Source: a virus
Strand: one strand, 5' to 3'
Length of the DNA stretch: 64,000 nucleotides
IMG/VR virus record: IMGVR_UViG_3300020178_000761
Location: 20,793 to 84,792 of that record
In this document: positions 1 to 64,000 of the stretch, one piece after another
How the letters are laid out: the number at the start of each line of letters is the position of its first letter
Numbering within the stretch: position 1 is the first letter of the stretch
Position numbers and translations under genes: made by a program
Notes under the pieces: generated by a model
What the model saw: only the letters and a program-made list of their open reading frames with translations
The model's database searches: none
What the model was told of the DNA's origin: nothing

Positions 1-560
1 TTGCCGGAGAAGAAGGATCAGAAAATGAATCAATTGAATTAAAAATTGCTAGATCCATGAACAAAAGAATTATTAATTCAAATGTGGATTTATTAAATTT
101 AGACATGACAATTATAGGTGATCCATATTTTTTACCCAGCAGTGGTATGATGAACACTGATGAACCTGTGAGAACATATGTGGATAGGAGAGGATTTCGC
201 AATGCGGACGGTTCACTTACAGCATCAGGATCTGTGTATGGAAACGGTAGAGGTGAACTTAATTATGTGGACAGAATGTGCTACATAGAAGTCAATTTTC
301 AAACGCCAATTGATGTGCAAACAGGAGGCAATCATATGATATTTCCTACCACGGGCGGATATGTTAACGGTATGAACGAATCTGTGCGTTTGGGAGAATT
401 CAGTGGTTTGTATAGAGTACAAAAAATTGTGAATTCATTCAGACAAGGAAAATTTGAACAAACACTCACAGTGATACGAAGTGGCAATATGTCAGTGGAT
501 GCTAAAGAAGGATCCAATGAAAATAAAAAAACTATCACTGAAATTGCAGGATCACACTAA
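1..560 (+). CDS. C-terminal part of baseplate/tail hub-like structural protein (5' truncated)
   Basis: The reading frame is open from base 3 to the stop at 558-560 and no start lies inside the first bases, so this is the tail of a longer gene cut by the window edge; the ATG at 57 is probably internal. The last 60 residues (LGEFSGLYRV, then FEQTLTVIRSG) resemble the closing beta-domain of phage hub and late-control-D-type proteins, where a strand about deriving a base function precedes a final pair of strands. The stop overlaps the ATG of the gp5-like gene, fitting a hub operon. The family assignment rests on this pattern and on position only; a general tail structural protein is the safe reading. 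Confidence 0.6.
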   Translation, partial: AGEEGSENESIELKIARSMNKRIINSNVDLLNLDMTIIGDPYFLPSSGMMNTDEPVRTYVDRRGFRNADGSLTASGSVYGNGRGELNYVDRMCYIEVNFQTPIDVQTGGNHMIFPTTGGYVNGMNESVRLGEFSGLYRVQKIVNSFRQGKFEQTLTVIRSGNMSVDAKEGSNENKKTITEIAGSH

Positions 561-2044
561 TGGCAACACCGTCAAAAAGAAAATCATTTGCAGTAGATCC
601 AAAGAAAGATAAAGGACCTTTTGAAGCCATTGTGAGGAATGTGTTGGATCCCAAATACAGCGGAGCAATTGAAGTTGAATTACTCAAAACACTGTCATCT
701 GGCAATACCACAACCACAGGACAATTTGTCACTGCCAAATATTTAAATCCATTCTATGGCACAACCTATGTGGGCGGCTTAACAAAAAACAAAGATCATA
801 GAGACAGCCAACAGAGTTACGGTATGTGGTTTGTGCCACCCGATGTGGGCAACAGAGTACTGATACAATTTATTGAAGGCAATATCAACAGAGCCTATTG
901 GGTAGGATGTATTCCACAGGAACTGATGAATGTGATGATTCCAGGTTCTACACCTGCCATGACCAACACTGACACAACAGATTCTGCACATCAAGAAGAT
1001 CCTGCTGATGCAGATATCAGAGGCAAAAAAATGCCTGTGGGAGATCACAACAAATTAAAATTTTCCGACAAGCCAGTGGACAAACCATTACAGATCAAAA
1101 AGCCTATCAACAGATTATTCAAAGCAGTGTTAGAAACACAAGGCTTAATAGCAGATGAAACCAGAGGTTTAACCACATCAAGTGCTAGACGTGAAGTGCC
1201 TTCCAGTGTGTTTGGAATTAATACACCAGGACCAATAGACAAAGTATTCACACAAAATAAAGAAGTCGCCACAGCAAGATTGGGCGGAACATCATTTGTG
1301 ATGGATGACGGTGATGATAAATTTATTAGAAAAACATCTGCAAAAACAGGACCTTTTGATTATGTGAATGTTGAAACAACAGAAACAATCACCGAAGGCG
1401 AAAAGAATATTCCACACAATGAATTATTTAGAATACGTACTCGTACAGGACATCAAATACTGTTGCACAATTCAGAAGATCTTGTGTACATTGCCAACGC
1501 CAATGGTACAGCATGGATTGAAATGACTGCCAACGGCAAGATAGATTTCTTTGCCCAAGACAGTGTGAGCATTCACTCTCAAACAGATTTTAATTTCAAA
1601 GCAGACAGAGATGTGAATGTGGAGGCAGGACGCAGTATAAATCTTAAAGCAAGAAGCAGTATCACAGAAGAATCTCTAGGCAGTCACACAGTGACAGTGG
1701 GAACCAATCAAACAATCACAGTTGCTAATTTACAAACTGTGTCGGTGGGAACAACCAATCATTATGCCACAGGAAATATCAATCAGGATACTGGTGGAGT
1801 GATAAATCTAAACAATGGCTTTGCTGTTGAAACTCCTCCTACACCTTTGAGTACTCATGAAAATCCAGGTGAGAGTTACGGTAATATCATGAAGAGGGTG
1901 CCTCAGCACGAACCATGGAGTCATCATGAAAATTATGATCCACAAGCAGTTTCTACGGCAAAAACAGATAGAACCACAATTGAACAAGTGTCTGTGAAAG
2001 AACCAAACAATATTCCTGACACATTTAAAAATGCGAGAACATAG
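560..2044 (+). CDS. gp5-like baseplate hub / tail spike protein with OB-fold and beta-helix
   Basis: This 494-residue protein is the probable central spike of the baseplate. Residues about 20-130 look like the gp5/VgrG OB-fold (GPFEAIVRNVLDP, then VGNRVLIQFIEG and AYWVGCIPQ). Residues about 320-420 carry short valine/asparagine-rich strands (DVNVEAGRSINLKA, TVTVGTNQTITV) typical of the gp5 C-terminal triple beta-helix. T4 gp5 has a lysozyme domain between these two parts. Here the middle segment (about 135-290) is polar and shows no obvious lysozyme catalytic signature, so membrane-penetrating rather than muralytic action is likely. It is followed by a PAAR protein, the usual tip partner. Its start overlaps the upstream stop. 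Confidence 0.8.
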   Translation: MATPSKRKSFAVDPKKDKGPFEAIVRNVLDPKYSGAIEVELLKTLSSGNTTTTGQFVTAKYLNPFYGTTYVGGLTKNKDHRDSQQSYGMWFVPPDVGNRVLIQFIEGNINRAYWVGCIPQELMNVMIPGSTPAMTNTDTTDSAHQEDPADADIRGKKMPVGDHNKLKFSDKPVDKPLQIKKPINRLFKAVLETQGLIADETRGLTTSSARREVPSSVFGINTPGPIDKVFTQNKEVATARLGGTSFVMDDGDDKFIRKTSAKTGPFDYVNVETTETITEGEKNIPHNELFRIRTRTGHQILLHNSEDLVYIANANGTAWIEMTANGKIDFFAQDSVSIHSQTDFNFKADRDVNVEAGRSINLKARSSITEESLGSHTVTVGTNQTITVANLQTVSVGTTNHYATGNINQDTGGVINLNNGFAVETPPTPLSTHENPGESYGNIMKRVPQHEPWSHHENYDPQAVSTAKTDRTTIEQVSVKEPNNIPDTFKNART

Positions 2045-2055
2045 AGGAGATTGAT

Positions 2056-2802
2056 ATGTCATTTAGTATTCCATCATCTGTCACAGATAGTTTATCCGGT
2101 ATGCAGGCATCTGCAGGTGATCTTACCAAAGTGGGAGGCGAAGCCTGTGATGTGATGGGCACACTGGGAGCCAGCGTTGGTGGAGACGCCATAGCCAAAG
2201 CCAGAGAAGCAGAACTTCAAATACAAGCCAACATTCCAAAACTCACTGCCAACGCAGGACTGATGCAGACAGCGATTGCTGATTTAGGACCATTGTTAGA
2301 ACAAGCAGATTCTTTAATTCCAACAGACTTTGGCGGTAATGCACTATCACCTCAGAACATAGACGATGATCAGAGACAGATAATATCTGCGAATGCTCAA
2401 GCCATAAATGATGCCATGGCACAGTTTGGCAGTGTGGGAGCAAACATTTCAAGTTCGATGGCATCATCAGTAACTGATATGTCGGCTTCTGTGGAAGCAC
2501 TTAAACCTCAACTCAACGTTGCTGTGCAGACAATCTCAGCAGGAGGATGTAAAGGTGTAGAAAATCAATTGTCAGGCATAGCAGAAGGAGTGGCTCCACA
2601 ACTGGACGCAATTAAAACTCAATTGGAGACAAAAACAATTCCCAGTCTAGAACCACAAGTGAATGCACTATTAGATCAAGCCAAGGATACAGCCGCTCAG
2701 GCAGGCGCGGCATTTGAAGCCAATCAAGGAGCAATCACAGAAGCCGCAGATGCAATGAAGGCATCAATCACTTCAGCATTACAAGGAGTACAATTACCAT
2801 AA
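2056..2802 (+). CDS. Ala/Ser-rich helical structural protein of the hub operon, function unknown
   Basis: The 248-residue product is rich in Ala, Ser, Gln and Asp and has almost no aromatic residues. Long stretches (for example about 45-90 and 160-245) have heptad-like spacing and should form helical coiled coils. No signal peptide or membrane segment is present. An AGAGGAG-like ribosome site sits before the ATG. It lies between the spike gene and the PAAR gene (ATG one base after its stop), so a tail-associated role such as hub assembly, tape-measure-related or chaperone function is reasonable but unproven. Its base composition is more GC-rich than later genes because of alanine codons. I do not recognise a named family. 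Confidence 0.7.
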   Translation: MSFSIPSSVTDSLSGMQASAGDLTKVGGEACDVMGTLGASVGGDAIAKAREAELQIQANIPKLTANAGLMQTAIADLGPLLEQADSLIPTDFGGNALSPQNIDDDQRQIISANAQAINDAMAQFGSVGANISSSMASSVTDMSASVEALKPQLNVAVQTISAGGCKGVENQLSGIAEGVAPQLDAIKTQLETKTIPSLEPQVNALLDQAKDTAAQAGAAFEANQGAITEAADAMKASITSALQGVQLP

Positions 2803-2803
2803 C

Positions 2804-3127
2804 ATGGCAAGGGGAATAGCAAGAATTGGTGACAGAACAGATGGTACTTGTTATCATCCCAGTCATCTTGTGCCGCTAGCCACAGGAGGCACCATCATCA
2901 CAGGATCCAGCAAAGTGGTGTGTGATGGCAATAGATTGGCGGCAACACTGGGAGATGAAGTGGAAACAGATTGTGGTCACATTGCTTATATTATTACAGC
3001 AACAGCCAAAGTGTTGATAGGACACAAGGCTCAATTTGTGGCAAGGCTGGGAGATCAGATTGACGATGGCGCTCCCTACAAAGCCAAAATTGTCACGGCA
3101 AGCAATAAGACATTTCCACAAGGTTAA
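2804..3127 (+). CDS. PAAR-domain spike tip protein (gp5.4-like)
   Basis: The 107-residue protein begins with the PAAR pattern GIARIGDRTDGTC and continues with repeated short beta-turn units (GGTIITGSSKVVCDG, RLAATLGDEVETDCG, ARLGDQIDDG). PAAR proteins fold into a small cone that caps the VgrG/gp5 beta-helix and sharpens the tip; T4 gp5.4 is the phage example. Cys/His residues (C17, H18, H21 and CGH near residue 58) could hold the metal seen in this family. Placement two genes after the gp5-like protein agrees. The start is two bases after the upstream stop. Confidence 0.87.
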   Translation: MARGIARIGDRTDGTCYHPSHLVPLATGGTIITGSSKVVCDGNRLAATLGDEVETDCGHIAYIITATAKVLIGHKAQFVARLGDQIDDGAPYKAKIVTASNKTFPQG

Positions 3128-3135
3128 ATATCAAT

Positions 3136-3576
3136 ATGGCACATAAAAAATTATACAAAGAGATCACAGTAGGACCGAGTATTAGTCCCAAACAACCACC
3201 TAGCCAAAGAATTTATAGAGGGATCAGCACAGTTAATCCAGACAACACAAATTTTGCTCTTAACGATATTGGTTTAATCAAACAAGACTTATTAAATCAT
3301 TTTCATATCAGTCAAGGCGAAAAGTTGGAGAATCCAGAGTTTGGCACAATCATTTGGGATTTGATACATGATCCTATGACACCAGACCTACAAGAAGCAA
3401 TTAAACAAGATGTGGTGAAAATTATAGAAAATGATCCAAGAATTAGAGCTGATTCTGTGATTATTACTCCATTTGAAGCAGGCATACAGATTGAAGTTGA
3501 ATTAACATATGTCAAATATAATGTGTCTGAAAAATTAAGACTAACATTTGACGAGAATAATGGATTACTGAATTAA
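3136..3576 (+). CDS. 25: Baseplate wedge subunit gp25-like (GPW/gp25 family)
   Basis: The 146-residue protein matches the GPW/gp25 family: an N-terminal extension, the conserved core NPEFGTIIWDLIHDP, then an acidic helix (DLQEAIKQDVVKIIENDPRI) and closing strands ending in KLRLTFDENNG. In T4, gp25 sits in the inner baseplate ring, contacts gp6 and gp53, and helps start sheath polymerisation. The length is close to that of T4 gp25 (132 residues). Synteny with the gp6-like gene immediately downstream supports the call. Seven bases separate it from the PAAR gene, so it is probably cotranscribed. Confidence 0.9.
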   Translation: MAHKKLYKEITVGPSISPKQPPSQRIYRGISTVNPDNTNFALNDIGLIKQDLLNHFHISQGEKLENPEFGTIIWDLIHDPMTPDLQEAIKQDVVKIIENDPRIRADSVIITPFEAGIQIEVELTYVKYNVSEKLRLTFDENNGLLN

Positions 3577-3597
3577 ATGCTCACATTATACAAACAA

Positions 3598-3604
3598 ATA
3601 AATA
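3598..3604 (+). promoter_or_regulatory. Late-promoter-like ATAAATA element before gp6
   Basis: aATAAATA lies in the 49-base gap between the gp25-like and gp6-like genes, ending 22 bases before the gp6 ATG. It matches seven of eight bases of the T4 late consensus TATAAATA. The same element at the same distance precedes the gene at 21737. Confidence 0.5.
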
Positions 3605-3625
3605 ACACTATTAAAAAGGAAACCA

Positions 3626-6600
3626 ATGTCATCCACAGATAGACAAAATAGATTATTGTTAGCAGAAGACTGGAAAAGAGTTTATCAGTCATATAAAAAT
3701 GCGGAATTCAAAAGTTACGACTTTGATACTATCCGTAGAACAATGATTCAATACATAAGACAGAACTATCCAGAAGATTTCAACGATTACATTGAATCAT
3801 CAGAGTATCTAGCACTGATAGATTTGGTAGCGTTCCTAGGACAAAACTTGGCTTTCAGAACAGATTTAAATGCTAGAGAAAATTTTTTAGAAACTGCTGA
3901 TAGACGTGATTCAATTTTAAGATTAGCAAGACTTATCAGTTACAATCCTACTAGAAATCAATGTGCAAATGGTTTGATGAAAATCGTAGGAATAAGCACA
4001 ACGGAAGATATTGTAGATAGCAATAATTTAAATTTAAGCAATCAAACAATCAGTTGGAACGATGCAAGTAACCCAAATTGGTACGAACAATTTGTAAAAG
4101 TTTTAAATGCTTCACTTGCCGAAAATGAAAAATTTGGTAGCCCAGTTAAGTCATCAAACATAGATGCTATACCAACCAGTCAATACAGAGTCAATGCTAA
4201 CAACACAGATGTTCCTGTTTACTCTTTTACAAAATCTGTAAACGGACAAAGTTTACCTTTTGAAATTGTTTCAACATCGTTTGACAACGGTGCTATCATG
4301 GAAGAGGCTCCGTTAGTAGGTAGACGTTTCAGTTTACTTCATAGAGACGATGGTAAAGGCAATGCTTCAAACAATACAGGATTTTTTGTTCATTTTAGAC
4401 AAGGTGTATTAGATCAAGGTAATTTTTCAGTTGATGTTCCAAGCAATAATCAATCAGTATCTATTGAGGCTAGCAATATTAACAATACAGATGTTTGGTT
4501 ATATCAATTAGATGTGGACACAGGATTAGAAGATACACTTTGGACAAAAGTTGATTCTGTTACAGGTAATAATGTAATCTATAATTCAACAGCAAAAAGT
4601 GTTAAAAATATTTACACAGTATTGAGTGACACAGACGATTCAATCAGTTTAAAATTTGCTGACGGTATATTTGGAAATCTTCCACAAGGAAATTTTAGAA
4701 CTTACTACAGAAGAAGTAAAAATCAAAATGTTAGAATTGTGCCTGCAGATATGCAGAATGTTCAAATTGATGTTCAATATGTTTCTGCTAACAATCAAAT
4801 TGAAGTTTTAACTTTAACAATGGGTCTTCAGTACACAGTGGACAATGCTACAACTTCTGAAACAAACAACAACATTAGATTAAACGCTCCAGCAACTTAT
4901 TACACACAAAATAGAATGATAACAGGAGAAGATTATAATGTTGCTCCGTTGGGAACTAATCAAGAAATTATAAAAGTAAAAGCAGTTAATAGAACTTCTA
5001 GCGGAATTTCAAGATATTATGATTTGATAGATTCAACAGGCAAGTACAGCAACACAAATATTTTTGGTGCTGATGGATCAATTTACAAAGAAGAAACAGA
5101 AAACTTAGATACATTTAGTTTTTCTACACAAACAGATATAGAAGGTGTTATTATTAATCAATTGGAACCTTTGTTATCAAAAAATCAAACAAGAAATTAT
5201 TACATTGAAAAATTCCCTAAAATATTTTTAAATGATTTGAATCCTGTATGGCAACAGGTTACTAAATCAACCAATGAATCAACAGGAAAATTAATCGATG
5301 CTGTAAACGTTTTAGATTATCAAGTGGGAACATTCACAGCCAGTCAATTGAAATATGTTGAACCAGGTGCTATGATTAAGTTTGTGGCTCCCGCAGGACA
5401 ACATTTTATGGCTGATAATTCATTGATGACAGGTGTAGCGGATCATCCAGGCGCTAAAGATTATATTTGGACATCAGTTGTTAGTGTGTTGAATGATGGT
5501 GTTGCTAATTCAAGCACAGGAGAAGGTGCTATAAAATTTAACGATGTTATTCCAACAGGTGCTATTGCTATACAGATATTACCAAAATTTGCAAAACAGT
5601 TCACTAACGATATCAAAACAATCATAATAGATCAAGCATTTGCTTATAATAATTTTGGAATAAGGTATGATGTTGCTAGTAGATCATGGCAAGTGATTGA
5701 TGAAAATAATTTAGATGTTTACGGTACATTTAGTACAGGTAAAACAGGCGACACATCAAACCAACAGTTGGACAGCAGTTGGTTAATCAAATGTATTACA
5801 AATGGTGCAACATACACCATCACATACAGAGGATTAAGATATGTGTTTGAAAGTAAAAGAGAAGTAAGATTTTTCTATGATAGTGCTGACAGAAACTTTA
5901 ATGCTCAAACAGGAGTTACATTACAAGATAAAGTTTCTGTGTTATCGATCAACACAAAACCTGATGTTGTAGCATCATTTACAAATGATATCAACTTTGC
6001 TGTATCAACAGAATACAGAACTTTGAGTGGATATGTAGACAGTTCTAAATTAGAATTAACACAGTTTGATTCTGATCAAGATGGTATTGTTGATAATCCA
6101 GATGCATTTAACCTTGTTGTAGATCCAGCAACTAATTCTAGCACAAAATATGTTTTCCAAAAACTTGTGAGTGAATCAGATGGAACACAAAGATATCAAT
6201 ATGTTAATGCTACAGATGAAAAAATTTATATTAGACAAACTTCAGTAGGTGCTATTGGAGATTACACAAACGGATCGATTGTTTACCTGATTGACAGTGA
6301 CAGTTTCAAACAAATAAACTCCACAACTAATACAACATCAAACATTACAAATTATGTGGCTCACGTGGGTAGAGATAATATCAAATTCCAATATGTTCAC
6401 ACTGTGGATGGTAACACAAGATTGGATCCAAGTTCATCTAACATAATAGATATGTATGTTTTAACAAGAACATATGATATCAATTTTAGATTATGGTTAG
6501 CAGGTGTAACAACTACTAAACCTTTATTGCCTAGTAATGATTCGTTATACACAAATTATAACACACCATTAGCAAAAATTAAATCCATCAGTGATACAAT

Positions 6601-7036
6601 AATATATCATCCTGTCAAATACAAAATATTATTTGGTACACAGGCAACCACTGATGTACAAGCAACATTCAAAATTGTAAAAAATTCTGATCAAGTTACG
6701 AACGATAGTGATATTAAAAGTAGGGTGATTCAAGCAATCAACGAATTTTTTGCTTTAGAAAATTGGGATTTCGGTGATACATTTTATTTCACAGAATTAA
6801 GCACATACGTGATGAATGAACTAGCACCTGATATCACTACTTTTGTGGTTGTTCCGAAAGAAGGCACAAAAGCATTTGGCAGTCTTTTTGAAGTTAAATC
6901 AGAAAATGATGAAATTTTTATTAGTGGAGCCAAAGTATCTGATGTTGAAATTATTGATGCGGTGACTGCCTCTAAATTAAAAGCCGACGGTACTATTACC
7001 ACAAGTTCAACCAGCACTAACACATTGAGCGAGTAG
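3626..7036 (+). CDS. 6: Baseplate wedge protein gp6-like
   Basis: The 1136-residue product resembles T4 gp6 / baseplate J-type wedge proteins. The N-terminus (residues about 10-115) has the typical helical opening: KSYDFDTIRRTMIQYIRQNY, then EYLALIDLVAFLGQNLAF and a helix carrying LARLISYNPTR. Beta-rich modules fill the middle, and the C-terminal region around residues 1020-1090 (DSDIKSRVIQAINEFFALEN, TYFTELSTYVMN-like) is the conserved wedge dimerisation end. T4 gp6 has 660 residues, so this version is much expanded. It forms the continuous inner ring of the baseplate. An AAGGA site precedes the ATG, and a late-promoter-like element lies 22 bases upstream. Confidence 0.87.
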   Translation: MSSTDRQNRLLLAEDWKRVYQSYKNAEFKSYDFDTIRRTMIQYIRQNYPEDFNDYIESSEYLALIDLVAFLGQNLAFRTDLNARENFLETADRRDSILRLARLISYNPTRNQCANGLMKIVGISTTEDIVDSNNLNLSNQTISWNDASNPNWYEQFVKVLNASLAENEKFGSPVKSSNIDAIPTSQYRVNANNTDVPVYSFTKSVNGQSLPFEIVSTSFDNGAIMEEAPLVGRRFSLLHRDDGKGNASNNTGFFVHFRQGVLDQGNFSVDVPSNNQSVSIEASNINNTDVWLYQLDVDTGLEDTLWTKVDSVTGNNVIYNSTAKSVKNIYTVLSDTDDSISLKFADGIFGNLPQGNFRTYYRRSKNQNVRIVPADMQNVQIDVQYVSANNQIEVLTLTMGLQYTVDNATTSETNNNIRLNAPATYYTQNRMITGEDYNVAPLGTNQEIIKVKAVNRTSSGISRYYDLIDSTGKYSNTNIFGADGSIYKEETENLDTFSFSTQTDIEGVIINQLEPLLSKNQTRNYYIEKFPKIFLNDLNPVWQQVTKSTNESTGKLIDAVNVLDYQVGTFTASQLKYVEPGAMIKFVAPAGQHFMADNSLMTGVADHPGAKDYIWTSVVSVLNDGVANSSTGEGAIKFNDVIPTGAIAIQILPKFAKQFTNDIKTIIIDQAFAYNNFGIRYDVASRSWQVIDENNLDVYGTFSTGKTGDTSNQQLDSSWLIKCITNGATYTITYRGLRYVFESKREVRFFYDSADRNFNAQTGVTLQDKVSVLSINTKPDVVASFTNDINFAVSTEYRTLSGYVDSSKLELTQFDSDQDGIVDNPDAFNLVVDPATNSSTKYVFQKLVSESDGTQRYQYVNATDEKIYIRQTSVGAIGDYTNGSIVYLIDSDSFKQINSTTNTTSNITNYVAHVGRDNIKFQYVHTVDGNTRLDPSSSNIIDMYVLTRTYDINFRLWLAGVTTTKPLLPSNDSLYTNYNTPLAKIKSISDTIIYHPVKYKILFGTQATTDVQATFKIVKNSDQVTNDSDIKSRVIQAINEFFALENWDFGDTFYFTELSTYVMNELAPDITTFVVVPKEGTKAFGSLFEVKSENDEIFISGAKVSDVEIIDAVTASKLKADGTITTSSTSTNTLSE

Positions 7037-7060
7037 ATAGAATAGAGGAAATGAATATTA

Positions 7061-10000
7061 ATGGCATACGATAATGATCAAAAAGATTTCGAATTGCCCG
7101 CAGGCAAAGACAATGGTAAAAGAAAGTCTGCTGAATTCTTACCTAAATATTTTAGAACTCCAGTAAATCAAAAATTTTTACACAGCACACTTGATCAATT
7201 AATTTCTCAAGGAACTCTTGAAAAGTTAAATGCTTATTACGGAAGAAAAGTTACAAGTGCTTACACTTCAGGTGATTTATATGTGCCTGAAATAAGTGCT
7301 GATAGAGAAAACTATAAATTTGAACCATCTGTTGTTCAAAAAGATGATCTAGGAAATGTAAATTTTTATTCAGATTATATCGATTTTGTAAATCAAATTG
7401 CCAACTATAATGGCGACACATCTAATCACAGTGTTTTGAATGCTCAAGAATATTATGCTTGGTCTCCTAAAATAGACTGGGACAAGTTTGTAAATTACAG
7501 AGAATATTTTTGGATGCCATATGGTGCATCTACAGTATCTATAAACGGACAACAACGAAATGTTGTCAGCACATACACAGTTACAAAAAGTGATCAAGGT
7601 GACAACTATGCTTACATTTTTACTCCAGATGGTTTAACGGCGAATCCTACATTAAAATTATACAAAGGACAAACATACAAATTTGAAATTGATGCTGAAG
7701 GATTACCTTTGGTTTTTAGAACACAAAGAATATTAGACGAAAGTTATAATTTCAATGATGGTATAGATGTTCAAGCAGTTGAAAAAGGCATAATAACTTT
7801 TCAGGTAAAAGATTCAACACCTGAAAAATTATATTATGGTTCATCAAATGATATCAATGCTTGGGGATTAATCCAAGTGTTTGACATTGAAGAGAATTCA
7901 GCCATCGATGTTACCAATGAAGTATTAGGTAAGAAAAATTATACCACTGCTGACGGAGTTGCTCTTTCTAATGGAATGAAAGTTAATTTCAAAGGCACAG
8001 TTACTCCAGCACAATATGCCGAAGGAGATTACTATGTAGAGGGTGTAGGCGAAGCAATTCAACTTATTAATTCTCAGAATTTAGAAGTGGTCAGTAGTTT
8101 TACAAACAGTGTGCCCATTCCATTTGATTCCCAAAATTTTGATACAGTGGGTTTTGGAACAGCAACATCATATGCTGTCAATAAAGACTATGTGGTCATT
8201 AATAGATCATCACCAGAAGGAAGTCCATGGACAAGACACAATAGATGGATACATCGTTCAGTTATTGAAGCCAGTGCCAGTGCAAATGGTCAAGTTGCAG
8301 ACATAGATCAAACTTCAAGAGCACGTAGACCTATTATAGAATTTGAAGCAGGTATTAAACTATACAACTTTGGAACATCGAGCAAAGGCAATGTAGATTT
8401 AATAGACACAGTGACTAAAGATGTAATGAGCGACATAGAAGGATCTGAAGGATTCTACGTTGATGGTATTGCTGTTACAAATGGTTTAAAAATATTGTTT
8501 ACAGCAGATACAGATCCGTTGGTGAAAGATAAAATTTATCAAGTAAAATTTATAGACCTTGAACTAAATGGAATAAAAACCAACCAAGTAAGTTTAGTAG
8601 AAGTTGCAAATGCTTCACCGAAAGAAGGTGAAACAGTTTTAGTTACTAATGGTGTAAAAAACCAAGGCAAATGGTATCATTATAACAATGGTTGGAAAAC
8701 ATCACAAGCGAAAACAAAAACTAATCAAGCACCATTGTTTGATCTTTTTGATAGCAATGGCAACAGTTACACAGATGATATATTATACCCAAACAGTTCG
8801 TTTCGGGGAAATAAAATATTTTCATATGCAGTCGGAACAGGCACTAACGATACTGAATTAGGATTTCCATTAACTTATCAAAACGTTGAAAATGTTGGCG
8901 ATATTGTTTTCAACTTTGATTTATTAAATCAATCATATGTGTATGAATCACAAACATTAAGTGGAACACTTGCTTCAGAAACAGCATTTTTAAAAAAATA
9001 CAATGCTCAAGGACAATTTGCCACAGTGAATGGTTGGTCTAAGGCACCAACAAAAAGTTTTCAAAAAGTAAACAGACAATATGTAGCCAGCACTAATCAA
9101 TTGAACGATTTTGCTGTAGACGTGTATGACAAAAGTGGTGATTTAAATGATTTAGGAGTAAAAGTTTTTGTTAACAACAAAAAGAAAACACAAAACGTTG
9201 ATTGGTATATTTTAAGAGTAGATTCAGTTGCTTATGTAAAATTTTACACAAATCTAAAAGCCAATGATGTTGTTTTAATTAGAACAACCAGTGCCACTGA
9301 CAAAAATGCTAATGGACATTATGAATTTCCAACAAATTTACAGTCTAATCCATTAAATGACAAAGTAGTTACATTCACAGTTGGACAAGTGACTGATCAC
9401 GTAAAATCAATCACTAATGAGTTGACAGATATACAAGGTGTCACACCAGGAGTAAGCAATTTAAGAGATTTTCCAAATGCTACATTGTATGGAAGAAAAT
9501 TTTTACAACACAGTGGACCAATGGTGTTGTCTTCATATTTGTTGAATAACAAAGAAGTCAATTTAATTTCGGCAATATCACAAAGTCAAACAGACTACTA
9601 CAAATTTAAAAGATCATTTGTGAGTGCTATGGACGATTTGGGATTTGACGGTACATCAGTACAAATAGTTGATAAAATTTTAGAAAAACTTAATAAAGAC
9701 TCCAACGATAATCTTCCTTATTTTCAAACAGATATGTTTGGAGTAGGTGCATATATTAGCACAACACACGAAGTATTAGATGTAGACAGTAAATTTTTTG
9801 CTTTAAAAAACAGTCATAATCTTTCTACTCTATCAAATAAAGCAGTGTATGTGTATCTGAACGGTGATCAATTACTTCACGCACATGACTATATTTTTAC
9901 TGATGGTTTTGTTCAAGTAACTAAAACTTTAACTTTAGATGACACTATTGTTATTAATGAATTTGAAACAACTAACGGAACATATGTACCACCTACACCG

Positions 10001-13000
10001 ACTAAATTAGGATTATATCCAAAATATGTTCCTAAAAAATATTCAGACACAACCGCTTTAGAGCCAGTTAATGTTATTCAAGGACATGACGGTAGTATCG
10101 TTGTTGCATACAATGATTTTAGAGATGATGTTATTTTAGAACTAGAAAAAAGAATTTACAATAATATAAAAGTTGTTTTTGATGAAAATTTATTTGAAAT
10201 AAAAACTTTTATACCTAGAGCAAATTCAATCAACGAATTTACTGAAGCATCTATCAATAAAACATTATTGGGCGATTTTAATGATTGGTTAACATTTATT
10301 GGAAACGAAGATTACACAGCCAACACTTACCAGTCTGATGAAAACAGTTTAACTTGGAATTATTCTAACATGGTGTCACCGCAAGGGACTAAATTATCAG
10401 GATACTGGAGAGGTGTGTACAAATATGCTTATGACACAGACAGACCAAATATTACTCCTTGGGAAATGTTGGGGTACACAGAAGAACCATCTTGGTGGTC
10501 AACAGTGTACGGACCAGCACCATACACCGGAGACAATCTTGTGTTATGGCAGGATTTAGAAAAAGGAATTGTAAGAGAACCTAATAAAAAAATTATAATC
10601 AAAGACAAATATAAAAGACCAGGATTGACATCGCATATTCCAGTGGACAGTAATGGAAATATAAAAAGTCCATTTGATAGTGCTTATGCCAGAGGTGCTG
10701 TATTACAATTAACTAAAGGAAACTTTAAATTTGGCGATCACGCTCCAATTGAAAATGCTTGGAGAAGAAGTGCTCATTATCCATTTGCTCTATTAAAAAG
10801 TTATATTTTACATAGACCTAATCAAGCAGTTGGTATTGGATTAGACATCAGTAGAACAAAAAGAAATGCAAGTGGTCAAATTGTTTATAATTCTTTAACA
10901 GCAATTAGACCTAAAGACATTGTATTTCCAAGCAGTATTGCAGATAAAACAATAAACTTAACAGCAGGATTAATAAACTATATTTTTGAAGTGGTAGAAA
11001 ACTCACTAACCACCAACTATGCTTCTTACAAAAAACAACTTACTGAATTAACAGTACAGATTGGATTTAAAATTAGAGGTTATAGCAACAAAAATAATTT
11101 CAAATTATTAATTGATAGTAAGACTCCGCTAAACAGTACGTCGTTGTTTGTACCAGATGAAAATTATCAATTAATTTACAACGTTTCGGCACCTATCGAA
11201 ATTTTAACTTATAGTGGACTGATCATAGAAAAATTAGCCAGCGGTTACAGTATAAAAGGTTATGATAGAGATGACCCTTATGTAAGATATCACGCAGTGT
11301 ATGAACAAACCAGTGATCCTGCAATTACAGTGGGAGGCATAAGTGCATCATTTGTAAATTGGAGCGAAAATAAACGTTACGATAGAGGTGCTTATGTAAA
11401 ATATTCTGATGAGTTTTATGCTGTAGACGAAACACACGTTTCAGGATCAACATTTGATCTTTCTAAATTTTTAAAATTAATTGATCTGCCAACAGAAGGT
11501 GGCAGAACTGCAATCCTTAGAAAAAAATTCTTAACTGATGCTGTGGTAGAAATTCCATACGGTACTGTGTTTGATACAATTCAATCAGTTGTTGATGTAA
11601 TTCTTGGATATGAATCATATCTAAAATCAAAAGGATTTAAATTTGATCAGTTTGATAGTCAGACGGAATTAGTATCCAACTGGCAATTAAGTATGAAAGA
11701 ATTTTTATTCTGGACTACACAAAATTGGGATGAAGGTGCAGTAATCAGTTTAAGTCCAGCCAGTAAAAAACTTGTATTAGAATCGAAATACTCTACAACT
11801 GACAATGTTGTGGATAATTTCTATTCATATGGTGTATTAAAAGAAGATGGAAAAAATTTAGACAAAGAAAATTTAAGAATTACTAGAGAATCAAACACAT
11901 TTGAATTGTTTACAAAAAACACTGTTAATGGAATTTACTTTGCTAAAATTCCTTTAGTACAAAAAGAACACGTGTGTTTAGTGGATAACTCAACGGACTT
12001 TAATGATTTAATCTACGATCCAGCAAGTGGTTACAAGCAAGATAGAATTAAAATGCTTGGTTACATCACAGAGTGGGACGGCAGTTTAAATATTCCAGGA
12101 TTTATCTATGACGAAGCCAAAGTAGTTGAATGGCAACCATACACAGATTATGCTATGAGCGATGTGGTTAAACACAAAGAATTTTATTACACAGCCAATA
12201 CAAAACTTAAAGGCACACAAGAATTTAATGACAATGACTGGCGAAGATTGGATGATAAACCACGAAGTAGTTTATTGTCAAATTTTGATTACAAAACTAA
12301 TCAGTTTGCTGATTTTTATGATCTTGACACAGACAACTTTGATAGTCAACAACAAAAACTAGCACAACATTTAATTGGGTATCAACCAAGAGAATATTTA
12401 CGTAATATCATTAACGATGATGTGAGTCAATACAAATTTTATCAAGGTTTTATTAGAGAAAAAGGAACATCAAATGCTCTTAATAAATTATTTGATGCTT
12501 TAGCAAGTGCTGATAAAGAGAGTTTAGATTTCTATGAAGAATGGGCAATACGAAAAGGGCAATATGGTGCTGTAGATACATTTGACGAAATAGAATACAA
12601 TCTTGATGAATCTAAGTTTAGATTGAACCCACAACCTATTTTGTTAACAGATGACTCGGCAAACACAGCATCTGATTTGGTTTATAGAATACAGTCTGGA
12701 CAAACATATCTAGCACCCAAGGATTATACACACACGCCTTTTGCCATTAAGTATGACAAGAATACTTACATTAAGACAGCAGGACCAGTTAATCCAATAG
12801 ATATTTCTCTCACATTATCTCAGTATGAAGATATATTAACAAATTCTAATGTTAAAAATTTACTTGAAGGACAATATGTTTGGATTGGAAATTACAATAA
12901 AAGTTGGACTGTTTTAAAATATACCAAAACAGAACAGCAAACAGTTTCAGTAGTAAAAACTGGATCAACAATCACAGTTAACACATTGAACACTGCTGTT

Positions 13001-16000
13001 ATGAATGTAGGCGAAATTTTTGTAGTAAGTATTGACGGTGAAGATTATGTATTAAAATGTACAACAGCAAATTCAACAACAATTCAATGTGAAGATAAAG
13101 AAGGATTTGTTTCAATAGATCCAGGAGTTGGTTACATTACACGATTTATAGAATATAGATTAGGTTCTATTGATGACATCAACACAGTAATAAACAATCA
13201 AGGATTAACAGATAATGAAAAATTCTGGATTGATGAAAGTAATGATGGCAAATGGAAAATAGTGAACAATAAATTTGTTTATAAAACACACAATGAAATA
13301 AGTTCAACAAGTACATCAGGCGATGAAAGTTTTGGCACAGTTATAGCCGCTAATAAACAAAATTCTATAGTATTAGTAAGTCAACCATCAGATGGTGATG
13401 GAAAAATTTATGTTTTTTCTAGAGGATCGGAAAGCGGTTCATTAAAATTATTACAGACTATTGAAGCACCAACATCAGATTTATTACTAAATTCAGACTT
13501 GTTTAGTTCAAACAGTAGTTTTGGAAAAGCAGTGGATATTTCACCAGATGGAAATTTTGTAATTATTGGTGCTCCTAATGCCGGAGATTTGAAAACGGAA
13601 TACAAAGGAGTATACAATCCTGCTTCAAATTACAATGTAGGTAATATTGTTCAATACAAACAACAACTTTGGAGAGCAACTAATCAAATAGAAGGTGCAG
13701 TGGCATCTGATTTATTTTCAACTTTTGACGCTTCAGCATTTTACAAAGAAAATATTGGTTTCTCAACAACCTCGCTGTTAATAGGTGACAGTGTATTTTC
13801 AAACGAAACCACAGATCACTTACTAATTAGAGGATCAGCAGATCAGTATTCAGCAACAAAAATTGGTGACAAATTAATATTAAAATATCTTGATTTCAGT
13901 ACAGAATATCCTATTGATAGAAACAATTACAACAAATCTGCTAATCAACCATTCAATGGAATAGGTGCTCCTACTATTAAAAACAATGTGTTTAGTGGTG
14001 CTGAAATTTCAATTCAAGCAAAAGTAGATGAAATACTTCAAGTATCATTGACACTCAGAGATGCTCCAGTGTCCAGTGTTGTAAGTACAAGCACAGCACA
14101 AGGTACTGTTGTGTACTCGAGAAAAATAGCAGGAAAGACTTTATTGTATTTGAAAGATGTTAGAGGTGTATTTTCTGCCAGTGGTAGTTTGTTATTGGAT
14201 ACTTTACCGATAGGAGATTACACTAGAGTAAACACAGAAGATTATGATCATCTTGGTGGATGGTGGAAAGTTGGCATAGGTGCTAGTGTATCCACTGGTG
14301 CAGGTGCTGATATATCAACGAACGTTGTAATTCAAGATATTAAATTATTAAATGAAACTAGAGATAGCAATTTGTTTTTCAGTTCTTTTGAACAACCAAT
14401 TGTTCCTATAACACCACAAACTCCTTTAGTAAAAGCACAGTTTGGGTTAGGAACATACTATCAAAGATATTACATTAATCCAGCAAATAATTCTTGGCAA
14501 AGTAATTCAACTCCACAAGGAATATTAAGTAACAAATGGTTTGTTAGAACAGGATATGATATTGCTCATGATGGTGGACTAAATTCTAGTAATTCAGCCA
14601 ACAATGTAAGTGTTTGGTTCAATAACGTGGATCAAAATGCATTTGATTTTTCTGGGTTAAACATTGACAGCGATGACACTAACGGTATAAAAGAAGTTGT
14701 AGACATTTGGGAAGGTTATATTGATATAGATTCCCAACCAGACAATAATGCAAATTATTATTATCCGGAAGCAGGTGTACACACTATATATGATCCTATA
14801 AAATTTGTTCAAGCAGATGTTACATTTGTACAGTTTATTGCTTTAGAAAAAATAAGAGTTTATTTTAGAAATGCTAGAAACACAGTGGATCCAAATGGTT
14901 CAACGTTGTTCAGTCTAGGATCGAATGCAGGACAATCTGCAACCATTCAAAGACTGGGAGGCGGAGTTGATAGATTAATAGGATCTATTGAACAAGCAGT
15001 TCAATCAGGACCCAATGATGGAGATATTTTAGTATTTGAACACACAACACCAATCACAGCATCAGGTGATCCTGCCGCATACACTGTGAATGATATAGAG
15101 TACTGGATATGGGACGAGTTTGAAAATGTTGCAGGTATTCAGCAACTTGCAAATATTCCTAGCAGTCAAAATAGAGATTGGTTACAGGTACACAATATTC
15201 CTATTGGTGAAGGAACAGCCAGCGGATTAACAAACCAAGGTGCATTTTTAGTTTATAAAAAGAACACAGCAGGACAATATGCATACAATTCAGCATTCAC
15301 AGTACCGGACACACAATCTGGATTACGTTTAGGTTCAAAAATTCAAATACGCGATGTTGGGGACACAACAGTTGCATTTATCAGTGCTGAAGGAAATGGT
15401 TCAAACGCTTTACCAGGTAAAGTTTATTTTATCAAATACAGTTCTACTAAAAATTGGTGGTTAGGTGTAGATGAAAACTACATGGGGCAGTTTGATCAAG
15501 ATGCTGATTATTTAAAAGACGAATTAGTAATTTATAATAATCAACTGTACAAGGCAAAAACAAATATTAGTTCAGGTGCATGGACCAGCGACGTTTGGGA
15601 GTTACAAGATAGTCATGCAGATTATTTAGGTTATGTGCCTAACGATAGCGGAATAGAATTACAAGGAGATTCAACATTAGATCAAAGTAAATTAATAAAA
15701 TTTGCAAACACATTTGATGTTGATACAAATGGAGTTAATTTAGTTGTAACAAATCAATACAATGACTCGAAACAAGATGTTATTGTTTACAGATTAGATA
15801 ACAATCATTACACATACAAACAAACTATTTTACCACCGCAAGACTCTACTCCTGTAATTGATTTTGGTGCAGATATCAGTATATCAGAAGACGGCGAATT
15901 AATTGCTGTAGGATCTCCATTGAAAGATTTAACAAATATTGATATGGGTGTGGTTTATGTTTACAAAAAAGCCAGCAACGATACAGGTCTATACAATCTA

Positions 16001-19000
16001 AATCAAACACTAGTCAGCCCAGACAAAGAAACATCAGAACAATTTGGAAATACACTGTCATTCAGTGGCAATGTACTTGCTGTTTGTTCGTTAAAAGGTG
16101 ATCAACAGGTAGATGATGGATCTACAGTTTTAGATGAAAGATATGATGTTGGTTCTGTACATTTATTTGAAAAATTTGAAAGCACTTTACTATATGCTGA
16201 AAAATTCAGTTATGACAATTCTTTTACTCAATTTGGTACAAATTTATTAGTCAATAAAAACCATGTATACATAGGTTTACCTAAATTACAAATAAATGGA
16301 AAACAAATGGGTACTGTGGTTGATTTTAGAAAATCTCCATTAGAGAATAATTGGAACAGTGTGCATGAAAGCAGTGACGGAATAGATCAACCAGATTTAT
16401 CAAAAATACAAGGAATTTTCTTATACAACAAACGAACAAATACACTGTTAACAAGATTAGATTATGTTGATCCTGTATTTGGTAAAATACCTGGACCAGC
16501 AGAATCAGAAATTTATTACAAAACTAATTATGATCCAGCAGTATACAATTCAAATTCAGCAGTTGGAAATATTGATACAACAAATCATTGGAACAGCAAT
16601 CAAATAGGAAGACTGTGGTGGAACATCAGCACAGCACAATATTATTATCCTTATCAAAGTAATATAATCTTTAATAATTCATACTGGAACAAACTTTTTG
16701 TAGGTGCTAGTATTGATGTGCATGAATGGGTTGAATCGGTCTACACACCATCTCAATACAACATTATCAGTCAGTCAGAAGAAGGTGAAGCATTAGGTAT
16801 TACAGGAACAGTTGTTAATCCAACTGATTATGTAACCACAAAAGTTTATGATGATGTTGCTAAAGTTTTATCAAACAAATATTATTTCTGGGTTAAAGGC
16901 AAAACCACTGTGCCTGAAATGGAATCACGAACATTAAGTGCCAACGCTGTTGAAAATTTAATAAAAGATCCAAAAGGTCAAGGATACAAATATGTAACTA
17001 TTTTTGGCAAAAACAAATTTGCTATTGTTAACTGTGATGAATTTATACAGGACAAAGATACAGTTATCAGTTTTAGAATCAAAAGAATTGATAGTAAAAA
17101 TAATGTTCATAAAGAATATGCTTTATTAACTGAAGGTTTAGGAACAAGTACACTACCTAAAGAAATTGAAACAGTTTGGTTTAACAGTCTAATAGGATAT
17201 GATGCTCAATACAATCCAGTGCCTGATCCAACATTGAGTGAAAAATTAAGATACGGAACACTGCAATATCCAAGACAGAGTTGGTTTATAAACAAACAAG
17301 AAGCACTAAAACAAACAGTGGAAAGAATTAATTCTGTTTTACTACAAAATCTAATTGTAGATGAGGTTGATCTTTCATCGCTTACACAATCAGATCCTGC
17401 ACCAAAAATAAACACAGGATTATTTGATGTTGCAATTGACACAGAAAAAGATTTAGATTTTGTAGGTGTTGGATCAGTAAAAACTGCTTCAATTAATATT
17501 ACAGTTGAAAACGGAAAAATAATTAATGTAACAATCGCAGATCCTGGCAAAGGATACAAATCTATTCCAACGTACAAAATAAAAAGTATCACAGGAGAAG
17601 GTGCTGTAATTGGTTTGACTATAGATATAAATGGTTCAATCAACAGTGCTAGAATATTGTCGCAAGGTAAAAATTATGCAGATACTACAACAGTTGAAAT
17701 TAGAAATTACAGTGCTCTTGTACAAGCAGACAGCACAGTTGATGGCAAATGGGCAATTTATAGTTACAGTGCAACTGATGGTTGGCAAAAATCAAAAATA
17801 CAAGCCTACAATGTAAATTTATATTGGAACTATGCTGATTGGTATGCAACAGGATACAATCAATTCACAGCAATAGACCATGTGATATCTCAAAGTTATG
17901 AAATAACCGCAATAGATGATACAATAGGACAAATAGTTAAGATTCAAAACATTGGAGCAGGTGGTTGGTTACTACTGAAAAAAATCGGTAATCAAGCAGA
18001 TGTCGATTACACAGTTAATTATGAAACTGTTGGAAGACAAAACGGAACAATTCAGTTCACAGATAAACTTTATGTTTACAGTGGAAATGTTGGATTTGAT
18101 TCTAATAGTTTCGATATTCAATTGTACGATAGACAACCGATTCAAGAAACTAGAACAATATTAGAAACTGTAAGAGACAAAATATTTGTTGAAGAACTGG
18201 CAGTTGAATACAATAAATTATATTTTGCTGGCATTCATTACGCACTATCAGAAAACAAATTAAATGATTTTGTTTTTAAAACAAGTTTTGTAAAAGCACA
18301 ACACAATGTGGGCGAACTGGAACAGAAAATAACATTTAAAAATGATAATCTATCTAACTATGAAGATTATGTTCAAGAAGTAAAACCTTATAAAACTAAA
18401 ATTAGAGAATATGTAAGTTCATATCAAAAAACAGAACCTACCAATTCTGTAATCACAGACTTTGATTATCCACCTAAATATGTAAATGGTATAATCACAC
18501 CGTCAAAAGTTACAGTTGTAAATGACACATTGGTTGGTGCTGAGAATGTTAAGACTTATCCAGATAAAAACTGGAAAGACAATGTTGGTTTTAAAATTAC
18601 AGCAATTAATATAGCCAATCCTGGTACATTATATACTAACCCACCTACTGTTAATATTACAGGTGGCGGTGGAACAGGTGCAACTGCTAGAGCATACATC
18701 AAAAATGGTTCAGTGAACAGAATAGTTGTGATCAACACAGGATCTGGTTATATATCGGCTCCTACAATTACATTGAGTGGATCAACAACAGGCGTTACAG
18801 CCAAGGCAAGTGCTGTATTGGGTGAAAGTTTACCTCGTACTACTCACATTGGAATTAAGTTTGATAGAAACACTGGAACAACATTAATTAGTAATTTACA
18901 AAGAACAGAAACATTTGTTGGCAATAACAGTCAGTTAAAGTTCAAATTAAAATGGCCGATGGACTTGCGTACTAATACAATATCAATTTTAATTAATAGT

Positions 19001-21712
19001 ACTCAACAATTAAAAAGCACATTCACGTATGGCAATGAGAAAGATATATCTAAAACATATGAAAGACAGACAGGATATGTTCAATTTGTATTACCGCCAG
19101 CAAATTTATCTAACATTTCAATCACATACAAAATTAATGAAGATACATTAAACACTGCTGATAGATTTGATTTATACAAACCTACTGCTGGTATGCCAGG
19201 TAAAGAACTTGCTCAAGTGATAGACGGAATTGATTACGGTGGAGTAGAAGTAAGAAGCATAGGATTTGAAGATACATCAGGCTGGGGTAACGAACCTTTC
19301 ATGCAAGGTGAATGGGATACCTATGATGAAAGTTACGAAGATGAAGTTTTCTATTTAGACGGAAGCACACTCACGTTAAATCTTGCTAAAACATTAACAC
19401 AAGGTGTGGAATACCATGTGTATCAAAATGGTATAAGAGTTGATGATCCTGCTTTTGATGTAGGAAATCCTACCAATGCGTTAGCACAAATGAATTCAAT
19501 TGCTGGAGACGGTTCTACAAAAATTGTTGATATCAGTAATCTTGAAACAGAAGACGGTGACGTTATTATTGTAAGAAAATCCACAAGCGATGGATCATTT
19601 TTACCTGATCCAAATGCTGTTGATACATTGATTAAAGGTGGAGATTTAGCATACTCAACAGCACAAGGACTTAACGCAGAAGACATCAACATAGATGGCG
19701 ATGGATTTGTAACACCTACGTCTGCTAAAGGACCGGAGGAGTTTGTGCCAGGACAAGTATTAGACACATTAGACATTCAAGTTTACGATAGAGGTCCTAA
19801 CACAGGATCGAAAATTAACAGTTACAATTACATAGGTGATGGAAACACTGTTGAATACTCTTTTGTTGATAATCCGCAAAGCAACACAGCAATATTTTTA
19901 AGTGTTAATAACATTTTAAAAGACAGTAATACATTCCAGGTTGATTATCAAAACAAAAAAATAATATTCAATCAAGCACCATTAGTAGGTGAAAAAATAA
20001 ACTTTATCACAATGGGCAACAATGGTGAATCTATTTTAGATGTTGATACATTTACAGGTGACGGTAGCACAATTGAATATGTTACTAGAGCAAAATATAC
20101 ACAAGGAAACATTCAAACATTTGTAAAAGTAAATGGTGTAAATCAAGACTACACAGTGGTTGAGACTGATTCAGCGTATGCAGTTGCTAATAGAGTAGCA
20201 GTAAGATTTGATTCAGCACCTGCTCAAGACAGTGTGATCAATATTGTGGTTTATGAAAGTACGTCACAGTCGTTCAGTGAAGTTACACAAAACACTTACA
20301 CAGGTGACGGTAGTACAACACAATATCAATTGAACCCGACACCTTTTACACAAACACCTTTCACAAACAATGTGATTGTTAAAGTTAACGATTCAGTTTT
20401 AAGAAGTGGTTTTCATAAAAAATTTACTGTAAGTGTTTTGAGAGAATACGAATTTGAAAATTGGCAAGTATTACCAGGCACAGTTAATACCACAGATGTA
20501 AGAGCATATCTAAACAAAATTGAATTGACATCTGCTGAATACACTTGGAACCCAGGCAATTCAAGTGTAACATTAACAGGCGGTATAGGAGTTGTTGGAG
20601 ATGTGTTAGATGTTTATATTGCGAATGGAGAATATTCAGTAACTGATGCTGGTGTATTAAGTTTAAGTGTTGCTCCTGTTCAAGGTTCAACAATCACATC
20701 ATATCAATTCAGCAAACACGATGTTCAAGATATAGATAGAACACAATATGATGTGGTGGCTAAATTATCAATCACAGTGAACACTGATGATTATTATCAG
20801 TACAATCAATTAACAAATGGTGTGGTTCAATTGAACAAGCCGGCAGTTGATGCCCAATATGTTTGGGTAAGTGTGAATGGTGATTGGTTAGCCCCTAGTA
20901 TTGATTACACAGTTTCAAACAATCAGATGTATTTAAAAATTAATAGAACACTTTCACAAAATGATACAATTGATGTGATTCACTTCACAGCACCATCGTT
21001 TGTAGGAAAATTTGCTTACCGACAATTTAAAGATGTTATGAACAGAACACACTTTAAGCGTATTGGTGATGACAGACAATACTCTTTAGCACAAAATTTA
21101 AACTGGTATGACAAGGAAATTGTGTTGTCCGATGCCACAGGTATCACAGTACCGAGTGTTGCTTCGCAACTGCCAGGTATAATTTTTATAGATGGCGAAA
21201 GAATAGAATACTATCAAAAGGATGGCAACAGTTTACAACAATTAAGAAGAGGAACATTTGGAACAGGTATTGCAGAAGTACATCTTGCTAATACAGATGT
21301 TTACGATCAAAGTGCTTTCCAAAATGTGCCTTATCAAGATCAGTTCATATCTGAGACATACACTGGCGCAGATGTGGTAAACAATGTACTGAACATAGGC
21401 TTTGTGCCTAACAATGTGAATGAATTTGAACTGTTTGTTGGTGGTAAGAGATTGCGTAAAAACGCAATCAGTGTGTACAATCCTACATTGGGACAAGATA
21501 GTCCTGAAGCAGATGCAACTGCACCTGCTGAATTCAGTGTGAACGGTACCACAGCCGCAATAACATTCACAGTTACACCAGCCGAAAATGCCAAAATAGT
21601 GCTGGTACGAAAACAAGGAAGAATATGGCAATCAGGCACAAATCCACTCAGTCAGACGGAAAATGATATAGCAAGATTCATACGTCAAAAAGAAGTGGCT
21701 TTGCCGCAATAA
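7061..21712 (+). CDS. Giant 4883-residue baseplate/tail structural protein, gp7 position
   Basis: This single uninterrupted gene takes up nearly a quarter of the window. It follows gp6, where T4 has gp7 (1032 residues), so a gp7-like wedge-initiator role for the N-terminus is possible by synteny only. The first 150 residues (FLPKYFRTPVNQKFLHSTLD, YYAWSPKIDWDKFVNYREYF) look like a virion anchoring domain. The middle shows four W/Y-rich modules resembling carbohydrate-binding modules and split FG-GAP-like propeller blades (SFGKAVDISPDGNFVIIGAP). About residues 3470-3530 and 3845-3920 carry glycine-rich GxGYxxxPT motifs, and residues about 4145-4480 carry repeats starting GDGST. The C-terminus (EIVLSDATGITVPS, IFIDGERIEYY) resembles phage fibre domains. 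It is probably a peripheral baseplate component with adhesive surfaces. Confidence 0.8.
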   Translation: MAYDNDQKDFELPAGKDNGKRKSAEFLPKYFRTPVNQKFLHSTLDQLISQGTLEKLNAYYGRKVTSAYTSGDLYVPEISADRENYKFEPSVVQKDDLGNVNFYSDYIDFVNQIANYNGDTSNHSVLNAQEYYAWSPKIDWDKFVNYREYFWMPYGASTVSINGQQRNVVSTYTVTKSDQGDNYAYIFTPDGLTANPTLKLYKGQTYKFEIDAEGLPLVFRTQRILDESYNFNDGIDVQAVEKGIITFQVKDSTPEKLYYGSSNDINAWGLIQVFDIEENSAIDVTNEVLGKKNYTTADGVALSNGMKVNFKGTVTPAQYAEGDYYVEGVGEAIQLINSQNLEVVSSFTNSVPIPFDSQNFDTVGFGTATSYAVNKDYVVINRSSPEGSPWTRHNRWIHRSVIEASASANGQVADIDQTSRARRPIIEFEAGIKLYNFGTSSKGNVDLIDTVTKDVMSDIEGSEGFYVDGIAVTNGLKILFTADTDPLVKDKIYQVKFIDLELNGIKTNQVSLVEVANASPKEGETVLVTNGVKNQGKWYHYNNGWKTSQAKTKTNQAPLFDLFDSNGNSYTDDILYPNSSFRGNKIFSYAVGTGTNDTELGFPLTYQNVENVGDIVFNFDLLNQSYVYESQTLSGTLASETAFLKKYNAQGQFATVNGWSKAPTKSFQKVNRQYVASTNQLNDFAVDVYDKSGDLNDLGVKVFVNNKKKTQNVDWYILRVDSVAYVKFYTNLKANDVVLIRTTSATDKNANGHYEFPTNLQSNPLNDKVVTFTVGQVTDHVKSITNELTDIQGVTPGVSNLRDFPNATLYGRKFLQHSGPMVLSSYLLNNKEVNLISAISQSQTDYYKFKRSFVSAMDDLGFDGTSVQIVDKILEKLNKDSNDNLPYFQTDMFGVGAYISTTHEVLDVDSKFFALKNSHNLSTLSNKAVYVYLNGDQLLHAHDYIFTDGFVQVTKTLTLDDTIVINEFETTNGTYVPPTPTKLGLYPKYVPKKYSDTTALEPVNVIQGHDGSIVVAYNDFRDDVILELEKRIYNNIKVVFDENLFEIKTFIPRANSINEFTEASINKTLLGDFNDWLTFIGNEDYTANTYQSDENSLTWNYSNMVSPQGTKLSGYWRGVYKYAYDTDRPNITPWEMLGYTEEPSWWSTVYGPAPYTGDNLVLWQDLEKGIVREPNKKIIIKDKYKRPGLTSHIPVDSNGNIKSPFDSAYARGAVLQLTKGNFKFGDHAPIENAWRRSAHYPFALLKSYILHRPNQAVGIGLDISRTKRNASGQIVYNSLTAIRPKDIVFPSSIADKTINLTAGLINYIFEVVENSLTTNYASYKKQLTELTVQIGFKIRGYSNKNNFKLLIDSKTPLNSTSLFVPDENYQLIYNVSAPIEILTYSGLIIEKLASGYSIKGYDRDDPYVRYHAVYEQTSDPAITVGGISASFVNWSENKRYDRGAYVKYSDEFYAVDETHVSGSTFDLSKFLKLIDLPTEGGRTAILRKKFLTDAVVEIPYGTVFDTIQSVVDVILGYESYLKSKGFKFDQFDSQTELVSNWQLSMKEFLFWTTQNWDEGAVISLSPASKKLVLESKYSTTDNVVDNFYSYGVLKEDGKNLDKENLRITRESNTFELFTKNTVNGIYFAKIPLVQKEHVCLVDNSTDFNDLIYDPASGYKQDRIKMLGYITEWDGSLNIPGFIYDEAKVVEWQPYTDYAMSDVVKHKEFYYTANTKLKGTQEFNDNDWRRLDDKPRSSLLSNFDYKTNQFADFYDLDTDNFDSQQQKLAQHLIGYQPREYLRNIINDDVSQYKFYQGFIREKGTSNALNKLFDALASADKESLDFYEEWAIRKGQYGAVDTFDEIEYNLDESKFRLNPQPILLTDDSANTASDLVYRIQSGQTYLAPKDYTHTPFAIKYDKNTYIKTAGPVNPIDISLTLSQYEDILTNSNVKNLLEGQYVWIGNYNKSWTVLKYTKTEQQTVSVVKTGSTITVNTLNTAVMNVGEIFVVSIDGEDYVLKCTTANSTTIQCEDKEGFVSIDPGVGYITRFIEYRLGSIDDINTVINNQGLTDNEKFWIDESNDGKWKIVNNKFVYKTHNEISSTSTSGDESFGTVIAANKQNSIVLVSQPSDGDGKIYVFSRGSESGSLKLLQTIEAPTSDLLLNSDLFSSNSSFGKAVDISPDGNFVIIGAPNAGDLKTEYKGVYNPASNYNVGNIVQYKQQLWRATNQIEGAVASDLFSTFDASAFYKENIGFSTTSLLIGDSVFSNETTDHLLIRGSADQYSATKIGDKLILKYLDFSTEYPIDRNNYNKSANQPFNGIGAPTIKNNVFSGAEISIQAKVDEILQVSLTLRDAPVSSVVSTSTAQGTVVYSRKIAGKTLLYLKDVRGVFSASGSLLLDTLPIGDYTRVNTEDYDHLGGWWKVGIGASVSTGAGADISTNVVIQDIKLLNETRDSNLFFSSFEQPIVPITPQTPLVKAQFGLGTYYQRYYINPANNSWQSNSTPQGILSNKWFVRTGYDIAHDGGLNSSNSANNVSVWFNNVDQNAFDFSGLNIDSDDTNGIKEVVDIWEGYIDIDSQPDNNANYYYPEAGVHTIYDPIKFVQADVTFVQFIALEKIRVYFRNARNTVDPNGSTLFSLGSNAGQSATIQRLGGGVDRLIGSIEQAVQSGPNDGDILVFEHTTPITASGDPAAYTVNDIEYWIWDEFENVAGIQQLANIPSSQNRDWLQVHNIPIGEGTASGLTNQGAFLVYKKNTAGQYAYNSAFTVPDTQSGLRLGSKIQIRDVGDTTVAFISAEGNGSNALPGKVYFIKYSSTKNWWLGVDENYMGQFDQDADYLKDELVIYNNQLYKAKTNISSGAWTSDVWELQDSHADYLGYVPNDSGIELQGDSTLDQSKLIKFANTFDVDTNGVNLVVTNQYNDSKQDVIVYRLDNNHYTYKQTILPPQDSTPVIDFGADISISEDGELIAVGSPLKDLTNIDMGVVYVYKKASNDTGLYNLNQTLVSPDKETSEQFGNTLSFSGNVLAVCSLKGDQQVDDGSTVLDERYDVGSVHLFEKFESTLLYAEKFSYDNSFTQFGTNLLVNKNHVYIGLPKLQINGKQMGTVVDFRKSPLENNWNSVHESSDGIDQPDLSKIQGIFLYNKRTNTLLTRLDYVDPVFGKIPGPAESEIYYKTNYDPAVYNSNSAVGNIDTTNHWNSNQIGRLWWNISTAQYYYPYQSNIIFNNSYWNKLFVGASIDVHEWVESVYTPSQYNIISQSEEGEALGITGTVVNPTDYVTTKVYDDVAKVLSNKYYFWVKGKTTVPEMESRTLSANAVENLIKDPKGQGYKYVTIFGKNKFAIVNCDEFIQDKDTVISFRIKRIDSKNNVHKEYALLTEGLGTSTLPKEIETVWFNSLIGYDAQYNPVPDPTLSEKLRYGTLQYPRQSWFINKQEALKQTVERINSVLLQNLIVDEVDLSSLTQSDPAPKINTGLFDVAIDTEKDLDFVGVGSVKTASINITVENGKIINVTIADPGKGYKSIPTYKIKSITGEGAVIGLTIDINGSINSARILSQGKNYADTTTVEIRNYSALVQADSTVDGKWAIYSYSATDGWQKSKIQAYNVNLYWNYADWYATGYNQFTAIDHVISQSYEITAIDDTIGQIVKIQNIGAGGWLLLKKIGNQADVDYTVNYETVGRQNGTIQFTDKLYVYSGNVGFDSNSFDIQLYDRQPIQETRTILETVRDKIFVEELAVEYNKLYFAGIHYALSENKLNDFVFKTSFVKAQHNVGELEQKITFKNDNLSNYEDYVQEVKPYKTKIREYVSSYQKTEPTNSVITDFDYPPKYVNGIITPSKVTVVNDTLVGAENVKTYPDKNWKDNVGFKITAINIANPGTLYTNPPTVNITGGGGTGATARAYIKNGSVNRIVVINTGSGYISAPTITLSGSTTGVTAKASAVLGESLPRTTHIGIKFDRNTGTTLISNLQRTETFVGNNSQLKFKLKWPMDLRTNTISILINSTQQLKSTFTYGNEKDISKTYERQTGYVQFVLPPANLSNISITYKINEDTLNTADRFDLYKPTAGMPGKELAQVIDGIDYGGVEVRSIGFEDTSGWGNEPFMQGEWDTYDESYEDEVFYLDGSTLTLNLAKTLTQGVEYHVYQNGIRVDDPAFDVGNPTNALAQMNSIAGDGSTKIVDISNLETEDGDVIIVRKSTSDGSFLPDPNAVDTLIKGGDLAYSTAQGLNAEDINIDGDGFVTPTSAKGPEEFVPGQVLDTLDIQVYDRGPNTGSKINSYNYIGDGNTVEYSFVDNPQSNTAIFLSVNNILKDSNTFQVDYQNKKIIFNQAPLVGEKINFITMGNNGESILDVDTFTGDGSTIEYVTRAKYTQGNIQTFVKVNGVNQDYTVVETDSAYAVANRVAVRFDSAPAQDSVINIVVYESTSQSFSEVTQNTYTGDGSTTQYQLNPTPFTQTPFTNNVIVKVNDSVLRSGFHKKFTVSVLREYEFENWQVLPGTVNTTDVRAYLNKIELTSAEYTWNPGNSSVTLTGGIGVVGDVLDVYIANGEYSVTDAGVLSLSVAPVQGSTITSYQFSKHDVQDIDRTQYDVVAKLSITVNTDDYYQYNQLTNGVVQLNKPAVDAQYVWVSVNGDWLAPSIDYTVSNNQMYLKINRTLSQNDTIDVIHFTAPSFVGKFAYRQFKDVMNRTHFKRIGDDRQYSLAQNLNWYDKEIVLSDATGITVPSVASQLPGIIFIDGERIEYYQKDGNSLQQLRRGTFGTGIAEVHLANTDVYDQSAFQNVPYQDQFISETYTGADVVNNVLNIGFVPNNVNEFELFVGGKRLRKNAISVYNPTLGQDSPEADATAPAEFSVNGTTAAITFTVTPAENAKIVLVRKQGRIWQSGTNPLSQTENDIARFIRQKEVALPQ
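11357..15605 (+). repeat. Four diverged carbohydrate-binding-module-like repeats in the giant protein
   Basis: Four protein-level repeats begin near 11357 (NWSENKRYDRGAYVKYSDEF), 12127 (EWQPYTDYAMSDVVKHKEFY), 13612 (VYNPASNYNVGNIVQYKQQL) and 15488 (QFDQDADYLKDELVIYNNQL). Each then continues with Y/W-x-A. The pattern of an aromatic start, Y, a Gly/Ser turn, V-x-Y/H-x-x-x-x-Y/W-x-A and a closing W or F is that of CBM5/12-type chitin-binding modules. The resemblance is by eye and no structure was compared. Confidence 0.55.
13321..16330 (+). repeat. Split FG-GAP-like beta-propeller blades in the giant protein
   Basis: Repeated blades of the form FG-x5-S-x-DG-x3-VIGAP followed by GxVYVF appear near 13330-13600 (SFGKAVDISPDGNFVIIGAP) and again near 15860-16330 (DFGADISISEDGELIAVGSP, QFGNTLSFSGNVLAVCS, QFGTNLLVNKNHVYIGLP). 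About 2 kb of other domain sequence lies between the two groups, suggesting an insertion into a propeller. Confidence 0.55.
19500..20990 (+). repeat. GDGST beta-module repeats near the C-terminus of the giant protein
   Basis: At least four units start with (A/Y/F)xGDG(S/N)T near 19501, 19831, 20050 and 20296. They continue with EY/QY, an asparagine-containing V-x-V-N strand, and a closing strand such as FNQAPLVGEKINFI or FDSAPAQDSVINIV. This is a tandem all-beta module of the kind seen in marine phage fibre and baseplate proteins. Confidence 0.6.
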
Positions 21713-21715
21713 ATA
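21709..21715 (+). promoter_or_regulatory. Late-promoter-like ATAAATA element overlapping the giant gene stop
   Basis: caATAAATA overlaps the TAA stop of the giant gene and ends 22 bases before the ATG at 21737, the same distance as the element before gp6. It resembles the T4 late consensus TATAAATA. Confidence 0.5.
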
Positions 21716-21736
21716 CAATGGTAGAACGGAGCAAAA

Positions 21737-22348
21737 ATGAGTAAAATTAACGAAAACAGCGGTGTACTAATACAAGGACACATTAAGATACACGATCCAG
21801 AATCTAAGACGATTTTTGTAAACAAACGCAATGCTATTCATTATGAAAACATGAGTGTAGCATTAGCAGAAAGTGTAGCCAACCAAGGTCAAGGATTTAT
21901 TAATTCAATGGCATTTGGTAATGGTGGTACATCAGTTGATCCAACAGGAATTATCACATATCTAACTCCGAACAGTACAGGTACAAATGCTACACTGTAC
22001 AATCAAACCTACAGCAAAATTGTTGATGACAGATCAGTTTCTAATTTGGATCCACAAAGAAATAAAATTGAAACAAGACACGTGAATGGAACAAACTACA
22101 CAGATGTACTGGTAACTTGTTTGTTAGATTACGGTGAACCAAATGGACAAGATGCTGTTGATGCCGCAAGTGCTTCAAACAGTTTGTATGTTTTTGATGA
22201 ACTAGGACTTGTAAGTTATTCACCATCAGGCACAGGCAAATTACTAACTCATGTAATTTTCCACCCTGTACAAAAAAGTTTGAATAGATTAATACAGATT
22301 GATTACACAGTAAGAGTACAAAGTTTGACAGGTTTTAACGAAGGGTAG
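21737..22348 (+). CDS. Virion structural protein between giant baseplate protein and fibre genes
   Basis: This 203-residue protein has an N-terminus (GVLIQGHIKIHDPESK, NKRNAIHYENMSVALAESVA) followed by glycine-rich strands (NSMAFGNGGTSVDPTGIITY) and a beta-rich C-terminus ending in YTVRVQS. The layout suggests a small fibre-adaptor or wedge protein. Its position after the gp7-position gene is where T4 carries gp8 (334 residues), but no convincing gp8 motif is visible. Another possibility is a collar-type connector that receives the fibres encoded next. GGAGC precedes the ATG, and a late-promoter-like element lies 22 bases upstream. A virion role is likely; the exact role is unknown. Confidence 0.65.
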   Translation: MSKINENSGVLIQGHIKIHDPESKTIFVNKRNAIHYENMSVALAESVANQGQGFINSMAFGNGGTSVDPTGIITYLTPNSTGTNATLYNQTYSKIVDDRSVSNLDPQRNKIETRHVNGTNYTDVLVTCLLDYGEPNGQDAVDAASASNSLYVFDELGLVSYSPSGTGKLLTHVIFHPVQKSLNRLIQIDYTVRVQSLTGFNEG

Positions 22349-22351
22349 TAA

Positions 22352-24379
22352 ATGGCATATACAATAAGTTTTTCTGATGCTGTTAACAAAGGTACAATCA
22401 CCATTGAAGACAACACAGTAAACAACGAAACCAGCATTAATTTTCCAGGTAAGAACACAACTTCTTATGGCACAGTTATTGCAGAAAACTTTTTACAAAT
22501 ATTAGAAAATTTTGCTAACAGTTCAGCACCTTTAAGACCAATCGAAGGACAACTTTGGTTTGATACCACAGCAGGCGTTAATCAATTAAAAGTTTATGAT
22601 GGTGCCAACTGGGTAGCATCGGGTGGTTTAAAGAAAGCATTGAATCAACCAAGTGCTTCTGAAAGTATATCAGGTGACCTTTGGGTCGATACAAATGCTC
22701 AACAACTTTATTTGTTTACAGGATCAGGATGGACACTGATTGGTCCACAATACAGTAAAGGATTAACCACTGGAGCAACTCCTGTTACAGCAACAGGAAC
22801 AGATGATTTAACATACAGCATTGTTCAATTAGAAGTTGATGCTAAAGTGGTGGCGATCATTGCTAAAGATTCATTCACTCCAAAAATTAATATTCCAGGA
22901 TTTTCACAATTAAAACCAGGTGTTAATATTAGTTCTACAAATTTTGGATCAGCCATTAATAAAGTTTACGGTATTTCAGAAAAAGCAGAAGCACTACTTG
23001 TTGGAAACACAACAGTAGCCGCAGGTAACTTTTTAAGATCAGACACTACATCACTCACTGACTTTCCAATTAAAGTAAAAACAGATGATGGTATCGAAGT
23101 TGGAGCCGCTGGCTCTTTCAAAATGTTTGTGGAAAATCAAGCAGGTATTATTCAATTAGGAACTTTAGATGAAGAAATAGATTTTAGATTAAACAATCAA
23201 GGTTCAACAACCACAGTGATGAGAATCAGTTCTCAGAGACAAGTAGGAATAAACAAAACAAATCCTACAGAAGCATTAGATGTATCTGGAAATATTTTAT
23301 CATCAGGCACAATTACTTCCAACAGCACTACTCCGTCGATCAATGTAGGTTCAGGTGCAGTTGTTTCTAAAGGTGGATTAGGTGTAGCATTAGATGCCAA
23401 CATTGGTGGATCGGGTACGTTTGGAGGCAACATAACAGCAAACACAATAACTCCGTCACAAAATTTAACTTATAATTTAGGATCATCTTCAAATAGATAC
23501 GCAACTGTGTGGGCAAATCAAATTCAAGCCAGCAGTGTTATAACAGACAGTATTACAGGAAATGCTTCAACAGCCACACAGGCTAATAGACTTGCTCAGG
23601 CAACAACATTTAGAATGACGGGCGATGTTACAGCAACAGATGTGTCTTTCAGAGGTGACGATATAACACCAAGAACTTTTACAACCAGTATTAGCAACAC
23701 ATTCATTGGCAATCAAACACTGACAACAACCAGCGAAGTAAGTGATGAAATAATTATTAACAGGACTGCTGGTATCACAGGAATTTACAAAACAACAGTT
23801 GGTGCAATTACAAATTCAATTCCAACACCACCAGTAGGATCAATGATGGCGTTTGCTGGAGCAACTGCTCCTACAGATTGGTTATTCTGTGATGGTGCTG
23901 AAGTGCAAAGAGCAGTTTACAATACTTTATTCCAAGTGATTGGAACACAGTATGGTACTCCTTCAAATTCGTCAGTATTCAAACTGCCTGATTTAAGAGG
24001 AAGATTCCCATTAGGTAAAGACAATATGTCTAACCCAGGTTTAGGACAAGGTTCAGCAGATAGAGTTACATCACCAACAGCAGATGGTTTAGGTCTAGGT
24101 GCAGGCAATGAGAAGAAAACTATTACGAAAGAAAATTTACCTAATCACGAACACACATTAAAAGCAAACAATGGTGATCAATTCTTTGCCGCAAGAAATA
24201 TTGCAGGTGCTTCTACAGATCCAGAAGTTACCACAACAAGTGGTCCAGATTTAGCAAACACTAATGGTGCTCAACAATTGCCTAATTCAGGTGGAATTGA
24301 CGGCACAATAGGACAAGCAATGGATGTGATGAATCCATACTTAACATTGAATTACATAATTTACACTGGAGGAGCGTAA
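22352..24379 (+). CDS. Tail fibre with C-terminal phage tail collar domain
   Basis: The 675-residue protein has three parts. Residues about 1-130 form an attachment module shared with the next two genes (FLQILENFANSSAPLRPIEG, QLWFD, LKVYDGANW, then a second LWVD repeat). The shaft region (about 225-440) contains the NPTEALDVSGNILSSGT motif found in many phage fibres. Residues about 490-560 are a tail-collar domain (PVGSMMAFAGATAPTDWLFC, then FKLPDLRGRFPLGKD), as in T4 gp12 and other short-tail fibres. The end (LPNHEHT, then MNPYLTLNYIIY) is the usual collar-protein C-terminus. It should act in receptor binding. It is the only one of the three tandem fibres that keeps the collar domain. Its stop overlaps the next start. 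Confidence 0.87.
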   Translation: MAYTISFSDAVNKGTITIEDNTVNNETSINFPGKNTTSYGTVIAENFLQILENFANSSAPLRPIEGQLWFDTTAGVNQLKVYDGANWVASGGLKKALNQPSASESISGDLWVDTNAQQLYLFTGSGWTLIGPQYSKGLTTGATPVTATGTDDLTYSIVQLEVDAKVVAIIAKDSFTPKINIPGFSQLKPGVNISSTNFGSAINKVYGISEKAEALLVGNTTVAAGNFLRSDTTSLTDFPIKVKTDDGIEVGAAGSFKMFVENQAGIIQLGTLDEEIDFRLNNQGSTTTVMRISSQRQVGINKTNPTEALDVSGNILSSGTITSNSTTPSINVGSGAVVSKGGLGVALDANIGGSGTFGGNITANTITPSQNLTYNLGSSSNRYATVWANQIQASSVITDSITGNASTATQANRLAQATTFRMTGDVTATDVSFRGDDITPRTFTTSISNTFIGNQTLTTTSEVSDEIIINRTAGITGIYKTTVGAITNSIPTPPVGSMMAFAGATAPTDWLFCDGAEVQRAVYNTLFQVIGTQYGTPSNSSVFKLPDLRGRFPLGKDNMSNPGLGQGSADRVTSPTADGLGLGAGNEKKTITKENLPNHEHTLKANNGDQFFAARNIAGASTDPEVTTTSGPDLANTNGAQQLPNSGGIDGTIGQAMDVMNPYLTLNYIIYTGGA

Positions 24380-26583
24380 TGAGTTATAAGTTAAACAAAA
24401 CAGATGGTAGTTTACTTGTAGATTTAGTTGATGGTCAACTGGATACTTCTTCCAGCGACTTAACACTGATCGGCAGAAATTATTCTGGATTTGGAGAAGT
24501 ATTAAATGAAAACTTTATTCAATTACTAGAAAATTTTGCCAACACATCTGCTCCTATTAATCCTATCAGAGGACAGTTATGGTATGATACATCAGAAAAT
24601 AGATTAAAAGTTTATAACGGTTCAGCATTTACATCATCAGGCGGAACAACAGTTGCTTCGCAACAACCAAACATGGTATCAGGAGACCTTTGGATTGACA
24701 GTACAAAAAGTCAAATGTATTTCTTTGACGGTATTAGACTTCAGTTAGTTGGTCCGGATTATTCAACAGCACAAGGAACATCAGGTTTTCAAGTTGACAG
24801 CATTATCGATACACAAAACATCACGCAGACTGTGGTTAAAATGTATGTGGGAGGCAATCTTGTCGGAGTTCACTCTAATGCTCAGTTCACACCAATTGCT
24901 ACAGAAAGAATCAATGAATTAGTAACAAATGCTAATCCATTAGGAACATTACAAAAAGGTTTCAACACTGTAGGTGTAGATTACAAATACGTTGGCACAT
25001 CGACTATTGCTCAATCTTTAATTGATGGAAATGGTGTTGTAAGAACAGCAGATCAATATTTGGTTTCCAACACTGACGATACAACTGTAGGTGCTCTTAC
25101 AATTCAAAACAATGCTGGTTTGACAATAGGATTAAACAATAACACAAAATTACAATTTACTAACAACGCATTCACAATAGCAAATCAATTATCAAATCAA
25201 GATGTAGAAATCAAAGTGAGAACACCGGCTGAAGTTTCAGCATTTAAGATTGATGCTTCTGCTAACGCAGTAGGAATTTACAAAGCAAATCCAACAGCAA
25301 CATTAGATGTTGGTGGAAATGTTAATATTGATGGAAATTTAGTTGTCGGCGGAACAACCACTTCTATTGATACTGTTAATTTAAGAGTAGAAGATAAAAA
25401 TATAGAATTAAACATCACCAGCTCTGGTGTAACCACAGATGATGCTGGAGCAAATGGCGGAGGAATCACTTTAAAATCTGCAGATGGTGATAAAACTTTT
25501 TCTTGGTACAATGGTACTGATGCTTGGACAAGTTCAGAATGGTTAGACTTTGCTGTGGGCAGAGGTGTTAAAATTAATACAAACACAGTATTGACTGAAA
25601 CAGCGTTAGGTGGCACAGTAGTTCAATCATCATTAACGTCAGTAGGTACATTAGGCAATTTAGATGTTGATGATGTAAATGTAAATGGATCAACAATAAC
25701 CAGTCAAAATGGACAATCTTTAAAAATAACATCAGCAACAAATGTTATCGAAGTCACAGGCAATAAAAGAATCACAGGAGTTGCTACTCCGGTAAATGCT
25801 TCAGATGTTGCCACAAAAGAATACACAGATGGTTCTACAATCATCAGTTTACAATTAGATGTTTCTAACTTTACACAAAACGCAGTGGGCAATAACTATT
25901 TGAACACAAGAGAAGTGCTAGAAAAATTATATCCTGTGGCAGGATACAATTCAGGTTCTGCAGAACCACCATTATTAGTTCCAGGCAGTGTGATACCAGC
26001 AAGAAATCAAGGAGCATTAGCAAGAGTACTCACAGTTAATTACGGTGCAGGCGGTGGATTTACTATTCCTACTTTAGATTTCTCAACATTGAAAAATTTT
26101 ACTCAGGTGGATCAAACAATCACTGTACAACAGAGAACAATTTCTTCAGTAACATTTGGTGCACAAGATCCAAGTCTTGGTGCTACAACAAAAATTACTA
26201 CAACCGCCTCTCATTTCTATGAAGGTTTACAACAGATTGTAATCACAGGTACTACTGTGGTTAATGGTGTAACAGCAAACATTGACGGAAACTACATAAT
26301 ACAGGCGGCAGAGTTTCCAGCAGAACAACCAAACTATGTGAGTTTCACAATAAATTTAGACACATCAGCGGCAGGATGGTTAAGTGCTACTTGTACTGTA
26401 GGTACAGTGGAAAGAACACCGATAGTGGGTGCGTCAAACAGACAGGTAATAGAAGATTTATCAAATGCGACCAACATAACAGGTACAATTAATTTTGCTC
26501 CTACAAGACAATTATTACAATTTGTGGTGAACAACGGTGCTTGGGCATTTGATAGAGAAATTACATTATCACTAACACCATAG
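24379..26583 (+). CDS. Tail fibre protein, paralogue lacking the collar domain
   Basis: The 734-residue protein starts with the same attachment module as its neighbours (NFIQLLENFANTSAPINPIR, QLWYD, LKVYNGSAF, LWIDSTKSQMYFF). The shaft contains NPTATLDVGGNVNIDG and VNLRVEDKNIELN, a segment common in marine phage fibres, followed by a region with SDVATKEYTDGSTIISLQ. The C-terminal third (about 520-734) is a different all-beta domain with no collar motif, so receptor specificity may differ from the preceding protein. It overlaps the upstream stop by one base (TAATG), and the downstream gap contains a late-promoter-like element. It is clearly virion-type, but the partner fibre or chaperone is not identified. 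Confidence 0.8.
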   Translation: MSYKLNKTDGSLLVDLVDGQLDTSSSDLTLIGRNYSGFGEVLNENFIQLLENFANTSAPINPIRGQLWYDTSENRLKVYNGSAFTSSGGTTVASQQPNMVSGDLWIDSTKSQMYFFDGIRLQLVGPDYSTAQGTSGFQVDSIIDTQNITQTVVKMYVGGNLVGVHSNAQFTPIATERINELVTNANPLGTLQKGFNTVGVDYKYVGTSTIAQSLIDGNGVVRTADQYLVSNTDDTTVGALTIQNNAGLTIGLNNNTKLQFTNNAFTIANQLSNQDVEIKVRTPAEVSAFKIDASANAVGIYKANPTATLDVGGNVNIDGNLVVGGTTTSIDTVNLRVEDKNIELNITSSGVTTDDAGANGGGITLKSADGDKTFSWYNGTDAWTSSEWLDFAVGRGVKINTNTVLTETALGGTVVQSSLTSVGTLGNLDVDDVNVNGSTITSQNGQSLKITSATNVIEVTGNKRITGVATPVNASDVATKEYTDGSTIISLQLDVSNFTQNAVGNNYLNTREVLEKLYPVAGYNSGSAEPPLLVPGSVIPARNQGALARVLTVNYGAGGGFTIPTLDFSTLKNFTQVDQTITVQQRTISSVTFGAQDPSLGATTKITTTASHFYEGLQQIVITGTTVVNGVTANIDGNYIIQAAEFPAEQPNYVSFTINLDTSAAGWLSATCTVGTVERTPIVGASNRQVIEDLSNATNITGTINFAPTRQLLQFVVNNGAWAFDREITLSLTP

Positions 26584-26588
26584 GAACG

Positions 26589-26595
26589 ATAAATA
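26589..26595 (+). promoter_or_regulatory. Late-promoter-like CGATAAATA element before third fibre gene
   Basis: cgATAAATA lies in the 30-base gap between two fibre genes, ending 19 bases before the ATG at 26614. The nine bases CGATAAATA recur on the minus strand before the PP-loop gene at 43802. Confidence 0.5.
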
Positions 26596-26613
26596 TAACA
26601 AACAAAGGGTATT

Positions 26614-28083
26614 ATGGCATATATTGTTAACAAATTTGATGGAACACTGATAGCAACCGTGGAAGACGGTACTATTGATAGTACAACAAACCTACGTTTT
26701 ATAGGTAAAAATTACGCTGGATACGGTGAAATTCAAAACGAAAACTTCTTACATTTATTAGAAAACTTTGCTAGTGGCAGTCAGCCTTCAAGACCCATCA
26801 GTGGACAGATATGGTTTGATACATCCAACAGCAAATTAAAGTTTTATGATGGTACAAAATTTAGAACAACAGGTGGCGCTGAAGTAAGCGGAACTGCTCC
26901 GGCAGGTTTAACAACAGGGGACTTTTGGTGGGACAACGCAAACAATCAATTGTATGCTTGGGACGGCACAAGTTTTATTCTTGTAGGTCCACAAGGTGTA
27001 GGTGCAACAGTTACTCAATTTGTTTCAAGACAGATTAAGGATACTTTAAATGCTAACCAAGTAATCATCGAAGGTAAAGTTAACAACACAACAGTGATGG
27101 TGTTCAGTTCAACAGCATTCACTATTGGTACATCAGATCCTAGCAACACAATCACAGGATTTGACGTTGTCAAAAAAGGTATCACACTAATAAACACACA
27201 GGCTTCGACCAACGGTGTAACATCAGATGATCATAGATTTTGGGGTACAGCATCAAACTCAGATAGATTGGGCGGATATCTAGCATCAGATTTTATTAGA
27301 GCAGGCTCAAGTGCATTTTCAAGCATTGTTAGATTTGGAGATGTAGGATTCACAGTAGGTGATTCGAACGATTTAAAAGTTTCAATTGAGAATGGTAGCG
27401 ATGGTTCAATATCAAATGAAATCGGAAACAAAATTTCTTTAAAAGTAAATGACGGCGGCGCAATAACTGAAATAGCGTATGTTGGTACAGATGGAATCAT
27501 TCCAGGATTAGGTAATAAAAATTTAGGTATTACCACTGACAAATGGTATGAAGTACACGCAAATTATTTCAAAGGTTTGGCAGATAATGCATCAGGTATA
27601 TATTTTGGTAATCAAAGTTATTTAGGTGCAACCACAGCCGTTAACAACACAGTAGCATTAAGAGACGCCACTGGTAAAATTACAGCAAATACATTTGATG
27701 GTGTTGCAACAAGTTCACAATATGCTGACTTGGCAGAAGTTTATACAACAGATAAAACTTATGAAGTTGGAACAGTGATGGCAATAGGCGGAGATGCTGA
27801 AACAACAGCATACTTTGATGGTGGGTCAGTGTTTGGAGTTATTTCAGAAAATCCAGGATTTTTAATGAACAAAGAGGCTGACGGACAAGCGATTGCTTTT
27901 GTAGGACGTGTACCAGTAAAAGTAAAAGGTCCTGTTGAAAAAGGAAATAGAGTTTGGGCGGCAGATTACGGTATAGGAACAACTACCAAAAAAGGTGAAT
28001 TGATTGGTTTCGCTCTTGAAACAAATCTAGATGAATCCATAAAGTTAGTCGAGGTGGCACTAAGGTTAATAAATAAATTGTAG
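26614..28083 (+). CDS. Tail fibre protein with C-terminal DLAEVYxxD domain
   Basis: The 489-residue protein has the same N-terminal attachment module as the two genes before it (NFLHLLENFASGSQPSRPIS, QIWFD, LKFYDGTKF, FWWDNANNQLYAWDG). The middle (about 205-330) is a shaft with GYLASDFIRAGSS and LGITTDKWYEVHANYFKG. The last 110 residues (SSQYADLAEVYTTD, YEVGTVMAIGGDAE, VFGVISENPGFLMN, KVKGPVEKGNRVWA) form a compact beta domain that closes fibre proteins of many marine T4-like phages and looks like a peptidase-G2-type trimerising or self-processing end. Whether cleavage occurs cannot be told from the sequence. It probably attaches to the same baseplate site as its paralogues, or forms hetero-fibres with them. 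Confidence 0.82.
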   Translation: MAYIVNKFDGTLIATVEDGTIDSTTNLRFIGKNYAGYGEIQNENFLHLLENFASGSQPSRPISGQIWFDTSNSKLKFYDGTKFRTTGGAEVSGTAPAGLTTGDFWWDNANNQLYAWDGTSFILVGPQGVGATVTQFVSRQIKDTLNANQVIIEGKVNNTTVMVFSSTAFTIGTSDPSNTITGFDVVKKGITLINTQASTNGVTSDDHRFWGTASNSDRLGGYLASDFIRAGSSAFSSIVRFGDVGFTVGDSNDLKVSIENGSDGSISNEIGNKISLKVNDGGAITEIAYVGTDGIIPGLGNKNLGITTDKWYEVHANYFKGLADNASGIYFGNQSYLGATTAVNNTVALRDATGKITANTFDGVATSSQYADLAEVYTTDKTYEVGTVMAIGGDAETTAYFDGGSVFGVISENPGFLMNKEADGQAIAFVGRVPVKVKGPVEKGNRVWAADYGIGTTTKKGELIGFALETNLDESIKLVEVALRLINKL

Positions 28084-28095
28084 GAATAGAATTCA

Positions 28096-28962
28096 ATGGC
28101 TTTAGTAACTGCAAATAGATTTAACACATTAAGACAACAGATAGACAACGTACTAGGAAATGGTTCAGGTGATTCTGGCTATGGACAAACACTTGTTACT
28201 CAATCTGTACAGGTGGGAGATTTGATTGATGCAACAAACATCAACAATGCTTACGAAGATTTAAGAAAAGCATACAAACATCAAACAGGAGGTAATCCTG
28301 CCAATTCAGTTATTCAAGCAGTAAATCAAGGTGATCTGATCAAAGAAAATGACGGTGTAAGTTACACAGGTTGGGATCAGTATGAAGCACTAGCCAGTTT
28401 AGTCAGCACAAACAGATTGACGGTTGACTCTGCTCAACAAGACATACAAGCAACTCTTCCAAATAATAGAAGTTCTTGGAACAGCACAATCACAATGATT
28501 GTTAATGTTAATTTTACAGATGCTGATGCTAGACGTCATTATTTTAATGCTGGAGGATTTATTAGAATATCCTCAAACACAACTGATACTAGTTCAAAAG
28601 GAAATTCATGGAATACAGTAATGGGTGGTAATCTTGATTTTGGTGCTCACAGTACAACGTCAACAGGCGGTGGAACAGTGGCAAGTGCCGTAGGAAATTA
28701 TGAGTTGGATGGCACTGTTCAAAGAATTTATTCAAACCTAGATGCTGGCGGAGGAGCATATTCTGCCAATGATTACTATGTAGATGTACAGCAAACTGCG
28801 GCAAACCAAATTCAATTCACAATGACTTGGCGAGATGAAGCAGGCGGAAATCCGGATGAAAATGTTTCGAATTTGAATTGCGATATCTATACTGCTACTG
28901 CTATCACAGACGTAATTGGTACAACACCCGGTGTAGTGCGTGGTTCTGGTGATAATTTCTAA
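28096..28962 (+). CDS. Virion structural protein at the end of the fibre operon
   Basis: The 288-residue protein opens with an alpha-helical segment (ANRFNTLRQQIDNVLGNGSG, then NINNAYEDLRKAYKHQTG). It continues with a beta-rich part that ends in short strands separated by Gly/Ser/Thr turns (GGNLDFGAHSTTSTGGGTVA, QIQFTMTWRDEAGG). It lies 12 bases after the last fibre gene and is followed by a sigma70-like promoter that starts the accessory island, so it appears to close the structural module. No membrane segment or signal peptide is seen. I regard it as a fibre-associated or distal-tip protein; the receptor-binding tip itself is one possibility. Confidence 0.65.
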   Translation: MALVTANRFNTLRQQIDNVLGNGSGDSGYGQTLVTQSVQVGDLIDATNINNAYEDLRKAYKHQTGGNPANSVIQAVNQGDLIKENDGVSYTGWDQYEALASLVSTNRLTVDSAQQDIQATLPNNRSSWNSTITMIVNVNFTDADARRHYFNAGGFIRISSNTTDTSSKGNSWNTVMGGNLDFGAHSTTSTGGGTVASAVGNYELDGTVQRIYSNLDAGGGAYSANDYYVDVQQTAANQIQFTMTWRDEAGGNPDENVSNLNCDIYTATAITDVIGTTPGVVRGSGDNF

Positions 28963-28970
28963 TCAAAAAT

Positions 28971-28999
28971 TTGACTTCTACTCAAAAATCAGTTATAAT
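28971..28999 (+). promoter_or_regulatory. Sigma70-type promoter opening the accessory island
   Basis: A -35 box TTGACT (28971-28976) and a perfect -10 box TATAAT (28994-28999) are separated by 17 bases. Transcription would start near 29006, only about six bases before the ATG at 29012, so no ribosome-binding site fits in the leader. It sits in the 49-base gap after the structural module. Confidence 0.75.
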
Positions 29000-29011
29000 A
29001 TCTAATATATT

Positions 29012-29347
29012 ATGAATAATTCCTTAACCGAATCGCTCGAATTCGCAAATCGAATGAAACAGTACAATAACCAATTACGGTTGTTAAAAGAAAAATGTCT
29101 TGAGAACAATGTCTATTACACTCAAGGACATCAGTTCACAATCGATCTTGCCTTAATAAACTATTGTTTAACATTCATTAATGTGAAAAAAACAAACGAA
29201 GCAATATTTTTAGATGATTATAATCTGCCTGTCAAAATTACAGATGTTCAAAATTTTTATGACAACATTATTGATCAATATCAAAATAATCTCAACTCGT
29301 ATTTTGTCGAATACAATCAATTGGTGAAAGACAAAGGTGAAATATAA
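29012..29347 (+). CDS. Small protein of unknown function, first gene of the island
   Basis: The 111-residue product is mostly helical by composition, with an N-terminal amphipathic stretch (SLEFANRMKQYNNQLRLLKE), a central NNVYYTQGHQFTID segment, and a C-terminal helix (NFYDNIIDQYQNNLNSYFVE). No domain is recognised. It begins about six bases after the predicted transcription start and has no ribosome-binding site, so it would be read from a near-leaderless mRNA. The next gene (glycosyltransferase-like) starts two bases after its stop, indicating cotranscription. It could be a partner or regulator of the following enzymes, but nothing in the sequence shows that. Confidence 0.6.
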   Translation: MNNSLTESLEFANRMKQYNNQLRLLKEKCLENNVYYTQGHQFTIDLALINYCLTFINVKKTNEAIFLDDYNLPVKITDVQNFYDNIIDQYQNNLNSYFVEYNQLVKDKGEI

Positions 29348-29349
29348 CA

Positions 29350-30159
29350 ATGTCAAAAGGTGTACTACTGTTTGCTCACAACAACAGCACTGTGGACTAT
29401 GTTAAGCAGGCTGACTTTTGTGCTAAACAGATTCAAAAACATTTAAAACTACCAGTGTGTCTGATCACTTCCAATGAAGTGTGTGAACAAAATAATTTTA
29501 ATCATGTTATTTTTGTAAAGTCTCCAGATCAAATACAAAAACGTTCATACTATGATGGCAACGAGCATCACAAAGACTTCTGGAATAACCAGTCGAGACC
29601 AGATGCTTATAAGTTAACCCCATATGAAGAAACTATTGTGATGGATACTGATTATATTGTATCCAACGACAGTTTGAACAAAGTGTTTGACAGTAAAGAA
29701 GATTTTTTAATTAATTACAAAGCACAACACGTAGATTTTAATTCTAAATACACAGACGAGATGAAATACGTGAGTGACACAGGTATTGAAATGTGCTGGG
29801 CAACAGTTTTTTATTTTAAAAAAACTGAAAGAACACGAATACTATTTGAATTAATAGATCACATAAGGAACGAATGGGAATTTTATAGATTCAAATATCA
29901 AATCACAAACACAAATTATAGAAACGATTTTGCTTTTGCGATTGCTTTACACATGATGAATGGTTTTGCCGAATCCCAATGGCCCAAACAACTGCCTTGT
30001 AAGTTATTTTATGTTACTGATAAAGATGTTGTAGAATCATACAGTAATAATCAATGGCATTTCACATTGCAAAGCGGTTTAAAATGTAAATTACAAGATA
30101 TGAATATTCATATCATGAATAAAATAGGTTTAAACAAAATAATAGAAGCACATGAATAA
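29350..30159 (+). CDS. Putative glycosyltransferase (GT-A fold, DxD) 1
   Basis: The 269-residue protein looks like a small GT-A-type glycosyltransferase. The N-terminal nucleotide-sugar side begins with a strand (GVLLFAHNNSTVDYVKQADF) and reaches the metal-binding DxD motif at residues 99-101 (TIVMDTDYIVSND). The acceptor side has DTGIEMCWATVFYFKK and NDFAFAIALHMMNG, similar in layout to GT8-like enzymes. No membrane segment is seen. Its paralogue follows directly, overlapping by eight bases. A role in transferring a sugar to a host or virion glycan is inferred from the fold; donor and acceptor are unknown. Confidence 0.65.
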   Translation: MSKGVLLFAHNNSTVDYVKQADFCAKQIQKHLKLPVCLITSNEVCEQNNFNHVIFVKSPDQIQKRSYYDGNEHHKDFWNNQSRPDAYKLTPYEETIVMDTDYIVSNDSLNKVFDSKEDFLINYKAQHVDFNSKYTDEMKYVSDTGIEMCWATVFYFKKTERTRILFELIDHIRNEWEFYRFKYQITNTNYRNDFAFAIALHMMNGFAESQWPKQLPCKLFYVTDKDVVESYSNNQWHFTLQSGLKCKLQDMNIHIMNKIGLNKIIEAHE

Positions 30160-30973
30160 AGGAATTGTATTATTTGTCCAACAAAACAGTAAGACTGATT
30201 ATTTAAAACAGGCTGTGGCGTGTGCTTTGAGTATTAAAAAATTTAATCCAACAGAAAAAGTTTGTTTGATTACAGATATAGAAGTACCTAGCAAATATCA
30301 ATCTGTGTTTGATGTTATAAAAGATATTCCAGGAGAGGATTTCGCTAAAGCAAGTGATTGGAAAGTGGAAAATAGATGTAAAATTTATGATATTGCTCCA
30401 TTTCAAAAAAATATTGTGCTTGATGTTGATATGTTGGTGTTAGAAAATATAGAACATTGGTGGACAGCATTAGAAAACTATGAATTATATTACACAAACA
30501 AAGTTAGAACATATAGAAATGAATGGGTAACCAGCAATTATTATAGAAAAGTTTTTGAAGAGAATCAGTTGCCAAACGTATATTGTGGTTTTCATTACTT
30601 TATCAAGAATGAAAACAATAAAAAGTTTTATGATACTCTTAAAGAAGTTGTCACAAACTACAAACAGTTTGCTAATAAATTTACAATACATCACACACAA
30701 AAATGGTGCAGTATGGATGTGGCAACTGCTATTGTAGTGAAAATGTTAAACAAGGAACACCAAGTATTTTCAAATCACAAATTTTTAACATTTACACATA
30801 TGAAGCCTAAATGTTTAAATTGGAAAAGTTCTGTAAATCATTGGAACGAACAATTAGATTATATGATGAATAAAAATTGTGAACTATTTGTAGGTAATAT
30901 TAAACAACAAGGAATTTTTCATTATGTTGAAGACAGTTTTTTAACAGAAGAAATTATGGAGTGTTTAAAATGA
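30152..30973 (+). CDS. Putative glycosyltransferase (GT-A fold, DxD) 2
   Basis: The 273-residue protein is a diverged paralogue of the preceding gene. It has the same opening strand (GIVLFVQQNSKTDYLKQAVA), KVCLITD as the second strand, and DxD at residues 91-93 (NIVLDVDMLVLEN). The acceptor half contains YCGFHYFIKN and a WCSMDVATAIVVKM helix matching the DFAFAIALHMM helix of its partner. Tandem arrangement suggests successive sugar additions or a hetero-pair. The stop overlaps the ATG of the next gene (ATGA), typical of translational coupling. The region is very AT-rich, about a quarter GC in places. The fold call is moderately firm and the specificity is unknown. Confidence 0.65.
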   Translation: MNKGIVLFVQQNSKTDYLKQAVACALSIKKFNPTEKVCLITDIEVPSKYQSVFDVIKDIPGEDFAKASDWKVENRCKIYDIAPFQKNIVLDVDMLVLENIEHWWTALENYELYYTNKVRTYRNEWVTSNYYRKVFEENQLPNVYCGFHYFIKNENNKKFYDTLKEVVTNYKQFANKFTIHHTQKWCSMDVATAIVVKMLNKEHQVFSNHKFLTFTHMKPKCLNWKSSVNHWNEQLDYMMNKNCELFVGNIKQQGIFHYVEDSFLTEEIMECLK

Positions 30974-31566
30974 ACATCAGACCACCTTTAACATTTGATG
31001 TAATTAAACCTGATGTAACACATTACATACATTTTAACCCTGAAACGGGTATACCGACTGGGTGTAGTGTTGAACAAAAAGGACACAGTGTTAAAATATC
31101 TGAAGAACTTGCCATACAAATTAAAAAAGGATACAAAAATTTATTAGATTATAGAGTGAAATTAGTAAACAACGAGTTTGTAGTTGAAACAAAAAATGCT
31201 TTACAAAATGTTACTCATAATCAAACGCACAGTAATTTGATAGAAAATAGAACAGTATATGAAATTAAAAAGAATAATAAAGATTCTTGTATAAGATTTG
31301 TATTAGATCTCAAACAAAAAGTTTGGAATGTAAGCATAGATACAGAACTAAAAAACAGTCTAAAAAATACGTTAAAGTCTCTAGATACTGTATATAAATT
31401 TTTTACAACATCAACAGACAATTCAGCATTGTTAGACTATGAATTTTTAATAGATATCAAAGAATTAATGTCTAAAGAAACATTAACTATGCCACATCAA
31501 TCAGACAGTATACCAAGATTGTTTTGTAGAAAAGTTTACAACTATTCATATGAGGTACACCAATGA
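30970..31566 (+). CDS. Protein of unknown function in glycosyltransferase cluster
   Basis: I chose the ATG at 30970, which overlaps the upstream TGA (ATGA), over a GTG nine bases earlier; the product has 198 residues. It is polar and lysine/asparagine-rich with no recognised domain. The N-terminal part (YIHFNPETGIPTGCSVEQKG) could be a beta-rich binding domain. The central part contains KDSCIRFVLDLKQKVWNV, and the last third is helical. No signal peptide or membrane helix is visible. It sits between two pairs of putative glycosyltransferases, with four-base overlaps on both sides, so it is probably part of the same pathway. I cannot assign a function. Confidence 0.6.
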   Translation: MNIRPPLTFDVIKPDVTHYIHFNPETGIPTGCSVEQKGHSVKISEELAIQIKKGYKNLLDYRVKLVNNEFVVETKNALQNVTHNQTHSNLIENRTVYEIKKNNKDSCIRFVLDLKQKVWNVSIDTELKNSLKNTLKSLDTVYKFFTTSTDNSALLDYEFLIDIKELMSKETLTMPHQSDSIPRLFCRKVYNYSYEVHQ

Positions 31567-32462
31567 TATTAAAAACATCAGATATGGATTTTATATTTTT
31601 AAGTTTAGATGAACCTAATGCAGATAAAAACTTTGCTGATCTAAAACGCAAAGTTCCATGGGCAAAACGTGTACACGGAGTAAAAGGATTTGATACTGCT
31701 CATAAACGTGCGGCTGAAATATCTGAATCAGAAAGATTTATAACTGTCGATGCTGATACGCAGATAGATGAAGAGTTTTTAAATGTGTTAGTAGACCTTA
31801 ATTCGTTGGGAGTTGATGACACTTATCAATTTAGTTGGTGTGGTAGAATTGATCTTAATGGTTTAAAGTATGGAAATGGCAGTTTAAAATGCTGGACAAA
31901 ATCATTTGTAAAAGATATGAAAACACACGAAAACCATGACGGTAAAAATAAAAACGTGATTGAATTTTGTCATTTTCCTAATTACTATCAATTTAATGAA
32001 AACTATTCTATCAGTTATATTGACGGATCACCTTATCAGGCTTGGAGAGCAGGATTCCGTGAAGGTGTTAAAATGAGTTTAGACAAAAATGTAAGACTGC
32101 CATTAAAACAGTTATGGTGGCAAAATTACCAAAGACTATTAGTTTGGATGTCAGTGGGCATGGATAATCCATTAGGAGTATATGCTATTCACGGAGCGAG
32201 AACAGGCTGTTATCTAACAACTTGTACAGATTGGGATTTTACTCAAGCAAATGAATATAGATATTTTGAAAAATATTGGAGATTTGAACTGCATGATGAT
32301 AAAACCACAGATTTTTATAAAGATAGTATTGAACTAGGTAGGAAAATTACTGCCGAGCATGAAATTGAATTGTCTATTGAACCATTGAGTGCTGAACAAA
32401 GTAAATTTTTTAAACAAGTATATCTTAATACACCAAGAATATGGAAAAGGAGAACGCTGTAA
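31563..32462 (+). CDS. Putative glycosyltransferase-like protein 3
   Basis: The 299-residue protein opens with MDFIFLSLDEPNADKNF and reaches a DxD-like motif at residues 63-65 (RFITVDADTQIDE), as in GT-A enzymes. A later segment (GSPYQAWRAGFREGVKM) is shared almost word for word with the next protein (PFSAWKSAFRECVKLS), as is the GVYAIHGARTG / DFAMDGAQQG segment, so the two are clear paralogues. The start overlaps the upstream stop (ATGA); a start at 31584 would align better with its paralogue. Sugar-nucleotide binding is suggested only by the DxD and the N-terminal Rossmann-like strands. The acceptor is unknown. Confidence 0.58.
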   Translation: MILKTSDMDFIFLSLDEPNADKNFADLKRKVPWAKRVHGVKGFDTAHKRAAEISESERFITVDADTQIDEEFLNVLVDLNSLGVDDTYQFSWCGRIDLNGLKYGNGSLKCWTKSFVKDMKTHENHDGKNKNVIEFCHFPNYYQFNENYSISYIDGSPYQAWRAGFREGVKMSLDKNVRLPLKQLWWQNYQRLLVWMSVGMDNPLGVYAIHGARTGCYLTTCTDWDFTQANEYRYFEKYWRFELHDDKTTDFYKDSIELGRKITAEHEIELSIEPLSAEQSKFFKQVYLNTPRIWKRRTL

Positions 32463-33160
32463 TGTATGATATTGTGTTCATAAGTTATAATGAGCCATTG
32501 GCTGATCACAATTACAAAACATTGTGCGAACGTTTTCCTATTGCCCAAAGAGTTAATAACGTTAAAGGAATTCATCAAGCACATATAGAAGCCGCCAAGT
32601 TAGCATTAACAAAAATGTTTTGGGTGGTGGATGGAGATGCTGTGATAGAAAAAGATTTTATGTTTAATTATGCAGTGCCAGAAAAAGATTTAACAGCAGT
32701 TCATGTGTGGCGCAGTCGCAATCCAATCAACGATTTACAGTATGGATATGGTGGTGTTAAATTATTACCAAGACGTATGACACTAGAAATGAACACAGAT
32801 ACCACAGACATGACAACCAGCATATCAAATAGATTTAGAGCAATGGAACAAGTTTCAAACATCACAGCATTCAATTCAGATCCTTTTAGTGCTTGGAAAT
32901 CAGCATTCAGAGAGTGTGTTAAGTTGAGCAGTCGAGTGATTGATAGACAAGAAGATCAAGAAACAGAAAAAAGATTGGATGCTTGGTGTACTCTTGGAGC
33001 AAATAGACCATACGGAGATTTTGCTATGGACGGTGCTCAGCAAGGTAAAAAATATGGTGAACAGAACAAAAACAATCCTGCACAATTAAAGTTGATCAAC
33101 GACTTCGATTGGTTGCAGAAATATTTCAAGGAGACGTGCAGTGTCAGTGAATATTACTAA
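32462..33160 (+). CDS. Putative glycosyltransferase-like protein 4
   Basis: The start was placed at 32462, where ATG overlaps the upstream TAA (TAATG), giving 232 residues beginning MYDIVFISYNEPLADHNY. This matches the opening of the preceding paralogue. The DxD-like motif is DGD at residues 57-59 (FWVVDGDAVIEKDF). The shared acceptor-side motif is PFSAWKSAFRECVKLS. It is shorter than its partner, lacking about 60 C-terminal residues. It overlaps the GTG-initiated radical SAM gene downstream by 20 bases, linking the two activities in one transcript. The function is inferred by fold pattern only; a non-transferase Rossmann-like protein is the alternative. Confidence 0.58.
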   Translation: MYDIVFISYNEPLADHNYKTLCERFPIAQRVNNVKGIHQAHIEAAKLALTKMFWVVDGDAVIEKDFMFNYAVPEKDLTAVHVWRSRNPINDLQYGYGGVKLLPRRMTLEMNTDTTDMTTSISNRFRAMEQVSNITAFNSDPFSAWKSAFRECVKLSSRVIDRQEDQETEKRLDAWCTLGANRPYGDFAMDGAQQGKKYGEQNKNNPAQLKLINDFDWLQKYFKETCSVSEYY

Positions 33161-34226
33161 TATACCTTTTGATAACATTGTGCGTTTTGGACAACAAACT
33201 ATGCTTGATAGAAAATTGTTCAATGTGAGTTGGATATTGGGCAGATTCTGTAATTATAATTGTTCGTATTGTTGGCCATATGCTCACAGTAAAAATGTTG
33301 ATCACAGACCATTACAGGTTTACAAAAATACTATTGATGAAATAAAATCCCAAGCAAGAGCAAACGGGTTTGATAGTTTTCATTTCAGTTTTTCAGGAGG
33401 AGAGCCCACAGCATACAAAAGATTTTTATCTGTTATTGAGCATTATGCCAACGACTCTATTGCAACATATCAAAGTTTACACATGACTACAAATGCTTCA
33501 CCAGGATTCAAATGGTGGAACATTTGGCTCAAAGCCACAGAACGTCTTGCACGTAGAAGCATCACAGCCAGTTTCCATCATGAGTTTGCTGACGAAGATG
33601 TATTTGGAGACAAATTACTAATGTTACAGGACTCAGCAGTATACGTCACAATTAATCAAGTGATGGTACCACACTTATTTGATGAACTGTATGAACGATG
33701 TGATAGGTTGCATAAACGTGGTATAAACGTAACTTTAAAACCACAAAGCAATGAATCAGCCAGTGAAATAGTAGATGGATACAATGATGAACAAATCAAA
33801 TTGATGAGAACAGGATTTCCTTTGAAATATAATGGAGTTTCGGCACAACAAATTCAGTTGACTGACCACAAAGGTACAAGTTATAATATAGATCAAGCAG
33901 AACGTTTTAATGCTTTTGGATTCAATAAGTTTAAAGGCTGGAATTGTCATGCTGGATATCAAAGTTGTATCATAAGAGAACCAGGTGGAGAAATAAAAAG
34001 AGCATACAGTTGTCATGATGAACCGTTAGGAACTATAGACAAAGGTTTTAAATTGTTTTCTAAACCGAATGCTTGTATCACGCCATCTTGTGTTAGTTCT
34101 GCAGACAGTAAAATTCCTAAGTTTAGAAAAATGGACTTTTTAGAAAATGCTTTACAAGAACAAGAAATGTTGGAAATTAGTAGGCAACAATCTGTAAGAA
34201 ATAAAAAGGAAAGAGCAAATGTATAA
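33141..34226 (+). CDS. Radical SAM enzyme with C-terminal cysteine cluster (type A paralogue 1)
   Basis: The 361-residue enzyme carries the radical SAM motif C37-x3-C41-x2-C44 (GRFCNYNCSYCW) and the SAM-binding FSFSGGEPT at about 84-90. The C-terminus has WNCHAGYQSCIIREPGGEIK, then a Cys near DEPLG and a paired ACITPSC, a SPASM/twitch-like layout for an auxiliary Fe-S cluster. This C-terminal pattern is shared with the genes at 39120 and 40006, making a three-member paralogous set. Translation starts at GTG with AAGGAG eight bases upstream. Radical SAM enzymes of this layout act on peptides, proteins or sugars; the substrate here is unknown. The neighbouring glycosyltransferases make a glycan substrate plausible. 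Confidence 0.85.
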   Translation: MSVNITNIPFDNIVRFGQQTMLDRKLFNVSWILGRFCNYNCSYCWPYAHSKNVDHRPLQVYKNTIDEIKSQARANGFDSFHFSFSGGEPTAYKRFLSVIEHYANDSIATYQSLHMTTNASPGFKWWNIWLKATERLARRSITASFHHEFADEDVFGDKLLMLQDSAVYVTINQVMVPHLFDELYERCDRLHKRGINVTLKPQSNESASEIVDGYNDEQIKLMRTGFPLKYNGVSAQQIQLTDHKGTSYNIDQAERFNAFGFNKFKGWNCHAGYQSCIIREPGGEIKRAYSCHDEPLGTIDKGFKLFSKPNACITPSCVSSADSKIPKFRKMDFLENALQEQEMLEISRQQSVRNKKERANV

Positions 34227-35205
34227 GTTAACAGACATAAGAGATGTACACTTGGAAATAACCAGCAAGTGTCAAGCCAAGTGTCCTATGTGTCCTCGTA
34301 GAATACAAGGTGGACCGTTAAATCCTTTTATACATTTGGATGAAATCACATTGGATAGATTCAAACAATGGTTTCCTGATAATTTTATACAGCAATTGGA
34401 CAGTATGTTTATGTGTGGTAACTTGGGAGATCCTATTGTGAGCAAAGACACACTGGAAATATATCAACACCTAAGAACTGTAAACCCTAAAATAAGATTG
34501 GCGATGCACACCAACGGCAGTGCTAGAGACACAGACTGGTGGACTAAACTAGCAAAATTACAGGTAAAAGTAACTTTTGGTATAGACGGACTTGCAGACA
34601 CTAATCATTTATATCGTGTATCCACAGACTTTGAAAAAATTATCGATAATGCCAAAGCATTTATACAAGCAGGCGGGTTTGCCAAATGGCATATGTTGGT
34701 TTTCAAACACAATGAACATCAGGTGGAAACAGCAGAACAGATGTCAAAAGATTTAGGATTTAAAATGTTCACCACAAAACACACTTCAAGATTTAAAGGA
34801 GATTACCTACAAGTGATAGATGAGCAAGGTCGTCCCACACACAGATTGGAACCCACGCAAAAAAGTCGAGATATGATTCCATTGGTAGAACAATCACAGC
34901 AAGAAACAACACCTACCATTGTGTGCAAAGCAGTTAAGAACAAACAGATTTATGTGAGTGCTTGTGGTAATGTGTCACCTTGTTGTTGGTTGGATATGGA
35001 GTGGATACCACCCATGCAGGAGAGCAGAATAGACTATATGACTAGAATTGGCGAGTTTCCGAATTTAAATACAAGTAGTCTAAAAGAGATATTTGAAAAC
35101 GGTTATTTTGACAAGATTGAACAAACATGGAGTCACTCACCGCTACAAGAATGTGGCAAACAGTGTGGATCATTTGACAAACTAGGAGCTCAATTTGAGA
35201 ATTAA
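34219..35205 (+). CDS. Radical SAM enzyme with SPASM-like C-terminus
   Basis: The 328-residue protein has C18-x3-C22-x2-C25 (EITSKCQAKCPMCPRR) near its N-terminus, a typical position. In place of GGEP the second strand reads FMCGNLGDPIVSKD, as in SPASM-type enzymes of the MoaA/SkfB-like superfamily. C-terminal cysteines (TIVCKAV, SACGNVSPCCW, CGKQCG) should hold an auxiliary 4Fe-4S cluster. It is only distantly similar to the type A paralogues next to it. It overlaps the upstream gene by eight bases and the downstream TTG-started methyltransferase-like gene by eleven. The C-terminal SPASM pattern favours a peptide or protein substrate, but this is family knowledge, not shown here. Confidence 0.82.
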   Translation: MYKLTDIRDVHLEITSKCQAKCPMCPRRIQGGPLNPFIHLDEITLDRFKQWFPDNFIQQLDSMFMCGNLGDPIVSKDTLEIYQHLRTVNPKIRLAMHTNGSARDTDWWTKLAKLQVKVTFGIDGLADTNHLYRVSTDFEKIIDNAKAFIQAGGFAKWHMLVFKHNEHQVETAEQMSKDLGFKMFTTKHTSRFKGDYLQVIDEQGRPTHRLEPTQKSRDMIPLVEQSQQETTPTIVCKAVKNKQIYVSACGNVSPCCWLDMEWIPPMQESRIDYMTRIGEFPNLNTSSLKEIFENGYFDKIEQTWSHSPLQECGKQCGSFDKLGAQFEN

Positions 35206-35809
35206 TATAAGAGATGTACTGTATTGGATGGATGCCATCAGACAATCTGATGACAGATATCGTACATTAGAAAGTTTCTGGAAAGGGCAGATCAACAGCA
35301 AAGTATGGCTGATTGACAACTTAAAGAATTATTTTCAAAGAGTACCGTACGAGATATTGATATGTGGGGGTTGGAATGGAGTAATGTCAACATTATTGTT
35401 TAATAGTGAATTGGATATAGCAAGAGTAACATCAATGGATAAAGATCCTACTTGTGAGTCCATAGCAAATACAATGAACAAAGAGTATGAAATACGCAGT
35501 CAATTTAAAGCAATCACTATGGATATGTTAGAGTATAGAAACTATCACAAACACAATTTGATCATCAACACTGCTTGTGAGCATATGTCAAAAGAAGAAT
35601 ATGCCGAATGGATTTCATTACTGCCAAACAACACAAAAATTATAATACAGAGCAATAACTATTTTGATCACAAAGAACACGTGAATTGTAAAGCAAGTTT
35701 AGAAGAATTTGAAAAAGATTGCGGATTAACTGTAAAATTTTCTGCTGAATTACCAACAGAAAAATACAAACGATTTATGATAATAGGAGCAAAAAATGAT
35801 AATGACTAA
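35195..35809 (+). CDS. Putative SAM-dependent methyltransferase, TTG start
   Basis: The 204-residue protein has a class I methyltransferase-like motif I at about 54-64 (EILICGGWNGVMSTLL), followed by ARVTSMDKDPTCESIA, where the acidic residue would bind the SAM ribose, and LIINTACEHMS at motif IV. The TTG at 35195 is chosen because AGGAG lies six bases upstream inside the preceding gene; the alternative ATG at 35228 has no such site. The TTG start makes it overlap the radical SAM gene by eleven bases and the next gene by fourteen. Substrate is unknown. The C-terminal half is acidic and soluble. A non-enzymatic Rossmann protein is possible. Confidence 0.65.
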   Translation: MRINIRDVLYWMDAIRQSDDRYRTLESFWKGQINSKVWLIDNLKNYFQRVPYEILICGGWNGVMSTLLFNSELDIARVTSMDKDPTCESIANTMNKEYEIRSQFKAITMDMLEYRNYHKHNLIINTACEHMSKEEYAEWISLLPNNTKIIIQSNNYFDHKEHVNCKASLEEFEKDCGLTVKFSAELPTEKYKRFMIIGAKNDND

Positions 35810-36500
35810 CAAAGACATTGAAGAATATCATAATATCGGATTAGACACAGCAACAAAAGTTTTTAACAGATTTAAAGATGGCACATTGCCTTGGCTTGAA
35901 CTAGACTTAGATTTTGGTGCGTACACAAATCATACAGAGTTTGCAAAAATTGAACCTTACTATGTGCCGCACAGAGAAGATGAAACGCACAAAGGATGGG
36001 AAAGTTGTTGTCTTCATGGATTAGACATAGACAAAACCAGAGTGGCAAAGGAATACGGCTATGATGATGAATTAAATGCTCCATACAAATGGACAGAACT
36101 TGCGGAGTTGACTCCAAATGCTAAACAGTTTTGGGACAAGTTTCCAGCAGAAAAATACAGCAGAATAAGATTTATGAAATTAAATCCAGGAGGAAAAATA
36201 GATTGGCACAATGACGATCCTGGAACACCGTTGCCAGAAGATTTATGCGAACATCTTATTCCCATTAATGTAGCAGTGATTAATCCAGGAATGTGTTATA
36301 TGGAAATAGAAGATCATGGCATAGTACCTTGGAAACACGGCAAAGTATTTTTGATTAATATTTTAAAAAATCATACAGTGGTTAACAATGCTAATGTGGA
36401 AAGAATACACATGATTGCTCAAGCACATATAGGCAATCATAGAAAACAATTTAATGAGTTACTTGAAAGGAGTTTAGAGAAAAATGGCATTTCAATTTGA
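35796..36500 (+). CDS. Aspartyl/asparaginyl beta-hydroxylase-like 2OG-Fe(II) oxygenase
   Basis: The 234-residue protein shows the cupin metal triad of the Asp/Asn hydroxylase family: H138-x-D140 (KIDWHNDDPG), the distal H193 (NHTVVNNANVERIHMI), and R203 to bind 2-oxoglutarate. Such enzymes hydroxylate side chains of proteins, amino acids or small molecules. It is one of seven putative Fe(II) oxygenases in the island. GGAG six bases before the ATG supports the start. It overlaps the upstream methyltransferase-like gene and the downstream unknown gene by 14-17 bases, suggesting that the three are made together. Confidence 0.78.
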   Translation: MIMTNKDIEEYHNIGLDTATKVFNRFKDGTLPWLELDLDFGAYTNHTEFAKIEPYYVPHREDETHKGWESCCLHGLDIDKTRVAKEYGYDDELNAPYKWTELAELTPNAKQFWDKFPAEKYSRIRFMKLNPGGKIDWHNDDPGTPLPEDLCEHLIPINVAVINPGMCYMEIEDHGIVPWKHGKVFLINILKNHTVVNNANVERIHMIAQAHIGNHRKQFNELLERSLEKNGISI

Positions 36501-37872
36501 CGCACAAAACAAGAAGCACGATATAATTTTTATTTTGGAAACTAATTTCCATCAGATAAAGAATGCTTCTGCTAAAGAACTGATACAAAATATTGCTGAA
36601 TATCAAATAGGCAAACTTAATACTATGGGTTATGATGTTATGATATCCTTGGCAGAAGATTCTACACTTGCTAAAGCAGTTGACAAATATGATTATGCTG
36701 TGGTGTACAGTGCCGACACAGAGTTTCAAGGTGGTGCTTTTTTTAAACATTTACACAAACTTATTGAACAGGATTTTTATATAGCAGGACATATTTTAGA
36801 TCGTAAAGAAGGCTATTACGAACTGCATGAACAATGTTATGTTATTAATTTAAAAAAACACAAAGAATTTGAATGTCCTCCTATAGGAGAAATGAAGCGA
36901 GATGCCAAACATTTCACATCAGAGCCAATAAGAAGTGAAGAAAACTTTCACGATGATTATACTCCTTTATGGATCAAGCCAGGAACAGAGTTAAAAAACT
37001 ATACTCATAAGTGGCACGGTTGGAACATTATCACAGTCGCTTTGGACAATAAAGAAAATATTATTGTGTTTGATGAAGATATTCGTCTAAGTAAACGATG
37101 TTACTATGCTAAACACGAAACAGATTTTATAGAACACAGCAAACAAATATATAAAAAATATAATCAAAGTGCCAACAGATTGTTTTATCCTATCAATACA
37201 GAAGAACTTCAAACAATAAGCATAGCAGGTAATATAAAACAATTAATAATTCCTGCCAGCGGATTTAACTGGTTAAAATATTTAGAAAAATATGGATATG
37301 ATGAAGATACAGAAGTGATATTTTATGATTATAATCCAAATGCTTTATTCTATATGGAAGAAACTATAAAAAATTTTGATGGAGGAGACTATCATAAATT
37401 TTTAAAGTCTAAAAATAGACACAAAACGCCTGACTGGTTAAACTCTAAATTAGAAATTGCTGAACATTTTCAAACAATCAGTCATCTATGGCACATAAAA
37501 TCAAAAATAAAATTTAATTTTATCGAATGTGATTTATTAAATGAATTCACAATAAAACCTAAAAATCATAGCAACGTGATTTTACACATCAGTAACATAT
37601 TTGGTTATGAACCTACTGTACCTTTTGTGCCTACTAAACAGAGAATAATGCAACAAAATCAACTTATAAAACATCTTAAAGAAAAATATAATAAAATTCA
37701 GTTAATAGTTTCACAACACGCATGGGCAGGATTTGTTGAATATGATATAGATGCAGGACCAATTGAAAAATTTTATGAAGTTGATTTAGAAAGTTTAAAA
37801 GCACCTATGTGGAGATTTGGAACAGAATGGAAAACACCAAAAGATTCAATGGAGGAACATGACGAAGAATAG
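36484..37872 (+). CDS. Large protein of unknown function, possibly Rossmann/methyltransferase-like
   Basis: The 462-residue protein has two halves. The first (1-210) begins with a strand-helix pattern (HDIIFILETNFHQI, KYDYAVVYSADTEF) like a nucleotide-binding fold. The second (about 220-440) includes IKQLIIPASGFNWLKYLEKY, then TEVIFYDYNPNALFYMEE and NVILHISNIFGYEPT. This order (loop after strand 1, acidic residue after strand 2, then a third strand) recalls a SAM-dependent methyltransferase core. No Cys clusters or membrane segments are seen. It lies between an Asp/Asn hydroxylase-like gene and a twitch radical SAM gene, overlapping both. Methyltransferase-like is a weak guess only. Confidence 0.6.
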   Translation: MAFQFDAQNKKHDIIFILETNFHQIKNASAKELIQNIAEYQIGKLNTMGYDVMISLAEDSTLAKAVDKYDYAVVYSADTEFQGGAFFKHLHKLIEQDFYIAGHILDRKEGYYELHEQCYVINLKKHKEFECPPIGEMKRDAKHFTSEPIRSEENFHDDYTPLWIKPGTELKNYTHKWHGWNIITVALDNKENIIVFDEDIRLSKRCYYAKHETDFIEHSKQIYKKYNQSANRLFYPINTEELQTISIAGNIKQLIIPASGFNWLKYLEKYGYDEDTEVIFYDYNPNALFYMEETIKNFDGGDYHKFLKSKNRHKTPDWLNSKLEIAEHFQTISHLWHIKSKIKFNFIECDLLNEFTIKPKNHSNVILHISNIFGYEPTVPFVPTKQRIMQQNQLIKHLKEKYNKIQLIVSQHAWAGFVEYDIDAGPIEKFYEVDLESLKAPMWRFGTEWKTPKDSMEEHDEE

Positions 37873-39127
37873 TTGTACATTTTGTATGCACCCTTTTACG
37901 GGTTTGGCTACTAGAGAAGATGGCGCTATAAAAGTTTGCTGTCGTAGTCTTCCTATTGGCAATATAAAAGATATGAGTTTAGAAGAAGCATGGAACTCAG
38001 ACAAAATGAAAGAAGTAAGACGTCAAGTATTAAATGATGAACGTCCAGATGTGTGCGAACCTTGTTTTTATTTAGAAGATCAAGGTGTGCAAAGTTTACG
38101 TCAGCGACACATCACAGATGCTTCTCCAGAAAGCAGAATTAATTTATATCCAGATGTATTGGATAAATTGGCAGATGATTATTCAATGCCGTTTGAGTTA
38201 CCCACAATAGAAATTAAAATTAATAATCTTTGTAATTTAAAATGTCGTATGTGTAATCCTTTGGATTCTACACAATGGAAAGATTGGAATGCCATTGTGG
38301 ATCATTACAAAAAAGAAGGCAACTATCTTGTGGATGCTGTGGAAAGTTTAGGACTTACACGAGCACCGTATGTGGGAATATTTGAAGACAAGGATCATTT
38401 TTGGGATAATTTGGAAAAACTATTACCACACTTTAAACGTGTTGAATTTGCAGGCGGAGAACCTCTAATGGATCCTGTGCATTATAAAATATTAGACTTA
38501 CTGTCTAAGAATGGAAAAAACATCGAAATAAAATATGCTACTAATGGTACAACACTGGGCATCAAAGGTGGTAGAACTGTACACGATTATTGGCCCAAGT
38601 TTAAAAGTGTGGCTGTGAATGTTAGCATAGACGGGTTACACGATGTTTATGAATATATTAGAGGTAACGGTAAATTTTCAGATGTAGAATATAACATTAA
38701 AGAAATGAAAAAAATACCCACAGTAAGTAGAATAGTAGGAGCATTCACAGTACAAGCCAACAACATATTACAAATAGACAAAGTGATAGACTATTTCTTA
38801 CGTGAAATGAAGATTGTGTTTTATAGTCACAGAGTAAACTACCCAAGAGCACTGTCGGCACAGGTACTGCCCAAAGTATTAAAAGATCAAGTGATTGCTA
38901 AACTGGAAGCAATGAAACCTCGCATAAAAGATTACGACATAGTCAAAGAGCACCCTGTTTTAGAAAAGATCACACAACAACAAATACAAGACAATATAAA
39001 CTTTTTACAAGCCAAAGACCTACATCAGTATTGGCAAGATTGTATAGACTTCAATAGAAAACTTGATCTTACACGAAACCAAGGACCATTTGAAAAGATT
39101 AATCCGGAGTTTCAAGATTATGTTTAA
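37859..39127 (+). CDS. Twitch-domain radical SAM protein 1
   Basis: The start is set at the ATG at 37859, which has GGAGGA just upstream; the product has 422 residues. Residues 1-75 form an N-terminal twitch-like cluster domain (C6, C9, the pair C27-C28 and C66-x2-C69), as in the family named twitch domain-containing radical SAM protein. The catalytic motif C125-x3-C129-x2-C132 (NNLCNLKCRMCN) follows, with FAGGEPLMD at about 197-205. The C-terminal part is helical. A second member lies at 40965-42383 on the other strand. Substrates of this family are, to my knowledge, not established. Overlap with neighbours suggests cotranscription from the plus-strand operon. Confidence 0.85.
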   Translation: MTKNSCTFCMHPFTGLATREDGAIKVCCRSLPIGNIKDMSLEEAWNSDKMKEVRRQVLNDERPDVCEPCFYLEDQGVQSLRQRHITDASPESRINLYPDVLDKLADDYSMPFELPTIEIKINNLCNLKCRMCNPLDSTQWKDWNAIVDHYKKEGNYLVDAVESLGLTRAPYVGIFEDKDHFWDNLEKLLPHFKRVEFAGGEPLMDPVHYKILDLLSKNGKNIEIKYATNGTTLGIKGGRTVHDYWPKFKSVAVNVSIDGLHDVYEYIRGNGKFSDVEYNIKEMKKIPTVSRIVGAFTVQANNILQIDKVIDYFLREMKIVFYSHRVNYPRALSAQVLPKVLKDQVIAKLEAMKPRIKDYDIVKEHPVLEKITQQQIQDNINFLQAKDLHQYWQDCIDFNRKLDLTRNQGPFEKINPEFQDYV

Positions 39128-40016
39128 AGTAGAACATTTATATCCACACATACAACAAAGTGTCAAAGTGGAATGGAATCTTGGCAAACGATGCAACTAT
39201 GATTGCTCATATTGTCCTGCGGTGATTCATGACAATACCAGTCCGCACACCGACATTGAAATATTGAAACGTGCTGTGGATGAATTGGCCAAAATTAAAA
39301 ACACAAGAATAAGTTTCACAGGTGGAGAACCTTGTGTACATCCAAAAATTTTAGAACTGCTGGAGTATGCTAAACCAAAAGTGACTTGGCTGAATGTTAC
39401 CACCAATGGTACCAGAACAGCAGAATTTTACACAGACATTTTGGACAGATTGATCAACCATATTGTGTTCTCTATACACTTTGAATATGATCATCAAAAG
39501 GTGATAGAAACCGTTTTAAACGTCTCACAGCAAACAAAAAATAAAAATATACTTGCACACGTAATGATGTTGCCAGGGCATTTAAACGACGTCTCTGACG
39601 CTTGTAGACGCCTAAAAGAAGCAGGTATTAACTATGCACTGCGTCCAATTCGCTGGACTGAAACACACGATATTTTTGAGGATATGGAACGTTATTCTGA
39701 AGAAGAAAAACAGTTTTTGGTAACAGAAAATCACACACCACCACACAACACATTGATAGATGAAACTGAATCCTGCAACACCAATGATCTACTGATTGAG
39801 AAAACAAATCAATTCAAGGATTGGAAATGCAATGCCGGATTAGAAAGTTTAATGATTAATTGGGACGGTGAGGTTCACAGAGCCACTTGTAGAGTGGGCG
39901 GACCTATCGGCAACATTTATGAAGGCACTTTTGTTCAACCTAAAGAAGCAATTACTTGCACTAGACAATGGTGTACCTGCGCCGCAGATATCAACATAAC
40001 AAAAATTAAAGTTTAA
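39120..40016 (+). CDS. Radical SAM enzyme (type A paralogue 2)
   Basis: The ATG at 39120, overlapping the end of the twitch gene by eight bases, gives 298 residues. C25-x3-C29-x2-C32 (GKRCNYDCSYCP) and FTGGEP at 66-71 define a radical SAM core. The C-terminus repeats the pattern of the genes at 33141 and 40006: WKCNAGLESLMINWDGEV, one Cys (ATCRVGGPIGNIYEG) and a final CTRQWCTC. This suggests an auxiliary Fe-S cluster. Its stop overlaps the stop of the convergent minus-strand paralogue by eleven bases, so no terminator separates them. The activity is unknown, but the shared C-terminus implies related substrates for the three paralogues. Confidence 0.83.
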   Translation: MFKVEHLYPHIQQSVKVEWNLGKRCNYDCSYCPAVIHDNTSPHTDIEILKRAVDELAKIKNTRISFTGGEPCVHPKILELLEYAKPKVTWLNVTTNGTRTAEFYTDILDRLINHIVFSIHFEYDHQKVIETVLNVSQQTKNKNILAHVMMLPGHLNDVSDACRRLKEAGINYALRPIRWTETHDIFEDMERYSEEEKQFLVTENHTPPHNTLIDETESCNTNDLLIEKTNQFKDWKCNAGLESLMINWDGEVHRATCRVGGPIGNIYEGTFVQPKEAITCTRQWCTCAADINITKIKV

Positions 40017-40968
40017 ATTTATCCAACAAACTTTCAGGCTGACACATACAGGTGTTGCGTTTGTCACAGATTTTAGGTTTAATATCAGGATTGAATTTGT
40101 TCACAAAATCTTTATCATATATGTTGTAGTTTTCAAACAGTCTTGTTCTACAAGCACCTGTGATTGTACCAGCAGGATCAATCATCATACTGTCCACGCC
40201 AATATTACACTGCCAACCAAAAAAATCATTCTGTTTGTTTAGCACTAGCCAATTACGATTCACAGTTTTAATTTTGCCATCTGCAAATTTAACTTTAGGA
40301 TTATCTTTTAGATGCATTCTATTTTTCCATATGTGCCACAAACTGGGTCTTCTTTTTGTTGGCTTGGCAACATATGCTCTTTGTTCTTCTGTGTAATTGA
40401 TAGTTTCGTGCATCACTTCCATGGCACTGATAAACCAACTGTGTTTGCTCTTTTTAAATTGTTCAATCAGATCCAAACAGGTATTCCAAGCAGTGGGATC
40501 CATCAACACCATCACATTGGGACTTCTACCTATGCGATGCAGTGTGTCTGCCACTTCAATAAAGTGTGGCACATCTATCTGTTTCCAATGAGCACTCAAC
40601 AATATTTTGTCAAACACTGTGCCAAACTTTTCCCACCAACGCACAGTTCTACTGCCGTTGGAACTGATTGTGATGTATGAAGGAATTGTTTTTCGTATCT
40701 CAGTAACAAACTCTCCCAACTTGGGCCACAGCGTGGGTTCGCCTCCCACTATGTGCAATTCTAATTTCTTTTTGCCTATCTTCTTGTACTGTTCAAATAG
40801 ATGTTTAAAATTTAACACCAATTGTTCCATGTCATCAGTCCAACGATGTGTGCCTTCGTGTGATCCTTTAAAGCAATACCAACAAGAATAGTTACAGGTA
40901 TTACCTATCATAAACTCTACACGCAATATATCTTTGGGCTGTGGATTGAATACTTGTACTATGTTCAT
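40006..40968 (-). CDS. Radical SAM enzyme (type A paralogue 3)
   Basis: The 320-residue protein has C25-x3-C29-x2-C32 (GNTCNYSCWYCF) and HIVGGEPTLW at about 72-80. Its C-terminus holds WQCNIGVDSMMIDPAGTI, then ACRTR and ICDKRNTCMCQ, the same cysteine arrangement as the two plus-strand paralogues. It contains an extra basic segment (about 200-235, KRRPSLWHIWKNRMHLK) not seen in the others. The start overlaps the stop of the upstream twitch radical SAM gene by four bases, so the two minus-strand enzymes are one operon, driven from beyond 43802. The strand inversion relative to its closest relatives suggests rearrangement by duplication and inversion. Confidence 0.83.
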   Translation of the reverse strand: MNIVQVFNPQPKDILRVEFMIGNTCNYSCWYCFKGSHEGTHRWTDDMEQLVLNFKHLFEQYKKIGKKKLELHIVGGEPTLWPKLGEFVTEIRKTIPSYITISSNGSRTVRWWEKFGTVFDKILLSAHWKQIDVPHFIEVADTLHRIGRSPNVMVLMDPTAWNTCLDLIEQFKKSKHSWFISAMEVMHETINYTEEQRAYVAKPTKRRPSLWHIWKNRMHLKDNPKVKFADGKIKTVNRNWLVLNKQNDFFGWQCNIGVDSMMIDPAGTITGACRTRLFENYNIYDKDFVNKFNPDIKPKICDKRNTCMCQPESLLDKFKL

Positions 40969-42383
40969 AACAAATGAGCCAACTCAGGAAAAACTGATTT
41001 AGCATCAACTCCTCTAATAGCATCTAATTTTGTTACATATTCCTTGAACCCTGGCAATAAGAATGAGTGATCATTTTCGTTCATGTGTTTTAACACAGCC
41101 TCCCAACGTCTCCATCCATAAGGATTTGTTTTCCAGAAATTGTCATCCTGTCTGTAGTTTTGCCACAGCCAATCCTTAAATTCCATAAAACGCTGTTCAA
41201 CTTCTTGTTTGTCTTCCTTGGGCAATATCTGTATGCTTAAGAATGTAGGAATGTACAGTAGGTGCATATTGACCAATCCGCCACCCATCTGTACTCCGCC
41301 AGGCACTGTGCCTGCATTTAATTTTTTAAAACCGCTCTGCACCTTCCACTTCATAAAGTCTGGCAAGTGTTTCACATTGAATATCTGTATGGCTGTTGCC
41401 AAACTGGTTTGTATATTGTCTGGTGTGTTGTCCAACATATGTAAATTCTTTTCCACTGTGTCCCAGTTGGTAGGAAAACGTATGTACTCATCACGTTTGC
41501 CCATGGCGTCCATACTCACAGCAAACTTAACTTTTTTAAATTTACTCCACAGTTCAATCAAATCTTCATCTACCAATATACCATTTGAATTGTATCGCAA
41601 TAATATCTTGTCTTGATAGCCTTGACGTATGATCTCTTCTATGAACTGTTTGTGTTCACGAATCATCAAAGGTTCGCCACCGGCAAAGTAAACCTGTTTC
41701 AAGTTGGGAATCTGCTTGTACATCTCTTCCCAAAACTCAGGCTTCTCATGCCAGAAGTTGTTGAATTCTTTTTTGTCCCATTGCAGTTGTTGTTTAACAT
41801 CTTTATTCTGTAATTGTGGCATCAACTGTTGCCAATCCTTAACCCATTTTGAACTGTCGTGCGGTGAACACATCACACATTTGATATTACAAGTGTGTCC
41901 CAATCTTAAATCCAAGTACATCAACTGTTCAGGCACTGTGCCATCTTCTTTGGTTTGACGTATCAGTTCAGGAATGTCCACACCGTCCTTGTACCATGTG
42001 CCTGTTTCCCATATGCGTTTTGAAACTACTCCAACCTTTTCTTCTTGAAAACATTTACGACAACTGTTAGGTATTTTACCATCCAACATTGTGGTACGCA
42101 CACTTTTCATATAGTTGTTGTTCCAAGCAGTCATAGGTGTATCCTTGCCAAAGTTAGCAGGCTTGCCGTCCTCTTTTTTGACGAGGCCCACTTCGTGGTC
42201 GGAACCAGCGCCGCTGGCGTTCGCTGAACAGCACAGTCTCATATCACCATTGGGTCTAGTAGCAAAATGTATCCAAGGCAATATACAAAATGTGGAACTG
42301 CCTGCAACAGATTCTAATTCTCTCTGCCATTTGCCCAGTTCTGTGTCTTCTGGATTCATCCAGTATTCATTATGATCTGTCAT
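40965..42383 (-). CDS. Twitch-domain radical SAM protein 2
   Basis: This 472-residue protein is the second twitch-type radical SAM enzyme. The N-terminal cluster region contains C33 (TFCILPWIHFATRPNG), the C51-C52 pair (MRLCCSA) and C108-x2-C111 (NSCRKCF). The radical SAM motif is C165-x3-C169-x2-C172 (GHTCNIKCVMCS), with YFAGGEPLM following. Compared with the gene at 37859, it has an insertion just after the CC pair (ANASGAGSDHEVGLVKK). This insertion is encoded by an unusually GC-rich patch (42180-42232) with codons rare elsewhere in the window. It overlaps the SGNH gene upstream by fourteen bases. A substrate is not predictable. Confidence 0.84.
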   Translation of the reverse strand: MTDHNEYWMNPEDTELGKWQRELESVAGSSTFCILPWIHFATRPNGDMRLCCSANASGAGSDHEVGLVKKEDGKPANFGKDTPMTAWNNNYMKSVRTTMLDGKIPNSCRKCFQEEKVGVVSKRIWETGTWYKDGVDIPELIRQTKEDGTVPEQLMYLDLRLGHTCNIKCVMCSPHDSSKWVKDWQQLMPQLQNKDVKQQLQWDKKEFNNFWHEKPEFWEEMYKQIPNLKQVYFAGGEPLMIREHKQFIEEIIRQGYQDKILLRYNSNGILVDEDLIELWSKFKKVKFAVSMDAMGKRDEYIRFPTNWDTVEKNLHMLDNTPDNIQTSLATAIQIFNVKHLPDFMKWKVQSGFKKLNAGTVPGGVQMGGGLVNMHLLYIPTFLSIQILPKEDKQEVEQRFMEFKDWLWQNYRQDDNFWKTNPYGWRRWEAVLKHMNENDHSFLLPGFKEYVTKLDAIRGVDAKSVFPELAHLL

Positions 42384-42993
42384 TTAGTATCCTATACATT
42401 TTGTCACTTAATAATTGATTACTTTCAATACCAGGGTGTAAATCGTCTGTGGCTTTGTCCACATATTCTATTCCGCTGTTGTAATAATTTTGAATATCTA
42501 TAAAATCCAATTTGTGTGTGTCTAATTCTTTAGGCGTTGCAGGATAATGAATATATTTTACACCTTGTTTTTGTAGATGCAAATCTGCGTGATGAATATG
42601 TAGCCAACTTTTCATAGCATAATCTTTTTCACTCAAATATTCTGCCCATTTTCTTTCTTGATGTGTTTTTGCCCAAGGACCCAATCTATCTCTAAAGAAT
42701 GGATATTTGTATGATACTGTAAACAACATATCTCTAACGTAATGAGTCCACATCACAACCACAGTGTCGCCCCATTTATAATCGTATTTTAATATATTGT
42801 ACATAATTTCTGTATTGCTGGATCCAGGAAAAGATTCATTCACCAGTTCGCAATTTAATTTTTCTGCCAACAATGCCGCCCAACCCATTTTACTTGGTTG
42901 TAAACTGTGTAATTTGTCAAACAGCCAATTACGACAGTCAGGTAATCCTGTGCCATAAGTGTAAGAACATCCGAAAGTGATTAATCTTGACAT
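42370..42993 (-). CDS. SGNH/GDSL-type hydrolase-like protein 1
   Basis: The ATG at 42993 is used (207 residues); an in-frame start fifteen bases upstream is less consistent with the GGGGAG site. The protein opens with LITFGCSYTYGTGL, the SGNH block I with Ser in the GxSxT context. It has an N in the block III-like FPGSSNTEIMYN segment and ends with DDLHPG, which supplies the catalytic Asp-His. SGNH enzymes remove or transfer acyl groups on glycans or lipids. Placement with PP-loop, radical SAM and glycosyltransferase genes supports a sugar-modifying role. Two further SGNH-like genes lie at 62487 and 63071. Confidence 0.7.
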   Translation of the reverse strand: MSRLITFGCSYTYGTGLPDCRNWLFDKLHSLQPSKMGWAALLAEKLNCELVNESFPGSSNTEIMYNILKYDYKWGDTVVVMWTHYVRDMLFTVSYKYPFFRDRLGPWAKTHQERKWAEYLSEKDYAMKSWLHIHHADLHLQKQGVKYIHYPATPKELDTHKLDFIDIQNYYNSGIEYVDKATDDLHPGIESNQLLSDKMYRILNDRS

Positions 42994-43802
42994 TTGCTTA
43001 CTCCCCATTCTCGTTCTTTACACCAAAAACATTTACCACACACTGGCACGGGCGACCCTGGAACATATGTCTTGTAATCTAAGTCTCCAAAGATTTCAGG
43101 ATATGTTTCTCGGTCACCTTCGCAACTGCGTGTAAGATTGAATAGGTCCATTATGCCTAATTTTTTATATTGAGCAACTATCCAATCTTTTTGAACATAT
43201 GCGAATGGGTGACAAGCGTAGCCGCCCATGTGTGCTTTGATTAGTTTGTCTAGTGTAGCATCTGAAAGACTGTCTGCGACAACATCTCTGTCCACTAAAC
43301 GTTCATCAAACTGTTTGTCTGGATTCTTGGTTACTCCGCAGTACCAAGCATCTAACTTTTCTTTATGAGCCACATACTCTGCGTGTGCTCTTAATTCTAT
43401 TTGATTTCCACTTTTTAATTTTCCATATTCATCTGTGATATTGGGTCCTACCGAACCCCATTCTAAATCAGGTGCAATAAAATTCTCATGTCTTTTAAAC
43501 TGTATATTTGGAAATGCTGAGGACAACCAATTGTAAACATCTAAACTGTTTTGATGTTGCCAAGGTCTGGTTTTCCAACATCTCACATTGGTAATGATGT
43601 GTACTTTGGTATCTGTTTTAAGTTGTGATACAATACTACACAACAGCACACTCATCAAGGCACTGTCGGCTCCTCCGCTTACACTGATACCAATATTTTT
43701 CCATTTAGGAGAAAACGGAAATATAACTCCATTTATGTCGTGGAGAATATCCTTATAGGTGCTGGATTGATAAATCGACTTTATTGTTTCTAAATTAGAC
43801 AT
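42981..43802 (-). CDS. QueC-like PP-loop ATPase
   Basis: The 273-residue protein has the PP-loop motif SGGADSA at residues 42-48 (NIGISVSGGADSALMSV), which binds ATP pyrophosphate in adenylating enzymes such as QueC, ExsB and asparagine synthetase. The C-terminus has TRSCEGD followed by PVCGKCFWCKERE, like the zinc-binding CxxC pairs that close QueC. QueC converts carboxy-deazaguanine to preQ0. FolE and QueE are also in this window, but this gene lies far from them, is longer than usual QueC and has a 40-residue N-terminal extension. A related amidotransferase-type reaction on a sugar or other carboxylate is equally possible. A late-promoter-like element precedes it. Confidence 0.65.
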   Translation of the reverse strand: MSNLETIKSIYQSSTYKDILHDINGVIFPFSPKWKNIGISVSGGADSALMSVLLCSIVSQLKTDTKVHIITNVRCWKTRPWQHQNSLDVYNWLSSAFPNIQFKRHENFIAPDLEWGSVGPNITDEYGKLKSGNQIELRAHAEYVAHKEKLDAWYCGVTKNPDKQFDERLVDRDVVADSLSDATLDKLIKAHMGGYACHPFAYVQKDWIVAQYKKLGIMDLFNLTRSCEGDRETYPEIFGDLDYKTYVPGSPVPVCGKCFWCKEREWGVSKCQD

Positions 43803-43816
43803 TTTATGGACAAAGA

Positions 43817-43823
43817 TATTTAT
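43817..43823 (-). promoter_or_regulatory. Late-promoter-like CGATAAATA element before PP-loop gene
   Basis: On the minus strand cgATAAATA ends 15 bases before the ATG at 43802, in the 65-base divergent gap. The same nine bases precede the fibre gene at 26614. No clear ribosome-binding site follows it. Confidence 0.45.
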
Positions 43824-43842
43824 CGTTATTAAGTACGCACAT

Positions 43843-43860
43843 TATAATTTACGATAAGTA
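43843..43860 (+). promoter_or_regulatory. Possible promoter elements for the plus-strand oxygenase operon
   Basis: The divergent gap contains a perfect TATAAT (43843-43848) without a good -35 box 17 bases upstream (TTATCG), and a late-element variant gATAAGTA (43853-43860) that ends eight bases before the ATG at 43868. Either could drive the plus-strand genes; neither is convincing alone. Confidence 0.3.
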
Positions 43861-43867
43861 TAGTAAT

Positions 43868-44542
43868 ATGTTAGAAAAATTAGATACCAAAACTGATTCC
43901 AAAAAGTTATACGAATTGTTAAAACATTTACCAGAAGGTAAGAATGTACTAAACAAACCAACTGGAAATTTTTTCTATGACCCTTGGGAGATAGTACCAG
44001 AATATAAAGACACTGTGTTGGATGAATTGTTACAGCAGTTGCCAGATCACGGAGAAGCCAGACTGATTGTGATGAAGCCAGGCGAAAGTTATTCTGCTCA
44101 CGCTGATATAGATGATAGATATCATGTGACCCTAGATGCCGAACACAGTTACCTACACGATATAGAAAATGAAGTCATGTTTCCAAACCAAGCAGACGAT
44201 TGTGTGTATCTAATGAATACAGGATTACTACATTCAGCATCTAATTATGGATACAAGAATAGATATCAATTAGTGATACGTAAAAGATTAAAAAATAACT
44301 CAATGATGAAAGATCCAAGACAAGTGTTAATGACTGTAAAAAATCCTGTGTACAATATGAGATATCTTTTCGATAGTTCATTTTCGAGAATGTTAAACAG
44401 ATTTGTAAAAGAAGGAAAAGTGAATAATTTTGCTAGAATAAATGAAACCACAGTAAAATATCTTTGCGAAAACGACAGTATAAATGAAATATTAAAAATG
44501 CAACAGATATGTGGATTTGAAATTGATATTGTGTATGGCTAA
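43868..44542 (+). CDS. Asp/Asn hydroxylase-like 2OG-Fe(II) oxygenase 2
   Basis: The 224-residue protein has H78-x-D80 (SYSAHADIDDRYH), distal H122 (MNTGLLHSASNYG) and R132 (KNRYQLVIRK), the metal and 2-oxoglutarate ligands of the aspartyl/asparaginyl hydroxylase cupin family. The C-terminal 70 residues are helical and lysine/asparagine-rich and may bind the substrate. It starts the plus-strand operon 43868-47358, divergent from the PP-loop gene. The next gene starts inside its last codons (ATG at 44535). Its substrate is unknown. Confidence 0.75.
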   Translation: MLEKLDTKTDSKKLYELLKHLPEGKNVLNKPTGNFFYDPWEIVPEYKDTVLDELLQQLPDHGEARLIVMKPGESYSAHADIDDRYHVTLDAEHSYLHDIENEVMFPNQADDCVYLMNTGLLHSASNYGYKNRYQLVIRKRLKNNSMMKDPRQVLMTVKNPVYNMRYLFDSSFSRMLNRFVKEGKVNNFARINETTVKYLCENDSINEILKMQQICGFEIDIVYG

Positions 44543-45155
44543 TTGGAATAATTTTTATAAATTTAAAGGAGGACTTGCTGTTACAAATATGCTGTACGAA
44601 CCTCTTGTGAGTAACAATAAAAAAATCTTTTGTATGAACTGGAACGCCAACAAATATTTTGAGAACAAGGAAATGACTGATGAACTTTACAACTATTGGT
44701 TTAATCAAGAAGTGAAATATCTGTTTAAATTAAAAAACAAAAAATATATTCCTGAAATTATTAATATAGATTATACAAAAAGAACAATTACTTTCCGTTG
44801 GTACGACAAAAGTCTACATTGGTTGTTAGAAACAAGACAAATCGACATTGTACCAAATTGGCAAGATAAAATAAAAGCCATAAAAGATGATTTAGAAAAG
44901 GACAACATATACAAAATCAATATGTATCCGCACACCTTTTATTTTGATGATGAAGATAATGCCTATATCATGGATCTATACGGTTGCACAGATGTTGATA
45001 CAAAATTTTTAGATATAGAGTTTCTTAAACCTCTGATACGCAATGATAGATTTGATAAATTTATACATAACAATCAATTAAACACACATGAATTATACAA
45101 TGAAACAATCCGTACAAACTATGCTGAATGGCCAGGAGACTTTTTAAATGCTTGA
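44535..45155 (+). CDS. Kinase-fold-like protein 1, function unknown
   Basis: The start is set at the ATG at 44535, which overlaps the upstream stop (206 residues, beginning MANWNNFYKFKGG). The order of elements suggests a protein-kinase or aminoglycoside-kinase-like fold: a glycine turn (FKGGLAVTNM), a strand with lysines (KKIFCMNWNANKY), a linker (RTITFRWYDKSLHWLL), and a late NMYPHTFYFDDEDNAYIMDL segment in the position of the catalytic loop and DFG. The canonical HxD is absent, so it may be a pseudokinase or carry altered catalysis. A paralogue at 49998 shares PNWQ and KYSLHPSSYF in the same order. Both sit next to oxygenase genes. Confidence 0.55.
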   Translation: MANWNNFYKFKGGLAVTNMLYEPLVSNNKKIFCMNWNANKYFENKEMTDELYNYWFNQEVKYLFKLKNKKYIPEIINIDYTKRTITFRWYDKSLHWLLETRQIDIVPNWQDKIKAIKDDLEKDNIYKINMYPHTFYFDDEDNAYIMDLYGCTDVDTKFLDIEFLKPLIRNDRFDKFIHNNQLNTHELYNETIRTNYAEWPGDFLNA

Positions 45156-45684
45156 GTTTGTAGGAAACTGTAATCATATCCTTAACTGGAATGAAATTAT
45201 AAATGAAGTGAAAGATCAAGAAGGTAAATGTGCCTGCAAATATCTTCCGGTTTCAGAAGTTCCAGAATTAAAAGAAATTAATGATGCACTGGGAAATTAT
45301 TGTGAAACATCTATAGAATGGATCAATTATTATCCTGGCAAAGAGTTTTCAATGGAAGTAGCAGAGAAGTTTGGCGAGTTTGTTGGAGCACCAAAAATGA
45401 TTAAATGTTGGATATCTAAAGTTTATCCAGGTAAAACTGCTCCATGGCATTGGGATTGGGACGTGGATTGGGAAAAGTATGTAGCACAAGGAAATCCTGT
45501 TAGATTCACAGCAATGATTAATAAGCCTGCACCAGGTCAGGTTTTTATAGTAGGTGATCAAGCACTTTACAATGAAAAACAAGGAGATGTTCATAAGTGG
45601 CCAGACTTTAAATCATATCATGGCGGAACCAATTGTGGACTTGAACCTAAATTTAATTTTAATTACTTGGCATACGCAGAATGA
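45148..45684 (+). CDS. 2OG-Fe(II) oxygenase-like protein 3
   Basis: The 178-residue protein has H101-x-D103 (APWHWDWDVDWEK) and a distal H158 in KWPDFKSYHGGTNCG, followed by KFNFNYLAY, where the 2-oxoglutarate anchor would lie. The next gene is its tandem paralogue, sharing the FVGNC / YIGNC opening, APWHWD, GDV(H/Y)KWPD and the H-x-G-x-NCG block. The duplicated pair is compact with no extra domains. It overlaps both neighbours by four to eight bases. Cupin-type dioxygenase chemistry is inferred from the triad; the substrate and the order of reactions are unknown. Confidence 0.72.
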   Translation: MLEFVGNCNHILNWNEIINEVKDQEGKCACKYLPVSEVPELKEINDALGNYCETSIEWINYYPGKEFSMEVAEKFGEFVGAPKMIKCWISKVYPGKTAPWHWDWDVDWEKYVAQGNPVRFTAMINKPAPGQVFIVGDQALYNEKQGDVHKWPDFKSYHGGTNCGLEPKFNFNYLAYAE

Positions 45685-46235
45685 AACAATACATAGGCAA
45701 TTGCAGTGACGTGATAGACTGGACATCGGTTGTAGAATCTATAAAAAGTTCTAAACCAGCATATCAAGGACCAAGACACACCAAGGATGATGATCTACCA
45801 GGCATTAAAGAAATAAGTGAAGCGTGGAATAAAGCAGGGTATAAGTTAGCATCAGAAGGCGGAACTGTGGGTTGGGATATGTGTATACCTGAAACAAACT
45901 TTGATAAGAGTGTTGTGGACAAATTTGCTGATTATGTTGGTGTTGATTCATTAAGTTGTTGGGTAAGTGTGATACATCAAGGTTATCATGCTCCGTGGCA
46001 CTGGGACACACAAGATAATGAAGAAGAATTACGAAAATTGAATAACATTGAAAGATTTCATGTACACATGGAAGACACACATCCAGGACACATATTAATT
46101 GTGGAAGATGAATTATACTATAATGCCAAAGCAGGTGATGTGTACAAATGGCCAGACAGAAATGCTTGGCACGCCGGATCTAATTGTGGTCAAAGACCCA
46201 AATACATTTTTAATTTCTTTGGAACTAAAAGATGA
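45681..46235 (+). CDS. 2OG-Fe(II) oxygenase-like protein 4
   Basis: The 184-residue tandem paralogue of the preceding gene keeps H107-x-D109 (APWHWDTQDNE) and H164 (NAWHAGSNCG), with KYIFNFFG at the 2-oxoglutarate-anchor position. It has additional residues between the metal motif and the return strand (FHVHMEDTHPGHILIVED). The strong conservation of GDVYKWPD between the copies suggests a shared structural role near the active site. ATGA overlaps at both ends indicate translational coupling. The two proteins could work as a heterodimer or act on successive positions of one substrate. Confidence 0.72.
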   Translation: MKQYIGNCSDVIDWTSVVESIKSSKPAYQGPRHTKDDDLPGIKEISEAWNKAGYKLASEGGTVGWDMCIPETNFDKSVVDKFADYVGVDSLSCWVSVIHQGYHAPWHWDTQDNEEELRKLNNIERFHVHMEDTHPGHILIVEDELYYNAKAGDVYKWPDRNAWHAGSNCGQRPKYIFNFFGTKR

Positions 46236-46807
46236 ACAAAACATTAAAGTTTGATTACTTTCCTTTATTGAGATCAAATTATGATGCCAACGAATTGGTC
46301 ACAGACGGTTTATTAGTGGATCAATTGAACGTGCATTGGAATGACAACAACATTTTTAAAGACATTCAGTCCAGCAAAGAAACTGCCGAAAAAGGTTCCA
46401 TCAATAGAACTATAGATATAGAAGTTAAAGATAGCAATAAAATGTTGTTACAAAACAAACAAGTTTGGAATGAAGACAGTATAGAACTTAAGGCTGAAAT
46501 TGATTTAACATCAAAAGGAAATGATATATGGAACTTAAAGTTTGTGTATAACTTAACAACCTGTGCTGATCAAGATTATGAAAATTTTAACAAAAAGTTT
46601 GGCATTAATGATGAACTATTTCATTTCAAACTTAACGGAGAAGCCTTGATATACAATGAAGAAATTAGAGGCGGTAAAAATATGACAGCACAAAAAGATT
46701 TCTATTGGAGAGGGAAAAATCCTATATTGTTCGAACTAGAAGAATATGGCACAGGGATAGATAGAGACAGTAGATTTATTCAAATAGTGAGATTTACAAT
46801 TATATGA
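46232..46807 (+). CDS. Protein of unknown function in oxygenase operon
   Basis: The 191-residue protein is beta-rich and charged, with no cysteine cluster, metal triad or membrane segment. Segments such as SINRTIDIEVKDSNKMLLQN and NDIWNLKFVYNLTTC suggest a beta-sandwich. It overlaps its neighbours by four bases at each end, so it is translated with the oxygenase pair and the dehydrogenase-like gene. It could be a substrate-carrying or binding protein. I recognise no family. Confidence 0.55.
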   Translation: MNKTLKFDYFPLLRSNYDANELVTDGLLVDQLNVHWNDNNIFKDIQSSKETAEKGSINRTIDIEVKDSNKMLLQNKQVWNEDSIELKAEIDLTSKGNDIWNLKFVYNLTTCADQDYENFNKKFGINDELFHFKLNGEALIYNEEIRGGKNMTAQKDFYWRGKNPILFELEEYGTGIDRDSRFIQIVRFTII

Positions 46808-47358
46808 AAATAGTAATAACAGGCAGTACATCACCAATGGGTAAAGCAGTGTACGAACATTATTCAAAAGAACATGAATGCTTAGGAGTCAGCAGAAGCA
46901 CAGGGTATGATTTAACTAACGCAGAAGATCAAAACAGATTGGTATCGGAGACATTGGCACGTGATGTATTTTTGAATATAGCCCACATTGGCACTGCTCA
47001 GTCTACGTTGTTATTGAAATTAAAACAACGGTGGTCTCCAGAAGCACCGCTGAAAAAAGTTATCACAATAGGATCACTGGCAACCAAAGTACCCAAGAAA
47101 TTATTAGATCAGGTGGGTATTGATAAACAATATCTCAGAGACAAACATCACATAGATGCCGTACACAATTCGTTAGCCAATGAAATGCCTTTTGGTTCTC
47201 AATTACAATTCAGTCTTGTAAGAGTACTCAACTACGGAGAAAAAACTGGAGAACGATCTGGTGAACCCACTTGTACAGTTAAAGATATTGTACGTACCAC
47301 TGATTATTTGATTAATGAACCTATGTATATTTCTACTCTAGACGTTCGACGTTTTTAA
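46804..47358 (+). CDS. Short-chain dehydrogenase-like NAD(P)-binding protein 1
   Basis: The 184-residue protein begins with the Rossmann motif KIVITGSTSPMGKAVYEHY (TGxxxxxG at about 6-13), followed by LGVSRSTGYDLTN, and FLNIAHIG in the position of the NNAG motif. KVITIGSLAT gives the serine strand and IDKQYLRDKHHID is where YxxxK is expected. The exact catalytic YxxxK is not evident, so it may be an atypical SDR. Its closest relative here lies at 51824 on the minus strand. The stop overlaps that of the convergent gene by four bases (TTAA), so no terminator separates the two operons. Confidence 0.65.
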   Translation: MKIVITGSTSPMGKAVYEHYSKEHECLGVSRSTGYDLTNAEDQNRLVSETLARDVFLNIAHIGTAQSTLLLKLKQRWSPEAPLKKVITIGSLATKVPKKLLDQVGIDKQYLRDKHHIDAVHNSLANEMPFGSQLQFSLVRVLNYGEKTGERSGEPTCTVKDIVRTTDYLINEPMYISTLDVRRF

Positions 47359-47981
47359 AATACAACATCTTTAAATAGAACAAGTGCGTCCTCAAATTGT
47401 ATATGAGTATTGTCTTCTATTGTTAGTAAATGATAACTTAACGTCCAACGCGGTTCACTGGTATTAAAATTATGTGTCGAATGTAATTGTCCTACATTAA
47501 GCAAACTAGGATGATTAATCACCGCTTCATGTACCACATCACAGTCTTCCACTTCCGCATGATAAAATTTATCTACAGGAATATCGACATCTATGTCTTT
47601 AAAATAAACCTCTTTGTGATAATCTGTGTTATCTCGCTCTGTTTGTATTAGTGATTCGTCTTTAACTTTGTACCATCTTACAATACTGTCTTGTGGTCCC
47701 CATGTAAAATTAATGTTTGATGAATTGTTCAACGTAGGAGCGTCATTGTGCATTGGTAACCCGCCACCATTAGGACCATTATAAAATGCTTCACACACAT
47801 TTGAAGGTTTTAATCCAAACCCCTTTAACCAATCAACAAATCTTTCGTCCCAATGTTCTCTTGTAGCACACCATTCATGCCAATTTTCACCACGCATATT
47901 TTCTGGCTTTGATTTGAAACAGTCTGGAAACTTATGCTCAAATGGCAATTTTACATAACGGTGATATATGTTTTTATTCAT
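47355..47981 (-). CDS. 2OG-Fe(II) oxygenase-like protein 5
   Basis: The 208-residue protein has H78-N-D80 (GGLPMHNDAPTLNN) as a probable metal motif, then a late H-S-T-H (GQLHSTHNFNTSEPRWTLSY) with R178 in the 2-oxoglutarate position. The preceding minus-strand gene is a tandem paralogue with the same opening (YHRYVKLP / YHRYVKIP), INFTWGP and SLLNVGQLHST. The family is of Asp/Asn hydroxylase type by pattern, not by any detailed match. It starts eight bases inside the upstream gene. The substrate is unknown. Confidence 0.66.
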   Translation of the reverse strand: MNKNIYHRYVKLPFEHKFPDCFKSKPENMRGENWHEWCATREHWDERFVDWLKGFGLKPSNVCEAFYNGPNGGGLPMHNDAPTLNNSSNINFTWGPQDSIVRWYKVKDESLIQTERDNTDYHKEVYFKDIDVDIPVDKFYHAEVEDCDVVHEAVINHPSLLNVGQLHSTHNFNTSEPRWTLSYHLLTIEDNTHIQFEDALVLFKDVVF

Positions 47982-48585
47982 ATGTAACTTCCTTGAATAT
48001 ATTTAATGCTTTTTCAAACTGTAAATGTTTATAATCTTTATCAAGTAAAAAATAACACAACGACCAACGCCCTTGTACGGGGTCTGGATTGTATGTAGAG
48101 TGCAGTTGTCCAACATTAATCAAACTGGGTTGATTTATGACTTTTTCACATACTAATTCACATTGATCTTCACTTTCGCAAATTAATTCTTTGTGTACAC
48201 CGTTGCTATCAAAATGATCCACAATGTCTGGTTTAACTGTTTCTGTTATGTGTGAACTATCTGTGATATCCGTTTTTAAATATGATTCATCTTTAACATT
48301 CCACCATCTTGTGGTGCTGGTATCCGGACCCCAAGTAAAATTAATTTTTGTAGCATTGGTTATTGTGCTGGTATCATTGTGTATGTGCACCTTTCCTTGA
48401 TTAGGAGGAGTATAGATACCTTCTGTAACATTAGAAACAATTACTTCAAAGGATTCAATCCAATCTATTACTGATTGATCTAGATCCGTTTTGGGAACAA
48501 ATATCACTTCCGATTGAGAAGGTTCATAGGAAAAACAAGATGGCTTTTTGTGTTCCTTAGGTATTTTTACATATCTATGATACAT
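47974..48585 (-). CDS. 2OG-Fe(II) oxygenase-like protein 6
   Basis: This 203-residue paralogue of the downstream gene keeps H69-N-D71 (GKVHIHNDTSTITN), INFTWGPDTSTTRWW, and a C-terminal GQLHSTYNPDPVQGRWSLCY. The second His of HSTH is replaced by Tyr, which marks the first His as the likely metal ligand. It begins three bases after the stop of the larger oxygenase gene, so three putative oxygenases form one minus-strand operon. A lineage-specific duplication is the simplest explanation. The substrate is unknown. Confidence 0.66.
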   Translation of the reverse strand: MYHRYVKIPKEHKKPSCFSYEPSQSEVIFVPKTDLDQSVIDWIESFEVIVSNVTEGIYTPPNQGKVHIHNDTSTITNATKINFTWGPDTSTTRWWNVKDESYLKTDITDSSHITETVKPDIVDHFDSNGVHKELICESEDQCELVCEKVINQPSLINVGQLHSTYNPDPVQGRWSLCYFLLDKDYKHLQFEKALNIFKEVTYE

Positions 48586-48586
48586 T

Positions 48587-49393
48587 TTAATAATTGGATA
48601 AATGATCTATGCCTATCTGCTTTCTGAACTTGTCTGTGAATACACAATCAATACGTAGTCCGTATTCTTGTTCATTGCTGACATCACCACCATGCCAATC
48701 TTGATCATTCCAAAATGCCGCGTTGGCATTGATGTAGGTTTTGTTTTTTGCTTCAGGATTCCAAATATAGAATCCTCTTTTTGTGCTGTGCCTAATGTGT
48801 ATGAATTCATTGCGATGATCAGTATAACCTTGATCATCACCGTGTTTGCCATCAAGGTCTCTGTGTTCAAATGGTTTACCATCATGTTCGCAGTGGAAAA
48901 ATATCACTCTACCTATGCTTTCAATGATGCCCGTGTTTACTAATTCTTTGATCCAAGCAACCACACCTGGAAAATATTTTGCTTCTTCTGTGATGTTTCG
49001 TTCAGCATTTCTATGATCCCAATCTCCTTCTTCCCAAAGGAAATAATATATGTAAGGATCATTGGCTCCTAACACAGACTTCAAATATCTTGTGAATTGA
49101 TTTCTGGTTTTGTAATCTTTAATATTGTTGTACAAGTCGTCACCATTTTTTCTAATAGGATGATCCTGAGGCAGTGCTTTGTATTCTTCCAAAGCCATAT
49201 AAATTGGTTTCCAATTCAGAGTGTAACTCATGTCTTTAGGATCAAATCCTGGTGACATCCAGGTGCCTTCTTTGGCATATTCTCGTGCGAGAGCAAAACC
49301 TCTACATATTTCTGGATGTAGTTGTTTGAAACTGTCTATGTCTATGTGGTCATCTAGACTGATGTATGGTTTACCGCCAATTCCTCTAATCAT
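48587..49393 (-). CDS. 2OG-Fe(II) oxygenase-like protein 7
   Basis: The start is placed at the ATG at 49393 (MIRGIGGKPYISLDDH, 268 residues) because a longer reading would run into the divergent gene. The metal triad is H177-x-D179 (GKPFEHRDLDG), H234 (NDQDWHGGDVSN) and R247 (YGLRIDCVF). N-terminal residues 1-165 form a helical domain not seen in the smaller paralogues. It is divergent from the plus-strand gene at 49433, with only 39 bases between the starts. A GTAAATAC element on the minus strand of that gap is a weak late-promoter candidate. Confidence 0.7.
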   Translation of the reverse strand: MIRGIGGKPYISLDDHIDIDSFKQLHPEICRGFALAREYAKEGTWMSPGFDPKDMSYTLNWKPIYMALEEYKALPQDHPIRKNGDDLYNNIKDYKTRNQFTRYLKSVLGANDPYIYYFLWEEGDWDHRNAERNITEEAKYFPGVVAWIKELVNTGIIESIGRVIFFHCEHDGKPFEHRDLDGKHGDDQGYTDHRNEFIHIRHSTKRGFYIWNPEAKNKTYINANAAFWNDQDWHGGDVSNEQEYGLRIDCVFTDKFRKQIGIDHLSNY

Positions 49394-49432
49394 CAAAGTA
49401 TTTACTTTTAAATACAGTACAAATAAATTATC

Positions 49433-50005
49433 ATGGCTTTTAAATTGGTACCATATTCTGACGACTTGAATCTTGAAACATTTTATCAAACAGCCAAACA
49501 AAAAGGATTTGTCAACAACTCAACCAAAAAAATGTTGGTAGATTCTCTGTCCCGAGAAGACAGATATCAGGTTTGGATGCTGTTGTGGAATGACAGAGTG
49601 ATTGGATCCACAGCGGCACATTCATTTCCTGAAATGGGTCCTGACAGTTATCGTATTGCTTGTCGTATCTGCACATTCACTGATGAACTGCCGAAAGAGT
49701 ATCAAGTGGTGCGTACTAGAGACACCATAAGAAATCATCAAACTACCACGCAACAATTTTTTCAACCAGCAGGCATACGTTGGGCAGGTGAAAATAAAAA
49801 TTACTATGTGACCACAAATGAAAACGCAGAAGGCACACAACGACTGGTACATTCTATTGTGGCTCCTACTCTGGAAAGTGTGGGTGTTTATACCAGAGTG
49901 AAAGATATGGATTACAGAGGTACACTTCAAACTGTGTGGCGTGTGAACGCTGATGTGTATTTTAAACAACTTGAACAAGTAAAACAATGGCCCACTTATG
50001 AGTGA
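49433..50005 (+). CDS. Unknown protein, possibly acetyltransferase-fold
   Basis: The 190-residue protein has a helix-strand layout (DLNLETFYQTAKQKGFVNN, then VWMLLWNDRVIGSTAAHSFP and YRIACRICTFTDEL) that loosely recalls a GNAT acyltransferase, where a residue pair after the second strand binds CoA. However, the diagnostic Q/RxxGxG/A loop is not clear. The central NHQTTTQQFFQPAGIRWAGE is distinctive. No ribosome-binding site is seen before the ATG, and a weak ATAAATT element precedes it in the 39-base divergent gap. It overlaps the kinase-like gene downstream by eight bases. The function is unassigned. Confidence 0.55.
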   Translation: MAFKLVPYSDDLNLETFYQTAKQKGFVNNSTKKMLVDSLSREDRYQVWMLLWNDRVIGSTAAHSFPEMGPDSYRIACRICTFTDELPKEYQVVRTRDTIRNHQTTTQQFFQPAGIRWAGENKNYYVTTNENAEGTQRLVHSIVAPTLESVGVYTRVKDMDYRGTLQTVWRVNADVYFKQLEQVKQWPTYE

Positions 50006-50684
50006 TTTCAAATACTATTACAACAATGTGCCAGGCAAAGGACTGTGTAGAAACAATTTAATTTATACCAGTCTAATCAACGAAGATGCCACAGAGTTTT
50101 GTATGTGGTTTCACAATGATTCAGAATATCATAAAGGTCACAATGAAGTGGTGGATCCTGCACTGATGGAAATGAAGTACCATAGAGAAAAAGATTTCTT
50201 ACTGTGGTTGGATATTGATCACAAACAGTTGATCCCTCGCACCACACGTTTTGATCCAGATGATCAAAAGATATATTTTGAAATACAAGGTGTAGATTTT
50301 TGGGAACAAAGCCATGGCAAAACATATGCTGACGTATTGCCTAATTGGCAAGAGCAGATGCTGTACATAATGGAAACACACAAACAGTTGGGCATATACA
50401 AATACAGTCTACATCCTAGCAGTTATTTTGTTATTGATGGAGAATTAAGAACAATCAATTACTTCTTTGCTTACAGAAAGGACGAAACACCCATCACAGT
50501 ACAAGAACACATGAGTCATATTTCCAAAGAAAGACAAAAAGAACTGTTGCCTAAAATGAAACAGATGGGTATAGAAATGGACAATACATATCCATTTGAT
50601 CAACTACAGATACTGTGTCTGGAAAGTTTTAGAAATGTATACCCAGACAGTTTTATTGACAAGGCAATTTCACTCTATAAGTAA
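49998..50684 (+). CDS. Kinase-fold-like protein 2, function unknown
   Basis: The 228-residue protein is a diverged relative of the gene at 44535. Both share a strand-rich N-terminal lobe, LPNWQEQMLYIMETHKQLGI / VPNWQDKIKAIKDDLEKDNI, and KYSLHPSSYFVIDGELRTIN / KINMYPHTFYFDDEDNAYIM. The second segment sits where kinases carry the catalytic and metal-binding loops. No HxD or DFG is kept here, so catalytic activity is doubtful. The last 60 residues form helices. It overlaps the unknown gene upstream and ends four bases before the class-D-like radical SAM gene. Confidence 0.52.
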   Translation: MSDFKYYYNNVPGKGLCRNNLIYTSLINEDATEFCMWFHNDSEYHKGHNEVVDPALMEMKYHREKDFLLWLDIDHKQLIPRTTRFDPDDQKIYFEIQGVDFWEQSHGKTYADVLPNWQEQMLYIMETHKQLGIYKYSLHPSSYFVIDGELRTINYFFAYRKDETPITVQEHMSHISKERQKELLPKMKQMGIEMDNTYPFDQLQILCLESFRNVYPDSFIDKAISLYK

Positions 50685-50688
50685 TAGT

Positions 50689-51831
50689 ATGCAGGATACA
50701 AAAACCACAAGCCTATGCCACATATGTTATCGTCACTGTGAAGCAGAACGAGTGACCAAAACTGATGGAGTATATTTGATAAAGACTTGTCCAGAGCACG
50801 GAACTTCAAGTTATTTGGTAGAACAAGACATAGATTTCTATAATTCATTGATTTATGATAAATCAGGATATTCAATACCTCAAGGCATAATGATTGAAGT
50901 TACAGATAAATGTAATTTGAATTGCCCACACTGTTATCATAAACCAGACAACAAAACACAAGATAAACCTGTAGAACAAATACTTTACCAAATAGAACAT
51001 AGATTTAATGCTGACGCAGGTGCTGTGATATTAGCAGGTGCTGAACCAACTGTGAGAAAAGATTTACCTGAATTAATTGTACAAATTAAAAAATTACTTA
51101 AAAAATTAGGAAGACCTGAAGATGTGTGTATTCTTACAAATGGTGTAAAACTCTCCGATAGAGCATGGGTTAAAAAAATTGCTGAAGCAGGCACAAACAT
51201 GGTTATGATAGGTATGAATCATCACTCTTATCAAGGTAAGAAAGTACATGAGAAACAATTAAAAGGAATTGACAATTGTATTGCAGAAGGAATATTTGTC
51301 TACTATGTTGGATATACGTTGGAACACATTGACCATATGGAAGAAGTACTGGAAGAAATACAAGCATTAGGTAATCGTGCTTGGCAATATAGAATTAGAG
51401 CAGGTTCAGATATTGGCAGAGCACCAGATGAACCTCAATTCTTTTTGAGCAGACACGTTGCTAAGATAAAAGAAATTTGTGATCGCAAAGGTTGGACTTG
51501 GGAAAAGAAACCTGCTGATGATAATTTATATCACTTCATGGTAAACATAAATGGTATCACTCATAGAATTATACAATGGAGTGATCCTAAAACAATTGAT
51601 ATGGAACAATTACAATGTGGTCCTTGGTGTGATTTTGTACCCGGCAAACCTGTTACAAATTTCTTACATCAAATCATGTTGCGTGATGCTGTGGTCAATG
51701 AAGGCCAGACTTTGCATGACACTGTGCCAAACAAATACTTGTTTCAACCTGAAAATGTTGACTACGAAGTTACAGAGTGGACATTTAAGAGTTGGGACGA
51801 TTCCAAACAAAAGCAGAAAAAAACTATTTAG
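50689..51831 (+). CDS. MJ0619/Tes-like (class D) radical SAM enzyme
   Basis: Starting at the ATG at 50689 (380 residues), the protein opens with a cysteine-rich head (SLCHICYRHCEAE, then IKTCPEHG). This is the layout of the archaeal MJ0619/tetraether-synthase group and related radical SAM proteins. The catalytic motif is C75-x3-C79-x2-C82 (TDKCNLNCPHCYHK). The SAM-binding strand reads LAGAEPTVRKDLPELI, with GAEP in place of GGEP. Known relatives methylate or couple unactivated carbons of pterin side chains or lipids, but specificity cannot be transferred. There is no clear ribosome-binding site; coupling with the gene four bases upstream is likely. It converges on the SDR-like gene with eight bases of overlap. 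Confidence 0.75.
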   Translation: MQDTKTTSLCHICYRHCEAERVTKTDGVYLIKTCPEHGTSSYLVEQDIDFYNSLIYDKSGYSIPQGIMIEVTDKCNLNCPHCYHKPDNKTQDKPVEQILYQIEHRFNADAGAVILAGAEPTVRKDLPELIVQIKKLLKKLGRPEDVCILTNGVKLSDRAWVKKIAEAGTNMVMIGMNHHSYQGKKVHEKQLKGIDNCIAEGIFVYYVGYTLEHIDHMEEVLEEIQALGNRAWQYRIRAGSDIGRAPDEPQFFLSRHVAKIKEICDRKGWTWEKKPADDNLYHFMVNINGITHRIIQWSDPKTIDMEQLQCGPWCDFVPGKPVTNFLHQIMLRDAVVNEGQTLHDTVPNKYLFQPENVDYEVTEWTFKSWDDSKQKQKKTI

Positions 51832-52414
51832 GTTTGTAATCTAATTGTGTAGCATCAACAGTTACACTCTGAAAATACATAGTTTCACACAGTAACATTT
51901 TAATGATCCATTTGGAAAGTTCTTTAGGATCTATTTTATTTCCTTGTAGGTACTCACTAATCTGTGTGTCAGTGCATCCTAATATAACATTTAATATGTG
52001 TGGTCCATACACATTGATACGGTTTTCTATAATTCTATTTTGTTCTTTTTTAGCATTGCCATAATTTTCCATAAAATCATTTGTATCTGAATTATTGTAA
52101 CAAGACTTAGAACTTAAATTTAATATTTTTTTATCTTTATCGCCTTCCCAAACATTGATCATTAATTTTAACATTTCTGTTTGTCCATTAAATTGATCTA
52201 TCTCTGTCATAGGAAGATCACCGTCGGGCCAAGCACAATTGATGAATATGTCTGCGTGTTTGGATTGTTCTAAAATACTCTGTCTTGATTCGGCAATGCT
52301 GATATCAAATCCATTACTTCGGGAGAAACCTTGTACATCATGACCCGATTGAATAAGATCGTTATATAAACACTTGCCTATGCCTTTGGAGTGTCCAGTT
52401 ATTCGGACTATCAT
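51824..52414 (-). CDS. Short-chain dehydrogenase-like NAD(P)-binding protein 2
   Basis: The 196-residue protein starts with a Rossmann motif (IVRITGHSKGIGKCLYND, TGxxxGIG at about 6-13). It continues with VQGFSRSNGFDIS (compare LGVSRSTGYDLTN in the 46804 gene), IFINCAW at the NNAG position, KILNLSSKS with the catalytic-type serine, and a YGNAKKEQNR stretch containing YxxxK. It is therefore a better SDR candidate than its paralogue. It lies five bases downstream of the fourth fibre gene and would be expressed with it. The substrate is unknown; a nucleotide-sugar is plausible in this context. Confidence 0.72.
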   Translation of the reverse strand: MIVRITGHSKGIGKCLYNDLIQSGHDVQGFSRSNGFDISIAESRQSILEQSKHADIFINCAWPDGDLPMTEIDQFNGQTEMLKLMINVWEGDKDKKILNLSSKSCYNNSDTNDFMENYGNAKKEQNRIIENRINVYGPHILNVILGCTDTQISEYLQGNKIDPKELSKWIIKMLLCETMYFQSVTVDATQLDYKPK

Positions 52415-52418
52415 TGGA

Positions 52419-53546
52419 TTATATTAGGTTAGCCCAACCGCCGTTTTCGTAACCTTGAAATTTATTATCGTCTGAGTTGTAAATGATCATTCCATTTGCA
52501 GGAGTTAAAGCATTTCTTTCAGCAGTTGTGAGTGAGCCAAACTGTACAAAGCCTGATGTTTTAATATTACCAACAACATCTAATTTTTCTGCTGGAGTTA
52601 AAATATTAACACCTAAATTACCATCTTTGTTTATTACAACAAAATTATTTGTTACACCATTGTCTGGAGTTGTTCCCATCACAATGTTTCCTGGAACAGC
52701 ACCTGCTCCTACACTTGCTTGTGAATCAACACCTGCCACAATAAAACTTGATTGAACATATTGTGAACCGTCATGTCCGTAATTAATATAACCAAATAGC
52801 GAATCGTCTGCGGCATTGGCTGTTGGAGTTACAATTGAACCTTTAGATGTGTATGTTTCAATTGAGTTGAATGTGTTAGCATTACCATCATCTGAATAAA
52901 TTCTTAGTGCATTTCTGGCTGTGTGATCTGTGTTGTAAATTTCTAAACCAACACCTTGTGCAGAACTGTTTGTTCCTATTTGAATTCCGTTGCCTGATTG
53001 CAGTGTAATTACATTGCCATCAAAGTCTAACACACTGTTTGTGATTCTGTCTGAAGCGCCGTCTATTCTTAATGAGTTATCGTCAGCATTCACTGTGCCT
53101 TTGTGTACACCAACTGTGGTTGCTGTAACTGTTTTTGCTGTGTGATCAACGATAGTTGTATCATCAGAAGCAAGTAAGTCACCTTTAGATGTTGCTGTAA
53201 CTCTACCGTTACTAACATTAACTAATACTGATGAATCATTACCTACCACATTACCATTGATTGATACTGCTGTGATTTCTTCGTCTACTTGTAAACCTTG
53301 AAAATAACCTGTTCTCCATTTTGCTGATGTAGAACCAATGTCTCTTGAATTAGATGCGTCTGGAGTTATATTGCTTGGAACGGCTAGATATTGTGCTGAT
53401 AATGTTGTGTCTACTTGATTTCCACCAGCAGTTACACCATCTCCAACATATAGTTTTTTTGTGTCTGTAGTATAGATTAATTCACCCGCTAAAGGTGTAA
53501 TTCCTTGTCTTTCTGCGTCTGTTCCACGTCTAATTTGTAGTGCCAT
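52419..53546 (-). CDS. Tail fibre-like protein with Mtd-type N-terminal domain
   Basis: The 375-residue protein begins MALQIRRGTDAERQGITP, followed by GELIYTTDTKKLYVGDG. This is the N-terminal module of the phage major tropism determinant and related fibre proteins, which anchors receptor-binding proteins. The shaft is beta-rich with repeated V/T strands. Near the end, TPAEKLDVVGNIKTSG is the same fibre motif as in the 22352 and 24379 genes, and MIIYNSDDNKFQGYENGGW is a common closing module. It faces the opposite way from the other fibres at the far side of the enzyme island. A late-promoter-like element lies 33 bases upstream. No variable-repeat or reverse transcriptase signs were seen nearby. 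Confidence 0.82.
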   Translation of the reverse strand: MALQIRRGTDAERQGITPLAGELIYTTDTKKLYVGDGVTAGGNQVDTTLSAQYLAVPSNITPDASNSRDIGSTSAKWRTGYFQGLQVDEEITAVSINGNVVGNDSSVLVNVSNGRVTATSKGDLLASDDTTIVDHTAKTVTATTVGVHKGTVNADDNSLRIDGASDRITNSVLDFDGNVITLQSGNGIQIGTNSSAQGVGLEIYNTDHTARNALRIYSDDGNANTFNSIETYTSKGSIVTPTANAADDSLFGYINYGHDGSQYVQSSFIVAGVDSQASVGAGAVPGNIVMGTTPDNGVTNNFVVINKDGNLGVNILTPAEKLDVVGNIKTSGFVQFGSLTTAERNALTPANGMIIYNSDDNKFQGYENGGWANLI

Positions 53547-53578
53547 TTTGTGCTATGCTCCTAACATCTAATATAGTG

Positions 53579-53585
53579 TATTTAT
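53579..53585 (-). promoter_or_regulatory. Late-promoter-like ATAAATA element before fourth fibre gene
   Basis: On the minus strand gaATAAATA lies in the 63-base gap after the 53610 gene and ends 33 bases before the fibre ATG at 53546. An AGGAG site lies between them. Confidence 0.5.
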
Positions 53586-53609
53586 TCCGCTTGATGAATT
53601 GCTGAGTTA

Positions 53610-53939
53610 CTATTTTCGCTTTTTAAGGAAGGATTTAGTACGTTTCTGTATATCTGCTTTGACCTTGTTGGTATCTATCCTAAAATCCACGTTTTTGATG
53701 TCATTTCCGTAGTGTTCAAACAATTCTTTGATGTTGGTCTCCAGTTGTTTATTGGTTAATTTTTGACGGTTAGGTTTTACTTTGATTTCCCATTGTTTGC
53801 CATCCTTAAATTGCACTTTAAGTGCCAGCAAATATTGTACAGGGATAGAGTCAATGCGTAAGTCATTGAACACTTCAGGCCAATGAGCTACAACTTCCTT
53901 AGGCAGTTTCTTTTTAGTAAACTTGACCACAACAGACAC
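53610..53939 (-). CDS. Small basic phage protein of unknown function, GTG start
   Basis: The 109-residue protein is lysine-rich (about one fifth Lys/Arg) and contains QYLLALKVQFKDGKQWEIKV, a beta segment, and a helical C-terminus ending in a run of Lys/Arg (RTKSFLKKRK). No internal ATG is present, so GTG at 53939 is the probable start. It lies eight bases after the stop of the next upstream gene in a three-gene minus-strand operon (54831-53610). The basic tail suggests nucleic-acid or virion-core binding, without firm evidence. Confidence 0.6.
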   Translation of the reverse strand: MSVVVKFTKKKLPKEVVAHWPEVFNDLRIDSIPVQYLLALKVQFKDGKQWEIKVKPNRQKLTNKQLETNIKELFEHYGNDIKNVDFRIDTNKVKADIQKRTKSFLKKRK

Positions 53940-53947
53940 TTGATGCT

Positions 53948-54520
53948 TTACTTAGATTTCTTTGTTTTAGTTGGCGACAATTCTTCCGCTTCTGTGCGTA
54001 ATCTAGCCGCTTCTTTGTACAAACGATCAGCATCACTTCTCATACGAGCCGCCAAGTCCTCATCTGATAGAGGTTTCTCTGCAGATGGTATGTTAGCCAC
54101 TTGTGATGTTGCCACAGGTGTTGCTTGAGCTGTTGGCTGAACTGCTAATTGATCCACAGTTACACCTTTTTGTTTTGCAATCATTTCATTAAGTTCATCC
54201 AATGAAATCACTGTGTCAGTGTTTGGAATCATTTCAACTTCAGAAGTTGCAACTTTTCTAAAAGATCCACTCTGGTGAAATTTAACCAACATATTCTGAC
54301 CGTCTGGTGTATTGCTTCTTTGAAGTGCTTCGTGCAGTTCAAAAGACGTTTGTCCACGATTGCTTTCGATCACACTGATTAAAGCGTCATGATCTGGAGC
54401 ATCTAACTTTGTTGTTTCGATTACTAGTGCAGATGATGAATCTCCAGGAAGTGTTCTGTAAGCCACAGCCACTTTCGCTCTAGATTTTTTCATTCTGCCT
54501 ACGTGTTTGATATCAGGCAT
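53948..54520 (-). CDS. Phage protein of unknown function with coiled-coil C-terminus
   Basis: The 190-residue protein has a basic N-terminus (MPDIKHVGRMKKSRAKVAVA) with a compact alpha/beta domain (about 15-90), a Gln/Ala/Thr-rich linker (VQPTAQATPVATSQVAN), and a charged heptad helix (DEDLAARMRSDADRLYKEAA). Such a globular head plus linker plus coiled coil is typical of small accessory or scaffolding proteins of T4-like phages. It starts at the base where the upstream gene ends (TAATG). A virion or assembly role is possible but not shown. Confidence 0.6.
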   Translation of the reverse strand: MPDIKHVGRMKKSRAKVAVAYRTLPGDSSSALVIETTKLDAPDHDALISVIESNRGQTSFELHEALQRSNTPDGQNMLVKFHQSGSFRKVATSEVEMIPNTDTVISLDELNEMIAKQKGVTVDQLAVQPTAQATPVATSQVANIPSAEKPLSDEDLAARMRSDADRLYKEAARLRTEAEELSPTKTKKSK

Positions 54521-54831
54521 TATTTTGTCTCCGCTGGTTTATCACCTGCTGGTGCTGATGATTTGTTTGCTTCTTTTTGAGATTGTTCTACAATCTTTAA
54601 GAAAGTTTCTAGTTTGTTATAAGTTGCACCTACCATTGCCATTTCATTGGCTTTGAATGCGCCTCTTTGACTAGCAACGTCGATGATTGTTTTTAAAACG
54701 TTTAAGTCTTGAACAGTTAACTCTGCTCCAGCACCTGCTTGAGTTTTAGGTGCCTGACTTGCTCCGTCTTGTCCAACAACTTGATCCTGTGTAGGAGTCG
54801 TTGCTGTTTTGGTTTGATTTGTATCTGTCAT
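54520..54831 (-). CDS. Small phage protein with disordered ends, function unknown
   Basis: The ATG at 54831 lies nine bases after AGGAG, a better spacing than the ATG at 54837; the product has 103 residues. The first 35 residues are Thr/Gln/Ala-rich and probably disordered. Residues 36-85 form a helical core (NVLKTIIDVASQRGAFKANE, MAMVGATYNKLETFLKIVEQ), and the tail is again Ala/Pro/Lys-rich. It resembles small conserved proteins of T4-like marine phages that I recall as unnamed. It starts a three-gene operon. Upstream lies a 14-base palindrome. Confidence 0.6.
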   Translation of the reverse strand: MTDTNQTKTATTPTQDQVVGQDGASQAPKTQAGAGAELTVQDLNVLKTIIDVASQRGAFKANEMAMVGATYNKLETFLKIVEQSQKEANKSSAPAGDKPAETK

Positions 54832-54851
54832 TTTCATGAGCTCCTTTTATA

Positions 54852-54865
54852 TTTGTATATACAAA
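54852..54865. repeat. 14-base perfect palindrome upstream of the 54831 gene
   Basis: TTTGTATATACAAA reads the same on both strands and lies about 20 bases before the ATG at 54831, just before the AGGAG site. It could be an operator for a dimeric regulator or be part of an AT-rich promoter. It is short and AT-rich, so chance is not excluded. Confidence 0.4.
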
Positions 54866-54870
54866 AGTAT

Positions 54871-55158
54871 TTAATGACGTTTGATAAATGGGCAACTAAG
54901 ATTGAATAAAGAAAGTTCTTTTGAGTTTTCGAATCCTACCAAAATATAATTTTGTATTTTTCCATCTCTATCCACATCAAGATGTTTACCAATATAGAAT
55001 CTTCCTTTTAGGTTTTCCAAAATCCATTTCTCCAACAATTCTTCATTGTCGTTCCAGTCGTAATTTAATTTTAGAAATTCTAAACCTTTTGGTTTTTTGG
55101 AAAATTTTCTACAATCGAAGTAGTTTAATGGATTTACTTGATTAGTTTTGGCAAACAT
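54871..55158 (-). CDS. Small phage protein of unknown function downstream of VWA gene
   Basis: The 95-residue protein starts at the stop of the VWA-domain gene (TAATG overlap), so it is translated with it. It has an alpha/beta pattern (LEFLKLNYDWNDNEELLEKW, RFYIGKHLDVDRDGKIQNYI, LVGFENSKELSLFNLS). The DVDRDGK stretch resembles a calcium-loop fragment, but the surrounding residues do not form an EF-hand. No family is recognised. It could be a partner of the VWA protein. Confidence 0.58.
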   Translation of the reverse strand: MFAKTNQVNPLNYFDCRKFSKKPKGLEFLKLNYDWNDNEELLEKWILENLKGRFYIGKHLDVDRDGKIQNYILVGFENSKELSLFNLSCPFIKRH

Positions 55159-56408
55159 TATTCGTAATGTACCGTAGTACCAAAAGGTGCTTCCATGTTC
55201 TTATCATGATGACCATTTATCACAAACAGTGTGTCACAATAGTTTTCGTCGCCCCAAGTGTCCCAAGGATAACCATCTGTGAACATAATAAACTTCTTAG
55301 GTACTATGTCATTTTCTTTCATATAATTCCAGTTAGCCATAAAATCTGTACCACCGCCACCTTCTATTTTGTACGAATCCATAGATTCTCCTGATGCACC
55401 AAAGTCTTGTTCATTGTGTACTTCTGTATCAAAACACCATATTTTAATGTTATAATCTTTGTATTGTTCCATAATACCTTGCACTTCACCTAGGAAATCT
55501 TGCACTTGTTCATTGTGTATTGAACCTGAAGTATCAATAGCAATACAGACATCAATAGTTTCATCATAGTTTGTGCCTGGTAATATCACACCTGAGTGCC
55601 AACCTTTTCTGCTGGGTCTTGCAAATGTGTAATCATTTTTAATAACACTCTGAATCTGTTGTTGTAATAATTCTCTCCAGTTCATTTTAGGTTCTGTAAA
55701 CTGTTGAATAATTCTTTCAATCTCTTTAGGCAGATTACCTGCACCAGCCGCCTGTGCCGCCGCCATCATAGACTCTTTTATTTCATTTTTAATTTGTTCT
55801 AATTCTTCTTTAGAGTAAGCAGGACCTTTACCTTTTTGTTTGCTGTTAGGGTCTTGTTTTGTTCCACCTGTGCTTTCACCTTTTTCCCAATCAATATGTT
55901 CATCAAGCAATTTACCTAACTGTTCCATTGCCTTCTTACCTTTTTTATAGATGTCATCATACACTGCCTCACTTGCCCAACCATCATATTTCCAATCTTG
56001 GAATATCTGCACATCCTTAGGTTTCTCACCAATGTTGTCTCTTACCAATGTGTTGTTAACAATGTAATCACAAGCGATGTTATGTAATTGAGGATCTCTA
56101 TCTTCACGTCTTGTCATGTGATCAAACACACAATGAAGTATTTCGTGTGCAATAACAAATTCAATTTCTTTGCTAGACATTTTACTAAAAAATTCTGTAT
56201 TAAAAAATAAATTTCTGCCATCAGTTGCGGCAGTTGGACACCAGTCATCACATTCTTTAATTTGAAGTCTTGTTGCCATGTTACCGAAAAAAGGATGTCT
56301 CAACAACAGTCCAACTCTTGCAACCACAATTTTATCGATAACTTCTGCTCTTAATTGCTTTAATTCTTCTGGACTTAATTCTTTCTTTTCTAAAATCTCT
56401 GTGCTCAT
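55158..56408 (-). CDS. VWA-like metallopeptidase-domain protein, partner of MoxR ATPase
   Basis: The 416-residue protein combines a zinc-metallopeptidase-like motif H88-E-I-L-H92 (VIAHEILHCVFDHM) with a C-terminal von Willebrand A-like domain carrying the MIDAS sequence DTSGS at 292-296 (VCIAIDTSGSIHNEQ) and a later GGGGTDF. A Lys/Gln-rich linker (about 175-200) separates them. This DUF2201-type layout is usual beside MoxR ATPases, which remodel metal-loaded or multi-subunit targets. The MoxR gene lies directly upstream. A sigma70-like promoter would start transcription at or next to the ATG, giving an almost leaderless mRNA. The function in phage is unknown; a chaperone role is inferred. Confidence 0.83.
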   Translation of the reverse strand: MSTEILEKKELSPEELKQLRAEVIDKIVVARVGLLLRHPFFGNMATRLQIKECDDWCPTAATDGRNLFFNTEFFSKMSSKEIEFVIAHEILHCVFDHMTRREDRDPQLHNIACDYIVNNTLVRDNIGEKPKDVQIFQDWKYDGWASEAVYDDIYKKGKKAMEQLGKLLDEHIDWEKGESTGGTKQDPNSKQKGKGPAYSKEELEQIKNEIKESMMAAAQAAGAGNLPKEIERIIQQFTEPKMNWRELLQQQIQSVIKNDYTFARPSRKGWHSGVILPGTNYDETIDVCIAIDTSGSIHNEQVQDFLGEVQGIMEQYKDYNIKIWCFDTEVHNEQDFGASGESMDSYKIEGGGGTDFMANWNYMKENDIVPKKFIMFTDGYPWDTWGDENYCDTLFVINGHHDKNMEAPFGTTVHYE

Positions 56409-56414
56409 ATTATT

Positions 56415-56443
56415 ATAATACTTTCTTTTGGTAAATTAGTCAA
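56415..56443 (-). promoter_or_regulatory. Sigma70-type promoter for VWA gene
   Basis: On the minus strand TTGACT (56443-56438) and TATTAT (56420-56415) are 17 bases apart. The predicted start falls at or beside the ATG at 56408, so the transcript would be leaderless. An overlapping TATAAT three bases downstream is an alternative -10. Confidence 0.65.
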
Positions 56444-56454
56444 CCGTTTTTTGG

Positions 56455-56483
56455 TATAGGGCACCGGTAAAGAGTGCCCTATA
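56455..56483. terminator. Stem-loop between MoxR and VWA genes
   Basis: TATAGGGCAC and GTGCCCTATA form a perfect ten-base stem with a nine-base loop in the 85-base gap. On the minus strand it follows the MoxR stop by ten bases and is followed by CCAAAAAACGG, not a T run. Intrinsic termination is therefore uncertain; mRNA protection or partial attenuation are alternatives. The VWA promoter begins about 12 bases beyond it. Confidence 0.6.
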
Positions 56484-56493
56484 TTCAACACTT

Positions 56494-57606
56494 TTATTTG
56501 ATGCTTTGAGCGGCAGTAATATATTTGCCGTATTTTTCATGGAATTCATCAAAACATTTGACTGCATCAGGATCAATCGGTAATTGATACTGAGTTAATG
56601 CCATCTTGATACCCATAACAACAAGTTCTGTATCGAAGTTGTCCATCATAAATCTAAGAAACTTATTAACTTTGTCATTAAATTTCTTATCTTTTTTGTC
56701 ATTTGCTTCTTTGAGTTCATAACATAACGAAACCGTAAGGGAGTACATTGCTGATATTTCTTTCGATTTCAGTTCTGTTATTTTGCCTTCAAGTATTTCT
56801 GAAGGATTAGGTAACTGTGAAGCCACCTTTCTATGAGCCATGAACTTGACTGCAAGTCCTTCGCCCACTGCACCACTGACCAAGTCGGTCACAGTGTTTT
56901 CATCTAAATCATCCGATAACAACTCACTTACGAATGACCAAGATCTTGGAGTAGCAAAAGAACGACTTGGTGATCTAGGATCAAAGTCATACAAGTCCTT
57001 CTTGCTAAAAGTTAGATATCCAACAACGTCTTTACTGATGTTGTTAGCCACTGCCCATTCAAACCAATCATCAAATTCTGGTTTCATTTCTAAATGGACG
57101 AATCTGTTTGCCAACGGAGCAGGCATTCTGTACACAACTCCTTTGTCAGCCTCTCTGTTACCAGCCGCAACAATTAATACATTTTCTGGTAATTCATATT
57201 GACCAACTTTTCTGTTTAGGATCAATTGATATGCCGCCGCCTGTACTGAAGGTGCCGCAGAATTCATTTCATCCAAAAACAACACAATGTTCTTGTGTTT
57301 CTTTGCCATCTGTTCTGTAGGCAATTCTGATGGAGATGCCCAAACCATATTGTTTTCTTTTGAATTGTAGTATGGAATACCTTTAATATCTGTAGGCTCC
57401 CATAAACTTAATCTGATATCGATCACTTTGGCATCGATAGTTTTGGCAATTTGATGTATAACATCTGATTTACCAATACCAGGGCCGCCCCATAAAAATA
57501 TTGGTCTCTTAATTTTTAATGCGTGTAATATGCTCGCCTTTGCTTTGTTAGGCGACAATTGTCTGGTTGTAATGCCAGTATCTTGTGTGCTTTTTTGTTT
57601 TACCAT
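56494..57606 (-). CDS. MoxR-type AAA+ ATPase
   Basis: The 370-residue AAA+ protein has Walker A at about 39-47 (LWGGPGIGKSDVI), Walker B at 107-113 (NIVLFLDEMNSA), and a sensor-1-type strand with Asn (VLIVAAGNREAD). The C-terminal lid region runs from about 190. MoxR ATPases work with a VWA-domain partner, here encoded next, to load metals or activate protein complexes. This pair is seen in many T4-like marine phages. AAGGAGT six bases before the ATG is a strong ribosome site, and a sigma70-like promoter lies about 35-65 bases upstream. A stem-loop follows the stop. Confidence 0.85.
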   Translation of the reverse strand: MVKQKSTQDTGITTRQLSPNKAKASILHALKIKRPIFLWGGPGIGKSDVIHQIAKTIDAKVIDIRLSLWEPTDIKGIPYYNSKENNMVWASPSELPTEQMAKKHKNIVLFLDEMNSAAPSVQAAAYQLILNRKVGQYELPENVLIVAAGNREADKGVVYRMPAPLANRFVHLEMKPEFDDWFEWAVANNISKDVVGYLTFSKKDLYDFDPRSPSRSFATPRSWSFVSELLSDDLDENTVTDLVSGAVGEGLAVKFMAHRKVASQLPNPSEILEGKITELKSKEISAMYSLTVSLCYELKEANDKKDKKFNDKVNKFLRFMMDNFDTELVVMGIKMALTQYQLPIDPDAVKCFDEFHEKYGKYITAAQSIK

Positions 57607-57640
57607 TTTGTACTCCTTAATAAATTGTTGTTATGTTTTA

Positions 57641-57669
57641 ATAATACATTCTGGCAATCAAAAAGTCAA
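57641..57669 (-). promoter_or_regulatory. Sigma70-type promoter for MoxR gene
   Basis: On the minus strand TTGACT (57669-57664) and TATTAT (57646-57641) are 17 bases apart, the same boxes and spacing as the VWA promoter. A second TTGACT lies just upstream (about 57685-57680). The leader before the ATG at 57606 would be about 30 bases and contains AAGGAGT. Confidence 0.72.
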
Positions 57670-57718
57670 TACCTAAAGAAGTCAAGGTTTATGCGGATTT
57701 TTAGGGTCTGTGGATAAC

Positions 57719-58108
57719 TTATTCGGGAGATTCTAGTCTAGAAAGTGCTTTATTCAAACCGTATTTTCGTATATCACCAGAAAACAACATCAATTCCATT
57801 GCTTTCTTTTCATTGGTCACAATCACACCATCATCTGCTAGGTAGTATGGACAGTCTATATATTTGTCTAAAAATATTATGGTTTGTGTGGTTAAATTGA
57901 AATCGTTCGGAAATGGTACATCGTATGTTTGAAGTTGCAGTTTATCTTTAATAAATGACAATCCTTCATCTGTAAGACGCAGTCCACCTGAACCTTTGTT
58001 TCTACTGTTCTTCCACCATGTAGGCATATACTCCCTCATAGTATTTTCACCTATGCTGATATTAGCCTGCTTTAAGAATATTTTGGTGTAGGTTTCTTTC
58101 CAATTCAT
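57719..58108 (-). CDS. Small phage protein of unknown function
   Basis: The 129-residue protein has an alpha/beta layout (WKETYTKIFLKQANISIGEN, GGLRLTDEGLSFIKDKLQLQ, TIIFLDKYIDCPYYL, KKAMELMLFSGDIRKYGLNK) resembling a winged-helix or TPR-like small domain. No motif allows a firm call. It overlaps the upstream gene by four bases. A perfect DnaA-box-like 9-mer lies right after its stop, but one copy is not evidence of an origin. Conserved context in the replication/recombination side of the genome is the only clue. Confidence 0.6.
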   Translation of the reverse strand: MNWKETYTKIFLKQANISIGENTMREYMPTWWKNSRNKGSGGLRLTDEGLSFIKDKLQLQTYDVPFPNDFNLTTQTIIFLDKYIDCPYYLADDGVIVTNEKKAMELMLFSGDIRKYGLNKALSRLESPE

Positions 58109-58395
58109 TTTTCACTGACAGTTTCACCCTGAGTCAATTTGACCACAGTGAATTCTTCAGTGTTGAACATGGTGTTCAATTTCTTGGCTAGATTGAATGC
58201 GTGTCCAGGATTTGAAAAACTTACTTTTTTGTATTTTGGACCCGGGTAATTGTTTAACTGATTTGCTGATTTTAGGTTGAATGGTTTGTTCTGGTAAAAC
58301 ACTGCCCATATGCCTTCAGCCGCCAGAACTTGTTCGCTCTTATAAGTTTTGCGATCGGTGTTTTCTAGTAGTATAGTCGGTTTAGGTCTACTCAT
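58105..58395 (-). CDS. Small phage protein of unknown function
   Basis: The 96-residue protein is basic and beta-rich: KPTILLENTDRKTYKSEQVL, IWAVFYQNKPFNLKSANQLN, KYKKVSFSNPGHAFNLAKKL. A single-domain nucleic-acid-binding protein is possible from the Lys/aromatic pattern, but no family is recognised. A late-promoter-like element lies eleven bases before the start. It shares a four-base overlap with the downstream gene. Confidence 0.6.
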   Translation of the reverse strand: MSRPKPTILLENTDRKTYKSEQVLAAEGIWAVFYQNKPFNLKSANQLNNYPGPKYKKVSFSNPGHAFNLAKKLNTMFNTEEFTVVKLTQGETVSEK

Positions 58396-58405
58396 ATAAT
58401 ATGAG

Positions 58406-58412
58406 TATTTAT
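58406..58412 (-). promoter_or_regulatory. Late-promoter-like ATAAATA element before the 58395 gene
   Basis: On the minus strand agATAAATA lies in the 33-base gap and ends only about ten bases before the ATG at 58395, so the leader would be very short. The element agrees with the other five in orientation and sequence. Confidence 0.4.
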
Positions 58413-58428
58413 CTAAAATGAATCGGTA

Positions 58429-58668
58429 TTATAGATTACCGCCGTCTACTTTGACTTCTATTGTTTGAGCCTCTGTGCTGTCTTTTTGTGCTATTAGACC
58501 CTCATAGTCGCCCGCTAAACGGGCCAGCACTGTGGCTAGTGCATATGTGACTTGTTTGGCTGTATTGATGTCTAACCGCACTTCTTTTTGATTGCTGAGG
58601 TCAGCACCTTTCACTTGTTGAATAAATTGCTGTAAACTGGCTGTATTAATAGGGTCTTTTATTGGCAT
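58429..58668 (-). CDS. Small helical phage protein of unknown function
   Basis: The 79-residue protein is mostly two helices (SLQQFIQQVKGADLSNQ, TAKQVTYALATVLARLAGDY) followed by a beta tail (TIEVKVDGGNL). It overlaps the upstream gene by 23 bases. No motif is recognised. Small conserved helical proteins in this position of T4-like marine genomes are usually unnamed. Confidence 0.58.
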   Translation of the reverse strand: MPIKDPINTASLQQFIQQVKGADLSNQKEVRLDINTAKQVTYALATVLARLAGDYEGLIAQKDSTEAQTIEVKVDGGNL

Positions 58669-59143
58669 TGCTCAACTCCGTTTTCATTTCTAATGATGTT
58701 CTAAATGGACCTTTAAAAGGATAACTTTCCAATGTTAACAATTTGGGACAATAACTTCGTACCCATCCTTTTTCAAACTTAATTATATAGTATCCAGCAC
58801 AATATAAACTTTTGGATTTTTTACTCTTGTTAAACAATGGCAGTTTCTTTTTTACATCAAATACCATATTGTAAGGTTTAAACTTGCTCGGATAATCATA
58901 CACAGAATTATCTTCATTTTCTTTTTCTTCTTTAGGCGCACTAACTGTGGATCCCCACATCCAATCTCCGTTGAAATTCTTTTGAAGTTGCTGTTGATTA
59001 TCGAAGATTCTAGTACCGTCAGAACAACTGAACATATATCTTCTGTCTTCTTGTCTACAAATTGTGCCTACTTTTTGACCATCAGATTCCAGTATCCAGA
59101 ATCTATTTGCTAGTATAGGCTTCGCAAAAAATTTAGTTGTCAT
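58646..59143 (-). CDS. Phage protein of unknown function downstream of RNase H gene
   Basis: The 165-residue protein has an aromatic beta-rich N-terminus (FWILESDGQKVGTICRQEDR, RRYMFSCSDGTRIFDNQQQL), an acidic linker (KEEKENEDN), and a C-terminal beta domain ending in LLTLESYPFKGPFRTSLEM. Two cysteines are present, but no zinc pattern. It overlaps the RNase H gene by four bases and so may be coupled to replication, but the function is unknown. Confidence 0.58.
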   Translation of the reverse strand: MTTKFFAKPILANRFWILESDGQKVGTICRQEDRRYMFSCSDGTRIFDNQQQLQKNFNGDWMWGSTVSAPKEEKENEDNSVYDYPSKFKPYNMVFDVKKKLPLFNKSKKSKSLYCAGYYIIKFEKGWVRSYCPKLLTLESYPFKGPFRTSLEMKTELSNANKRPY

Positions 59144-60138
59144 GCCATTACCTCTTCTTTCTGTTTGTATTTCGCATTTAATGGTTCAGCATAAGTTTGC
59201 GGGTATTCAGCAATTTTTTGCATATCCCATTTAGCACAAAATTTAATTAATTTTAATCCAACCTGTTCTATTGTTTTAGGCTTAACGGAATTGATTGTTT
59301 CTTTAATAATACTTTTAATTTCTTCTGGTTGTGCTGTTAAATCACACAGTGTTACATTTCTTTGATAGTCATCCACAACTCTATGTTCTTCACCATTATG
59401 GTCCAACCAACGTTGTAACATCATATTGTTCCAGTTATATCCTTTGGAATTTCTATCTTCAAATGCTTCAGTTAATCCAACTTTCTTTTTGGTACCTTTG
59501 GTCCTAACACCAGGATATGCAGAAAATACATTGTCAGCAGTATCACCTCTCATACATTTTTCAAACAACAACCATTCTGGATTTGGTGCTGGCTTATCTT
59601 CGCCAGTTTTCTTATCTTTGACTCTGTTACCTTTTGCGTCAAAATAGCCTTCATGTGTTATGGTAGTTTCTGTAATACCATTGTATTGACACACATTAGG
59701 AGCAATCAATTGAGCAAAATCGCCATCTGTGCTAATAATGATGTGATTATCATTAGGATGTGCTTGTACCCAACCAGCAATTAAATCGTCTGCTTCTAAT
59801 TGAGAGTGTTGCAGTGTTGTACAATTTGTTTTTGTGTCTATAAATTCTTTAAAGTTGTCAAAAGTTTCCCAAAATATTGTATCTTCTTCCACTTCTTTTT
59901 CTGTTCTAGCCTCTCTAGCCTCACTTCTGTTTCTTTTGTATGGAGTATAGAAGTCTTTACGCCAACTTCTTCCTTCCAAACAGAATACCACGTGATCTCC
60001 TTTGAAGTCTTGCCATACTTTTCTAATACTGTTGAATGTGATATGTAGAGCCATACCTACTTTAGAATCCAAATCGCTCTGTATGGCGTGTTTGGCTCTA
60101 AAAAATGTATTGGCTGTGTCTACTAATATATAATTCAT
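59140..60138 (-). CDS. rnh: T4 RNase H-like 5'-3' exonuclease (FEN family)
   Basis: The 332-residue protein starts NYILVDTANTFFRAKH, with the first metal-binding Asp (D7). It continues with HVVFCLEGRSWRKDFYTPYK (the acceptor loop with Arg/Lys), LEADDLIAGW and IISTDGDFAQLI (acidic cluster), then MRGDTADNVFSAYPGVRTKG, the helix-hairpin-helix-like segment. This is the T4 RNase H/flap endonuclease layout. T4 RNase H removes lagging-strand primers together with gp32 and ligase. It is preceded by a 32-codon membrane microprotein gene. Length is close to T4 RNase H (305 residues). Confidence 0.86.
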   Translation of the reverse strand: MNYILVDTANTFFRAKHAIQSDLDSKVGMALHITFNSIRKVWQDFKGDHVVFCLEGRSWRKDFYTPYKRNRSEAREARTEKEVEEDTIFWETFDNFKEFIDTKTNCTTLQHSQLEADDLIAGWVQAHPNDNHIIISTDGDFAQLIAPNVCQYNGITETTITHEGYFDAKGNRVKDKKTGEDKPAPNPEWLLFEKCMRGDTADNVFSAYPGVRTKGTKKKVGLTEAFEDRNSKGYNWNNMMLQRWLDHNGEEHRVVDDYQRNVTLCDLTAQPEEIKSIIKETINSVKPKTIEQVGLKLIKFCAKWDMQKIAEYPQTYAEPLNAKYKQKEEVMA

Positions 60139-60141
60139 ATT

Positions 60142-60240
60142 TTATAATTTTATAAACAAGTAATACCACAAAACAATTAGAGCTCCACCTGATCCCAGTA
60201 TCATTATTATTGCGGCGATTTCTTGTAAAATTGATATCAT
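60142..60240 (-). CDS. 32-residue single-pass membrane microprotein
   Basis: In the gap between RNase H and the upstream gene, a small frame starts at an ATG overlapping the upstream stop (TAATG) and ends four bases before the RNase H start. The product has one hydrophobic helix (IAAIIMILGSGGALIVLWYY) with an acidic N-terminus (SILQE) and a lysine near its end (FIKL), giving a plausible orientation with the N-terminus outside or inside the membrane undetermined. Stop-start overlap and exact fit to the gap support it as a real gene. A membrane role such as holin-like or inhibitor is possible but unknown. Confidence 0.55.
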   Translation of the reverse strand: MISILQEIAAIIMILGSGGALIVLWYYLFIKL

Positions 60241-60620
60241 TAACTGATCTCCGATTTATCCTCACTTAAATTTTTTGTATTGATATATCCAGCACCTCTT
60301 GTGGGATCCATGCCTTCTTCTTGAAGAATGTTTCTTGCTATGGTTTTAAACCAAGCATCCACAATCTGTTCATTGCTTTCACCTTTATAACCAGCATCCA
60401 ACAGTTTTTCAATGAATTCATTATTCCAATCCAGTTCAAAGAAACCATTTTTGATATTGTCTTCATTTATTTTTGTGTCCAACACAGCCACCCAAGGTTC
60501 TCCTTTTGCTGTGGCTTGTTCTTTTTCTTTCAACAGTGCTTCTAATCTTGGATTAGATTCTTCAGTTGTTGTTTCTTTCTTTTTAACAAATATGTCTTTT
60601 ACTTTTTTTATTATATCCAT
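60240..60620 (-). CDS. Acidic phage protein of unknown function
   Basis: The 126-residue protein has a basic start (MDIIKKVKDIFVKKKE) and an acidic body. It contains the stretch WVAVLDTKINEDNIKNGFFE followed by LDWNNEFIEKLLDAGYKGES, which I recall as conserved in T4-like marine phages without a known function. GGAG lies eight bases before the ATG. It lies downstream of QueE in the same operon. A role in replication or modification is only suggested by context. Confidence 0.62.
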   Translation of the reverse strand: MDIIKKVKDIFVKKKETTTEESNPRLEALLKEKEQATAKGEPWVAVLDTKINEDNIKNGFFELDWNNEFIEKLLDAGYKGESNEQIVDAWFKTIARNILQEEGMDPTRGAGYINTKNLSEDKSEIS

Positions 60621-60677
60621 TTTCTTATCTCCGATATTTCTTTTAATCTTTGTTCTTCTCTATCCTTCATCATCTCC

Positions 60678-61577
60678 TTAGGTACCCCAGGCATTTCCGA
60701 ATATGTCGACATGGAGTCTTGGAGTGTATCTCCATCCTCTTTCCATTGCGAGCTCGGCGACCTTTCTTGTGTTGAGTGTGTATGTTTCGGATCTTCCACC
60801 CAGTGGCATAATATATACGGGAACGTTGATTCCAGCGTCACGAAACTCGGCAACTGCCTTCGTAACTTCATCCACATCGGTTGCATCAGCAACCACAAAT
60901 TTAAAATACATTTGACTGCGAGGAATCCCATAATAAGACCTAGCAATCTCAGGCTTGATAGCAGTGTGCCAAGGTTCACCTGATACGGAAAGTTTTGGAG
61001 AGCAACTCCAAGTGACTTCGAATCTGTTTTGTTTTCTAAGATAATCTTCAAAATCCTTGTGTAAAATCTGCGTTGTATTTGTTTCGAATGTAACATTTTT
61101 CAAGTCTCCCATTTTTGGATGTTCAAATAGATCAATATAAAATCTTTGCCAACCTAGCAAAGGTTCTCCGCCTGTTAAGATAAAGTGTACGTCTTGTCCA
61201 TTAGACATTGTCCATTTTCCTTCTGGCGTTAAAGATAGTATGTGTTCCACAACTTCATCGATAGTTCTATCTTTCATATACTTTTTAAACTCTGGATATA
61301 TGCTGGCGTAAGTATCACAACCTGTGTGTATGATTGGCAAGTCTTCAAATTGTTTAACTTTGTCCAATACTCCATCATCTAAAAGTTTTTTTACTTCTGG
61401 ATTGTATTTGATGCCTTGTTTTAATTTTTCTTCTCTGTCTGGATGTCTATCCAATCCAAAGTTCATGCATCTAAAATTACAACCAAAAGTTCGTAAGAAT
61501 ACACTGGGTACTCCTACAAATCTTCCTTCTCCTTGTACAGAGTAAAATGCTTCTGAATATCTAAGTTTTTTAGTCAT
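60678..61577 (-). CDS. queE: QueE-like 7-carboxy-7-deazaguanine synthase with split Fe-S motif
   Basis: The 299-residue protein begins SEAFYSVQGEGRFVGVPSVF, the diagnostic QueE opening, and reaches FGCNFRCMNFG at C33 and C37. The third cluster cysteine does not follow two residues later. Instead, about 49 residues are inserted before HTGCDTYASIYPEF, where C87 sits in the GCDTYA context that normally directly follows C37. LTGGEPLLGWQ is the SAM-binding strand. The reaction would be carboxy-tetrahydropterin to carboxy-deazaguanine. The last third of the gene is more GC-rich than the first. It overlaps FolE by eight bases. Confidence 0.83.
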   Translation of the reverse strand: MTKKLRYSEAFYSVQGEGRFVGVPSVFLRTFGCNFRCMNFGLDRHPDREEKLKQGIKYNPEVKKLLDDGVLDKVKQFEDLPIIHTGCDTYASIYPEFKKYMKDRTIDEVVEHILSLTPEGKWTMSNGQDVHFILTGGEPLLGWQRFYIDLFEHPKMGDLKNVTFETNTTQILHKDFEDYLRKQNRFEVTWSCSPKLSVSGEPWHTAIKPEIARSYYGIPRSQMYFKFVVADATDVDEVTKAVAEFRDAGINVPVYIMPLGGRSETYTLNTRKVAELAMERGWRYTPRLHVDIFGNAWGT

Positions 61578-62244
61578 GACCTTTCATACTCATACAGATA
61601 TCATAAAACTCTTTCTTAAGTGGTGGGTGTTTATCAAACGCACCCAACATAATAGCAGTTGTCATATCTGATTGATGTTCTTTAACTCCTCTGTGTGTCA
61701 TGCAGTGATGTTCTGCTTTGATCAGTACAGCCACGTTTGGAGTCTTAGCATATTTTTGTAATGCTTCTGCAATTTGTGTTGTCATCTCTTCTTGAATCTG
61801 TGGTCTCTCTGCTATGTGATGAACTATTCTATTAAATTTGGATAATCCAATCACTTCTTTCTCAGGCAGTACACCTACCCAACATTTACCTACAATGTTC
61901 TGAAAGTGATGAGCACAAGTTGATCGCACACTGATTGGACCGCTAGTGTATAAACTTCTATATCCCATGTTAGGAAAAGAAGTTACTTTTGGCGGTTGTT
62001 GAAATCTACCACCAAATATTTCATTGATGTACATTTTAGCAACACGTCTAGCAGTTTCTTTTGTGTTGTGATCGTTTTCTGTGTCAATCACCAAAGCATC
62101 TAGCACAGATGAAAAAGATTCTTCCACTTCTTTTTGTAGTTCTTCTAATTCACCTTTCTCAATAAAGTCAGCAATATTGTCATTGCTGTGAAAACGTATT
62201 TCTTTGTCTTTCAGTCTCTGTCTTATTCGTTCCGATGCTTTCAT
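61570..62244 (-). CDS. folE: GTP cyclohydrolase I (FolE)
   Basis: The 224-residue enzyme has the FolE zinc-binding signatures: STCAHHFQNIVGKCWVGV with Cys/His, and EHHCMTHRGVKEHQS with the second Cys. LSKFNRIVHHIAERPQIQEE is the conserved helix between them. The N-terminal 90 residues form the usual helical part. The reaction is GTP to dihydroneopterin triphosphate, the first step of folate and of 7-deazaguanine synthesis. Overlap with QueE downstream favours the deazaguanine route. The 62241 gene upstream overlaps by four bases. Confidence 0.9.
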   Translation of the reverse strand: MKASERIRQRLKDKEIRFHSNDNIADFIEKGELEELQKEVEESFSSVLDALVIDTENDHNTKETARRVAKMYINEIFGGRFQQPPKVTSFPNMGYRSLYTSGPISVRSTCAHHFQNIVGKCWVGVLPEKEVIGLSKFNRIVHHIAERPQIQEEMTTQIAEALQKYAKTPNVAVLIKAEHHCMTHRGVKEHQSDMTTAIMLGAFDKHPPLKKEFYDICMSMKGHD

Positions 62245-62456
62245 CCTTGCCTCTTAATGTAAGTTTCTAATACTTCTAACTGATCATGATATTCAGCAAT
62301 AATTTTTAATTCTTTTTCTATTGCTTCTAACACATCAGGGTGTTCTCCAACTCCCACAGCCTTTTCCATGTATATTTCAACATTAGCCGCGTGTTTTTCA
62401 ATATGACCTTTGGCGTGTGCCACAAGTGCGTCATATATACGTTCTCTGCTTGCCAT
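62241..62456 (-). CDS. Small helical phage protein upstream of FolE
   Basis: The 71-residue protein is almost entirely helical with heptad spacing (YDALVAHAKGHIEKHAANVE, VLEAIEKELKIIAEYHDQLE). It has a strong AAGGAG site and a sigma70-like promoter 28-56 bases upstream, making it the first gene of the FolE-QueE operon. It overlaps FolE by four bases (ATGA). No catalytic motif is present; it could be an assembly or regulatory subunit. It resembles small conserved proteins found near FolE in marine T4-like phages. Confidence 0.62.
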   Translation of the reverse strand: MASRERIYDALVAHAKGHIEKHAANVEIYMEKAVGVGEHPDVLEAIEKELKIIAEYHDQLEVLETYIKRQG

Positions 62457-62483
62457 TGTTATTTCTCCTTATAAGTTACATTA

Positions 62484-62512
62484 ATATTAACAGATTTTGT
62501 CCAATTTGTCAA
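62484..62512 (-). promoter_or_regulatory. Sigma70-type promoter for the FolE-QueE operon
   Basis: On the minus strand TTGACA (62512-62507) and TAATAT (62489-62484) are 17 bases apart. The -35 box lies inside the end of the SGNH gene at 62487-63089. The leader would be about 20 bases and contains AAGGAG. Confidence 0.65.
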
Positions 62513-63089
62513 TGATTTGTTTGAGTACAATTTGATTTCCTTCTTCTGTGTAATGATTGGTTTCTCCTCTGTAAAAGGGCCATATTTCTGTTAAATCCAG
62601 TCTGTTTGTTTCACAAGCAAATTGGTTGCTGATGCTGAAGTTATCCACAGCCAAATACGGTATTGAGATCATTCTATTGATTTCTTCCCTCATCAATCTA
62701 TAGATCTCTTTTTGGTAGTCATCATCGTAGTGATGCCAGAACCAATTTTTGGCAGTTCTAAGTCTTGAATTAAACCAATCAAATTTGTGCTGTATGTCAG
62801 AAAATATAAGATCACAATTTTTGTGTAAACCTTGTTTATGAACTGGATGGGTTGGTGTGTGTATTCTGCTAGGACTGGTATGACACACTATCACACAATC
62901 ATAATTTTTTTGCCAACTTTTGTCATGTTCAAAGACATTTTGTAATTGTTTGAGTATTTTATATTCTCCTACACCTGCTTGAGCCACATTGTTCACTGCA
63001 TTGTGTTTTGTCAATTCTAGAGGCCAACCCTTGCCATTGGGCCATTCTGCGGCAAAACTGTCACCTGCGATTAAGATTTTTTTAGCCAT
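62487..63089 (-). CDS. SGNH/GDSL-type hydrolase-like protein 2
   Basis: The 200-residue protein begins KKILIAGDSFAAEWPNGKGW, the GDS block I with its catalytic Ser. VNNVAQAGVGEYKI has the Gly of block II. CVIVCHTSPSRIHTP is in the block III region, and RGETNHYTEEGNQIV supplies a C-terminal His. These enzymes act as esterases or acyl transferases on sugars and lipids. The start overlaps the upstream SGNH-like gene by 19 bases. The pair is not adjacent to the island SGNH gene. Confidence 0.73.
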   Translation of the reverse strand: MAKKILIAGDSFAAEWPNGKGWPLELTKHNAVNNVAQAGVGEYKILKQLQNVFEHDKSWQKNYDCVIVCHTSPSRIHTPTHPVHKQGLHKNCDLIFSDIQHKFDWFNSRLRTAKNWFWHHYDDDYQKEIYRLMREEINRMISIPYLAVDNFSISNQFACETNRLDLTEIWPFYRGETNHYTEEGNQIVLKQIIDKLDKIC

Positions 63090-63889
63090 GTCAAATATTC
63101 TGTTGCAATCAGTTTATGATATTGATTGTTGAAATGTTCTTTGTCTTCAATAAAATAATCTTCTGCACTATGTCCTAATGTATTTAGATATTGTTCCACC
63201 GACTGGTCCACTCTTTTCAAGGTATTAATTTTACCAAAATAATCTGTTGGTGTAGGCCACAGTCCTCTCGTTCTGAAATTGAACACATACAACTTGGCGT
63301 TGTTCTCTGTACAAATTTTATCCCAAGCATACATATTCAAAAGAAACTCTCTCTTTTCAAGCACAGTATTACATTCATAAAACAACTTAACACTCATATA
63401 AGAATCTTTTCTTAAGTCAGGAGACGTAAGTCCATGTTGTGCGGAAAATCCAATAGATGGAATATTTTTGTAGTCGTCTGCTGTAGGCTTTTGTAAAATC
63501 TGCACAGTGTTGCCTGCCACTGGATTATCAGAAAACTTTCTTATTTTTTCTGTTGATTCAGGATGTTCATATGTAAAATGATCCAAAGGTTCAACGTCAT
63601 ATTTTAACTCTGGATCGAAACTTAATGTGATTCTGTTTAATGGTGCTAAACACAAAAATACTTCATCTATATCATTATACTTGGCAAACATATTAGCCAA
63701 CCAAACTGTGTACAAGTTATTTGTTGCGCCTGGCTGAGCATAAATCACAACGTTCTTGTTGTTGATTTCTGAATACATTTCAGCATAGTTGTTGTCATTC
63801 CAGAATGTGAAACTGCCAGGACCTATTTTACCTGCTATGGTTTTATATCCTACTGTGTGACTGTCGCCTATAAAAAGTGTTCTACTCAT
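63071..63889 (-). CDS. SGNH/GDSL-type hydrolase-like protein 3
   Basis: The start is set at the ATG at 63889 (272 residues), beginning MSRTLFIGDSHTVGYKTIAG; a longer reading would cut into the HIT gene upstream. IGDSHTVG is block I. VVIYAQPGATNNLYT resembles the Gly/Asn oxyanion blocks, and IEDKEHFNNQYHKLIA has an Asp and His near the C-terminus in the usual catalytic order. It overlaps its downstream relative by 19 bases. Two consecutive, weakly similar SGNH genes suggest duplication. Substrate is unknown; an O-acetyl group of a surface glycan is one possibility. Confidence 0.7.
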   Translation of the reverse strand: MSRTLFIGDSHTVGYKTIAGKIGPGSFTFWNDNNYAEMYSEINNKNVVIYAQPGATNNLYTVWLANMFAKYNDIDEVFLCLAPLNRITLSFDPELKYDVEPLDHFTYEHPESTEKIRKFSDNPVAGNTVQILQKPTADDYKNIPSIGFSAQHGLTSPDLRKDSYMSVKLFYECNTVLEKREFLLNMYAWDKICTENNAKLYVFNFRTRGLWPTPTDYFGKINTLKRVDQSVEQYLNTLGHSAEDYFIEDKEHFNNQYHKLIATEYLTWLKKS

Positions 63890-64000
63890 TTTTAGTGTAG
63901 TCTCCCTTGCCAGGAATAACGTGACGTACACCGCCTTTTGGATTTTCGCAATCACCTTTTTTTCTAGGAATAAGATGAACGTGCGGATACATCACAGTTT
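63882..64000 (-). CDS. HIT-family protein, C-terminal fragment (5' cut by window edge)
   Basis: The minus-strand frame enters from the window end and stops at TAG 63884-63882, overlapping the start of the SGNH gene. The visible 38 or so residues contain YPHVHLIPRKKGD, the histidine-triad core of HIT hydrolases, followed by NPKGGVRHVIPGKGDY, a common HIT tail. HIT enzymes hydrolyse or transfer nucleotide derivatives. The N-terminal part is missing, so neither start nor substrate can be told. Confidence 0.72.
   Translation of the reverse strand, partial: TVMYPHVHLIPRKKGDCENPKGGVRHVIPGKGDYTKNE

Follow-up and report, generated by a model that had tools for sequence, protein, structure and literature searches.

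Phage modules that combine several radical SAM (rSAM) enzymes were known before, and the island analysed here is another variant of these. Multi-rSAM Campylobacter phages were reported in 2010 (PMC2853527) and a T4-like marine genome of 183 kb with 12 rSAM genes in 2017 (PMC5332604). The cultured Campylobacter phage CP220, which like CPt10 is described as distantly T4-like (PMC3322345), has 11 rSAM matches; five rSAM genes are followed by two genes with nucleotide-sugar-transferase domains and, about 10 kb on, by a tail fibre gene. Its paper terms the five-rSAM part interchangeable between the two phages and suggests a metabolic role (PMC2853527), and in the available sections of that paper and related literature we found no substrate named for phage rSAM clusters. 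Pelagimyophages carry a host recognition cluster in which glycosyltransferases lie in an island among tail fibre genes (PMC7029224, as available in part). The content of the cluster is variable; in Pelagibacter phage Mosig the annotated genes include rSAM-like, 2OG/Asp hydroxylase, GNAT and methyltransferase genes and an epimerase type. The 255-kb Vibrio phage K566 has six rSAM matches, of which five fall inside a 17-kb stretch.

Our locus lies in IMG/VR record IMGVR_UViG_3300020178_000761 (84,792 b, presumably a fragment), and coordinates below refer to the window, the stretch of 64,000 nt that was analysed. Profile matches to a T4-type portal (phrog_213, 393 bits) and a T4-type major head protein (phrog_138, 338 bits) assign this phage to the T4-superfamily myoviruses. 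Atu_ph07 (490 kb) and Phosso (469 kb) give the best portal matches, at 50-52%. The locus belongs to T4-superfamily phages, probably of jumbo type (genome >200 kb). The island comprises 30 genes, whose tight packing is borne out by their coordinates. They do switch strand, in six blocks (+,-,+,-,+,-) and not gene by gene, and the overlaps are generally of 1-20 bases as claimed, apart from a few of 50-90 bases which come from TTG starts and are smaller with a downstream ATG. Its position between fibre genes holds, with tail/fibre PHROGs and a virion protein homologue on the left and one Mtd_N gene on the right; no fibre gene was found among the genes scanned to the right of F_375.

22352..24379, + strand: tail/fibre protein of the backbone, left of the island (PHROG tail protein, 77.8 bits)
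26614..28083, + strand: F_489, fibre-like backbone protein (best PHROGs unassigned in function; the third a tail-fibre PHROG, 51.7 bits)
28096..28962, + strand: F_288, virion protein homologue (PA5oct), left border, candidate target or carrier
52419..53546, - strand: F_375, fibre/tropism protein, right border here (PF18454 Mtd_N, 45.6 bits)

F_288 marks the fixed left border of the island. Its homologue in phage PA5oct, EST35_0123, is annotated ESI-MS/MS (seen in virions by mass spectrometry) and ends its strand block there, followed by small unknown ORFs on the opposite strand. Of the 20 large records from relatives, 17 have an F_288-like gene, one of them a partial copy, and three show none. 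The F_288 model (pLDDT 87.6) gives weak fold matches, with a best Z of 6.6 and galectins at about 5. The weakly lectin-like part of the model is its C-terminal half.

Immediately behind F_288 lies a block of putative glycosyltransferases with two small companions.

29012..29347, + strand: gene 01, 111 aa, adjoining F_288 (weak match to a PHROG of unassigned function)
29350..30159, + strand: GT02, glycosyltransferase-like (DTD as DxD motif)
30152..30973, + strand: GT03, glycosyltransferase-like (DVD as DxD motif)
30961..31566, + strand: gene 04, fast-evolving (dN/dS 0.26; no Pfam or PHROG match)
31563..32462, + strand: GT05, related to GT06 (the GT06 profile A2 also matches the GT05 place in a bacterial locus)
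32441..33160, + strand: GT06, core GT-A-like glycosyltransferase (invariant D64 and D66)

None of the four GT-like genes has a Pfam match over cut-off, and the assignment as glycosyltransferases, which agrees with the original prediction, draws on other evidence. The AlphaFold model of GT06 (pLDDT 90.2) has GT-A-like structural neighbours, and the predicted GT-A fold with its conserved DxD makes it a putative glycosyltransferase, although IspD-type nucleotidyltransferases score as high as GT-A proteins against this model. GT02, GT03 and GT05 are glycosyltransferase-like by DxD motif and resemblance.

Seven rSAM genes follow, as had been predicted. Exactly seven genes in the whole 84,792-b record exceed the PF04055 cut-off, all of them inside the island at 33.1-51.8 kb.

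33141..34226, + strand: rSAM07 (PF04055, 50.2 bits)
34219..35205, + strand: rSAM08 with a C-terminal SPASM (PF04055, 40.3 bits; PF13186, 25.0 bits)
37817..39127, + strand: rSAM12, N-terminal twitch rSAM (NF033640, 329.8 bits; cut-off 170)
39063..40016, + strand: rSAM13 (PF04055, 57.2 bits)
40006..40968, - strand: rSAM14 (PF04055, 44.5 bits)
40965..42383, - strand: rSAM15, N-terminal twitch rSAM (NF033640, 400.6 bits; cut-off 170)
50596..51831, + strand: rSAM29 with an HMPTM-type zinc ribbon (PF04055, 73.3 bits; PF23545, 50.1 bits)

The CxxxCxxC motif is intact in all seven. In relatives, 588 of the 589 distinct ORFs attributed to these genes (E<1e-20, length ratio 0.85-1.3) retain it. The N-twitch cut-off is reached by genes 12 and 15, the other five being below it or not among the matches listed. 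Two candidate identities were rejected on score: rSAM29 reaches 76 bits against a cut-off of 450 for the tetraether lipid synthase Tes (NF045702), despite its zinc ribbon, and genes 07, 13 and 14 reach 39.6, 57.8 and 48.6 bits against 180 for viperin (NF038283). N-twitch and SPASM rSAM enzymes often act on peptides, and the two N-twitch proteins and one SPASM protein here would fit enzymes whose substrate is a small, ribosomally made peptide (RiPP) from the island itself; among the best 25 matches per protein none of the seven reaches the NCBIfam cut-off of a RiPP rSAM maturase, and we regard this explanation as highly improbable.

The number of rSAM genes had been called unusual even for large phages. 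This is only partly right: it holds in comparison with the isolated jumbo phages Atu_ph07 and Phosso (four matches each), Munch (one), PA5oct and Paride (none), but not with K566 (six), CP220 (11) or the T4-like genome with 12.

Seven genes can be counted as probable 2OG-Fe(II) oxygenases, in agreement with the number first proposed.

35796..36500, + strand: gene 10, Asp/Asn hydroxylase-type 2OG oxygenase (PF05118, 35.8 bits; cut-off 22.6)
43868..44542, + strand: gene 18, 2OG oxygenase (invariant H78, D80, H122 and R132)
45148..45684, + strand: gene 20, probable 2OG oxygenase (invariant H101, D103 and H158)
45681..46235, + strand: gene 21, probable 2OG oxygenase, 34% to gene 20 (conserved motif)
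47355..47981, - strand: gene 24, probable 2OG oxygenase (invariant H78, D80, H167 and R178)
47974..48585, - strand: gene 25, probable 2OG oxygenase, 43% to gene 24 (conserved motif)
48587..49501, - strand: gene 26, probable 2OG oxygenase (invariant H213, D215, H270 and R283)

Only gene 10 exceeds the PF05118 cut-off. Gene 18 scores 17.2 bits and its alignment matches a solved 'Beta-hydroxylase' in PDB profiles (E 6.8e-14), while genes 20, 21, 24, 25 and 26 have no Pfam match over cut-off and are placed by an HxD, an H further along and a basic residue, all invariant or nearly so in their alignments. At motif level (HxD...H facial triad plus basic residue), genes 18, 20, 21 and 24-26 qualify as 2OG-Fe(II) oxygenases, with predicted binding of iron and 2OG.

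The remaining genes are diverse, and several were assigned by eye.

35195..35809, + strand: gene 09, methyltransferase-like by eye (conserved GGWxG; no family match)
36484..37872, + strand: gene 11, 462 aa (no Pfam or PHROG match)
42370..43008, - strand: gene 16, SGNH-like (PF13472, 17.8 bits, below the cut-off of 32.9)
42981..43802, - strand: gene 17, PP-loop protein, distantly QueC-like (phrog_1550, 21.2 bits)
44511..45155, + strand: gene 19, kinase-like by eye (invariant K, H and D positions)
46232..46807, + strand: gene 22 (no Pfam or PHROG match)
46804..47358, + strand: gene 23, SDR-like (RmlD, 15.3 bits, below the cut-off of 27)
49433..50005, + strand: gene 27, GNAT-like by eye (no family match)
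49998..50684, + strand: gene 28, resembling gene 19 by eye (no family match)
51824..52414, - strand: gene 30, SDR (PF01370, 21.7 bits; cut-off 20.9)

The predicted PP-loop gene is confirmed by the SGGxDS motif and four Cys residues kept in gene 17. Other labels stand in part: gene 30 is just over its SDR cut-off but gene 23 falls below, gene 16 remains SGNH-like with a sub-threshold profile score, and gene 09 keeps its GGWxG but is methyltransferase-like by eye only. The SGGxDS and Cys site of gene 17 look QueC-like, and the gene may serve another pathway, such as that of 7-deazaguanine. Were gene 17 a divergent QueC, the island could modify phage DNA with hypermodified bases, as the presence of GTP cyclohydrolase I (61570-62244) and a QueE-like eighth rSAM (60678-61577; PF04055 22.5 bits, below the cut-off of 29.5) would suggest, together with QueD, which four of 22 related records contain, the four being two pairs of similar sequences. 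Both window genes lie outside the island, however, a PF06508 match sought in gene 17 was not found, and the general family scans turned up no DNA-modification gene among the other island genes; we consider this very unlikely.

Both content and order are conserved in diverged phages. In the 34 viral loci where gene 15 is flanked by 8 kb on either side, all 34 have homologues of 08, 09, 12, 13 and 18, and 31-33 have those of 06, 07 and 17, which argues against independent occurrence of the genes. Purifying selection is evident in 23 of the 30 genes (dN/dS 0.017-0.26) and in gene 09 (pN/pS 0.24), and the rSAM15 alignment A1 has a mean column identity of 84%. Gene order was followed in 80 GT06-seeded loci, 30 with 9 kb upstream and 46 with 6 kb downstream. 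Upstream, the 30 loci hold GT05 (28), GT02 (26), GT03 (26), gene 01 (21), F_288 (18) and gene 04 (14); in 15 of the 18 loci with F_288, the end of this gene lies 3.49-3.63 kb ahead of GT06, on the same strand, and in the other 12 of the 30 it is not within reach. Downstream, a locus holds anywhere from 0 to 6 rSAM ORFs. The series F_288-01-GT02-GT03-GT05-GT06 is the most constant part of the island and the rSAM number behind GT06 varies; the relatives form a natural series, with only the glycosyltransferases at one end and 6-13 rSAM matches per record at the other. In one locus (L287), GT06 is followed by ThyX and then the window's backbone genes with no rSAM between. Two simple variants have a single rSAM-like gene; L257 encodes an NDP-sugar epimerase (150.2 bits) and L270 a UDP-glucose/GDP-mannose dehydrogenase (71.6 bits). 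On the original proposal of one pathway, these data, with the co-occurrence of two of the genes in bacteria given below, are good support for genes that belong together, with a link to the fibre genes stronger than supposed; a host glycan and a virion protein are both possible targets.

With GT06 or F_288 as query, tblastn finds no match in CP220, and rSAM08 matches at 26%; CP220 has an amidinotransferase and its annotation shows no 2OG gene in the stretch. In Mosig, only 08, 14 and 09 of the 30 island proteins are best-assigned, at 24-29% in a 40.5-kb stretch; Mosig has two rSAM matches and aminotransferase, carbamoyltransferase and nitroreductase genes, and pelagimyophages are also smaller. 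Their cluster is defined as the fibre island between VrlC and the neck gene gp14, and the likeness here is one of content and fibre neighbourhood. K566 has 22.8% identity to gene 15, with only genes 12 and 15 matched in a 30.9-kb stretch. TARA_ERS488813_N000010, compared by its description, is T4-like, marine and rSAM-rich, and that description includes an Fe-S A-type carrier (PMC5332604), of which none was found in 22 related records (fragments) here.

The reading we favour, tentatively, is that the island is a cytoplasmic glycan/protein-modification locus acting most likely on the virion tip, with a putative product. It would be one inherited biosynthetic locus placed just after the gene that closes the tail-tip operon, in which the soluble GT-A-type GT02, GT03, GT05 and GT06 assemble a short glycan in the cytoplasm, on F_288 or on a fibre next to it, while the target, presented by gene 01 and perhaps gene 04, is being made. 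The rSAM enzymes, 2OG hydroxylases, methyltransferase-like protein and SDR may then rewrite the sugars or surrounding peptide by epimerisation, deoxygenation, C-C or C-S bonds or hydroxylation, and the variable downstream block would give a phage-specific decoration that tunes adsorption or shields the tip. Arguing for this are the order from F_288 to GT06, the F_288-like gene in most of the large records, the virion homologue in PA5oct, the Mtd-type right border, the variable rSAM count behind GT06, the nucleotide-sugar enzymes of the two simple variants, the low dN/dS, the gene set of a bacterial contig (L107, below) and the lack of any membrane-helix-like stretch in the 30 island proteins (top 19-residue mean hydropathy 1.52; the usual threshold for a membrane helix is 1.6). 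A parallel would be the phage-encoded virion glycosylation of mycobacteriophages (Freeman 2023, cited in PMC12619734), in which virion proteins likewise receive glycans, but there capsid and tail tube are modified, and rSAM enzymes are not named in the available part of PMC12619734. Against a virion-tip target stand the loci and records without F_288, the PA5oct and Paride genomes, which have an F_288 homologue and no rSAM match, the weak lectin-like fold match and the possible 7-deazaguanine role of gene 17; adjacency to fibre genes is, moreover, no substrate test.

The main rival, which we rate as possible, is that a host surface glycan is remodelled during infection, for superinfection exclusion or receptor masking, and that co-evolution with receptor-binding genes explains the adjacency. 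In the available part of PMC7029224, the fibre-linked glycosyltransferase genes of pelagimyophage host recognition clusters, also with rSAM cassettes, are read as host O-antigen modifiers, which weighs against a virion-tip target. The nucleotide-sugar enzymes and the weakly lectin-like half of the F_288 model also speak for this rival, but gene order ties GT02, GT03 and gene 01 to F_288, and the family scans, in which many genes have no match at all, named no flippase or polymerase. Gtr-type O-antigen conversion operons encode a membrane flippase and a membrane glycosyltransferase, and the hydropathy result sets the island apart from them and counts against the host-glycan rival.

On the virion-tip reading, the island offers a concrete candidate substrate, its core recurring in many environmental viral contigs in one place beside a virion protein homologue. 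If the tip is modified, phage receptor-binding proteins would carry chemistry that is not predictable from sequence alone, a point of relevance to host range. The enzymes represent unexplored chemistry; for gene 15, for example, no solved structure of similar sequence is found at E 0.001.

Part of the core also occurs in bacteria. GT05/06 with rSAM07/08/15 are found in Bdellovibrionia assemblies away from fibre genes and with F_288 not nearby, which suggests that these genes do not depend on F_288, in keeping with the host-glycan rival and against a tip target. Among 143 genomes of this class, GT06 occurs in 11 and F_288 in none (a search without positive control), and two island genes occur in 11 and 14, both together in eight. 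Such bacterial modules with rSAM and GT genes, the large variety of enzymes and the small-molecule substrates of some rSAM relatives would suit a free small molecule or cofactor made for the infected cell, an unlikely explanation that leaves the tie to fibre genes and the fixed order of four GT-like genes unaccounted for. It is also possible, though less likely than not, that the island is a swappable assembly line, part of whose core was exchanged with Bdellovibrionia, in which N-twitch/SPASM rSAM enzymes and 2OG oxygenases rewrite a glycopeptide on the receptor-binding tip to give an adhesion surface built by radical chemistry. The bacterial contig L107 carries an F_288 homologue, 01, GT02, GT03 and GT05 beside rSAM15, rSAM07 and a fused GT05-GT06.

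The island (positions 29012–52414; genes 01–30) is a single inherited unit. A strict scan with gene 15, one of its seven radical SAM (rSAM) genes, returned 110 viral stretches, and a wider scan at least 586 with a relative at E 1e-3, possibly including paralogues, from which the best 80 (73–100% identical) were kept. Both scans together gave 123 viral loci, with the full gene 15 ORF in 121 and 8 kb on both sides in 34; these 34 are contig fragments, skewed to close relatives, and reduce to 22 after collapsing at 98% identity of gene 15. The original prediction had taken the genes as one set and, consistent with this, they do not occur independently in relatives: homologues (best-assigned tblastn match, E 1e-4) of rSAM08, rSAM12, rSAM13, the methyltransferase-like gene 09 and the 2OG-oxygenase-like gene 18 were found in 34/34 loci, those of rSAM07 in 33, the glycosyltransferase-like gene GT06 in 31, the PP-loop gene 17 in 31, rSAM14 in 25 and GT05 in 22, although some 26–40% matches counted as rSAM presences, above all for 08 and 13, may be paralogues. 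Other members are scattered (gene 24 in 3 loci, 25 in 13, 26 in 24, 29 in 10 and 30 in 7). Each of 20 large records, hand-picked for length and including one nearly identical to the virus of the window (L010) and three look-alike pairs (L127/L128, L120/L122 and L049/L052), contains 6–13 rSAM matches, look-alikes included.

The genes are also maintained. Relatives contributed 589 distinct ORFs to the seven rSAM genes, and 588 of these have the rSAM motif CxxxCxxC intact, so that the concern that catalysis might mostly be broken is not borne out; this is the informative count, the H.D and D.D patterns of the same survey being loose and weak proof. Across three loci, dN/dS was 0.017–0.26 for 23 genes, values which are only rough because dS is close to saturation (pS 0.44–0.78); gene 09 was saturated (pN/pS 0.24), and six of the 30 genes (01, 02, 03, 19, 29 and 30) had no usable orthologue. 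Co-occurrence, gene order, dN/dS and CxxxCxxC retention together rule out chance clustering or decaying genes.

The island is tied to a tail-tip gene at its left border:

28096–28962, F_288, a virion protein homologue that directly precedes the island

The only matches of F_288 among 50,697 phage records (E 0.001) were in ten records of PA5oct-group Pseudomonas jumbo phages, at 24–27% identity. In PA5oct, the annotation marks the homologue and most neighbours on its upstream side as detected by ESI-MS/MS, and the homologue closes its gene block, after which small unknown ORFs follow on the opposite strand; the surrounding gene order in Paride is the same. F_288-like genes are present in 17 of the 20 large island-bearing records, and several loci found with GT06 carry two or three tandem copies. 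F_288 had no PDB match at E 0.001; it gave three strong structural matches among predicted viral proteins, with uninformative names, and a fold comparison reached Z at most 6.6 (VIA).

Gene order was followed further using GT06 as the seed, for which at least 593 viral stretches have a relative at E 1e-3, possibly including paralogues; the best 80 (59–76% identical) were kept. Thirty of these extend 9 kb upstream, and there GT05 was found in 28, GT02 and GT03 in 26 each, gene 01 in 21, F_288 in 18 and the fibre-like gene F_489 in 16, with the end of F_288 lying 3.49–3.63 kb from GT06 in 15 of the 18 loci that bear it. Within 6 kb downstream (46 loci), the number of rSAM ORFs was zero in 5, one in 7, two in 2, three in 8, four in 11, five in 10 and six in 3; because the search relied on profiles of the window's seven rSAM genes, these counts can miss other rSAM ORFs. 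Two of the five rSAM-free loci (L249, L273, L275, L287 and L295) lie in surroundings that appear unrelated by eye (L275 and L295), and in L287 ThyX and then backbone genes of the window come after GT06, without an intervening rSAM gene. Two simple variants with one rSAM-like gene encode a sugar epimerase (L257, 150.2 bits) and a UDP-glucose/GDP-mannose dehydrogenase (L270, 71.6 bits), respectively. Since the upstream order is steady while the downstream rSAM number ranges from 0 to 6, the fibre-plus-glycosyltransferase part is the more constant part of the island and the radical/oxygenase block looks like an elaboration on it. At the right border, F_375 begins with a domain of the major-tropism-determinant type (N-terminal); a homologue of it is present in only 6/34 loci, and this border is therefore either less constant or outside the fetched flanks.

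The window is bases 20793–84792 of a virus record of 84,792 bases, and all seven rSAM genes above the PF04055 cut-off in the whole record lie at 33.1–51.8 kb of the window. Genes 12 and 15 clearly belong to NF033640 (N-terminal twitch rSAM; 329.8 and 400.6 bits versus a cut-off of 170), and the other five fall below every curated cut-off among the families listed. Gene 29 carries an HMPTM-type zinc ribbon; its assignment as a tetraether synthase (Tes) was rejected at 76 bits versus the 450 needed, as was membership of any island rSAM in the viperin or RiPP-maturase families among those listed, whose cut-offs were not reached. By sequence, rSAM07 matches ten solved chains, which belong to sulfatase maturases, viperin-like proteins and rSAM proteins without a name. 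Gene 10 scores above cut-off as a 2OG oxygenase of the Asp-hydroxylase type. In the alignments of the six further 2OG-oxygenase-like genes, HxD is conserved together with an H further along and a basic residue; gene 18 has a profile match to a solved beta-hydroxylase. Sequence searches returned no solved relative for genes 09, 15, 17, 20/21, 26 or GT06, and genes 18, 26, GT03 and GT06 had no match among the 50,697 phage records at E 0.001. Phage Fe–S supply genes were discarded as partners, an A-type carrier (PF01521) being present in 0/22 records, which are fragments. The GT06 model is confident and GT-A-like (pLDDT 90.2, pTM 0.83), and its DxD aspartates are invariant in the alignment. Its structural neighbours include the PBCV-1 capsid glycosyltransferase (Z 9.3), COLGALT1 (Z 8.7) and IspD (Z up to 11), the last of which means that the fold by itself is no proof of sugar transfer.

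The 30 island proteins lack membrane-helix-like stretches (mean hydropathy at most 1.52), family scans of these proteins yielded no flippase or polymerase, and a virion gene adjoins; for these reasons we rank modification of the virion tip first, as a tentative reading, and modification of the host surface second, as a rather doubtful one. Soluble enzymes encoded next to a virion gene fit the decoration of a virion protein in the cytoplasm better than they fit the rebuilding of a surface polymer. The strongest fact against the host-surface reading is the order F_288-01-GT02-GT03, and the strongest against modification of the virion tip is an enzyme core in bacteria that lacks F_288.

These bacterial copies came from scanning genomes with an alignment of gene 15; of the 23 loci obtained, 15 are 44–52% identical, and 14 of those are labelled Bdellovibrionia, Bdellovibrionales or Oligoflexia. 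Five loci in metagenome-assembled genomes (L092, L093, L098, L101 and L103) each carry between four and six of GT05, GT06, rSAM07, rSAM08, gene 09 and rSAM15; the contigs of L092 and L098 are 494 and 937 kb, and the surroundings of L092 look by eye like ordinary chromosomal genes. Among 143 genomes of the class Bdellovibrionia, GT06 (E 1e-15) was found in 11, gene 15 (E 1e-90) in 14 and both in 8 (Fisher p 1.2e-7, a value that ignores shared ancestry), and F_288 in none; the F_288 search had no positive control. L107 lies in an assembly that is not one of the GT06-positive genomes in this class. There, gene 01, GT02, GT03, GT05 and a homologue of F_288 (26%) adjoin rSAM15, rSAM07 and a fused GT05-GT06, preceded by pheS, pheT, trmD and rplS (neighbours named by eye). 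From this pattern the module seems to consist of two halves, one fibre-linked (F_288, 01, GT02, GT03 and the fast-evolving gene 04) and the other an enzyme core (GT05, GT06, rSAM07, 08, 15 and gene 09) that seemingly can exist without the fibre gene. Three genomes of the class (G021, G128 and G135) have 33–42 first-look N-twitch rSAM candidates, 11 scored in each, hinting at large paralogue families. A 47-kb contig of the Rickettsiales-labelled assembly MED657 (GT06 at 58%, many N-twitch-like rSAM matches) may come from a phage that was binned with it, as probably does a 3.5-kb contig labelled Thermoplasmata that carries a 75%-identical gene 15.

T4-related phages with multi-rSAM modules are already known. 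Eleven rSAM genes are reported for CP220 and 12 for CPt10, with a central part containing five termed an interchangeable module (Timms et al. 2010; PMC2853527); in 2017 a T4-like marine genome of 183 kb was reported to hold 12 (PMC5332604); pelagimyophage host recognition clusters combine glycosyltransferases with rSAM cassettes (PMC7029224); and rSAM and glycosyltransferase genes are abundant in Tasman Sea viral samples (PMC7150976). Our analysis likewise gave 11 matches in CP220, a culturable comparator. Its stretch at 62–90 kb ends with a tail fibre gene and also encodes a QueD-like protein, an amidinotransferase, two proteins with nucleotide-sugar-transferase domains and five rSAM proteins whose genes nearly adjoin. 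Control phages had 4 (Atu_ph07), 4 (Phosso), 1 (Munch), 2 (Mosig), 6 (K566) and, for the PA5oct and Paride genomes, 0 matches each. In searches of open-licence papers we recognised no description of the conserved core, its site behind a virion protein, the series from glycosyltransferase-only to rSAM-rich loci or the bacterial copies, which does not prove that none exists.

Outside the island, a QueE-like rSAM gene (22.5 bits, below cut-off) adjoins GTP cyclohydrolase I (160.7 bits) at 60678–62244, possibly as part of a 7-deazaguanine pathway, and QueD is present in 4/22 related records. Taken with these genes, gene 17 could act in that pathway as a divergent QueC, making its island membership uncertain; as a member of the QueC family proper it was rejected (cut-off not reached, no PF06508 match), and PF06508 was found in 0 of the 22 related records. 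The portal and major head proteins of the window are T4-type (PHROG profiles). The best portal matches (50–52% identical) are in 470–490-kb phages of Agrobacterium and Sinorhizobium, which makes it most likely that the record is part of a jumbo genome. Within the tail operon, 7061–21712 is one ORF of 4883 aa, which, judged by gene order, perhaps corresponds to EST35_0128, a giant virion protein in PA5oct. At 55158–57606, a metallopeptidase-like/VWA protein (DUF2201) adjoins an AAA ATPase with MoxR-type matches, a pair that is kept in L287.
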